From the IMG/VR virus record IMGVR_UViG_3300035670_000952, positions 1-30,313 of that record: a stretch of DNA of 30,313 bases, one strand, 5' to 3'. Position numbers and translations under genes: made by a program. This document shows, piece after piece, positions 1 to 30,313 of this stretch. Within the stretch, counting starts at the first letter, position 1. Every line of letters begins with the position of its first letter. The notes beneath the pieces were generated by a model. It did no database searches, had not been told where the DNA came from, and worked only from the letters and a program-made list of their open reading frames with translations. This DNA comes from a virus.

Positions 1-45
1 TGATAAAAATAAAGAGGGCAGAGGCCAGATGCCCCTGCCCCCTCT
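1..45 (-). terminator. Intrinsic terminator after the major capsid gene
   Basis: Read on the minus strand, a G/C-rich stem (arms at 45-34 and 24-13, with a G-U pair and a small GG bulge) is followed by a T-rich run at 1-12. It lies 17 bases past the capsid stop codon, so it probably ends the head-gene transcript. Confidence 0.85.
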
Positions 46-61
46 AAAGGTGTTCTACAGA

Positions 62-1198
62 CTATGCATCTGCAGCTGCGTCAGCGAACGCAATAGCGTC
101 CTCTTCCTCCCACTGAATACCAAAACGTACGAATACGGTGTACTCAATGGTGTCCTTCTTTGGCTTGTACTCACGGTTAACAGTGATGTCTCGCTGGAAT
201 CCCCAAACACGGTTCTGTGGGAATGTCAGGTCAACATAACCTGCTGGGTAGTAAGGAACCTCTTGGACCTCAACACCTAGCACACGAGTAGTACGAGCAC
301 CACCAAATGTCTGGTCTGTACCAGATAGGTAACGCTCACGGCCTGCAGGAGTACCAGCAGCACCAGCGTGAGAGCCAAAGGCCTCAGCGATAGCGTCTGC
401 TAGGGTACCGTTGTTCTTGACAATACCCTGGAATGCATCTGTACCAGCATAGAACTTTAGGTTGTTCTTGATTGCACGGTACTTACGTGGCATTGCAAGG
501 ATGATCTGCTGCATAACCTCTGGAGTCCAGTTGTTGTCTGTAACAGTAACAACTGCCTCGTGGGCATCGCCATTGGTCTTTACACGGTTAGTGAAACCGT
601 TCAAAATACCAAGGAATGCATCGGATCCACCGTCACCATTAATGGCTAGGTCTTCGATGTCATTAGCAAATGCGTTTGTCATTAGACGTACTAGGTGGTC
701 CTCAAGGGCTGCACCCTCAATACCATCTTCTAGAGCCTCAGCTGAGACCTCCCAGTCAAGACGGATCTTCTTTGTAGTAAGCTCCACCTTGCTGAATGTC
801 GCACCTGTGTTGGTGTAGTCACCGTTAGCCTGTGCAGCTGCACGGATAACACGCTCTCCAACATTAACCTTCTCAAGTTCCATTGTGTTTGCACGCATAG
901 TAACACGGCGTCCATCTTGGGCGAGAACAGTAGCATCCCAAACGTAGTCAATAAACCTACGTGCCTGCTCAGGGCGGAGAATACCACTACCTGCATCACC
1001 AGAAGGGTTAACAGCGTTAGCACCTGTAGTTACACCAAATGCAGCTGTAGGAATGTTTCCGATGGAACCACCTGTTAGATAGTTGCCAGGGACATCTGCA
1101 CCAGCTGTAGAACCAGAAGCAAAGGCACCCTCACCGTTATACAAACCTGAGTCTACGCCTGCTGCGTCTGGATTATTCTTAATAATCTCTTCCGACAT
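62..1198 (-). CDS. Major capsid protein, HK97 fold
   Basis: This 378-residue protein is the likely shell subunit of the phage head. About 75 flexible, Gly/Ala-rich N-terminal residues precede the folded part. From about residue 100 comes the HK97 layout: strands leading to KKIRLDWEVSAEALEDG, a long spine-type helix (about 165-190) ending in DLAINGDG, then a mixed region and a beta-rich C-terminus with VWGFQRDITVNREYKP and an acidic end. Length is normal for the family. The start has a very strong ribosome binding site (GGAGGTGAC, 4 nt before ATG), as expected for the most abundant virion protein. It follows the protease-scaffold gene by 27 nt and is followed by a terminator, so it closes the head operon. 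The identification rests on fold features and gene order. Confidence 0.9.
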   Translation of the reverse strand: MSEEIIKNNPDAAGVDSGLYNGEGAFASGSTAGADVPGNYLTGGSIGNIPTAAFGVTTGANAVNPSGDAGSGILRPEQARRFIDYVWDATVLAQDGRRVTMRANTMELEKVNVGERVIRAAAQANGDYTNTGATFSKVELTTKKIRLDWEVSAEALEDGIEGAALEDHLVRLMTNAFANDIEDLAINGDGGSDAFLGILNGFTNRVKTNGDAHEAVVTVTDNNWTPEVMQQIILAMPRKYRAIKNNLKFYAGTDAFQGIVKNNGTLADAIAEAFGSHAGAAGTPAGRERYLSGTDQTFGGARTTRVLGVEVQEVPYYPAGYVDLTFPQNRVWGFQRDITVNREYKPKKDTIEYTVFVRFGIQWEEEDAIAFADAAADA

Positions 1199-1225
1199 TT
1201 TGTCACCTCCTAAGTGATCTTGTAT

Positions 1226-1816
1226 TTATCGAAATAAATCGGCAGTTTTGAGGAAACGACCGCCCCATAGGGATTTCTGAGTCATATCTGACTCATTTTC
1301 CTGTACGATCTCGCCTAGATCGCCAGATTTACGGAAAGCTGTATCTGCCTCAACAGAGTCCATACGCTTTCCAAGATTGTCAAAGTCCTTTTCTGCATCC
1401 TCAACCTTTGCAGAAACTAGATTAACGGACTTCTTTAGAGCAGAGATCTCTTCATTCAAAGACTTGATCACTGCTGATAGATCGCTAAAGGCTGATGCAA
1501 TTCCGTCTTTCAACTCTGTGATAGCGGTGTTTACATCATCTGCTTTTGATACCTCTTCAGATGTCTCAACAGCTGCATCAGAAGAATCAGCCTTCTCAGA
1601 CTTCATCTCATCCTCATCCATGTCATCAGACTTGTCCATCTCCTCTTCAGGATCTGAATCACCATTGGTGTCGTCTTCATCCATGTCATCTGTCTTAACA
1701 ACCTCAGCCTCGTCTGCCTTTACGACATCTTCAGCTGGGGCATCTGCCTCTGGAGCGACCTCTGTTGCTTCAACCGCATCGTCATTCTTAACGATATCTT
1801 CAGTTGTCTCATTCAT
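1226..1816 (-). CDS. Predicted nested scaffolding protein from an internal start in the protease gene
   Basis: Within the protease gene and in the same frame, AAAGGAGG (1832-1825) lies 8 nt before ATG 1816-1814, at Met254 of the long protein. This is one of the best ribosome binding sites in the window. It would give a 196-residue product made only of the acidic and coiled-coil region, the part without protease function. The layout matches the known lambda C/Nu3 arrangement, where the scaffold is translated from inside the protease gene. What is seen is the site and the domain boundary; separate synthesis is inference. Alternatively the AAGGAGG may only reflect the Lys-Glu-Val codons. Confidence 0.6.
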   Translation of the reverse strand: MNETTEDIVKNDDAVEATEVAPEADAPAEDVVKADEAEVVKTDDMDEDDTNGDSDPEEEMDKSDDMDEDEMKSEKADSSDAAVETSEEVSKADDVNTAITELKDGIASAFSDLSAVIKSLNEEISALKKSVNLVSAKVEDAEKDFDNLGKRMDSVEADTAFRKSGDLGEIVQENESDMTQKSLWGGRFLKTADLFR

Positions 1817-2575
1817 AGGACTAACCTCCTTTGTCATCTTAGAAAGATCAATGCCTTTAGCACTATCAACTAAGAACTTTATTAAATCTTCTTTTGAAGA
1901 GTCATCCTTTTCTACAAAACCAATGTTCTTCATATCTGAGCCGTCAACTGGACTTGTTGCTGATTCATCCTTGGACAAAATAACAATGTTATTCTTTGCA
2001 TCATAAAATACGTTTTCAAGCTCAATATCAACCAGGTCACCCTTTAGTGTATCTGCACCATCAACCTTCTCAACAGAAAGGATATTTGCAAACTGGTTAG
2101 CAGGAGTATCTACAAGGGATAGCTCAACTAGGTCATACTCTTTAATTACACGGATTGTCTTATCCATCTTAGCATCGTACCCGTCATCCCACTTGTTCAT
2201 TCTACCGCCAATAGAAAAGCCAGAAAGGGTGCCATCCAGAACCTTTTCCCAAGTGTCCTGAGCACCCTTTGAAACATATGCAGAAACGTAAACGCCAGAG
2301 TAGAACTTCTTGCTCTCTGGGTCAAAATACTTATCTTCTTTGAATGCTACCATCTTTCCAACCGCCTTTGGCTGGTGCATCTCACGAATGTTCCCACGGA
2401 ACTTAGAGAATGCCTTCATGCTAGCTTCAGCAGTAACGATGTCATCCTGACGGTCTACGTTGTCAAGAGTAGCAAAGCCAGAGACAATACGTCTCTCCTT
2501 ATCAACCTTACTGAATGGCATTGATAGACGGAGGTTGTCGCCGTCTCTATCGAAATGCATTTTTGAAATAGTCAT
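1226..2575 (-). CDS. Prohead maturation protease fused to a scaffold-like domain
   Basis: This 449-residue protein has two parts. Residues 1-170 resemble the HK97/XkdF-type prohead serine protease (peptidase S78 families): GFATLDNVDRQDDIV, His67 in REMHQP, the nucleophile Ser121 in LSGFSIGG, and the ELSLVDTPANQF motif at 151-162. Residues about 255-350 are extremely acidic (many D/E), and 350-415 is predicted coiled coil, as in scaffolding or delta domains; the last 20 residues are basic. The protease would cut scaffold and capsid during head maturation in the cytoplasm. The gene lies between portal and capsid. A TATAAT box ends 8 nt before the ATG and there is no Shine-Dalgarno, so translation is probably leaderless. 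A strong internal start at 1816 suggests the C-terminal part is also made alone. Confidence 0.85.
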   Translation of the reverse strand: MTISKMHFDRDGDNLRLSMPFSKVDKERRIVSGFATLDNVDRQDDIVTAEASMKAFSKFRGNIREMHQPKAVGKMVAFKEDKYFDPESKKFYSGVYVSAYVSKGAQDTWEKVLDGTLSGFSIGGRMNKWDDGYDAKMDKTIRVIKEYDLVELSLVDTPANQFANILSVEKVDGADTLKGDLVDIELENVFYDAKNNIVILSKDESATSPVDGSDMKNIGFVEKDDSSKEDLIKFLVDSAKGIDLSKMTKEVSPMNETTEDIVKNDDAVEATEVAPEADAPAEDVVKADEAEVVKTDDMDEDDTNGDSDPEEEMDKSDDMDEDEMKSEKADSSDAAVETSEEVSKADDVNTAITELKDGIASAFSDLSAVIKSLNEEISALKKSVNLVSAKVEDAEKDFDNLGKRMDSVEADTAFRKSGDLGEIVQENESDMTQKSLWGGRFLKTADLFR

Positions 2576-2583
2576 ACTACTAT

Positions 2584-2589
2584 ATTATA
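2584..2589 (-). promoter_or_regulatory. -10 box (TATAAT) of the protease gene, leaderless
   Basis: TATAAT ends 8 nt upstream of the ATG at 2575, in a 60-base AT-rich gap after the portal gene. No Shine-Dalgarno fits between box and start. It lacks the TG extension seen at most other units. Confidence 0.55.
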
Positions 2590-2635
2590 TACTCTTTTTT
2601 TTCAATTATTTCAAAATTATAACATTATTTTAAAA

Positions 2636-4261
2636 TTACTGAGAGGAGCGTCCCTCGCCTTGAGCATTTCTACCATTTACAGTAGCTGTGCTGTCAGACT
2701 GGTTGTTTGCTCTTTCTGCATCTCTTGCACGTGTCTGTGCAGTATTTGCTGATGCATCTGCTGCTTGCCTAGATGACATCTCAAAGAACTCATCGCCCTC
2801 TGGGTGCATAGGCAATCCAAGCTCAGCTCGTGCCTCGTTTGGAATCATGATCTTGTTACGAACATAACGCTCTAGAATCTGAGACTGTGCAATCTCATCT
2901 GTAAGGGTAAGCTCGTTAAACTTTAGCTCAATAGCATCAGTCTTTTCACGAATGATCTTATTCAACATCTTCTCAAGATTACGCTGTGCAGGTCTAGCAA
3001 CCTGCTCCTTAAATGTACGGTCTTGTGCCAAAGCAGCTGCAATTGCTGCAGAGTCAGCACCACCAATCTTTGATAGCGGAACCTGGTGAGCAATCAGAAT
3101 ATCTTCTCTGTTACGAACACGATACTCATTGAACGATGCCTCCTGTACCCCATTCTCAATAGGCTTCATGTCAAACTCAACCTTATTGGTATCTGAGTCT
3201 CCTGGAAGAGGAATGTAAAGAGTTCTGTGGTTCTGCCCCTTAAGGCTTGTCTGTAGGAATCTAAACATCTTATCTTCTGCATCAGCAGATAGCTTTGCAC
3301 CCTTTAGAGTAACAATGTATCTTGGAGTTGCCTTGTTAGCAAAGTAATCAATGTTGTACTGATTAGCCAACTGGTCTCCATGCAACGCAGACAGTGCAGA
3401 GATAATGTCAGGCACTCCGTAGTAAGTGTTTAGAGGGGAGTACTCTTTGTAGTGAATAATCTCATTTGGACGTGGATCTCCAGTAATTGGATTAGGATTC
3501 TTTGCACCAAAGTTACGGAAATAAACAACCTTCTGTCCAATGATCTGTACATACCCATCCTTTAGTCTACGAACACGAACAGTAGTAGCAGGAATATGAC
3601 CAATGTATCCAATTTCACCCTTAACAGTTCTTCCAACTTCCAAAAATCCGTTACCAGTAGACTGTACGTCAGTAAAGAACTTCATCATTGTGTGAGTGAA
3701 TGAATCATCATCGTTTAGATTTTCTAGCCAGTCACGAAGCTCAATCTTTAATCTTTCAATTCTTAGTCGTGCACGATCTCTCTGTGCATCTTCCATATCA
3801 CTCTCAAGCTTTAGCTGGGTTCTGTCAGTTACCTTAAAATCATAACCAAGACCAACAATATTTTCTACTTTAGCGTCAATTGCTGCGTGGTTAGCAAAAG
3901 ATGTATCGTAGTAGCTTGCCAGCTCATAAAGATTCCATGGAGGAGTAATTACATCAAAGAGTCCGTAGCCATTTCTGTATACTGTTCCTGGATTGATCTG
4001 CTTTGTACCAGTACCATCACGACCTGCACTACGTGCGGATGCAGATGCAAGATATGGCTCTGAGTTAGTGTTTACCCCATTTGGGACAGCATTCTCATAT
4101 AGTGCCTTGGATACTCTATCTGATCTACGCTTAAAGTTTTTATCTAGATTGGCAAGGCCCTTAAGTTCATCCCAAGTCTTATTGAATGGATCTTGCTTTT
4201 TAAAAGTTTCGTCTGCTGCTGGTGACTCATCAACAGATACACCAAGAATGTATTCGCTCAT
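2636..4261 (-). CDS. Portal protein
   Basis: This 541-residue protein is the likely dodecameric portal through which DNA enters the head. The core (about residues 95-490) matches the HK97/PBSX-type phage portal family: a Trp/Tyr-rich entry segment (TPPWNLYELASYYDTS), ENIVGLGYDF, STGNGFLEVGRTVKG, IGHIPATTVRVRR, EIIHYKEYSPLNTYYGVPDI, ALHGDQLANQYNIDYFANKATPRYIV, and the wing/stem part with VPLSKIGGADSAAI. The C-terminal 50 residues are polar and probably disordered. The ATG overlaps the stop of the upstream gene by one base (TAATG), with GGAG about 10 nt before it, so the two genes are co-translated. It lies directly upstream of the protease, a standard head-gene order. Confidence 0.88.
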   Translation of the reverse strand: MSEYILGVSVDESPAADETFKKQDPFNKTWDELKGLANLDKNFKRRSDRVSKALYENAVPNGVNTNSEPYLASASARSAGRDGTGTKQINPGTVYRNGYGLFDVITPPWNLYELASYYDTSFANHAAIDAKVENIVGLGYDFKVTDRTQLKLESDMEDAQRDRARLRIERLKIELRDWLENLNDDDSFTHTMMKFFTDVQSTGNGFLEVGRTVKGEIGYIGHIPATTVRVRRLKDGYVQIIGQKVVYFRNFGAKNPNPITGDPRPNEIIHYKEYSPLNTYYGVPDIISALSALHGDQLANQYNIDYFANKATPRYIVTLKGAKLSADAEDKMFRFLQTSLKGQNHRTLYIPLPGDSDTNKVEFDMKPIENGVQEASFNEYRVRNREDILIAHQVPLSKIGGADSAAIAAALAQDRTFKEQVARPAQRNLEKMLNKIIREKTDAIELKFNELTLTDEIAQSQILERYVRNKIMIPNEARAELGLPMHPEGDEFFEMSSRQAADASANTAQTRARDAERANNQSDSTATVNGRNAQGEGRSSQ

Positions 4262-4629
4262 TAACCTTCATCTCCGTATAGCTTAAGTGTTTGTTGTGCT
4301 GCATGGACTGCACCAAGATCATTTAGGTTTGGAATAAGTCCGTTCTTCATACGGTCTACCTGCTCAGAATATTCTTCGTCTGAGATTCTTCCCATACCTG
4401 CAAAGAAGTATGGCTCTCCATCAGGCTCTCCATGATATGCAGCAGCTTCACGCAATTTTTGCAATTGCTTCTCATCACCCTTACGGGATGGAATATTTAG
4501 AATGTTTCCTTGACCATCAGTGAACCACTTTCCGTTTGACTTTTTCCAAACGTATACACCCCAGTCATAGGCCTTATCAACCAATGTAACTTTAGATTTT
4601 CCAAAAGCGTCAATAAATTTCTCATTCAT
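4261..4629 (-). CDS. Conserved-looking phage protein of unknown function, next to portal
   Basis: The gene encodes 122 residues from the ATG at 4629. It is soluble and mixed-charge, with DWGVYVWKKSNGKWFTDGQGN near the N-terminus and a helical C-terminal half. I do not recognise the family. Its stop overlaps the portal start (TAATG), which suggests a head-related role or at least co-expression. The frame is open to a GTG at 4635, but TGGTATACT sits at 4645-4637, leaving 7 nt to the ATG at 4629 and no Shine-Dalgarno. I therefore chose 4629 as a leaderless start. Confidence 0.6.
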   Translation of the reverse strand: MNEKFIDAFGKSKVTLVDKAYDWGVYVWKKSNGKWFTDGQGNILNIPSRKGDEKQLQKLREAAAYHGEPDGEPYFFAGMGRISDEEYSEQVDRMKNGLIPNLNDLGAVHAAQQTLKLYGDEG

Positions 4630-4636
4630 GACCACT

Positions 4637-4645
4637 AGTATACCA
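4637..4645 (-). promoter_or_regulatory. Extended -10 promoter (TGGTATACT), leaderless
   Basis: TGG-TATACT on the minus strand ends 7 nt before the ATG at 4629. A second TATAAT-like box lies just upstream, overlapping the end of the LamG gene. It would drive the unknown gene and the portal. Confidence 0.6.
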
Positions 4646-4647
4646 CA

Positions 4648-7600
4648 TTATACTGGATTATATACGCTGACTGACGATGTGATACCAGAATAGACGCTGT
4701 ACTGATAATCTGCTAACGAAATTCCATCTCCATCATCAAAAATTACCTTATTTGTACCAATATATGCCTTATATATATCATCTGGACTTACACCATATGT
4801 ATTAACTGTTGACTTTACCAATACGTTATTCCAGAATGGTAGCTTTACTAGCACAGTACTCCAATAAGGATCTAGTGGATCAATATTTACAATATTAAAC
4901 CAGGAGAATAACTCTTGACGCTGAAGCTCCTGCAAGTTTGTTGACTGATAATAAGAAATGTTATTTACCAGGATTGGACCATTTATCCTAATACCTCCAA
5001 CATAGCTATCTAGGTCAAGAATGTTTTGAAACCTGATTCCAATCATATTCCACTCATGGACAGAGATAACTGGACTTGTAGTCTGGTTTCCATTAATGTA
5101 GAATATGGTTGACGTTAGCTCTTGGCCAGTTTTAGCATTAACAGCATAGATTCTTGCATGCTTTCCAGAACTATCGTTGTTCTCTAGATAAACCCTTATC
5201 AGGGAAGACTTTGACTCAATGTCCATAATTCTTTGTCTTCTAGAACCAAACGTATCTCCAGAATACCTCATAGCAAACTGCATAGCTACAACACGATAAG
5301 ACTCTGCTAGATTTTGATTCATGGGAATAGAGAATCCTCTATCAATACTTAGATCGTTTTGACCAATCTTCTCAATACCGCTGGATGATGTCAGGTACAA
5401 ATATGGGTGTGGCCTCTTAGTGATCCTATAAGGATTTTTTGTCTTGTAGTCATAGTACAAACCATAACGCTTGTATGGATAAATTGGCAGACCAAACCTT
5501 GTTCCAATTGGGTTAGATGTCTCTGGGTTATATGCCTGAGAGGCATACTCAAGCTTTTTAACACTAATTGGGCTTGACTTAATTCCATCAGAAACTACCT
5601 CTATGTGAGTAACAAGAGCTACTTCACTTAGGTCAACTCCTAGTGGCATATAAATAAGCATTCCATCTGTTATCTCATACCTAGTTGTGATCCAATTTGT
5701 TCCAGGAGTTATAACATTGTTTACGGGGGCAGGCTCAGTATTTACGAACCAAGCCTTTGGTTTGTTTGCACCATCAGATAAATACTGAAAGGTTATATAC
5801 GTCCTAACCTGCTCATTAGCTGTGTCAAAATAGTTACCAGACTCTATGTGGCGGTTTGGATAGTCAATATTAAACTGAATAAAGTCAAGGTCATAATATG
5901 AACCAGTGCTACTCTTAACATACTGAGAGAAATGTTTTAATGGAATGTAGTCTTCCCAATAAGAGCTAGTCATAACGTCAACGGTAAACATTCCAAAATA
6001 TTGCTTTGGCCTAAAGCTATAGCTTGCGACAAAAGTATCTGCAGTTAGCATTCCAAACGAATCAACATACCCACCATCAAATGTTTTAAACCAGAATGCT
6101 GGGTCAGTTCCAAAGTATGAGTCTCCTGCATTGGCAACAAACTCTGTACTAATAATTTCTGGATCCTGGAATAATCCAGAGATTTCATTAAAGCTACGAC
6201 TAGTACAGAAATTAACAGAATAAATTTTTGCATCTAATCCATACTCAAAGTTTTTATTTGATGCTACATAAAGGCTTAGCCTTGACTTGTTTCCAAAGAA
6301 TGCAGAAACATTTCTTCCAAAGTATGACTCAAGTGCATGGATGTCTATGCCAACAAAGGACTTCATGTTTGCAACCACGTCCTCTTGCTCATAAAGAAGC
6401 GTGTCCTCGCCATTGTAGTTTAGTACATACTTTACCTTATAATCTTCTAAAATTGCCTCAAAGTAGTTACCGTTTGCATTATCATTAATACTAAATAGTA
6501 TTTGCTTAGTTTCTGGTAACTCAGGCACTTCAAATATCATATAGAATGCTCTGGTGTCTTCCTTTAGAAGTCTTAGGTTTTTAAAATATAGGTACCCTGG
6601 GTTTTCAGAGAATGTTAGAAATAGATCATCTCCAGATTGTACCGTAGAGTTTGCTGCAAGCCACTCTTCTGAAGATCCAGACTCAAGAATTATCTCTGGC
6701 AAATTATATTTGGGAGTAGATAGAGTATAACCAGCCACGTCCAAGTTATCTGTTGCAGCCTGAAACCAGCGACCAGTGTCTGGATAAGAATAGTTATTTG
6801 TATAGTCTGCAAAGTTATAGTCTACATAAGCAGAGGTTCCACTAAAAGCACTATTAATATTTTCTGGAAGCTCTACTGCTTGACCATAAGCAAACCTTCT
6901 TTTTGCTACAAGAGATGGAACCAAATATGGATAGATGGCAACACAATCAATCTCAAGCAATGGCACATCATCATATGCATAAAAACCAAGCCAGTCCTGC
7001 TGGAATCCGTTTTCAGAAATCTTTGGATAGGATGTATCTTCAGCAATAGACATAGAAATAACTTCTTCGCTATTAATCAAAAGTGATGCGTTAGTCTCTG
7101 AAAGCTTTATGTGAATAAGCATTGGTCTGAACAGCTCTCCAGCATAATGAGACTCTACGGATGATCCAATCTTTAGCTTAATAAATGGCCCATCAATATA
7201 TAGCCCATCATCAGATGCCACTGGTCCAAAGATTCTCCTTGGTCCAACTGCTGAGCTGTCAATACGTAGCCACATTTCCAATGTATATTCATTGTATCTA
7301 CCAGAGTCATTAAGGAATCCATCTCCAGGAATGATCATTGATGGATAGCCTTCAAATGGCTTTAGTCTAGTAACATTTGATGCACCATATACCATTGGGA
7401 TACCAAAGTTTTGACATAGAAGACTGTATTCTTTTGTAAGATAGTATCCGTTATTGCCAGAGATCCCATACTCTTTAGCTGGAATTGATAGCTGATTTGT
7501 TCCAACACCATAAACATTATTTGCTGCACTTAGAGATGGGAACTGACCACTAGTTGAGAATGCAAAGTTTTCTGCCCACTGACCAACCCTTAATCCAGAG

Positions 7601-8199
7601 AAATATATGTCATATGTTTCTGGCAAAGTCTCTGCTGGTCTTGAAAGTGATGCCTCTGGCTGTTTAATTAAAACTTTAATGTATGGAAAGATTAGTTCTG
7701 CAGCATCTATTTCGCTAAGCAAAAAGGTATCTGAAAAGTAGGTCCATTGCTTACCGTCAGGGAATGAGTATGTTCTGATTCTTTCATATCCCTCTTGCGT
7801 CTGCGGATTGAATGCATAATATCCAATTGATAAAGACAAGACATCTGGAAAGTCGTTGTCAATATATGAGTGGATTCCAATAGTAAATGTTTCTTTTGAT
7901 GGGTCCATGCTGCTGACGTTGATTATCTCAGATGCTGCCACTGCATAAGACAAAAACGGCAACGTTAGTGGATCTGAGTATGGTGCTGAAACAAGATAAA
8001 CATCATCATCTATTGCTGGCTTATCTGGTGCAATAGATAGGGTTGGGCTAGACGCTGGAGTACTAGCAGACCATGTAGCTAAATCTGCATTTGTTTCAAG
8101 CACAAAAGAAATGTATTCAAGGTTATCATCTAATGCCCACAGGGAAATTGGATGCTCTGCAAAAACCTTTTCTGCATAGAGATTAGAGGGATTAGACAT
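4648..8199 (-). CDS. LamG/concanavalin-like giant minor tail protein
   Basis: At 1183 residues this is the largest gene of the window. It opens with NLYAEKVFAEHPISLWALD, a start I associate with LamG-type minor tail proteins of large actinophages. The protein is almost wholly beta-rich, with several jelly-roll-like stretches containing patterns such as YTLEMWLRIDSS, LLINSEEVIS, and near the C-terminus HEWNMIGIRFQNI followed by GGIRINGPILVNN, typical of LamG/ConA-like sandwiches. Such domains usually bind glycans, so a host-surface recognition role is likely but inferred. There is no signal peptide and no membrane segment. A TGCTAAAAT box ends 6 nt before the ATG, which implies a leaderless message. 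Confidence 0.7.
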   Translation of the reverse strand: MSNPSNLYAEKVFAEHPISLWALDDNLEYISFVLETNADLATWSASTPASSPTLSIAPDKPAIDDDVYLVSAPYSDPLTLPFLSYAVAASEIINVSSMDPSKETFTIGIHSYIDNDFPDVLSLSIGYYAFNPQTQEGYERIRTYSFPDGKQWTYFSDTFLLSEIDAAELIFPYIKVLIKQPEASLSRPAETLPETYDIYFSGLRVGQWAENFAFSTSGQFPSLSAANNVYGVGTNQLSIPAKEYGISGNNGYYLTKEYSLLCQNFGIPMVYGASNVTRLKPFEGYPSMIIPGDGFLNDSGRYNEYTLEMWLRIDSSAVGPRRIFGPVASDDGLYIDGPFIKLKIGSSVESHYAGELFRPMLIHIKLSETNASLLINSEEVISMSIAEDTSYPKISENGFQQDWLGFYAYDDVPLLEIDCVAIYPYLVPSLVAKRRFAYGQAVELPENINSAFSGTSAYVDYNFADYTNNYSYPDTGRWFQAATDNLDVAGYTLSTPKYNLPEIILESGSSEEWLAANSTVQSGDDLFLTFSENPGYLYFKNLRLLKEDTRAFYMIFEVPELPETKQILFSINDNANGNYFEAILEDYKVKYVLNYNGEDTLLYEQEDVVANMKSFVGIDIHALESYFGRNVSAFFGNKSRLSLYVASNKNFEYGLDAKIYSVNFCTSRSFNEISGLFQDPEIISTEFVANAGDSYFGTDPAFWFKTFDGGYVDSFGMLTADTFVASYSFRPKQYFGMFTVDVMTSSYWEDYIPLKHFSQYVKSSTGSYYDLDFIQFNIDYPNRHIESGNYFDTANEQVRTYITFQYLSDGANKPKAWFVNTEPAPVNNVITPGTNWITTRYEITDGMLIYMPLGVDLSEVALVTHIEVVSDGIKSSPISVKKLEYASQAYNPETSNPIGTRFGLPIYPYKRYGLYYDYKTKNPYRITKRPHPYLYLTSSSGIEKIGQNDLSIDRGFSIPMNQNLAESYRVVAMQFAMRYSGDTFGSRRQRIMDIESKSSLIRVYLENNDSSGKHARIYAVNAKTGQELTSTIFYINGNQTTSPVISVHEWNMIGIRFQNILDLDSYVGGIRINGPILVNNISYYQSTNLQELQRQELFSWFNIVNIDPLDPYWSTVLVKLPFWNNVLVKSTVNTYGVSPDDIYKAYIGTNKVIFDDGDGISLADYQYSVYSGITSSVSVYNPV

Positions 8200-8205
8200 G
8201 TAACT

Positions 8206-8214
8206 ATTTTAGCA
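8206..8214 (-). promoter_or_regulatory. Extended -10 promoter (TGCTAAAAT), leaderless
   Basis: The TAAAAT box ends 6 nt before the LamG ATG at 8199 and no Shine-Dalgarno is present. The TG extension is intact. Confidence 0.55.
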
Positions 8215-8226
8215 TAATAAAACTAA

Positions 8227-8505
8227 TTATTCTGCTGCTTCTGCTGGAGACCACTTGCCAATAGGACATTCTGCGTGTGGTAGCTGAGTCTTCATTTCCA
8301 TAAAGCAACCACATTTTCTGCACTGCTTACTTAGTTTAAACAAAAATTCGCAGCCGTTGCAAATCTCCATACGCTGTTTCTGAACATCTGATGAAACTCT
8401 GCCAATACTTGGATTAACCATGTCCCATGGTCTTGCTGGCTTATTCAGTGGCGGTATCTTGGGAAGGCTCTCCTTGTTGATTCTTATAGAATTGCCCTTC
8501 TTCAT
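8227..8505 (-). CDS. Small PWDxxNP Cys-cluster protein, copy 1
   Basis: This 92-residue protein has a PWDMVNP motif at 26-32, then Cys49-x2-Cys52, Cys62-x2-Cys65-x-Cys67 and Cys80, ending in CPIGKW. The pattern looks like a zinc ribbon or knuckle. Two paralogs occur in this window (20896-21141 and 27777-27986) with the same PWD motif, the same Cys spacing core (CGCF) and the same CPxxKW end. The function is unknown; I recall similar small proteins in large actinophage genomes. AGGAGA lies 5 nt before the ATG, and this start overlaps the end of the upstream gene by 65 nt in another frame, an unusually long overlap supported by the ribosome binding site. Confidence 0.75.
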   Translation of the reverse strand: MKKGNSIRINKESLPKIPPLNKPARPWDMVNPSIGRVSSDVQKQRMEICNGCEFLFKLSKQCRKCGCFMEMKTQLPHAECPIGKWSPAEAAE

Positions 8506-8878
8506 AGATGTCTCCTATCTCAACTTTAGACTCTGTTGGACTAAAAATAATAAATTCTGGTCTTGCCAATAAGATATCTGCTAGCTTCTCTTGGGCACGC
8601 AAAATTTCTATAACTTTTCCATCCAAAATTACAGCCAGGGAATATGCCTTTATCTGCTGTGGCTCAAAATTATTTCTTGGATCTCGCTTTGCCTCTTTTT
8701 CAGCATAATCTACCTGAAGCTTGTGGTATGCCTCAGCACCATTCTTTCCAAGAAGTAGCTTGTCAATAATAACCTTCTTAATTAAATCAAGAGTTGATAG
8801 CTCAATATATTTTCCACTTGCTTGTGGTTTGATATCTGCCTTCTTTGGCTTCTTAAGACCATCCCTATTTAAAAACAT
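8441..8878 (-). CDS. Unknown protein with a C-terminal 'DG-V-IL' small domain
   Basis: This is a 145-residue protein. Residues 1-70 are Lys-rich and helical. Residues 78-132 carry a compact motif: ILDGKVIEIL, then ARPEFI, then GDIYEEGQFY. The same order (I-D-x-x-V/L-x-x-I/M, a Pro near the middle, then V-x-x-G-x-x-Y) is seen in 9606-9839 and 21134-21373, so I read these as one family. The function is unknown; it could be a virion decoration or chaperone-type protein. It starts with a TAATG overlap on the stop of the DUF6065-like gene, and the PWDxxNP protein starts inside its 3' end. Confidence 0.65.
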   Translation of the reverse strand: MFLNRDGLKKPKKADIKPQASGKYIELSTLDLIKKVIIDKLLLGKNGAEAYHKLQVDYAEKEAKRDPRNNFEPQQIKAYSLAVILDGKVIEILRAQEKLADILLARPEFIIFSPTESKVEIGDIYEEGQFYKNQQGEPSQDTATE

Positions 8879-9564
8879 TAATCATACTTCTTTCTATGCC
8901 AATGGATTATTTTGTATGGAGTCTCTTCTTCTCTAACTATCTTAGATTTAATGTGGGCTTCATCATATAGTCCATTATCAATGATCATTTTCCAAGCTGC
9001 CCGTTTTATTGGTATTAGTTGAGCAATTGGAGTTCCTTTTTCTATAATACCATTAAAATCTTGTCTTATAAAAAATGGAATATTTCCAGATCCAGCAAAC
9101 TCATCAGAATCTATTATTGCTGATACAGTGTGAAATGGAAGCTCTACTCTATTAAATGGGTGAGTAAGCAAAATAGACCATCCCCTTGGGGCCTTAAATC
9201 CCCACCATCCAGAAAACACATTGTGTTGCTGTGCAAAACCAGTTGGTCTTGGCATGGTTTCTCCAAGCTCATTAGGACGAATACCAATAAACTTATGAGG
9301 AAACTCATTGGTGTCCCAAGTAAAAGTTTTACTTCCGTCAATGCCAGTTCCTACCTGAACGTCTACTGGAAACGTAAGCATGTACCCAGAAAGCATCGCA
9401 TCTGTATACGGCATACATTTTTTGAGTCCTGCTCCAGATGTGCCATCAGAAGAGTGAAACTCGCTTTCAGCATTTTTAAACCAATCTGGCAAAAGTCTTT
9501 TAGATGGACTGGGTATACCAAATTTCTCCATGGTTCTCATAGAGACAAATTTTAACAGCTTCAT
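8878..9564 (-). CDS. DUF6065-like conserved phage protein
   Basis: This 228-residue soluble protein has the features I associate with the DUF6065 family: an N-terminal PxPxxRLLPDWFK segment, KKCMPYTDAMLSGYMLTFPVDVQV, a Trp/Gly/Pro-rich centre (WGFKAPRGWSILLTHPFNR), IIDSDEF, PFFIRQDF, and KGTPIAQLIPIKR followed by WHRKKY. The layout looks like a compact beta-barrel or cupin-like fold, but no catalytic site is evident and the family role is not known to me. It is the first gene of a unit with TGGTATACT at 9597-9589 and a short leader with GGAAA before the ATG. The next gene starts on its stop codon. Confidence 0.6.
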   Translation of the reverse strand: MKLLKFVSMRTMEKFGIPSPSKRLLPDWFKNAESEFHSSDGTSGAGLKKCMPYTDAMLSGYMLTFPVDVQVGTGIDGSKTFTWDTNEFPHKFIGIRPNELGETMPRPTGFAQQHNVFSGWWGFKAPRGWSILLTHPFNRVELPFHTVSAIIDSDEFAGSGNIPFFIRQDFNGIIEKGTPIAQLIPIKRAAWKMIIDNGLYDEAHIKSKIVREEETPYKIIHWHRKKYD

Positions 9565-9588
9565 TCACATTTCCAATCTGGCATAACT

Positions 9589-9597
9589 AGTATACCA
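9589..9597 (-). promoter_or_regulatory. Extended -10 promoter (TGGTATACT)
   Basis: Lies 24 nt upstream of the ATG at 9564. Predicted transcription would start near 9582, giving a short leader with a GGAAA site. It drives the DUF6065-like gene and the two overlapping small genes after it. Confidence 0.6.
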
Positions 9598-9605
9598 GAT
9601 GGCTA

Positions 9606-9839
9606 CTAGACTTCTTCTGTTAGCATTGGTGCAAAGGTGCCATCTTCTGGATTATAGATATATCCATTTTGCACAGATGTGTCTACCTGTACAAATGTTG
9701 GCCCTGCCATAAAAATAGCTGCCTGAGAGCCTGGGACGTTAAGTATCTGACGTACAACATTATCAACGATAATTGCAATGTTATATGGATACCTTTGAAC
9801 TGACATTGGCTCAAGTGGTGGTATTTCTGGTAATGACAT
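9606..9839 (-). CDS. Small 'DN-V-IL' protein, paralog of 8441-8878 C-terminus
   Basis: This is a 77-residue protein: a Pro-rich start, then IAIIVDNVVRQIL, AIFMAGPTFVQV and VQNGYIYNPEDGTF. The spacing of the hydrophobic strand pair, the central Pro and the final G-x-x-Y matches residues 78-132 of the 8441-8878 product and the 21134-21373 product. The function is unknown. It starts by TAATG overlap on the stop of the Cys-rich gene, with GGAGG a few bases upstream, so the two are co-translated. Confidence 0.6.
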   Translation of the reverse strand: MSLPEIPPLEPMSVQRYPYNIAIIVDNVVRQILNVPGSQAAIFMAGPTFVQVDTSVQNGYIYNPEDGTFAPMLTEEV

Positions 9840-10876
9840 TATTTGTTCCTCCTTATGTTAATTTTTGATGCTGATCTAGACTCATTGGCAGATGATGGTG
9901 CTGCCAACAATCCAAATTTAGTTGACTCTGATGCCGTTGTTGCATCATAATTTAAAGGATAGTCAATCCTTGAAGAAAGCTCGGTATCTGAATAGGCGTC
10001 AATAGTGATCGTTTTACTCTTTGTCTTTATCTTTAAAGATCTTACAACTGCAGAAAGACTCCAAGACACTATCTCAGAAACCTGGTTAGCTACGGACTGA
10101 ATAACTCTAATATATTGCGGATAACATGTTTCGCATGACTGACCTGAGCAGGTTGAATACGTTGTATACCCACACCCACCTTGAGTACAAACATATCTGA
10201 TAGTCTTATACGTACAATATGTAGTTATTGTATAATAGTCTGCGTTACATACTGTGCCCCAAACCTTATAGTTGCAAACTTCGCCACCCTGACATTGATA
10301 GTTTGTGTATCCAAAAGTAAAGTTATAATTTTTCCAAACCTGGGTAGCACAGGAATCATATACACACTTGTCAATTCCAACAGTATCTACGCAATAATAT
10401 GTTCCATAATAACCAGTTTGGACATAGTCACCAAGACATGTTACGTCTTCATATCCAGCACAGCACCCATCATGATAAACAGGGTTACAACTATAGTAGT
10501 ATGTACTACAATTGCAGCTTGTAGATGTTTGCTTAGTTGCTACCCCCCACCAGTTACCAGAATCTGTATACCAAAGTGCTGCCCCAGCACCCTGGCCAAC
10601 ATCATTTAGTGTAATCTCTACATCTGGAACTAGTGCGTCAACTACAGTTATTGGGTAGTCAGCTGCCGATGTTGGTGCAAGTTTACTTGAAGATATTCCC
10701 CATATACCACGTACGAAATTCCACGATCTTCCACGCTTTGTTTGCTTTACAGTATTGGAGACTAGATTAGTAGAAAAATCTACAGCATCTTCTTGCTTAA
10801 AGTCATTTGCAAAGTCAGTTGATATCTCTTTTGCTAGAGATTGCTGACCTGCTCTAAATACTGCCCTAATGCCCAT
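9839..10876 (-). CDS. Cys/Tyr-rich appendage protein with a Cys-rich insert
   Basis: This 345-residue protein has a beta-sandwich-like frame: residues 75-118 (ITVVDALVPDVEITL then ALWYTDSGNWWGVAT) and residues 254-300 (QYIRVIQSVANQV then SLKIKTKSKTITIDAYSD). This resembles a LamG/ConA-type domain of the 'D-x-x-N-x-W' kind. Between the halves, residues 121-251 hold 18 cysteines with many Tyr, Thr and Asn. The insert has the look of a disulfide- or metal-stabilised loop region. It lies among fibre genes, so a virion appendage is likely; the function is inferred. The start is one base after the stop of the RRGT-type fibre gene upstream. Confidence 0.55.
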   Translation of the reverse strand: MGIRAVFRAGQQSLAKEISTDFANDFKQEDAVDFSTNLVSNTVKQTKRGRSWNFVRGIWGISSSKLAPTSAADYPITVVDALVPDVEITLNDVGQGAGAALWYTDSGNWWGVATKQTSTSCNCSTYYYSCNPVYHDGCCAGYEDVTCLGDYVQTGYYGTYYCVDTVGIDKCVYDSCATQVWKNYNFTFGYTNYQCQGGEVCNYKVWGTVCNADYYTITTYCTYKTIRYVCTQGGCGYTTYSTCSGQSCETCYPQYIRVIQSVANQVSEIVSWSLSAVVRSLKIKTKSKTITIDAYSDTELSSRIDYPLNYDATTASESTKFGLLAAPSSANESRSASKINIRRNK

Positions 10877-10877
10877 A

Positions 10878-12575
10878 CTAAGCTAGGTCTCCCATCAGGT
10901 ACCAAATATCTGTATCTCTTTTAATTAGTGTTGCAGATGAAAACTGGGTTCTAGTGGTATTGCTTGGCGTATATCTTAATGTCATATATGCTGGCTCAGC
11001 AATATCAACAGTTACCTGACCAGTCCCTGCTTGCATAATTGTAATAGTGGTTCCTACTGGGAATGCTACTTGTGTTTCTGGTGGAATAGTAATTGTGACT
11101 GGAACATCAAGCAAAGACTCAATCATTTTGTCTTTGTCAGATAGCTGCAAAGTGTATGTTGTGTATTGTATTTGATTAAATGATACAAGGCTTGGTGCAA
11201 CATCGGTTGGGAATCTTGTTGTATACCATCCGTTAGCTGGACCAGCATAAAGAAGTGTGTCTCCTTCAAGTGCATCATCAAGATGAACATCTGTGAGCTG
11301 TGCCATTGATGATGCTGCAGATCCTGGTAGCCAGGTACCAGATGCTGCATCATATGCTAGAACATCAGTGTCTGATAGATCTGTAAGGTCAACATCTGTT
11401 AGCTCAGATAGGGCTGCTGCTGAAAGAACTGGAGTATATGTAAATACACCATCAGCATAAGATAGACCACCAGCCGTTGTTCCAGTAGCTGCTACTTCTA
11501 CGGTAAAATTTGGATTAGTTGGCTGTCCACCAAGAGCACCTGCAACTTCTTGTACCCACATCTGAACATCGTAGTTTTGACCAATGTAAGATGTTGCAGA
11601 AGCACCCTGCCCCTTGATACGATAAGCAATCACTGTTCCTGGCTCAAGATTATGCTCGTCATAAATTGTCCAGCTAAAGTCTTTTGTTGTAAGTAGGTCC
11701 CAGCTAAAAATTTCTGTTTCTACTGAGTCAACTACACGATATAGCTTTGCGGAAGCATAGCTGGCACACTGGTGATCTGCTGTTATGCTTACTAAATTTA
11801 CATAGCTTATTGTTGTAGTTAGAGAGACCTCAAGATTTTGTGATCCATCATTATAAATGTGAAGCCCACCAGTGCTAGCTGCGAATGGACCTGAAGCCTC
11901 TAGAATACCAAATGATCCTGCAGTTACCCCAGTGACAGCTGGGTTAAATGTAAAAACTCCAGACTCTGTGTCATAAGATAGCTGTCCACCATCTACAACT
12001 GTACTAGTGTTTACAGAAATTCCCTCAATACCTACAAGTGGCTTTGGCTTCCACATCTGTGTTGAAGAATCATAATACAACACTTCTTGATCAACAGCAG
12101 TTGATACCTGAACATCGGAAAGTTCTTCAAGTGTGTGGGTGTGTCCAATATCTGACTTGGTTCCAAGAGAAATTACAATGTCTTCAATATTTCCATCGTT
12201 TGCCTGGATTGCAGCAGCTATTTCATTAAGGGTATCTAGTGTGGTTGGTGCAGAATCTATTAAGTCTGCAATCTTAGCATTTGTATATTCCTGATACCCT
12301 TCAACAACTGACTGAATGCTGGCATTAATTGTAGTTACTGCATCTAAAAGCTCTTCATCAGTATATGTTTTTGATGCCGTTAGGGTAGCGAGTGTTGCTG
12401 CATCAATGTCTTCTGCATTCAAGAATGTTGGGAGATCTGACCAGGCTGTTACACCATCACCAACCTTAAAGGTTTGGTCATCTGTTGATATTGCAATTTC
12501 TCCAGCAGCAAGTACTGTATTTGCATCAGTCCACTGAGCTAGAGTTCCTCTTCGCTGCTGAAGTCTAATTAACAC
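10878..12575 (-). CDS. Tail fibre protein with RRGT N-terminus and shared C-terminal domain
   Basis: This is a 565-residue fibre. The N-terminus (RLQQRRGTLAQW, GEIAISTDDQTFKVGDG) is the attachment module found in many phage fibres (major-tropism-determinant/HylP-like). A coiled-coil-prone stretch with SAPTTLDTLNEIAAAI follows, then beta-rich repeats containing LSDVQV/LTDVDL/LTDVHL. The last ~100 residues (FPVGTTITIMQAGTGQVTVD to the end, W-x-L-x-GDLA) recur in 14337-15989 and 22664-23296 and are probably the distal trimer tip or receptor-binding module. The start is GTG with AGGAG 6 nt upstream. Two -10 boxes lie in front. Confidence 0.8.
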   Translation of the reverse strand: MLIRLQQRRGTLAQWTDANTVLAAGEIAISTDDQTFKVGDGVTAWSDLPTFLNAEDIDAATLATLTASKTYTDEELLDAVTTINASIQSVVEGYQEYTNAKIADLIDSAPTTLDTLNEIAAAIQANDGNIEDIVISLGTKSDIGHTHTLEELSDVQVSTAVDQEVLYYDSSTQMWKPKPLVGIEGISVNTSTVVDGGQLSYDTESGVFTFNPAVTGVTAGSFGILEASGPFAASTGGLHIYNDGSQNLEVSLTTTISYVNLVSITADHQCASYASAKLYRVVDSVETEIFSWDLLTTKDFSWTIYDEHNLEPGTVIAYRIKGQGASATSYIGQNYDVQMWVQEVAGALGGQPTNPNFTVEVAATGTTAGGLSYADGVFTYTPVLSAAALSELTDVDLTDLSDTDVLAYDAASGTWLPGSAASSMAQLTDVHLDDALEGDTLLYAGPANGWYTTRFPTDVAPSLVSFNQIQYTTYTLQLSDKDKMIESLLDVPVTITIPPETQVAFPVGTTITIMQAGTGQVTVDIAEPAYMTLRYTPSNTTRTQFSSATLIKRDTDIWYLMGDLA

Positions 12576-12597
12576 TATAATCTCCTACAAATGGCAT

Positions 12598-12624
12598 AAT
12601 ATACCAATATAGTTAATTATAACA
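12598..12624 (-). promoter_or_regulatory. Two extended -10 boxes (TGTTATAAT and TGGTATATT)
   Basis: TGTTATAAT lies at 12624-12616 and TGGTATATT at 12606-12598, both on the minus strand in the gap before the GTG at 12575. Either would give a leader that includes the AGGAG site. They would drive the RRGT fibre and the Cys-rich gene after it. Confidence 0.5.
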
Positions 12625-12631
12625 TTCTTTA

Positions 12632-12790
12632 TTAGTTGAAAGACATATTACTGGTATGCTTATGTAATGGTCCACACGACTGGCATTCATGAGATTTAAT
12701 ACCAGTAACTGGACACTGCTTAATCTCAGTTTTATGCCCTCTGATTTTACACCAAAGACCTTTTATTGCAATTATGCTAGGGGAAGCCAA
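12632..12790 (-). CDS. Small zinc-ribbon-like protein, TTG start
   Basis: This is a 52-residue reading frame that starts inside the 3' end of the oxygenase gene. TTG 12790-12788 is preceded by GAGGAG with 5 nt spacing. The product has LWCKIRGHK, then a Cys at 26 in KQCPVTG, Cys36-x2-Cys39 in HECQSCG, and His residues in PLHKHT. The pattern suggests zinc binding. The frame otherwise lacks ATG near its start, so the TTG is needed. It fills most of what would be an unexplained gap of about 200 bases. The function is unknown. Support comes from composition and the ribosome binding site. Confidence 0.6.
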   Translation of the reverse strand: MASPSIIAIKGLWCKIRGHKTEIKQCPVTGIKSHECQSCGPLHKHTSNMSFN

Positions 12791-13425
12791 TGCTGCTCCT
12801 CAGATCCTATGAGGCTTCTGAGTGGCATTACGTCATAAGCTACAGTGATTCTTGGACCATCCCAAGTCCAGTCACCCATAGCATGCGGATGCCCCATTTC
12901 AGAAAGAACTGCACGATTATCAATATTTACGTTAATCTTACGCTCTTGATTTGTTGTAATGTAGTGTGTTTCTGATGGCTCTGCCTTTACGGCATAATAT
13001 CCATGAAAGTTTGGAGCACCGTTTGGACCATGCTCATGCCAATCTAGCTTTCCACTATGCGAATAATTAATATTAAACCATCCCTGAAGCATAAACTCTT
13101 GCTTTTTAAAATCTAGCTCATAATAGTCACAGGCTTCGTGTACCATCTCAGATACTGCATCATATAGATTACGAATTCCAGGAATATGAAACTGAAAAAC
13201 ATTGTACTGTCTCCACTTCATGGTGGATACGCTATTGGAAGATTTCCATGCTTCGTTTTCGCCAACTGGAGTCACGCCATCAAGCTCTGCGTTCTCTATC
13301 ATAGAGTATCTGGCTTGTAGCTCTTTAACTAGAACGTCAAGATCATTATCTAGAAATCTTTCAAAGAACCTGTGTGGCTGCTTGGAAGTGCTAATACTTT
13401 GCATTGGCATATAATTGTTTTGCAT
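12772..13425 (-). CDS. 2-oxoglutarate/Fe(II)-dependent oxygenase
   Basis: The 217-residue protein resembles phage 2OG-Fe(II) oxygenases of the PF13759 kind. It has W-x-N-x-x-x-x-x-G (GWFNINYSHSGKLDWH), the iron-binding His-x-His at 130-132 (WHEHGP), HGYYAVKAEPS, a distal His (179 or 181, GHPHAMGDW), and Arg192 in PRITVAYDV for 2-oxoglutarate. It would hydroxylate a protein or nucleotide side chain in the infected cell; the substrate is unknown. It sits alone among fibre genes, in a phage with two collagen-like proteins, so modification of a virion protein is possible. A purine-rich GAGAGA site lies upstream of the ATG, and a TGATATAAT box lies further up. Confidence 0.8.
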   Translation of the reverse strand: MQNNYMPMQSISTSKQPHRFFERFLDNDLDVLVKELQARYSMIENAELDGVTPVGENEAWKSSNSVSTMKWRQYNVFQFHIPGIRNLYDAVSEMVHEACDYYELDFKKQEFMLQGWFNINYSHSGKLDWHEHGPNGAPNFHGYYAVKAEPSETHYITTNQERKINVNIDNRAVLSEMGHPHAMGDWTWDGPRITVAYDVMPLRSLIGSEEQHWLPLA

Positions 13426-13453
13426 CTTATAGTCTCTCTTCTACTATAAAATA

Positions 13454-13462
13454 ATTATATCA
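13454..13462 (-). promoter_or_regulatory. Extended -10 promoter (TGATATAAT) of the oxygenase gene
   Basis: Lies 29 nt before the ATG at 13425 and overlaps none of the coding region. The predicted leader contains AGAAGAGAGA as ribosome binding site. Confidence 0.5.
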
Positions 13463-13469
13463 TAAAGAT

Positions 13470-13679
13470 TTAGCGAGGAACGAATCCAAATGGTGTAAAC
13501 CCAAATGCACGGAATGGCACAAAGTTGAATGGAGTAAATCCAAACGCACCAAATGGTGTAAAGTTAAATGCATTAAATGGAACGAAGTTGAATGCACCAA
13601 ATGGTGTAAAGTTGAATGCAGCAAACGGAGTAAAGTTAAATGCTCCAAATGGTACAAAGCTAAATGGCGTAAAGCTAAA
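13470..13679 (-). repeat. 24-bp tandem repeat encoding FxFxPFxA octapeptides
   Basis: About nine imperfect copies of a 24-base unit (8 codons) encode F-[NGS]-F-[TV]-P-F-[GAN]-A. Two units are shortened to five residues (NFVPF-type). Neighbouring copies differ at third positions, so the array is old enough to have drifted but keeps the peptide. Confidence 0.85.
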
Positions 13680-14312
13680 GGTTGTTACGCTACTAGATGC
13701 TGTTGAGTATACGCCAACACCGTTAGCATTCTCAGCACGTACCTGATATGTCTGTGCTGTTCCACCTTCCTGATTTACAGTTACAGATGTTGAAGTAGTT
13801 GTTCCAGTCTTACCATCTGAAGATGTCCATGTATACTGGGTAATTGATTTTCCACCATTTGCAGGTGCTGTCCATGAGACAACATCCTGAGTTGCACCAG
13901 CTGTATTTGCTGGAGCAGATGGAGCAGGAGAGCTTACTGTTGGAGCAGCAACTGTAGCTGGTACGGTTGTTACAGCTACTGCAGATGATGGGGCAGATGT
14001 CTCACTGGTACCCCACTCATTTTCTGCAGAAATAGTGACTGTATAGCTAGTAGCAGAAGATAGACCAGTGATTGTAAGTGGAGAAGATGCTCCAGTAACA
14101 ACTACTGGGTTTAATCCTGTTGCATTAGCAGTAACAGTATATGAGTCTGCAGCAGGAGAAGCAGCAGGCAATGTGAAAGCCACGGTAACTGCACCATCGT
14201 TGTATGCCCTATTTGTTCCAACGTCAGTAACTGAATCAATTACTGGGGTGTGTGGGATCAAAAAGTCATTAGAACTTTGTGCGTTAGATCCTAGATTCTT
14301 ACCAATTGCCAT
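13470..14312 (-). CDS. Fibronectin-III protein with an FxFxPF repeat tail
   Basis: This is a 280-residue protein. Residues 1-20 form a polar leader, and about 21-117 and 118-211 are two FN3 domains (LTITGLSSATSYTVTISAENEWG; YQVRAENANGVGVYS). Residues 212-280 are an almost pure array of Phe/Pro octapeptides with the consensus F-x-F-[TV]-P-F-x-A. FN3 domains are common in phage tail and capsid appendages and bind host surfaces weakly; the aromatic tail could form a beta-solenoid-like or amyloid-like spike. AAAGGAG lies 10 nt before the ATG. No promoter is seen in the 24-base gap, so it is probably read from the 15989 promoter upstream. Confidence 0.75.
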   Translation of the reverse strand: MAIGKNLGSNAQSSNDFLIPHTPVIDSVTDVGTNRAYNDGAVTVAFTLPAASPAADSYTVTANATGLNPVVVTGASSPLTITGLSSATSYTVTISAENEWGTSETSAPSSAVAVTTVPATVAAPTVSSPAPSAPANTAGATQDVVSWTAPANGGKSITQYTWTSSDGKTGTTTSTSVTVNQEGGTAQTYQVRAENANGVGVYSTASSSVTTFSFTPFSFVPFGAFNFTPFAAFNFTPFGAFNFVPFNAFNFTPFGAFGFTPFNFVPFRAFGFTPFGFVPR

Positions 14313-14336
14313 GCTGCTTTTCTCCTTTAATATTTA

Positions 14337-15989
14337 TTAAGCTGCTGTGTCACCAAATACGACCCAGCTGTTTGCTCCACGCTTTAGTAGAGTTACAGAG
14401 GACCACTGTGCACGTAGTTTTAGTCCTGGTGTTGCATTTACAGTTACTCCCTGAGCACCTGCAATAGTAACCTGTCCAGTTCCAGTCTGAATAACGTCAA
14501 GAGTTGTTCCTACTGGGAAGTTTACAGACGAGTCGCTAGGAATTGTCAAAGTTGTAGCTCCTTGGCTGTTTACCTCAACAATTGTATCACGCTCTGCTAG
14601 AGAAGCTAGCTCATAGCTTGCTGTCTTCTCTGTGATTGTTGTAATAGAAGGAACTCCAACCTTTGTCTGAGTACCGTCAGAAAATACGACTCCTACAACC
14701 TCAACATTGTTAACTGCTAGGTCGTCAAGAGATCCCTGAGCAAAGTTAATTGTTGTTGTTGGCTCGTCAGTAACTCCCTTAAAGAGCTTCCACTTTGAAT
14801 CAGAAGCGTCACGGACGATACCTGCGTGCTGGTATGTTCCATCATTGAATGAGGATACGATACCTAGGTCCACAGCATTTCCAGAGTTTCCCTCACCAAT
14901 GTAGATCAGTGGGTCAGTAACAACTAGATCTGTAGCAGAAACGGTAGTTGTTGTACCCTCTACAGTTAGCGAACCAGAAATAACCATGTCACCAGAGAAT
15001 GTCTGGGTATTAGCACTTAGAAGAGCTAGGTCAGAAGTGTCTGCGATGCCGTGAACATTTGTAGTTACGGCAGCGTGTGTAGAAACTGCACCATCTGCAT
15101 ACCCTTCAGCTGCTGTCTGTGCTGCTGTTGCTGCACCTGCTGCATCATAGTTTACTGCTAGACCATCTGCGTAGGTTTGAGCAGAAGCAAGTGCGTTAGA
15201 TACGTCAGTTGAAGTTGCTAGAGCACCTGTGTCAGCAATACCGTGAACGTTTAGTGTCTCTAGGTTGTGGGCATCTAGTGCGTTAGAGGCTGTTAGCTCT
15301 GCTGCTGTCTGTGCAGCATCTGCCTTAGCGGTAGCATCTAGAGCAGCTGTAGAAATAGCATCTGCCTCAGCCTGATCTGCATAGTCCCTAGTAGTAGAGA
15401 TATCAGACTGTCTTGCCAAAGCTTCTGCGTCAATTGCAGCCTGAAGATCGCTATCTGCAGCAATTCTTGCAGCTGTCTCAGTCTCAATGTCGCCAGCCAG
15501 AGAAGCATCTCCTGCTTGTCTAGCGGTTAGCTCATCATTTAGACCAGTATTGATAGTGTCAACAGATGCTTCTAGTGCTGAAAGGCTTGTCTGTACTCCA
15601 GCAACGGTTGCTGAAATAGCGTCATCTGCTGCCCCTCTATCTGCTACCTCAGCTGCGACAGCATCATCTGCATACTGGATTGCACCAGCAATAGATGTGT
15701 TTAGCTGGTCAACGGCTACTGTGATAGAAGTGCTGATGCTCGTATAAAATTCTGGGTCATCATTAATTGCAGCTGCTAGCTCATTTAGAGTATCCAATGT
15801 TCCTGGTGCTGCGTCAATTACGGAATCTAGTGTTCCATATGATGTTAGGTCTGCCCATGCGTTGGTTCCATCACCAATCTTGAACTTACCTGTGTCTGTT
15901 TCGAACCCAATCTCTCCTGCTGCAAGGATAGGGTTTACAGTGGTCCACTCTGCTGCGGTACCACGTCTTTGCTGCATTCTAGTTGCCAT
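14337..15989 (-). CDS. Tail fibre protein with RRGT N-terminus, coiled coil and shared C-terminal domain
   Basis: This 550-residue fibre opens with RMQQRRGTAAEW and GEIGFETDTGKFKIGDG, the same attachment module as 10878-12575. Next come DAAPGTLDTLNELAAAI and a long Ala/Asp-rich coiled coil with heptad-like repeats (residues ~90-310), including AQTYADGLAVNYD and two NVHGIADT copies. A beta-rich part (LTVEGTTTTVSATDLVV) follows, and finally the shared tip domain with FPVGTTLDVIQTGTGQVTIAG and a W-x-V-FGD end. AGGAG lies upstream of the ATG, with a TGGTATAAT promoter at 16037-16029. It is a probable trimeric side fibre. Confidence 0.8.
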   Translation of the reverse strand: MATRMQQRRGTAAEWTTVNPILAAGEIGFETDTGKFKIGDGTNAWADLTSYGTLDSVIDAAPGTLDTLNELAAAINDDPEFYTSISTSITVAVDQLNTSIAGAIQYADDAVAAEVADRGAADDAISATVAGVQTSLSALEASVDTINTGLNDELTARQAGDASLAGDIETETAARIAADSDLQAAIDAEALARQSDISTTRDYADQAEADAISTAALDATAKADAAQTAAELTASNALDAHNLETLNVHGIADTGALATSTDVSNALASAQTYADGLAVNYDAAGAATAAQTAAEGYADGAVSTHAAVTTNVHGIADTSDLALLSANTQTFSGDMVISGSLTVEGTTTTVSATDLVVTDPLIYIGEGNSGNAVDLGIVSSFNDGTYQHAGIVRDASDSKWKLFKGVTDEPTTTINFAQGSLDDLAVNNVEVVGVVFSDGTQTKVGVPSITTITEKTASYELASLAERDTIVEVNSQGATTLTIPSDSSVNFPVGTTLDVIQTGTGQVTIAGAQGVTVNATPGLKLRAQWSSVTLLKRGANSWVVFGDTAA

Positions 15990-16028
15990 GCTTATTTCTC
16001 CTATTGGGTTCTTCCCATATTCTATTTA

Positions 16029-16037
16029 ATTATACCA
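16029..16037 (-). promoter_or_regulatory. Extended -10 promoter (TGGTATAAT)
   Basis: Lies 39 nt before the ATG at 15989, in the gap after the short fibre gene. The leader carries the AGGAG site. It would drive the RRGT fibre and the FN3 gene. Confidence 0.6.
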
Positions 16038-16042
16038 ACTTT

Positions 16043-16504
16043 TTAGTTAAAGTTGTCAGTCGCACTTCCTCCATCAAGAAGTGCATCCCAAGTTGTTGTA
16101 CTTACTCCACCACCATCAACTGGGGTAGACTGAGGGCTAGTGATAGATCCACCCTCAGTAAATGTGCTCACTACCAAGCCAGACCCATCAATTGATGTAT
16201 CGTGAATGTGCTGTGGAAGTACTAGCGTATCATCAACTGCTGCCATGGTAATCCATTGATCATTAACGTATACGTTAATTCTCTTAGTTACGGAATCAAT
16301 ATAAGTTGTTCCCTCATTTGGAGAAGTAGGAGCAGTAGAGGCTACTGGAAGAGATCCAGCAGTATTATTAGAAATAAAGTATCCAAGTGTAACGACATGA
16401 TCGTTAGCAGTTGGGTCTGCTGCGGTTATGGTTCCACCAATTACGGCAGAGCCAGCAACCTGGATTCCATTTTTGACCTTAAAGTCTTTGTCTACTGTAG
16501 CCAT
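16043..16504 (-). CDS. Short fibre-cluster structural protein
   Basis: This is a 153-residue protein. Its first residues (ATVDKDFKVKNGIQVAGSA) match the start of 16528-18090 (ATVNKDFKIKSGLIVEGA), so both carry the same N-terminal module. Then comes SPNEGTTYIDSVTKRINVYVNDQW, a small beta motif seen in fibre accessory proteins, and a Gly/Ser/Thr-rich end with TWDALLDGGSA. It is probably a minor fibre subunit or adaptor. AGGAC lies 5 nt before the ATG, with a TGGTATAAT promoter just upstream, inside the end of the larger fibre gene. Confidence 0.6.
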   Translation of the reverse strand: MATVDKDFKVKNGIQVAGSAVIGGTITAADPTANDHVVTLGYFISNNTAGSLPVASTAPTSPNEGTTYIDSVTKRINVYVNDQWITMAAVDDTLVLPQHIHDTSIDGSGLVVSTFTEGGSITSPQSTPVDGGGVSTTTWDALLDGGSATDNFN

Positions 16505-16526
16505 CTACTGTCCTATCTCCTTTAGT

Positions 16527-16535
16527 ATTATACCA
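16527..16535 (-). promoter_or_regulatory. Extended -10 promoter (TGGTATAAT)
   Basis: Overlaps the last codons of 16528-18090 and lies 22 nt before the ATG at 16504. It would give a short leader with an AGGAC site. Confidence 0.6.
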
Positions 16536-18090
16536 GCAATGTTCCTGCAACGGTTACGTTAGAGTTGCTGTTAATTGTTGTAACGAGTAGCTCAACGTCT
16601 GTTCCATTCATTCCTGCACTGACTGTTGCAAGGGTACCGTTGGTACCAACCATAGCATACTCAGTGATTGCAATGTTGTCAGCTGTGTCTAGGGTTACTA
16701 GAACCTCAGATACCTCTGTGTGAGTTCCTGCAGATACCTTAACTAGGAACTTTGCAGAACGGTATGTTCCACCATCAAAGCTGTAACCAACTACCTGGCT
16801 AGCCACTGCAACATTCTGAGTAGCTGCAACCTGAGTAGCAACAGAGTTGATGTCAACCTCAGTGAAGTTTGGAACAACTGCCTCTAGAGCATCTACTGCA
16901 CGCTGATCAGTGAAGTAAAGGTTATTAGATCCTTCAACTAGATCATCTGTGGTAGAATCTGCAACGCCATTTTCAGCTGTAATTGTTAGGCCATTTTCGT
17001 CACCAGTGATAACGATGTTAGTCTTTGTGGCTCCAACAATAAGTGCAGCTGCATCAGTCTTTGCCTTTACAGATGTGTAGTACTCATTGGTACCCTCAGC
17101 AATATCGTCTGTAGTAAGAGCGTCAATTGTTGCATTGATAGTGTTAGATGCTGTTGTAATAGCTGCATTTCTAGCAACTACCTCTCCAGCAATTGCATCA
17201 CCAATGTCTGATATTACCTGGCTGTACAGATCTATGTCTAGGTTAGTAGCTGTTGTCTCAGCAGTTGAAATTGCAGCTGCCTTAGCATCATCTACATACT
17301 TCTTGGTAGCAGCGTGTAGGTCTGCAGTTGGAGCACCAGATAGAGTTAGAGCACCAGTCATGGTGTCTCCAGCCTTTGCTACCTTCTCAGAAATAGAGGT
17401 TGTAATGGTAGTTGCAAAGTCTGGGTCATCACCAAGAGCTGCAGCAATCTCATTTAGAGTGTTTAGCAGGTCTGGAGCAGCATCAATTAGGTTAGATACT
17501 GCTGTATCTGCGTAGGTCTGTGCATCTGCAAGAGCAGAAGCTGCGGAACCAGCTGGATCATAGTTCACAGCTAGGCTATCAGCATATGTCTTTGCATTGT
17601 TCTCAGCAGTTAGTGCAACACCATCTGCGTAGGTCTCTGCTGCATCCTGAGCTGCAGAAGCAGAGCCAGCTGGATCATAGTTAACCGCTAGTCCGTCAGC
17701 GTAGCTCTTTGCGGAAGCCTCTGCTGCAGATGCAGAACCAGACATATCCCATAGCCCAGTGTTAGCTGTTACTGCACGCTCATCTGTAAAGTAAAGGTTT
17801 GAACCCTCAGATAGGTCAGTTGTGCTGTGGTTAGAAATATCTGATACTGTACCAGTTACATCACCGATTAGATCTGCAGAAATTGTTCCTGCTGCAAAAT
17901 CACCGTTAGCATCACGCTTTACAACGGCATTTGCGGTATTTGTAGAGGTTGCAGTACCACCAATTGTGTTGACGATGAAGTCAATGCTGTCTTGAGCCTC
18001 TGTAAGAATGTTGTAACCATTAATGGTTCCTGTTGCACCCTCAACAATTAGCCCAGACTTGATTTTAAAGTCTTTGTTGACTGTTGCCAT
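16528..18090 (-). CDS. Tail fibre protein with repeated YADxLAVNYDPAGSA modules
   Basis: This is a 520-residue fibre. It has the N-terminal KDFKIKSG module and SEGSNLYFTDERAV-type motifs (three similar copies across the protein). Residues ~130-200 hold repeats of YAD-[GS]-LAVNYDPAGSA separated by Ala-rich coiled coil. Then come DAAPDLLNTLNEIAAAL and GDTMTGALTLSG followed by LHAATKKYVDD, a signature of many T4-like and lambdoid fibres. The last ~90 residues form a beta domain also seen in the next gene (18117-18563). AGGAGA lies upstream of the ATG. No -10 box is obvious in the 26-base gap, so it is probably co-transcribed with 18117-18563. Confidence 0.8.
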   Translation of the reverse strand: MATVNKDFKIKSGLIVEGATGTINGYNILTEAQDSIDFIVNTIGGTATSTNTANAVVKRDANGDFAAGTISADLIGDVTGTVSDISNHSTTDLSEGSNLYFTDERAVTANTGLWDMSGSASAAEASAKSYADGLAVNYDPAGSASAAQDAAETYADGVALTAENNAKTYADSLAVNYDPAGSAASALADAQTYADTAVSNLIDAAPDLLNTLNEIAAALGDDPDFATTITTSISEKVAKAGDTMTGALTLSGAPTADLHAATKKYVDDAKAAAISTAETTATNLDIDLYSQVISDIGDAIAGEVVARNAAITTASNTINATIDALTTDDIAEGTNEYYTSVKAKTDAAALIVGATKTNIVITGDENGLTITAENGVADSTTDDLVEGSNNLYFTDQRAVDALEAVVPNFTEVDINSVATQVAATQNVAVASQVVGYSFDGGTYRSAKFLVKVSAGTHTEVSEVLVTLDTADNIAITEYAMVGTNGTLATVSAGMNGTDVELLVTTINSNSNVTVAGTLLV

Positions 18091-18116
18091 GTTTAATCAT
18101 CTCCTATTTAAACTAA

Positions 18117-18563
18117 TTAAGCTTTAAGACCCATGCGAGCAAATCGCACGGTGACTGGCTTAATGTTTGTATCTGGAGTTACTACCAAGGCGACAGTATC
18201 TCCAGTTCTAGAGACATCAATGGTGCCCATATTCCCATCATTGTCTATTGTGCCATACTCAGAAACGGATACGTTTTCTCCGTCTACCAAGATGGTCAAC
18301 TCTGTGGCATAAAACTTGTTATCCCCGTTAGTTGTCTTTGCGATAGACACAATGTACTTAACCATTCGCCACACGGTAGCATCAAAGCTATCAACGACTG
18401 TGACGTTTTCAATACCAGTAATGGTATTCTCATTGTTACCAGCTGTTCCAAGATCAGTTGCCTGACCTGCAGCGGTATCAATTAAATCTTCGTAGTCCTG
18501 TTGTTCTGGACGATCTCCCGTTTCAAAACGGGTCTTAACGTAAGGGATTGAGACTCTAGCCAT
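18117..18563 (-). CDS. Small structural protein sharing the C-terminal domain of the upstream fibre
   Basis: This is a 148-residue protein. Residues 1-40 (PYVKTRFETGDRPEQQDYEDLIDT) look like a small N-terminal adaptor found in fibre operons. Residues about 60-148 match the end of 16528-18090 strand by strand: R-x-x-K-[YF], a Glu before L-x-I/V-L-V/T, D-x-x-[NV]-x-[VI]-x-EY, T-x-x-V-x-LxVT, and a VTV close. A TATAAT box ends 6 nt before the ATG and there is no Shine-Dalgarno, which implies a leaderless message. It is probably a minor virion subunit. Confidence 0.6.
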   Translation of the reverse strand: MARVSIPYVKTRFETGDRPEQQDYEDLIDTAAGQATDLGTAGNNENTITGIENVTVVDSFDATVWRMVKYIVSIAKTTNGDNKFYATELTILVDGENVSVSEYGTIDNDGNMGTIDVSRTGDTVALVVTPDTNIKPVTVRFARMGLKA

Positions 18564-18569
18564 GCATCA

Positions 18570-18575
18570 ATTATA
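18570..18575 (-). promoter_or_regulatory. -10 box (TATAAT), leaderless
   Basis: Ends 6 nt before the ATG at 18563. It lacks the TG extension, as at 2584-2589. Confidence 0.5.
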
Positions 18576-18594
18576 ATAGGCTTTTTAAACATTC

Positions 18595-18816
18595 CTACAT
18601 TACGTAGTTGTTTAAACCAATGATAGCGATGCCAATGGGGGCAGCATTTCCTGGACCGTATGCCTGAATTCCAATATTTGTAAATCTAACACGAAATGGA
18701 AGAGTTTCGTTTATAAGAACTGTAGTTTTTGGTTGATAGGCAACTGTTCTATAATAATTCTTTTGCTCAACTAGCTTTGTCTTTGACGACTTGTCAGAGA
18801 TAATAGCGGTAGCCAT
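18595..18816 (-). CDS. Small conserved fibre-cluster protein
   Basis: This is a 73-residue protein. The second half (PFRVRFTNIGIQAYG then APIGIAIIGLNNYV) resembles a small protein that I recall beside fibre genes in other phages; I cannot name the family. It is beta-rich, with no Cys and no membrane segment. It starts on the stop codon of the upstream gene (TAATG), so it is translationally coupled to the RGDT-type protein. Confidence 0.55.
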   Translation of the reverse strand: MATAIISDKSSKTKLVEQKNYYRTVAYQPKTTVLINETLPFRVRFTNIGIQAYGPGNAAPIGIAIIGLNNYVM

Positions 18817-19190
18817 TAGTCAGTTACATCCTCAATGATGATCATGCTACCTTGAGCAACTGTCCAAACAGTGTCTCCAACATTTGCAGTTAACTGAATG
18901 TCAAACAGATCTCCAGTTTCTAAAACTTCTGATTCTGCTGATGCCAGCGATACTGTAAACTCTCCAACTGCATCATCTGCATCCTGGAAAGGAGACAGTG
19001 TCATGATTAGGGAATTATCCCTTTTAATGTCCATCTTAATTGACCAGTCTGCAATTGCTAGTGGAATTTTTGCATCATCTGCAACGTATACTCTAAATGC
19101 TGCTGTGTCTCCACGCACTACCGTCCAGGTTACCTGTGGTGGCTTGTTTCCTACTGCATATGAACTTGCTGATCCTCTAGTGGTTGCCAT
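18816..19190 (-). CDS. RGDT-type beta-domain virion protein, copy 1 (BppU-N-like)
   Basis: This 124-residue protein contains VTWTVVRGDTAAFRVYV, IADWSIKMDIKRD, GEFTVSLAS, FDIQLTANVGDTVWTVAQGSMIIIEDVTD. Two paralogs are present (24821-25198 and 26631-27017) with the same [RK]GDT-x-x-[FL]R[VI] start and the same DTVWT...G-x-[IS] end. The layout resembles the N-terminal domain of baseplate upper proteins (BppU-like), a fibre adaptor. The frame stays open upstream to 19454 and would add a false hydrophobic segment, but TGGTATACT ends 6 nt before the ATG at 19190. I therefore take 19190 as a leaderless start. Confidence 0.65.
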   Translation of the reverse strand: MATTRGSASSYAVGNKPPQVTWTVVRGDTAAFRVYVADDAKIPLAIADWSIKMDIKRDNSLIMTLSPFQDADDAVGEFTVSLASAESEVLETGDLFDIQLTANVGDTVWTVAQGSMIIIEDVTD

Positions 19191-19196
19191 GTTATT

Positions 19197-19205
19197 AGTA
19201 TACCA
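19197..19205 (-). promoter_or_regulatory. Extended -10 promoter (TGGTATACT), leaderless, divergent
   Basis: Ends 6 nt before the ATG at 19190. It faces away from the plus-strand promoter at 19236-19244, so the two form a divergent pair about 30 bases apart. Confidence 0.65.
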
Positions 19206-19235
19206 TAGCATTAAGTTGAATTTTAGGTAAATTAC

Positions 19236-19244
19236 TGGTATAAT
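19236..19244 (+). promoter_or_regulatory. Extended -10 promoter (TGGTATAAT) of the lytic transglycosylase
   Basis: This is the only clear plus-strand promoter in the structural arm. Transcription would start near 19251, 50 bases before the ATG, and would cross the hairpin at 19261-19281. Confidence 0.6.
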
Positions 19245-19260
19245 ATTAAGAACAAATGAC

Positions 19261-19290
19261 GGCACCCTTAAACAAGGTGCTTTTGCTTTT
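19261..19290 (+). terminator. Attenuator-like hairpin in the lysin leader
   Basis: A stem with arms GGCAcCCTT and AAGGTGCT (one bulged C, loop AAAC) is followed at once by TTTTGCTTTT, the form of an intrinsic terminator. It lies between promoter and gene, just before GGAGG and the ATG at 19303. It could hold back lysin expression until antitermination occurs. Alternatively it is an insulator against upstream plus-strand reading. Confidence 0.55.
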
Positions 19291-19302
19291 GGAGGCATAA
19301 AT

Positions 19303-19896
19303 ATGAAAAACAAGAAGAATATTGCAAAAGTAGGAATCGTTGGAGCAATGCTTCTTGGGATAACAGAATGTTCTATGATCGTTGCACCTGCAGCTGTTGC
19401 GGAATTTACACAACCCCAAGTACAATCACTATCTGTACCCAAGCATTTTGACATGATTGACGTAATTGAACAAGACGCTAAGTTTCACAGACTAAACGCA
19501 GAAGTAATTACGGTTGCACCATGGATGAAACCAGAGACACAGGCAGTTATACTATCTGACTCTGAATTAATCGCAATTCTAAAAGATGCAGGGTTTTCTG
19601 GTAATGGCCTAGCTATGGCATGGGCAATTGTAAAATCTGAATCAACGGCAAGGCCGTATGCACACAACGATAACCCAAAGACTGGAGACAACTCATATGG
19701 ATTGTTTCAGATTAATATGTATAAGAGTCTAGAGGCATCCAGACAAAAGGCCTACGGTCTTGAGTCTAATGAAGAGCTATTTGATCCAGCAACCAACGCA
19801 AGCATTGCCTTTAAGATTTCTAAGGGTGGAACTAGCTGGGGTGCCTGGACAACACATAAGAATGCCAAAAAGATTGTTAATCAATTTCCTGGATAA
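19303..19896 (+). CDS. Secreted lytic transglycosylase, SLT/lysozyme-like fold
   Basis: This 197-residue protein has a signal peptide: Lys-rich N-terminus, hydrophobic core at 9-31 and a likely cut after AVA (33). The catalytic domain spans about 85-190: AMAWAIVKSES with Glu113 as the expected catalytic acid, SYGLFQINMY (131-140), LFDPATNASIAF, and WGAWTTH. This is the layout of SLT/resuscitation-like transglycosylases, which cut the glycan strand of peptidoglycan without water. A signal peptide means export without needing the holin. It may be the lysin or a virion cell-wall enzyme. GGAGG lies 8 nt before the ATG. Its 3' end overlaps the convergent epimerase gene by 20 bases. Confidence 0.85.
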   Translation: MKNKKNIAKVGIVGAMLLGITECSMIVAPAAVAEFTQPQVQSLSVPKHFDMIDVIEQDAKFHRLNAEVITVAPWMKPETQAVILSDSELIAILKDAGFSGNGLAMAWAIVKSESTARPYAHNDNPKTGDNSYGLFQINMYKSLEASRQKAYGLESNEELFDPATNASIAFKISKGGTSWGAWTTHKNAKKIVNQFPG

Positions 19897-20899
19897 CTGA
19901 GTTAATCCATTTGTAGGTTCTAAATAGACCTTCATTCAACGGAACCTTTGGCTCCCATCCAAGTACAACTTTTGCTAGACTGCTGTTAGAATTTCTATTT
20001 AGCACTCCGACTGGACCATCAACATATTCTTTTACTATATTCTTTCCAGATATCTTAATTATCTGATCCGCAAGAAAGTTGATTGATACAGAAAAATCTG
20101 ATCCAATATTAATGGGCCAATTAAAAGTAGATTCCATCAATAGCTGAACACCATCAATACAGTCATCAATATATAGGAATGACCTGGTCTGCTCTCCATT
20201 ACCAATTATTTGAATCGTATCTCTTTGAGATGACTTTGCAACTTTTCTACATAATGCTGCTGGAGCTTTTTCTTTGCCCCCGTAAAAGGTCCCCAGAGGA
20301 CCGTAGACGTTGTGAAAGCGTGCAATCCTTATCGGAATACCATAATTCTTTTCTGAGGCCATATAGAGCCTTTCAGCAAACAATTTTTCCCAACCATATT
20401 CTGAATCTGGATTTGCAGGGTATGCCATTGACTCAGAGTAGTTATAAGATTCTGAATCTTCTGGATATACACATGCACTGCTTGCATAAAATAGCACAGT
20501 TTTATTTTTATTAATTTTAAGATTTAATTCGTTCTGTGCCTTGACTAGATTTATGTTTATCAGGGCAGAGTTTGACATTATGTTGGCATCGTTATTTCCA
20601 GAAAAAACATATTCTGCTCCACCCATATCTGCTGCAAAATTATATATCTCATCAAAACTGTCATGAAACTTTTCAGCTATGCTTGAATAGAAGTTGCCAG
20701 CTGTTCCAGTAAATGCTACTACTCTTTTCATCAAAGAAAAATCTGTTAGATCTCCATAAACAAATTCATCTGCTTTTGACTTAGAGTATTTTGGCTCATG
20801 GATATCTACGCCACGAACCCAATACCCAAGATCTTTGAGTCTTGTAACCATGTGGTTTCCAATAAAGCCACCTGCACCTAGAACTAGAACATTTTTCAT
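19877..20899 (-). CDS. GDP-mannose 3,5-epimerase-like SDR
   Basis: The 340-residue protein is an extended short-chain dehydrogenase with the NAD motif GAGGFIG (8-14), NFAADMGGAEYV, ASSACVYPE, the Tyr168-x3-Lys172 pair (YGWEK), RFHNVYGPLGTFYGGKEKAPAA and TRSFLYIDDCIDGV. The SSACVYPE and GGKEKAPAA blocks are those of GDP-mannose 3,5-epimerase, and the Cys (143) and Lys (211) used there as acid/base pair are kept. It would convert GDP-mannose to GDP-L-galactose or L-gulose, perhaps for a glycan. I chose ATG 20899 (GTCAGGAC six bases upstream, ATGA overlap with the Cys-cluster gene) over 20917. It is a metabolic gene within a fibre cassette. Confidence 0.82.
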   Translation of the reverse strand: MKNVLVLGAGGFIGNHMVTRLKDLGYWVRGVDIHEPKYSKSKADEFVYGDLTDFSLMKRVVAFTGTAGNFYSSIAEKFHDSFDEIYNFAADMGGAEYVFSGNNDANIMSNSALININLVKAQNELNLKINKNKTVLFYASSACVYPEDSESYNYSESMAYPANPDSEYGWEKLFAERLYMASEKNYGIPIRIARFHNVYGPLGTFYGGKEKAPAALCRKVAKSSQRDTIQIIGNGEQTRSFLYIDDCIDGVQLLMESTFNWPINIGSDFSVSINFLADQIIKISGKNIVKEYVDGPVGVLNRNSNSSLAKVVLGWEPKVPLNEGLFRTYKWINSVIQEID

Positions 20900-21141
20900 T
20901 TTTTGTCCTGACCCCATTTATGTAGTGGACACTCTGCCAAAGCTAAAGTAACCTTTGCCTTCATAAAGCATCCACACTCACTGCATTGCTTTGTTGGCTT
21001 AATTAGTTTAGGACAAGCTTTACAAATATCATATCTTGCCTGAGCAACATCTTTGGTTACGTACTCAGTTTTGGGATTAATTAAATCCCAAGGTCTTGTC
21101 TCACCAAGCTTTTGTTTGTACTCTTCCCACTTGCTAGTCAT
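20896..21141 (-). CDS. Small PWDxxNP Cys-cluster protein, copy 2
   Basis: This is an 81-residue paralog of 8227-8505: PWDLINP at 17-23, Cys40-x2-Cys43, Cys53-x2-Cys56-x-Cys58 and Cys71 in CPLHKW. It is a probable zinc site of unknown function. It overlaps the upstream 'DG' gene by 8 nt and ends in an ATGA overlap with the epimerase gene, so three genes form one translationally coupled unit. The same partner order (DG-domain gene then PWD gene) occurs at 8227-8878. Confidence 0.75.
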   Translation of the reverse strand: MTSKWEEYKQKLGETRPWDLINPKTEYVTKDVAQARYDICKACPKLIKPTKQCSECGCFMKAKVTLALAECPLHKWGQDKK

Positions 21142-21373
21142 CTAACTCGTACCCTGGCCCTTCTACTACAGCATCTTTATCTCTATAGAATTCATTGTTT
21201 TCAAACTTCCATCCACCACCCTGAACGTGTGGGTAATCTGTAATATCAATTACCATTGGGAAAGACTGCATTCCAGCAATTGTTTTCTGAAACGGTTCAT
21301 CATCTGGCAAATGCATTACGTGAAAAAGTTCTCCATCAATAATGAAGCCAAATCTCTTTTCAGATTGTTCCAT
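21134..21373 (-). CDS. Small 'DG-L-VM' protein paired with the Cys-cluster gene
   Basis: This is a 79-residue acidic protein: FGFIIDGELFHVMHLPDDE, AGMQSFPMVIDITD, then GGGWKFENNEFYRD. It shares the order of motifs with the C-terminal half of 8441-8878 and with 9606-9839. The function is unknown. GAGAGG lies upstream of the ATG and a TGTTATAAT promoter lies at 21405-21397. It is the first gene of the unit that ends with the epimerase. Confidence 0.6.
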   Translation of the reverse strand: MEQSEKRFGFIIDGELFHVMHLPDDEPFQKTIAGMQSFPMVIDITDYPHVQGGGWKFENNEFYRDKDAVVEGPGYELDD

Positions 21374-21396
21374 TGTTTGCCTCTCGTTATTTATAT

Positions 21397-21405
21397 ATTA
21401 TAACA
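21397..21405 (-). promoter_or_regulatory. Extended -10 promoter (TGTTATAAT)
   Basis: Lies 23 nt before the ATG at 21373, in a 36-base gap after the PASTA/Cys-repeat gene. It would drive the three-gene unit ending in the epimerase. Confidence 0.6.
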
Positions 21406-21409
21406 TGAG

Positions 21410-21889
21410 CTAGCAGGCTATAGATCTTGTTTCTGTATATGTACTACAGAATGCATCTGTACAAGTTCTCTTTTGATTCTTATATCTTCCGTATGGAGAT
21501 GCAGTACATGATGAGGTATCTGTCCATGAACCACACTTGGCATCACACATAGTTCTAGTATCAGTGTAGGTGTCGCAGTTTGCATCAATACATGTTCTGG
21601 ACTGAATGTATACTCCAGATGCCACATATGTCTTAGACCCCCAGGATCCACATTGTCCATAGCAGCATTGATCATCGCCACTCACTCGCTCTTCTGAGCA
21701 GTCTTCTCTAACACAAATTTGTGTCCAATGCCTTAATCCATTTGAGCATGAGAAGTAGTACCTTGCTCCACAAGAAGCTGTACAACACTCTCTAGTATAA
21801 GATCCAGTTGAAGCTACGCCACCAGTATAGCAAGTACGGGTATATGTTTTAATACCGTTCTGACAAGATCCAGCAGTATAGTCTCCACA
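21410..21889 (-). repeat. Four tandem 39-40-residue Cys modules
   Basis: The protein-level period is 39, 40 and 39 residues between the leading CG dipeptides at 258, 297, 337 and 376; the last runs to the C-terminus. Conserved positions are the leading CG, a mid Cys lost in copy 3, an R/Q-x-C near +19, another Cys near +24 and a Cys near +34. The DNA has diverged, so the period shows mainly in translation. Confidence 0.7.
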
Positions 21890-22660
21890 AGAAGTACATG
21901 AAATTGCACTAGACCCACCATATGTTGATCCATCTGGATTATAGCAAGTATAGTATGAAATCTTCCAGCCATTTGAATCACATGCAGATTCAGACGATGT
22001 ACAACCACAAGCATATGTTGCAACTAGCGTATCTGATACGGTTGCACCAGTAGCAGTATCTACACACTTCCTTCTGGTTTGATATTGGTTTCCAGAGCAA
22101 GCAGTATTATAATTTGAGCATGTTGTTGTTGGCTGAGCTACTGTTTCTCCAGCATAGTCACACTTACCAATTACCTTACACTTTTGTGCTCCAGTTACAT
22201 ATTCATCACTAGAGGCACACTCCTGATAGGCACCACTTGGTTGAGTTGATCCATCAGAATACACATCAAGGATTGGTGCTCTGTAGTAGTCTTTTCTTAA
22301 TGTGTCAAAGCAGTAATTGCTTCCAGTACAAACATCTCTGGTTGAGTAATCATATGCTACACAGTCACCAGTAGTTACCCCAATCTTATACGGTGCAGTT
22401 GGTTCTGGTGGTGGTGGTGCAACATAAATTAGATACTGATAGGAGACTGATGTCTCATAGTCAACTAGTGTTCCTTGTGCAATTGCCTGAGAACCAACTC
22501 TATCGTCAGAACCTGATGAACTAGTTGAAGTAGAAGATCTGCTACCAACACGCAAACCACTAGATAAGATTAGTGCTTCTGCTTCTGCTCTAGTCAAACC
22601 AATAAGGCTTGGCATTGCTACCATTCCTTTTGCCCCAAACCTAGAGATAGAAGATAGCAT
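21410..22660 (-). CDS. PASTA-domain protein with four Cys-rich tandem repeats
   Basis: This is a 416-residue protein. Residues 14-80 form a PASTA-like domain (AMPSLIGLTRAEAEALI, then a Ser-rich linker and VGSQAIAQGTLVDYETSVSY), a fold known to bind peptidoglycan or beta-lactams. A Pro-rich hinge (APPPPEPTAP) and a Cys-rich stretch follow. Then come four repeats starting at Cys258, 297, 337 and 376 with the form CGxW-x-C-(15)-[RQ]TC/IC-x3/4-C-x(6)-R-x3-C. I count 34 cysteines. The repeats recall thrombospondin type-1 modules (inference). It would be a virion protein that contacts the cell wall. The start is 3 nt after the upstream stop with no clear Shine-Dalgarno, so it is coupled or starts at a later Met (13). 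Confidence 0.6.
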   Translation of the reverse strand: MLSSISRFGAKGMVAMPSLIGLTRAEAEALILSSGLRVGSRSSTSTSSSGSDDRVGSQAIAQGTLVDYETSVSYQYLIYVAPPPPEPTAPYKIGVTTGDCVAYDYSTRDVCTGSNYCFDTLRKDYYRAPILDVYSDGSTQPSGAYQECASSDEYVTGAQKCKVIGKCDYAGETVAQPTTTCSNYNTACSGNQYQTRRKCVDTATGATVSDTLVATYACGCTSSESACDSNGWKISYYTCYNPDGSTYGGSSAISCTSCGDYTAGSCQNGIKTYTRTCYTGGVASTGSYTRECCTASCGARYYFSCSNGLRHWTQICVREDCSEERVSGDDQCCYGQCGSWGSKTYVASGVYIQSRTCIDANCDTYTDTRTMCDAKCGSWTDTSSCTASPYGRYKNQKRTCTDAFCSTYTETRSIAC

Positions 22661-22663
22661 TTT

Positions 22664-23296
22664 TTAAGCCGTTAGGTCACCAATCAGCAGCCATTGATTA
22701 TCTGCAGTACAAACAATTGTTGCTGGGGAATACTGAACAGCGATTGACTTATTTCCATACTTGCTATTGATTGTTACTCCAGTAGCTCCTAGAAATGATG
22801 TCTTTCCTGTTCCAGTTTGAACAAATGATACCTGAGTTCCAATTGGAAATGCTACCGTTGAACTGTTGGGGACTGTAACAGTATTTGCAGAGGCATTTGC
22901 AATCAGAATTGTCTTTCCAGAATCTCCTGCTGCGATATTGTAATTTAAGTCTGTGCTTGTGTAAATGTGTGCGTTACCGCCTTGAATTCTCCAGGCACCG
23001 TTAAAGAAATACTGCATCTGATTAATAACAACACCAGAATCATTCTGACGGACAAAGCATGTAACACCATTTGTTGGTGAAGGAATAGCAGCATCACGTG
23101 CAGATGTATTTAAAAATGTATTAACACCTGACTTTGCAGTCAGTGCTGCATTCATAGAAACTGGGTTAGCAAAAGAGTGAGAGCCTGTCCAATCATAGTT
23201 GGAAGATGTATTTGCAGATCCAGCTACTGGATACCAAGTATCTGTAGCCTCATCATAAATATATGCTACCTTTCCATCGCTACTAATATCTGCCAT
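22664..23296 (-). CDS. Short fibre protein with the shared C-terminal tip domain
   Basis: This is a 210-residue protein. The N-terminus (SSDGKVAYIYDEATDTWYPVAG) is a small beta motif, the middle part has SHSFANPVSMNAALTAKSGVN and the GVTCFVRQNDSG segment, and residues ~115-210 match the tip domain of 10878-12575 and 14337-15989 (FPIGTQVSFVQTGTGKTSFLG through W-LLIGDLTA). It is likely a short tail fibre or distal subunit. GGAGG lies before the ATG, which overlaps the upstream stop (TAATG). Confidence 0.7.
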   Translation of the reverse strand: MADISSDGKVAYIYDEATDTWYPVAGSANTSSNYDWTGSHSFANPVSMNAALTAKSGVNTFLNTSARDAAIPSPTNGVTCFVRQNDSGVVINQMQYFFNGAWRIQGGNAHIYTSTDLNYNIAAGDSGKTILIANASANTVTVPNSSTVAFPIGTQVSFVQTGTGKTSFLGATGVTINSKYGNKSIAVQYSPATIVCTADNQWLLIGDLTA

Positions 23297-24171
23297 TATG
23301 CGACCTCCCTAGCAATACCCTGAGTGATTAGATTTCCATCTAAAGTTACTGTAGCAGTTCCAAGATTAGCAAAAGTATATGTTATCAAAGATGCAGCAGA
23401 CTGTCCATGAGTATCAACAAATTTTATTGATCCCTCTGACCATGCACCAATTTGGGTAGTCGTACCAAGGTCTCCGTTGACTGTTCTAAAAATTCCAAAA
23501 GGTCCAGAAAAAATACCAGGCATTATAAACTCTACCTCAATCTTTGTACTTCCAGTGCTAACAATATTTACGGCAAATGGTGTTGGAGTAGCTCCATCAA
23601 GATATCCAAATACTGTTGTGTTTAAACCAATAGCAGCTGCAGTTACTGCATCGTATGCAATTATGTCTAATCCTGGAACACTAAAACTTGAATATGCTTT
23701 GGCTGCTACCCCACCTGCTGCAATCGAATCCCACGATGTGCCATTATAAACAAATAGCTCATTGCTGGCAGCATTTACCCAAAGCATACCGTCATTAAGA
23801 TTGTCTACAGGTTCAGTTGCACTATAAATAGCTGAAAGGCTGTCCTGATCAAATACTGCAGCTACACTGTTAGAATCTACCCATACAAGACCATCAATTG
23901 GTGCTACTGGTGCTGAATTAGTGAATACAGAACCAGCTCCAATCTGCTGCAAATCATAAATGTCAGATCTCATAGCCTTCAGGTATCCAGCTACTGACTC
24001 GTTAATAATCTGTGCTGCTGTCTGTGGTGCCGTTGCAGATCCATACATAAAAAGCTTGAGTGCTTCTTGGATATTTGAGTCATCTCCTAGAGATGGAATC
24101 TGAGTATTGTAAAGCGTTCCAGTAGCATCTGGATCATTTGGGTCCCAGTTAGCATTAATATTTTCTGCCAT
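23296..24171 (-). CDS. Fibre-cluster structural protein
   Basis: This is a 291-residue protein. Residues 1-50 (NANWDPNDPDATGTLYNTQIPS) look like an adaptor. Two copies of the 'P-x-D/N-G-[LM]-[VL]-W-V' motif follow (APIDGLVWVDS and LNDGMLWVNA with VYNGTSWDSI). The second half is beta-rich with alternating hydrophobics, ending at ITQGIAREVA. There is no catalytic motif. It is coupled by TAATG overlaps at both ends to 24171-24821 and 22664-23296, so this is a single co-translated fibre unit. Confidence 0.6.
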   Translation of the reverse strand: MAENINANWDPNDPDATGTLYNTQIPSLGDDSNIQEALKLFMYGSATAPQTAAQIINESVAGYLKAMRSDIYDLQQIGAGSVFTNSAPVAPIDGLVWVDSNSVAAVFDQDSLSAIYSATEPVDNLNDGMLWVNAASNELFVYNGTSWDSIAAGGVAAKAYSSFSVPGLDIIAYDAVTAAAIGLNTTVFGYLDGATPTPFAVNIVSTGSTKIEVEFIMPGIFSGPFGIFRTVNGDLGTTTQIGAWSEGSIKFVDTHGQSAASLITYTFANLGTATVTLDGNLITQGIAREVA

Positions 24172-24821
24172 TATGCTGCTGCACCTCCAACCGTAATTAG
24201 TAGGTGAATAAGGTATTGACCGTTAAGTGGCTGCCAAGCACCGTCAACATATTCTACTGCACTGCAGGAAATTGGTAGGTGTGGGGAGCCAAGAGGAATT
24301 TCAGCACCAGCGTAAGTCACTGTGCTTGTAATTTCAGAAACATTTATCGAGGATGATACAGGATTATCTGCTAGCAGCGAGTACTGAATATTAAAATCTA
24401 GGTATGTAAATTCTCCAAGGTCTTCAAGGCTGAAGAATGACGCTAGTGGGAATAGTGCATCTGGAACATATACCCCAGTAGCAATTTCAGTAACGGCTTG
24501 TCCGTTTACGAAAGTAACTGGTGGGTTGTAAAATGCTGTATTTGGTACTAGGCGAAGAACCTTTTGCCAAGTCTCTACTCCATTTACCAATACTCGCTGA
24601 TAAAGAAAAAGGTACTCGTTATCTGATGGCTTTAGATTGATATACAGATCATTAACTTGTTTGCTGGCATTAAATTCAACAGCTTGATCTGTTGGTTTTC
24701 CATCTCCAGTAAAGATGTAGCTACCACGAGTACCCTGTGGCCCCAAGTCAACAGATACATTTATTGATGCTGGACCACCTAAAACTGTTAGCTCGTCAGA
24801 AGAAAGGACGATATCTACCAC
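24171..24821 (-). CDS. Virion protein with a short GPQGTRG collagen-like stub
   Basis: This is a 216-residue protein. Near the N-terminus DLGPQGTRGSYIFTGDGKP has about three Gly-x-y triplets, a short motif also found in structural proteins of actinophages. The rest is beta-rich (LYINLKPSDNEYLFLYQRV, ETWQKVLRL, YVPDALFPLASFFSLED). It starts with GTG by TAGTG overlap on the upstream stop, with GGAG upstream. It is presumably an appendage subunit that pairs with the RGDT/KGDT-type protein encoded just before it. Confidence 0.6.
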   Translation of the reverse strand: MVDIVLSSDELTVLGGPASINVSVDLGPQGTRGSYIFTGDGKPTDQAVEFNASKQVNDLYINLKPSDNEYLFLYQRVLVNGVETWQKVLRLVPNTAFYNPPVTFVNGQAVTEIATGVYVPDALFPLASFFSLEDLGEFTYLDFNIQYSLLADNPVSSSINVSEITSTVTYAGAEIPLGSPHLPISCSAVEYVDGAWQPLNGQYLIHLLITVGGAAA

Positions 24822-25198
24822 TATGCTGCTCCTGTTACCTGATCCCTTACTGAAATAGTTCCAGTTAGGAGAGTGTATGTGTAATCTTTGCTATCGCTAC
24901 CAACCTTGCTAATCTCAACGTCATAAACGTAAGAGATTGTTGCGTCTAGCTGGTTACCGTGTGCAGGGAAGATTCCACAAGAAATATAGGTTCTGTCTAG
25001 TGCAATTTCTGCAAATGCTTCAATTTGACTTGCAAGACCTTCAGAGCCTCTTGACTCTGCGATTGTAAACTTCACACCGTTTTCAAGATCATACCCATCT
25101 AGTGGAAATACTGCACCAGAAGAATCTTTGGGGTAAATACGAAACTCTAGGGTATCACCCTTGTAATAGTTAATATTGTAAGTTCCTGGAAATGCCAT
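24821..25198 (-). CDS. KGDT-type beta-domain virion protein, copy 2 (BppU-N-like)
   Basis: This 125-residue protein has NINYYKGDTLEFRIYPKD, LDGYDLENGVKFTIAESR, ISCGIFPAHG, YVYDVEISKVGSDSKDYTYTLLTGTISVRDQVTGAA. It has the same core as 18816-19190 and 26631-27017 with a Lys in place of Arg in the GDT motif. It is a likely adaptor domain. A TGCTATAAT box ends 7 nt before the ATG, so it is probably leaderless. Confidence 0.65.
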   Translation of the reverse strand: MAFPGTYNINYYKGDTLEFRIYPKDSSGAVFPLDGYDLENGVKFTIAESRGSEGLASQIEAFAEIALDRTYISCGIFPAHGNQLDATISYVYDVEISKVGSDSKDYTYTLLTGTISVRDQVTGAA

Positions 25199-25205
25199 AG
25201 CTATT

Positions 25206-25214
25206 ATTATAGCA
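25206..25214 (-). promoter_or_regulatory. Extended -10 promoter (TGCTATAAT), leaderless
   Basis: Ends 7 nt before the ATG at 25198, in the 18-base gap after the collagen-like gene. No Shine-Dalgarno is present. Confidence 0.6.
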
Positions 25215-25216
25215 TG

Positions 25217-25945
25217 TTAAAATACAGAAACATGGATACTTTGTAGAGACACAACGCATGGGTTATCAGTTCTAATCATTGGCATGATACCAGATATTTT
25301 GTCAACTTCGTTCTCAAGTGTTAGGTTGTGTGTTTCTGAAAACTCGTATACGTGTGGATATTTTAGGATAGCTGAGAACTTTGTTAAATCCTTCTTGCTG
25401 CCAGGGAAAAATGACCTTGTCCAAACCTCAGTATTTGCATCAAATGAATTAATTACAAATGTGTATGTTATGGATATTTGAGATCCAATCTTTAGTGATT
25501 TTAGGTTGATTACTCTTGCACTATCTAGGTATAGCGATACACCATCTTTTGGCAAAAACTCTTTTGCTACTTTTGAGTTTCCAGTCTTAAAAGAAAACCT
25601 TACCCAGCCATCGTCACCCTTATCTGCACCAGTTCTAATTAGGTCATCTTCTTTTTTCTCATAACGACCCCACCCTGGTTGCTGACCATATGGAGATAGG
25701 TAGCTTATTCCATCTACACCGTCTTTGCCAGGCTTACCTGCATCACCCTTTGGCCCCTTTGCTCCCTGCTCACCCTTTGGACCTTCTGGACCACGCTCTC
25801 CCCTTGGTCCTTGATCTCCCTTTGGTCCTGGTACAGGAATATAGCTTGCAGAAGTAGTTTCGTGAATTGGTAAAGAAGACTTAGCCACTAGCTCTGAATA
25901 TTTCACGCTTTTAGATGATGGGAAATCCATTTCCTTTGAGACCAT
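25217..25945 (-). CDS. Collagen-like fibre protein
   Basis: This is a 242-residue protein. After a 39-residue start come 13 Gly-x-y triplets (about residues 40-78), rich in GPK, GPR and GPE, forming a short collagen triple helix. Pro is mostly in x, Lys and Arg in y. Residues 80-242 are a beta-rich C-terminal head with WVRFSFKTG, GVSLYLDS, SQISITYTFVIN and IHVSV. Such proteins form trimeric phage fibres. GATAAT with a TG extension ends 6 nt before the ATG. The Lys in y positions are possible hydroxylation sites for the oxygenase (speculative). Confidence 0.8.
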   Translation of the reverse strand: MVSKEMDFPSSKSVKYSELVAKSSLPIHETTSASYIPVPGPKGDQGPRGERGPEGPKGEQGAKGPKGDAGKPGKDGVDGISYLSPYGQQPGWGRYEKKEDDLIRTGADKGDDGWVRFSFKTGNSKVAKEFLPKDGVSLYLDSARVINLKSLKIGSQISITYTFVINSFDANTEVWTRSFFPGSKKDLTKFSAILKYPHVYEFSETHNLTLENEVDKISGIMPMIRTDNPCVVSLQSIHVSVF

Positions 25946-25951
25946 ATATCT

Positions 25952-25960
25952 ATTATCTCA
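25952..25960 (-). promoter_or_regulatory. Extended -10 promoter (TGAGATAAT), leaderless
   Basis: Ends 6 nt before the ATG at 25945. The hexamer GATAAT is one base off consensus. Confidence 0.45.
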
Positions 25961-25965
25961 GACTA

Positions 25966-26631
25966 TTAGGGATTGTCGAAATAGGTTCCGTGTAGTGAGA
26001 AGTGATCTACTGTCTGTAGAGTTCTTGGAGATCCTTGTTCAAATGATATTAGCGTGCCGTTGCTTCCTGTATAGTATAGTAATACTCTTTGTTCTCCAGC
26101 TTCGCAAATTCCAGTCATTGTATAATAGACATTTGAAGATACATCGTGCAATACCCCATTGAAGGTTGTATCAATTTTTGTTGGGTAAGGTAGGTCTAGG
26201 TAATACTGTCCAGAACCAAAATTGGTAATGTTTGACATATCAACATTAATCTCAACATGCGTTAGCACACCAACTCTCATAACAGTTCCAAAGAAAAGTG
26301 GATCGCCGTTAAAGGTTGGCTGAGTACCAAGGGCACCGCCACTTACAGTAAATTCCATTAGCTCTGGATCTTGAGCACGAGTTGTTAACCAGTCATACGA
26401 AGTCATACCTGCTTCTGTTGCTACAACATTAACGAGATTTAGGTAATCAAACCACTCTTGTTCTGTTCCAGTGTAGCCATTTTCTACTGCAAGGTCATAG
26501 CTAGATGCTCCAGTAGGACCCTGTGGACCCATAGGACCAGTTAGACCTTGTTCTCCCTGAATACCCTGTAAACCTCTTGGACCTTGTGGCCCTACCGCTC
26601 CTGGAAACGGTACAATCTTAATTGTTGGCAT
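25966..26631 (-). CDS. Collagen-like fibre protein with beta-rich head
   Basis: This is a 221-residue protein. About ten Gly-x-y triplets lie at residues 11-41 (GPQGPRGLQGIQGEQ and on), close to the N-terminus. Then DLAVENGYTGTEQEWFDYLN (a helix seen in phage collagen-like fibres) and a beta-rich head with VMRVGVLTHVEINVDM and YYTMTGICEAGEQRVLLYY. It starts by TAATG overlap on the RGDT-type gene with GGAGG 9 nt upstream, so the two are made together. Confidence 0.75.
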   Translation of the reverse strand: MPTIKIVPFPGAVGPQGPRGLQGIQGEQGLTGPMGPQGPTGASSYDLAVENGYTGTEQEWFDYLNLVNVVATEAGMTSYDWLTTRAQDPELMEFTVSGGALGTQPTFNGDPLFFGTVMRVGVLTHVEINVDMSNITNFGSGQYYLDLPYPTKIDTTFNGVLHDVSSNVYYTMTGICEAGEQRVLLYYTGSNGTLISFEQGSPRTLQTVDHFSLHGTYFDNP

Positions 26632-27017
26632 TATAAACTACCTCCTGTAACGTCCCCAAGTACTGAGATAGTTCCAATTACGGGAGTCCATACGGTATCG
26701 CCGTCAATAGTTACTTGGAGATCAAAAGCCAATTCTGCTACTGTCTTGTTGTAACCAGTACCCCACAGTGCAGTAATTTCTGGGGAAGCTGTAATTTCAA
26801 CATAACCATCCCCTACTACAACATCTAGCTCATCAATAACGTCACCTTTAAAATCATAAGCAGACGCAGCATATTCCCAGCCAGTAGTGTCATATGATGT
26901 AGCTTCATCATTTTGATAGAATTCAACACGAAGTGGAGAGGTATCACCTCTAACAATTGTCCACTTTATGATAGCTGGATTAGCCCCAAGGACTTCAGGA
27001 GAGCAGGGAGATGTCAT
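26631..27017 (-). CDS. RGDT-type beta-domain virion protein, copy 3 (BppU-N-like)
   Basis: This 128-residue protein has IKWTIVRGDTSPLRVEF, TTGWEYAASAYDFKG, AFDLQVTIDGDTVWTPVIGTISVLGDVT. It is closest in pattern to 18816-19190. The frame is open to 27053, but TGTTATAAT (27035-27027) lies inside that extension and ends 9 nt before the ATG at 27017. The shorter form, leaderless or nearly so, is therefore preferred. It is the first gene of the fibre cassette after the terminator. Confidence 0.65.
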   Translation of the reverse strand: MTSPCSPEVLGANPAIIKWTIVRGDTSPLRVEFYQNDEATSYDTTGWEYAASAYDFKGDVIDELDVVVGDGYVEITASPEITALWGTGYNKTVAELAFDLQVTIDGDTVWTPVIGTISVLGDVTGGSL

Positions 27018-27026
27018 AGTACCTAT

Positions 27027-27035
27027 ATTATAACA
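27027..27035 (-). promoter_or_regulatory. Extended -10 promoter (TGTTATAAT)
   Basis: Lies just downstream (in the minus sense) of the big terminator at 27051-27113. It would start the fibre cassette with little or no leader. Confidence 0.6.
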
Positions 27036-27050
27036 CCTTAAAAGAAATAT

Positions 27051-27113
27051 CAAGAAAAAAATAACTGATACCTAGGTAGTGGGTATGAGAGACATCCCTA
27101 GATATCAGTTATT
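27051..27113 (-). terminator. Long stem terminator, 17 pairs, possibly bidirectional
   Basis: Arms at 27060-27076 and 27097-27113 pair with a single mismatch (AATAACTGATA and CTAGG blocks). On the minus strand a run of T (27059-27055) follows. It separates the holin unit from the fibre cassette. On the plus strand the flank is TTATTATTTATT, so it may also stop antisense reading. Confidence 0.85.
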
Positions 27114-27183
27114 ATTTATTATAACACATCAAAGAATAAGAACTTTATAACTTTGTAATAAAAGAGTTATAAAAGAGTTATCG

Positions 27184-27207
27184 AAAAAAGCTTGATTTTG
27201 GATCAAG
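27184..27207 (-). terminator. Intrinsic terminator after the holin gene
   Basis: A stem of CTTGAT/ATCAAG with a five-base loop is followed by C and six T on the minus strand. It lies about 90 bases past the holin stop. Confidence 0.75.
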
Positions 27208-27294
27208 ATGTGCTACGATTATTATTATTAATTATTAATTATATCTTTAAGTTAAATATATTATATATTTATATATATTTATATATTATATATA
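27208..27294. other. Extremely AT-rich tract
   Basis: From about 27220 on this is almost wholly A and T (ATT, TATATT and TTATATA runs) with several imperfect inverted repeats. No gene is seen. It could be an easily melted element or just a spacer. The part at 27114-27183 holds a GTTAT pair 11 bp apart (27166, 27177). Confidence 0.5.
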
Positions 27295-27594
27295 TTAATC
27301 TTTCTTATTTGCAATATATGATATAAATTTGTCATATAGGTCATCAATTTGCCTATCTAATTTTTCAACTCTTGCGTATGTTTCTTTTCTTAGTGTATCT
27401 GCTTTATCCAAGCGATTTTCCAGACGATTAACCTGATCCTTTATACTTCCTCCGCCGTTTGGCTTAAGCTCATGCTTAATTTCTTCCAGGTAATGTTTAA
27501 CCATCCATCTGATCGCTACCCCAAGCATCGTTAGTAGTGTACCGATTCCAACCAGGATTCCTATTGATACATTGATGACATCTATGGGGTTCAT
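27295..27594 (-). CDS. Holin-like membrane protein
   Basis: This is a 99-residue protein from ATG 27594. Residues 4-29 form one transmembrane helix (DVINVSIGILVGIGTLLTMLG). Then come HELKPNGGGSIKDQVNRLE and a heptad-rich coiled coil to the Lys-rich end. An N-terminal membrane segment followed by a P-N-G-G-x-S-[IL]-[KR]-D motif and a coiled coil is typical of putative holins in actinobacteriophages. It would make the pore that times lysis. A TATAAT box ends 9 nt before the ATG. The frame extends to 27741 through low-complexity AT-rich sequence, which I reject as coding. It has no lysin directly next to it. Confidence 0.7.
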   Translation of the reverse strand: MNPIDVINVSIGILVGIGTLLTMLGVAIRWMVKHYLEEIKHELKPNGGGSIKDQVNRLENRLDKADTLRKETYARVEKLDRQIDDLYDKFISYIANKKD

Positions 27595-27603
27595 AACAAT
27601 ACA

Positions 27604-27609
27604 ATTATA
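27604..27609 (-). promoter_or_regulatory. -10 box (TATAAT) of the holin gene
   Basis: Ends 9 nt before the ATG at 27594. No Shine-Dalgarno fits, so the message may be leaderless. Confidence 0.45.
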
Positions 27610-27640
27610 AATGATTTTATGAATTATAAGCTCGCCGTGT

Positions 27641-27741
27641 AAGTTCGCTGACAAAAAGTTCGCACGATAGAGATCCCTTCTGCCACAAAAGTTATACAAA
27701 TATAACAAATATATAACATATATATAACAAATATATAACAA
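27641..27741. repeat. Divergent control region with 11-bp-phased iteron-like repeats
   Basis: Four copies of TATAAC-type units end in C at 27706, 27717, 27728 and 27739, exactly 11 bp apart, with a degenerate fifth at 27697. Just left is a direct repeat AAGTTCGC at 27641 and 27656. The region separates the minus-strand holin from the plus-strand right arm, so it may be an operator or an origin. Confidence 0.6.
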
Positions 27742-27761
27742 CGACTTGGCAGGGGTATTGA

Positions 27762-27770
27762 TGATATACT
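27762..27770 (+). promoter_or_regulatory. Extended -10 promoter (TGATATACT), leaderless
   Basis: Ends 6 nt before the ATG at 27777. It directly follows the phased repeats and starts the plus-strand right arm. Confidence 0.55.
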
Positions 27771-27776
27771 ATAATA

Positions 27777-27986
27777 ATGGAAGAAGAAGAGAGAGACGTA
27801 AAGCCCTGGGATTTAATTAATCCTAAGCAGCCTAGAAGTGAGCAAGAGCTTGTTGAGTATAGAATGAGCATTTGCAGAGCTTGTGAGCACTTTATCCAAA
27901 GATCGCAAAGGTGTGGACAATGCGGATGTTTTATGTCTCTTAAAACTACTTTGAAACAAGCAAAATGTCCAGTTAGGAAATGGTAA
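27777..27986 (+). CDS. Small PWDxxNP Cys-cluster protein, copy 3
   Basis: This is a 69-residue paralog of 8227-8505 and 20896-21141: PWDLINP at 10-16, Cys33-x2-Cys36, Cys46-x2-Cys49-x-Cys51 and Cys64 in CPVRKW, which is the C-terminus. It is the only copy on the plus strand and the only one without the DG-type partner beside it. It has a leaderless start, and its stop overlaps the next ATG (TAATG). It is a probable zinc site of unknown function. Confidence 0.75.
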   Translation: MEEEERDVKPWDLINPKQPRSEQELVEYRMSICRACEHFIQRSQRCGQCGCFMSLKTTLKQAKCPVRKW

Positions 27987-28177
27987 TGACAAAAGACGAA
28001 ATCATCGCAGTTATGACAGACACGATCAATAAGATGAACAGAGAACAGGCTTGGCAGAATGGTGTACCATCAGACCAGGTTGAACAGGTTATTTCTCAGA
28101 TGCAGCCTGAGTTGAATCGTGTTAATGGAATTGTCTATGACAAACTTGCAGAACTTGGCCTCTGGACCACCGTATAG
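27986..28177 (+). CDS. Small helical protein of unknown function
   Basis: This is a 63-residue, Gln/Asn/Met-rich protein, mostly alpha-helical by composition (IIAVMTDTINKMNREQAW; VEQVISQMQPELNRV). I do not recognise it. The TAATG overlap with the Cys-cluster gene and AGGAA upstream decide for ATG 27986 over an in-frame ATG at 27980. Confidence 0.6.
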   Translation: MTKDEIIAVMTDTINKMNREQAWQNGVPSDQVEQVISQMQPELNRVNGIVYDKLAELGLWTTV

Positions 28178-28664
28178 CCCTTGTCTTTGGTGTCCTACCA
28201 AACAAAATTTTAAAAAACAGCATTCTTACGGACTTGAGAACGGTAAATCTGCACTTAATAAACTAATAAAGCAAGATAAGACGAGATCATCCTTAAAAAG
28301 ATATGCCTCTTTGCCTGATAGCAAGTTATTCCTATACAAAGATCAAGACATCACAGTAACTCGTGATATAGAAGTTCCAGTTGGATTTCACATTGTTGTA
28401 TGGTTTAATGTATGTGGTTACTTTAACGTATCAGAGATACATCGTGATTTTCCTGACTTGTATAACAAGGTATATTCGTTTATCTGTAATGACTTGAAAA
28501 GTGCACTTAAATTGCCTGAGATCAAGATATGGTCATCAGAAAGAGAGATTGTTAATCATTTTGATAATTATCATGCACACTTTCAAGTAGCACCAGGAGA
28601 CAAGACTCATGTACCCCAGGATTTATACGAAATTACCAAATTGACTTTTAAGAAGTTTAACTAG
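28137..28664 (+). CDS. Unknown protein, about 175 residues
   Basis: The product has a short Cys pair (PCLWCP, residues 16-19), a Lys-rich stretch, then a beta/alpha part with ITVTRDIEVPVGFHIVVWFNV and YNKVYSFICNDLKSALKLPEI, and HFDNYHAHFQVAPGDKTHVP near the end. No family is recognised. The start is uncertain: ATG 28137 (weak GGA upstream) overlaps the previous gene by 41 nt; ATG 28119 is an alternative, and TTG codons follow. The gene ends against the convergent small gene at 28661. Confidence 0.6.
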   Translation: MTNLQNLASGPPYSPCLWCPTKQNFKKQHSYGLENGKSALNKLIKQDKTRSSLKRYASLPDSKLFLYKDQDITVTRDIEVPVGFHIVVWFNVCGYFNVSEIHRDFPDLYNKVYSFICNDLKSALKLPEIKIWSSEREIVNHFDNYHAHFQVAPGDKTHVPQDLYEITKLTFKKFN

Positions 28665-28813
28665 TTCTTACCGCACTTGCAGTTTTCACACTTGCATGTT
28701 GGATTGCTTTTTGACACTGTCTTCCTCCAATTCTGAAAAAATTGATTATTGTGGGTTAAGCACTTCTTGCAAAATTGATCAAGAAATAGTTGTAATGCCC
28801 ATTGACTTCCCAT
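28661..28813 (-). CDS. Small Cys-rich protein, leaderless
   Basis: This is a 50-residue protein: FCKKCLTHN (CxxC) near the middle and CKCENCKCGKN at the C-terminus, with a Trp/Gln/Phe-rich helix between. Six cysteines suggest metal binding. TATAAT ends 7 nt before the ATG at 28813, matching the leaderless pattern of the other minus-strand genes. It overlaps the end of the plus-strand gene 28137-28664 by 4 bases. The function is unknown. Confidence 0.6.
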   Translation of the reverse strand: MGSQWALQLFLDQFCKKCLTHNNQFFQNWRKTVSKSNPTCKCENCKCGKN

Positions 28814-28820
28814 AGGTTCT

Positions 28821-28826
28821 ATTATA
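28821..28826 (-). promoter_or_regulatory. -10 box (TATAAT), leaderless
   Basis: Ends 7 nt before the ATG at 28813. Its context GTATATAAT is the same as at 2584-2589. Confidence 0.5.
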
Positions 28827-29120
28827 TACTAGATTGTTTGCGATTGTTTTGTATACCGCCAAAATCTGAAAAAAATTTTATAACGGCGTTGTTATCATTT
28901 TGTTATTTTTGATTTGGTGAAAAATCTGAATATTTTGTAAAGATGTACGATGCACGATCTGGTGACATCTTAGCACATAAATAGTGAGCACACAAGCAGA
29001 ACACCCCTGCCACCCATTGTAGATAACATACAAAAAATCTGTTATAAATTTGTTACCAAATAGACTTGACAAAGTAGATAATCTGTGATTGACTATACAT
29101 AGATAAAGAAAGGATAAAAA
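28827..29120 (+). promoter_or_regulatory. Gene-free control region before the micro-gene array
   Basis: I see no gene here. It holds GTTATCATTTTGTTAT at 28891, with ATAACGGCG just before, and GTTATAAATTTGTTACC at 29041. After that come TTGACA at 29066-29071 and a -10 candidate (TTGACT at 29089 with 17 bp spacing, or TATACA at 29094 with 22 bp), leading to AGAAAGGA at 29107 and the ATG at 29121. It is the likely main promoter of the array. Confidence 0.55.
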
Positions 29121-29252
29121 ATGAGAAATGTAGAAATCAAAGAAGTAAATGGTAGGAATGTAGCATTCAACTGTGACTTCCACGGAATTGTTCCAGAGAC
29201 AGTCAATGATGACTGCTTCTACTGTGAATCAGTAGGCGTGTCTGCTAAGTAA
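29121..29252 (+). CDS. Micro-protein with CxxC, 43 residues
   Basis: The product is VEIKEVNGRNVAFNCDFHG then ETVNDDCFYCESVGVSAK. Cys18, His21 and Cys32-x2-Cys35 could bind zinc. AGAAAGGA lies 6 nt before the ATG. The function is unknown; small genes of this kind often act in host takeover. Confidence 0.65.
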   Translation: MRNVEIKEVNGRNVAFNCDFHGIVPETVNDDCFYCESVGVSAK

Positions 29253-29253
29253 A

Positions 29254-29276
29254 AAGTCAGACACCAATGCTAAACT
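29254..29276 (+). promoter_or_regulatory. Right-arm promoter, copy with conserved spacer
   Basis: The spacer AAGTCAGACACCAATGC (29254-29270) is followed by -10 TAAACT (29271-29276). The -35 position reads AGTAAA, which is weak, so the spacer itself may matter. Confidence 0.5.
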
Positions 29277-29297
29277 AATCTTAGAAAGGATAAATAA

Positions 29298-29432
29298 ATG
29301 ATAAAAGTTACAGCAAGTCTAAACAACAAGATTGAGGAATTCTTCATGATGACTCAAGAGCAGTTGGATTCTGCAATTGATATTCTAGATGCTAATGGGT
29401 ATGTAATCCTAGCAGTTAGTGAGGGTAAGTAA
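29298..29432 (+). CDS. Micro-protein, 44 residues
   Basis: The product is IKVTASLNNKIEEFFMMTQ then LDSAIDILDANGYVILAVSEGK, with no Cys. It has a strand-helix-helix-strand pattern by composition. AGAAAGGA lies before the ATG. The stop overlaps the next start (TAATG). The function is unknown. Confidence 0.6.
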   Translation: MIKVTASLNNKIEEFFMMTQEQLDSAIDILDANGYVILAVSEGK

Positions 29433-29608
29433 TGAACTACTCTGATTCTCTCACTAGATACCGCCAGTTGAACTGGCTTAATAGAACTGAGCTTCAGCAA
29501 GAACTAGATTTTTTCCTAGAGATCGCTGAGCGTAGGAATTGGGATGTTGATGATGAAACACTCAAATACATGACGGACCTACAAGGTGCCATCAGGTCGT
29601 TATCATAA
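29432..29608 (+). CDS. Micro-protein, 58 residues, helical
   Basis: The product is an acidic helical protein (TRYRQLNWLNRTELQQELDF; IAERRNWDVDDETLKYMTD). It is co-translated with the upstream gene by TAATG. It is not recognised. Confidence 0.6.
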   Translation: MNYSDSLTRYRQLNWLNRTELQQELDFFLEIAERRNWDVDDETLKYMTDLQGAIRSLS

Positions 29609-29627
29609 TGTTATCAAAATAACGGCG
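29599..29627. repeat. GTTATCA direct repeat with inverted ATAAC
   Basis: GTTATCA lies at 29599 and again at 29610 (11 bp apart), then ATAACGGCG. GTTATcaaaATAAC forms a perfect inverted repeat. It is directly upstream of the TTGACA promoter at 29635. Confidence 0.5.
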
Positions 29628-29634
29628 TGTCAAC

Positions 29635-29663
29635 TTGACAAAGTCACATAGGCAGACTAGAGT
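29635..29663 (+). promoter_or_regulatory. Right-arm promoter (TTGACA, 17 bp, TAGAGT)
   Basis: TTGACA at 29635-29640 and TAGAGT at 29658-29663 are 17 bp apart; the spacer starts AAGTCA. AGAAAGGA and the ATG at 29708 follow. Confidence 0.65.
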
Positions 29664-29707
29664 ATAAGTATAAAGATAAATAAAGAAAAACATAGAAAGG
29701 ATAAAAA

Positions 29708-29818
29708 ATGTTTTCAGTTTGCGAACTATGTGATGTAGTAGTAGAAAAAATCTTCGTAGAAGAGGCTGGTGAGTATGGATGTGAATCCTGCTGGTCAGAG
29801 TATGGAGAAATCCACTAA
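29708..29818 (+). CDS. Micro zinc ribbon, 36 residues
   Basis: The product has two CxxC pairs: VCELCD near the start and GCESCW near the end. These would form a minimal zinc ribbon. AGAAAGGA lies 7 nt before the ATG. The function is unknown. Confidence 0.65.
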   Translation: MFSVCELCDVVVEKIFVEEAGEYGCESCWSEYGEIH

Positions 29819-29926
29819 ACCTCTACATCTAGGGCGTGTCGCCTTGACATACCCCACATTTTGTGCTCGGCCCCCACATGTAGTGATCTTTTCCCTTTAC
29901 GTTACTAGATCTAGATCCCCCAAAAT

Positions 29927-29981
29927 GTTATCAATTTGTTACCAAAATAGGCTTGAAAATGTCAGTCCCCTATGTTAGGTT
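29927..29981 (+). promoter_or_regulatory. Right-arm promoter with GTTAT element (TTGAAA, 17 bp, TAGGTT)
   Basis: GTTATCAATTTGTTACC at 29927 precedes TTGAAA (29953-29958), the conserved spacer ATGTCAGTCCCCTATGT and TAGGTT (29976-29981). It lies in a gene-free gap of about 185 bases (29819-30004), which also holds a second TTGACA at 29850 without a good -10. Confidence 0.65.
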
Positions 29982-30004
29982 AGTAGTAGTTGAAAGGATA
30001 AACA

Positions 30005-30217
30005 ATGACCGCTCTAACCTCCCTCCCTACCACCGCTACCACTTCCGTAATGGGTCGCAAGACCACCTGCTCTGGATGTGGCTATGAGCAGTGGACGGTT
30101 ACTAGCTACTACCTAGACCGCAAGGAGTGGCAAAGGGTTCACACGCTAGACTTCTGCCGTGAGCGGAAGAATGACCAAGCCGTAGAGGAACTGATAGCTA
30201 AGCTCTTCATGAGCTAA
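30005..30217 (+). CDS. Small CxxC protein, 70 residues
   Basis: The product has a Thr/Ser-rich start, TTCSGCGYEQWTVTSYYLD (CxxC), WQRVHTLDFCRERK, then a helical end. With the third Cys it could be a partial zinc ribbon. GAAAGGA lies 6 nt before the ATG. Codons here look more C-rich than in the neighbours. The function is unknown. Confidence 0.65.
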   Translation: MTALTSLPTTATTSVMGRKTTCSGCGYEQWTVTSYYLDRKEWQRVHTLDFCRERKNDQAVEELIAKLFMS

Positions 30218-30218
30218 A

Positions 30219-30241
30219 ATGTCAGACCCCTATGCTAGATT
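30219..30241 (+). promoter_or_regulatory. Right-arm promoter, copy with conserved spacer
   Basis: The spacer ATGTCAGACCCCTATGC (30219-30235) is followed by TAGATT (30236-30241). The -35 position reads GCTAAA. The spacer differs from the copy at 29959 in two bases. Confidence 0.55.
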
Positions 30242-30266
30242 TTAGATACTGAAGAAAGGATAAATA

Positions 30267-30313
30267 ATGGCTTACAGCAGAGAAGCACACGAACTACTAG
30301 AGGAAGCTCTACA
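30267..30313 (+). CDS. Start of a further small gene, cut by the window end
   Basis: ATG 30267 follows AGAAAGGA and continues open to the window end (AYSREAHELLEEAL). Only 15 codons are visible, so the product is unknown. Confidence 0.55.
   Translation, partial: MAYSREAHELLEEAL

Follow-up and report, generated by a model that had tools for sequence, protein, structure and literature searches.

Extended −10 boxes immediately ahead of start codons as candidate promoters of leaderless mRNAs in a large tailed phage and its relatives

What is the role of promoter-like boxes that lie almost directly against the start codons of phage virion genes? The question is raised by a window of 30,313 bases (the whole stretch of DNA that was analysed; IMGVR_UViG_3300035670_000952, GC ∼41%) that belongs to a large tailed phage, in whose virion arm it lies. 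The gene order on the minus strand is tail-fibre genes, a phrog_9394-family gene, portal, head maturation protease and capsid. TANNNT boxes ending 6–9 nt ahead of the ATG had been assigned to eleven starts in the initial annotation and were read there as extended −10 promoters positioned to give mRNAs without a leader; an mRNA is expected to begin at or near the start codon when its promoter ends 6–9 nt ahead of that codon.

Ten of the eleven assignments held. On the minus strand, extended −10 boxes were located at 4637..4645 (TGGTATACT, 7 nt upstream of ATG 4629 of the small pre-portal gene, phrog_9394), 8206..8214 (TGCTAAAAT, 6 nt upstream of ATG 8199 of the gene for a 1183-aa protein), 19197..19205 (TGGTATACT, 6 nt upstream of ATG 19190 of a phrog_1084 protein), 25206..25214 (TGCTATAAT, 7 nt upstream of ATG 25198 of a phrog_1084 protein that opens a coupled five-gene run) and 27027..27035 (TGTTATAAT, 9 nt upstream of ATG 27017 of a 128-aa protein). 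On the plus strand, the extended −10 box TGATATACT occupies 27762..27770, 6 nt upstream of ATG 27777 of a 69-aa phrog_13558 protein. TATAAT −10 boxes, all on the minus strand, lie at 2584..2589, 8 nt upstream of ATG 2575 of the head maturation protease (phrog_9427; TGn is absent in the window), at 18570..18575, 6 nt upstream of ATG 18563 of a 148-aa protein with a weak baseplate-connector match, at 27604..27609, 9 nt upstream of ATG 27594 of a 99-aa protein, and at 28821..28826, 7 nt upstream of ATG 28813 of a 50-aa ORF. The eleventh site, TGA-GATAAT at 25952..25960 (minus strand), 6 nt upstream of ATG 25945 of a collagen-repeat fibre protein, is not a TANNNT box and is a weaker case. The TGn extension that had been credited to most boxes is present at six of the ten TANNNT starts and at 25945, and is not confined to TATAAT or TATACT, the box at 8199 being TGCTAAAAT.

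These starts had also been described as lacking a Shine–Dalgarno (SD) sequence, and pairing was indeed weak (ΔG above −5) at ten of the eleven; the exception was 27017 (−6.5, without an AGGAG core). The strong SD sites reported for coupled downstream genes were confirmed, pairing at these genes and at the capsid gene being mostly −6 to −16; the capsid start carries the SD AGGAGGTGA (1196..1212, minus strand, ΔG −15.9). Among the SD-less starts, nine had a TANNNT box at 6–9 nt and two had none, compared with one with and 28 without among the SD-bearing starts (Fisher p = 1.9e-6). The two SD-less starts without a box are 25945 and 27980, the latter belonging to an overlapping gene that is probably coupled. 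Leadered promoters are about as numerous in the window as leaderless-type promoters, at 22–40 nt and mostly with SD; one of the same promoter type (TGGTATAAT) at 16527..16535 (minus strand) lies 22 nt upstream of ATG 16504 and is leadered with AGGAG.

Chance was estimated for 40 gene starts in the window by dinucleotide-shuffling the 60 nt that precede each of them 1000 times, and a strong box was defined as TATAAT, TATACT or TAAAAT ending 6–9 nt ahead of the start codon. Strong boxes were present at 10 of the 40 starts compared with 0.67 in shuffled sequence, and TGnTANNNT at 6–9 nt was observed six times compared with 0.31; neither count was matched in any of the 1000 shuffles. Bare TANNNT at this distance is barely informative alone because ten were observed where 5.6 are expected, a count reached in 44 of the 1000 shuffles. 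The comparison with shuffled sequence proposed in the initial annotation thus gives a clear excess at the window starts only for the strong and TGn-extended motif and is marginal for bare TANNNT. The marginal count speaks for chance TA-rich hexamers in AT-rich DNA; the strong and extended boxes argue against that explanation, which is taken up again below with the relatives and control phages.

Spacing, counted to the opening ATG of a reading frame, was tabulated for 143 nonredundant strong extended boxes, 59 of which lay at 6–9 nt, three at 10–12 nt and 48 at 13–30 nt. An SD motif accompanied none of the 59 boxes at 6–9 nt and 42 of the 48 at 13–30 nt. Its absence at the shorter spacing arises partly because the box fills the SD position; the informative signals in the spacing are the cluster at 6–9 nt, the trough at 10–12 nt and the presence of SD once room allows. 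In a logo of the aligned boxes (T−15, 0.57; G−14, 0.62; TATAAT) leaderless-type and leadered starts were alike, and positions −30 to −40 contained no information and no −35 signal in either type. A scan for σ70 −35/−10 pairs gave no excess over shuffles, which is consistent with −35-less promoters.

The spacing also bears on the possibility that the boxes are internal promoters, with translation mainly from longer read-through mRNAs via coupling or SD-less 70S scanning and with the closeness of box and ATG following from short intergenic space. Intergenic gaps are in fact short, and since few terminator-like hairpins lie between genes read-through is likely; however, neither the 6–9 nt cluster with its adjacent trough nor the gain of SD with longer spacers fits this explanation, and several boxes in gaps of 27–60 nt or more nevertheless lie 6–9 nt from the ATG. 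We regard it as very improbable. In the virion arm one convincing terminator-like hairpin was found, 3′ of the capsid gene (46–10, minus strand). The division of the arm into many short units that had been proposed finds no backing here: because the sole convincing hairpin follows the capsid gene, nested promoters with read-through fit equally well.

A set of 80 environmental relatives was fetched from IMG/VR for comparison. The protease start was leaderless-type in 74 of 74 relatives, with TATAAT 8–10 nt ahead of the ATG, and the phrog_9394 (pre-portal) start in 78 of 78, with TGGTATACT or TGGTATAAT 6–7 nt ahead; these totals, scored down to ∼51% protein identity, overstate independence because many relatives are near-copies, the removal of which left 16 protease and 23 phrog_9394 nonredundant upstream sequences. 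The capsid gene had an SD in 61 of 61 relatives. In the nonredundant sets, which had been chosen with the hexamer itself as a criterion, the box was fixed and the mean consensus frequency upstream was 0.59 (protease) and 0.52 (phrog_9394); the TGG ahead of the box, which played no part in the choice, was invariant in the 23 phrog_9394 sequences. Orthologs of the 1183-aa gene comprised 19 leaderless-type starts and ten SD-led starts with the same promoter farther from the start codon (ortholog L069, which was first scored as 'other', has AAGGGGAG and was counted as SD-led). On the portal tree, a quick tree, this distribution requires at least four state changes, three of them forced by strongly supported branches. 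Leaderless-type starts were also found away from the head genes, at 25 of 152 genes in a 113-kb relative and at 12 of 56 in a 60-kb relative, both counted with a heuristic gene and start caller that itself favours boxes.

In the cultured phages BillNye, Faust, Blueeyedbeauty, Daubenski and Trina, strong or near-consensus boxes were found at the annotated starts orthologous to the protease and the pre-portal gene. Further boxes of this quality preceded the gene positioned as the 1183-aa gene, a minor tail gene and, except in Trina, a head–tail connector gene. The box excess at annotated starts was reached in none of 200 shuffles for BillNye, Faust, Trina and Blueeyedbeauty and in two of 200 for Daubenski. 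By shuffle-tested box count, the share in the window (25%) is denser than that in the annotated isolates (∼6–11%). The same 200-shuffle test returned box counts at the level of chance at the annotated starts of T4, Vibrio phage Gary and phiC31, the first two of which are AT-rich controls. A spacing scan of all ORFs without annotated starts was noisy and gave no excess for Trina; a twofold excess for Vibrio phage Gary in that scan was gone once annotated starts were used and was discarded. Chance hexamers were rejected on the shuffles, the conservation of the boxes over the clade and the AT-rich control phages, and have next to no probability as an explanation.

Annotated starts are also relevant to the proposal that the promoters are real but that the proteins begin at downstream in-frame SD-led codons, the mRNAs having short leaders and the box-proximal ATG being unused. 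This is plausible at ATG 28813, which is doubtful as a start and has as an alternative a downstream in-frame GTG with the SD TTGGAGGA. A downstream codon was moreover chosen by some annotators: Blueeyedbeauty gene 24, in the position of the 1183-aa gene, is annotated at TTG 11510, with the homologous leaderless-type ATG at 11468. In most isolates, however, independent annotators selected the same ATGs as those found here, and the protease and phrog_9394 orthologs align from their first residue at the box-proximal ATGs; as an account of these starts the proposal is very unlikely.

The portal is 44–47% identical, over its full length, to those of the Streptomyces phages BillNye, Faust and Daubenski (Stanwilliamsviridae). 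The head gene order pre-portal gene, portal, protease, capsid is common to the window and to BillNye, Faust, Daubenski and Blueeyedbeauty, these four phages having one additional gene between portal and protease that is absent from the window. In the portal tree the environmental phages, among which the window phage is represented by a 30-kb fragment only, lie apart on a long branch. Because a WhiB protein is encoded by the 113-kb relative and the portal shares 44–47% identity with those of Streptomyces phages, the host of the window phage is likely to be an actinobacterium, judged from gene content and similarity. A portal search of GTDB genomes for the host gave 0 relatives, and the epimerase gene gave four mixed matches, none of them decisive; the top one, at 53% identity, came from a MAG labelled Bifidobacterium.

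It is highly probable, in our assessment, that host SigA-type promoters give rise to leaderless mRNAs at these starts and that large actinophages of one clade have long shared this arrangement. That the extended −10 boxes are placed for leaderless mRNAs, as first proposed, is supported at the level of sequence by ortholog conservation in relatives and isolates and by the promoter-type logo. The boxes would serve as −35-less extended −10 promoters of the host primary (SigA-type) RNA polymerase; the recognizing sigma factor may instead be phage-encoded. From promoter geometry we infer that, if the final T of the box is numbered −7, transcription would begin on the A of the start codon at a gap of 6 nt, and gaps of 7–9 nt would leave a leader of 1–3 nt. 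Translation of the leaderless mRNA would follow 70S-type recognition of its 5′-terminal AUG, a pathway readily taken by ribosomes of Actinobacteria, and later genes on the same mRNA would depend on their own SD sites or on coupling. The trait would be old in the clade, extending over the Stanwilliamsviridae, Rhodococcus phage Trina and many environmental relatives. A tentative extension, which we think rather unlikely, is that the lack of SD acts as a gate: read-through mRNA would be translated poorly, the protease and pre-portal protein would be made only from their own promoters and at a level below that of the capsid protein, and the pair of leaderless protease and SD-led capsid would set head-assembly stoichiometry across the clade. 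In that scheme the near-perfect SD of the capsid gene sits just downstream of the protease on the same mRNA.

Leaderless expression in actinophages, known from scattered predictions, would in this way become a feature that head-assembly genes conserve throughout a broad clade. It is directly testable in cultured clade members, whose laboratory hosts are Streptomyces and Rhodococcus. There is also a consequence for annotation: a gene caller that seeks SD sequences can misplace such starts, and Blueeyedbeauty gene 24 is an instance. With its promoter kept, the 1183-aa gene alternates between leaderless and SD-led starts and offers a natural experiment on the switching of initiation mode.

The classic leaderless phage mRNA is that of lambda cI, which arises from PRM; it encodes a repressor, however, and functions in E. 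coli, a species that seldom translates leaderless mRNAs. Leaderless initiation in lambda is cited in PMC3160421 and PMC9031893. Closer to the present case, TA-led (leaderless) genes are an established actinobacterial class in which the first T of TANNNT precedes the start codon by ∼12 bp (Zheng et al., 2011; PMC3160421). The phage starts resemble them in having TANNNT or TATAAT ∼12 bp before the start without SD and in having orthologs that switch between SD-led and leaderless; they differ in being phage genes, in a clear TGn extension, in the lack of a −35 signal and in a more TATAAT-like box, which is expected from the lower GC. Measured leaderless shares are 20% for C. diphtheriae, ∼33% for C. 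glutamicum (both PMC5784534) and 20–25% for mycobacteria and Streptomyces. The claim that such dense use for virion genes is unusual is weakened by the leaderless-type share of 16–25% found here, which resembles the 20–33% measured in actinobacterial genomes, by the about equally numerous leadered promoters of the window and by the leaderless-type starts off the head genes in the 113-kb relative. In Cluster O mycobacteriophages the leaderless promoters PL1, PR2 and PL2 were predicted, one of them in the structural operon (PMC4351075); these are three promoters in one small cluster, whereas the present case involves many starts, conservation over a broad clade and shuffle and control tests. A leaderless transcript was predicted from P90 for Adephagia gene 90 (PMC11373665) and one was mapped for the corynephage gene DIP0180 (PMC5784534); both are likewise leaderless actinophage transcripts, but of single genes that are not capsid-assembly genes. 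Open-access literature on leaderless late phage genes and on Stanwilliamsviridae promoters yielded nothing on this clade. Leaderless actinophage transcripts had already been predicted in Cluster O, and the present case has unusually good comparative support together with cultured test phages.

The promoter (window 4629–4645, minus strand) of the phrog_9394 gene, a small gene located before the portal gene, is conserved in the window and its relatives beyond the −10 box into the discriminator (TGGTATACTnnTGGTT-ATG). The extent of this conservation exceeds the requirements of a promoter, and the promoter/discriminator region may constitute a regulator site.

Both phrog_1084 genes (18816–19190 and 24821–25198, minus strand) possess a leaderless-type extended −10 box of their own, i.e. 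one ending 6–9 nt before an ATG that lacks a Shine–Dalgarno (SD) sequence. A 128-amino-acid protein (26631–27017) resembled the phrog_1084 proteins when compared by eye. The phrog_1084-type genes suggest a module that was duplicated together with its promoter. Three phrog_13558 paralogues encoding small Cys-rich proteins were located within the same 30 kb fragment (8227–8505 and 20896–21141, minus strand; 27777–27986, plus strand), one of which has a leaderless-type start.

At 9564–9583 (minus strand), TGGTATACT is followed after 4 nt by the ATG of a seven-codon frame, MPDWKCE, the stop codon of which overlaps the ATG of the gene for a 228-amino-acid protein; this frame could be a leaderless leader peptide or merely a short leader. 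Gene 24 of the cultured Streptomyces phage Blueeyedbeauty (NC_048720.1), the positional counterpart of the window gene starting at ATG 8199, is annotated from TTG 11510; a conserved leaderless-type ATG preceded by GATATACT is situated at 11468, 42 nt upstream.

A strong terminator-like hairpin of 16 pairs with a T-rich tail (10–46, minus strand) lies immediately 3′ of the capsid gene and is the sole convincing terminator of the virion arm. A very AT-rich tract of TATATA repeats (27240–27310) separates two tail-region genes.

The small plus-strand genes running through the right arm (29040–30313) were assigned leadered expression because each has a GAAAGGATAAA-type SD and upstream elements recur (TTGACA; TCAGACCCCTATGCTAGATT-like), in contrast to the virion arm of the window.
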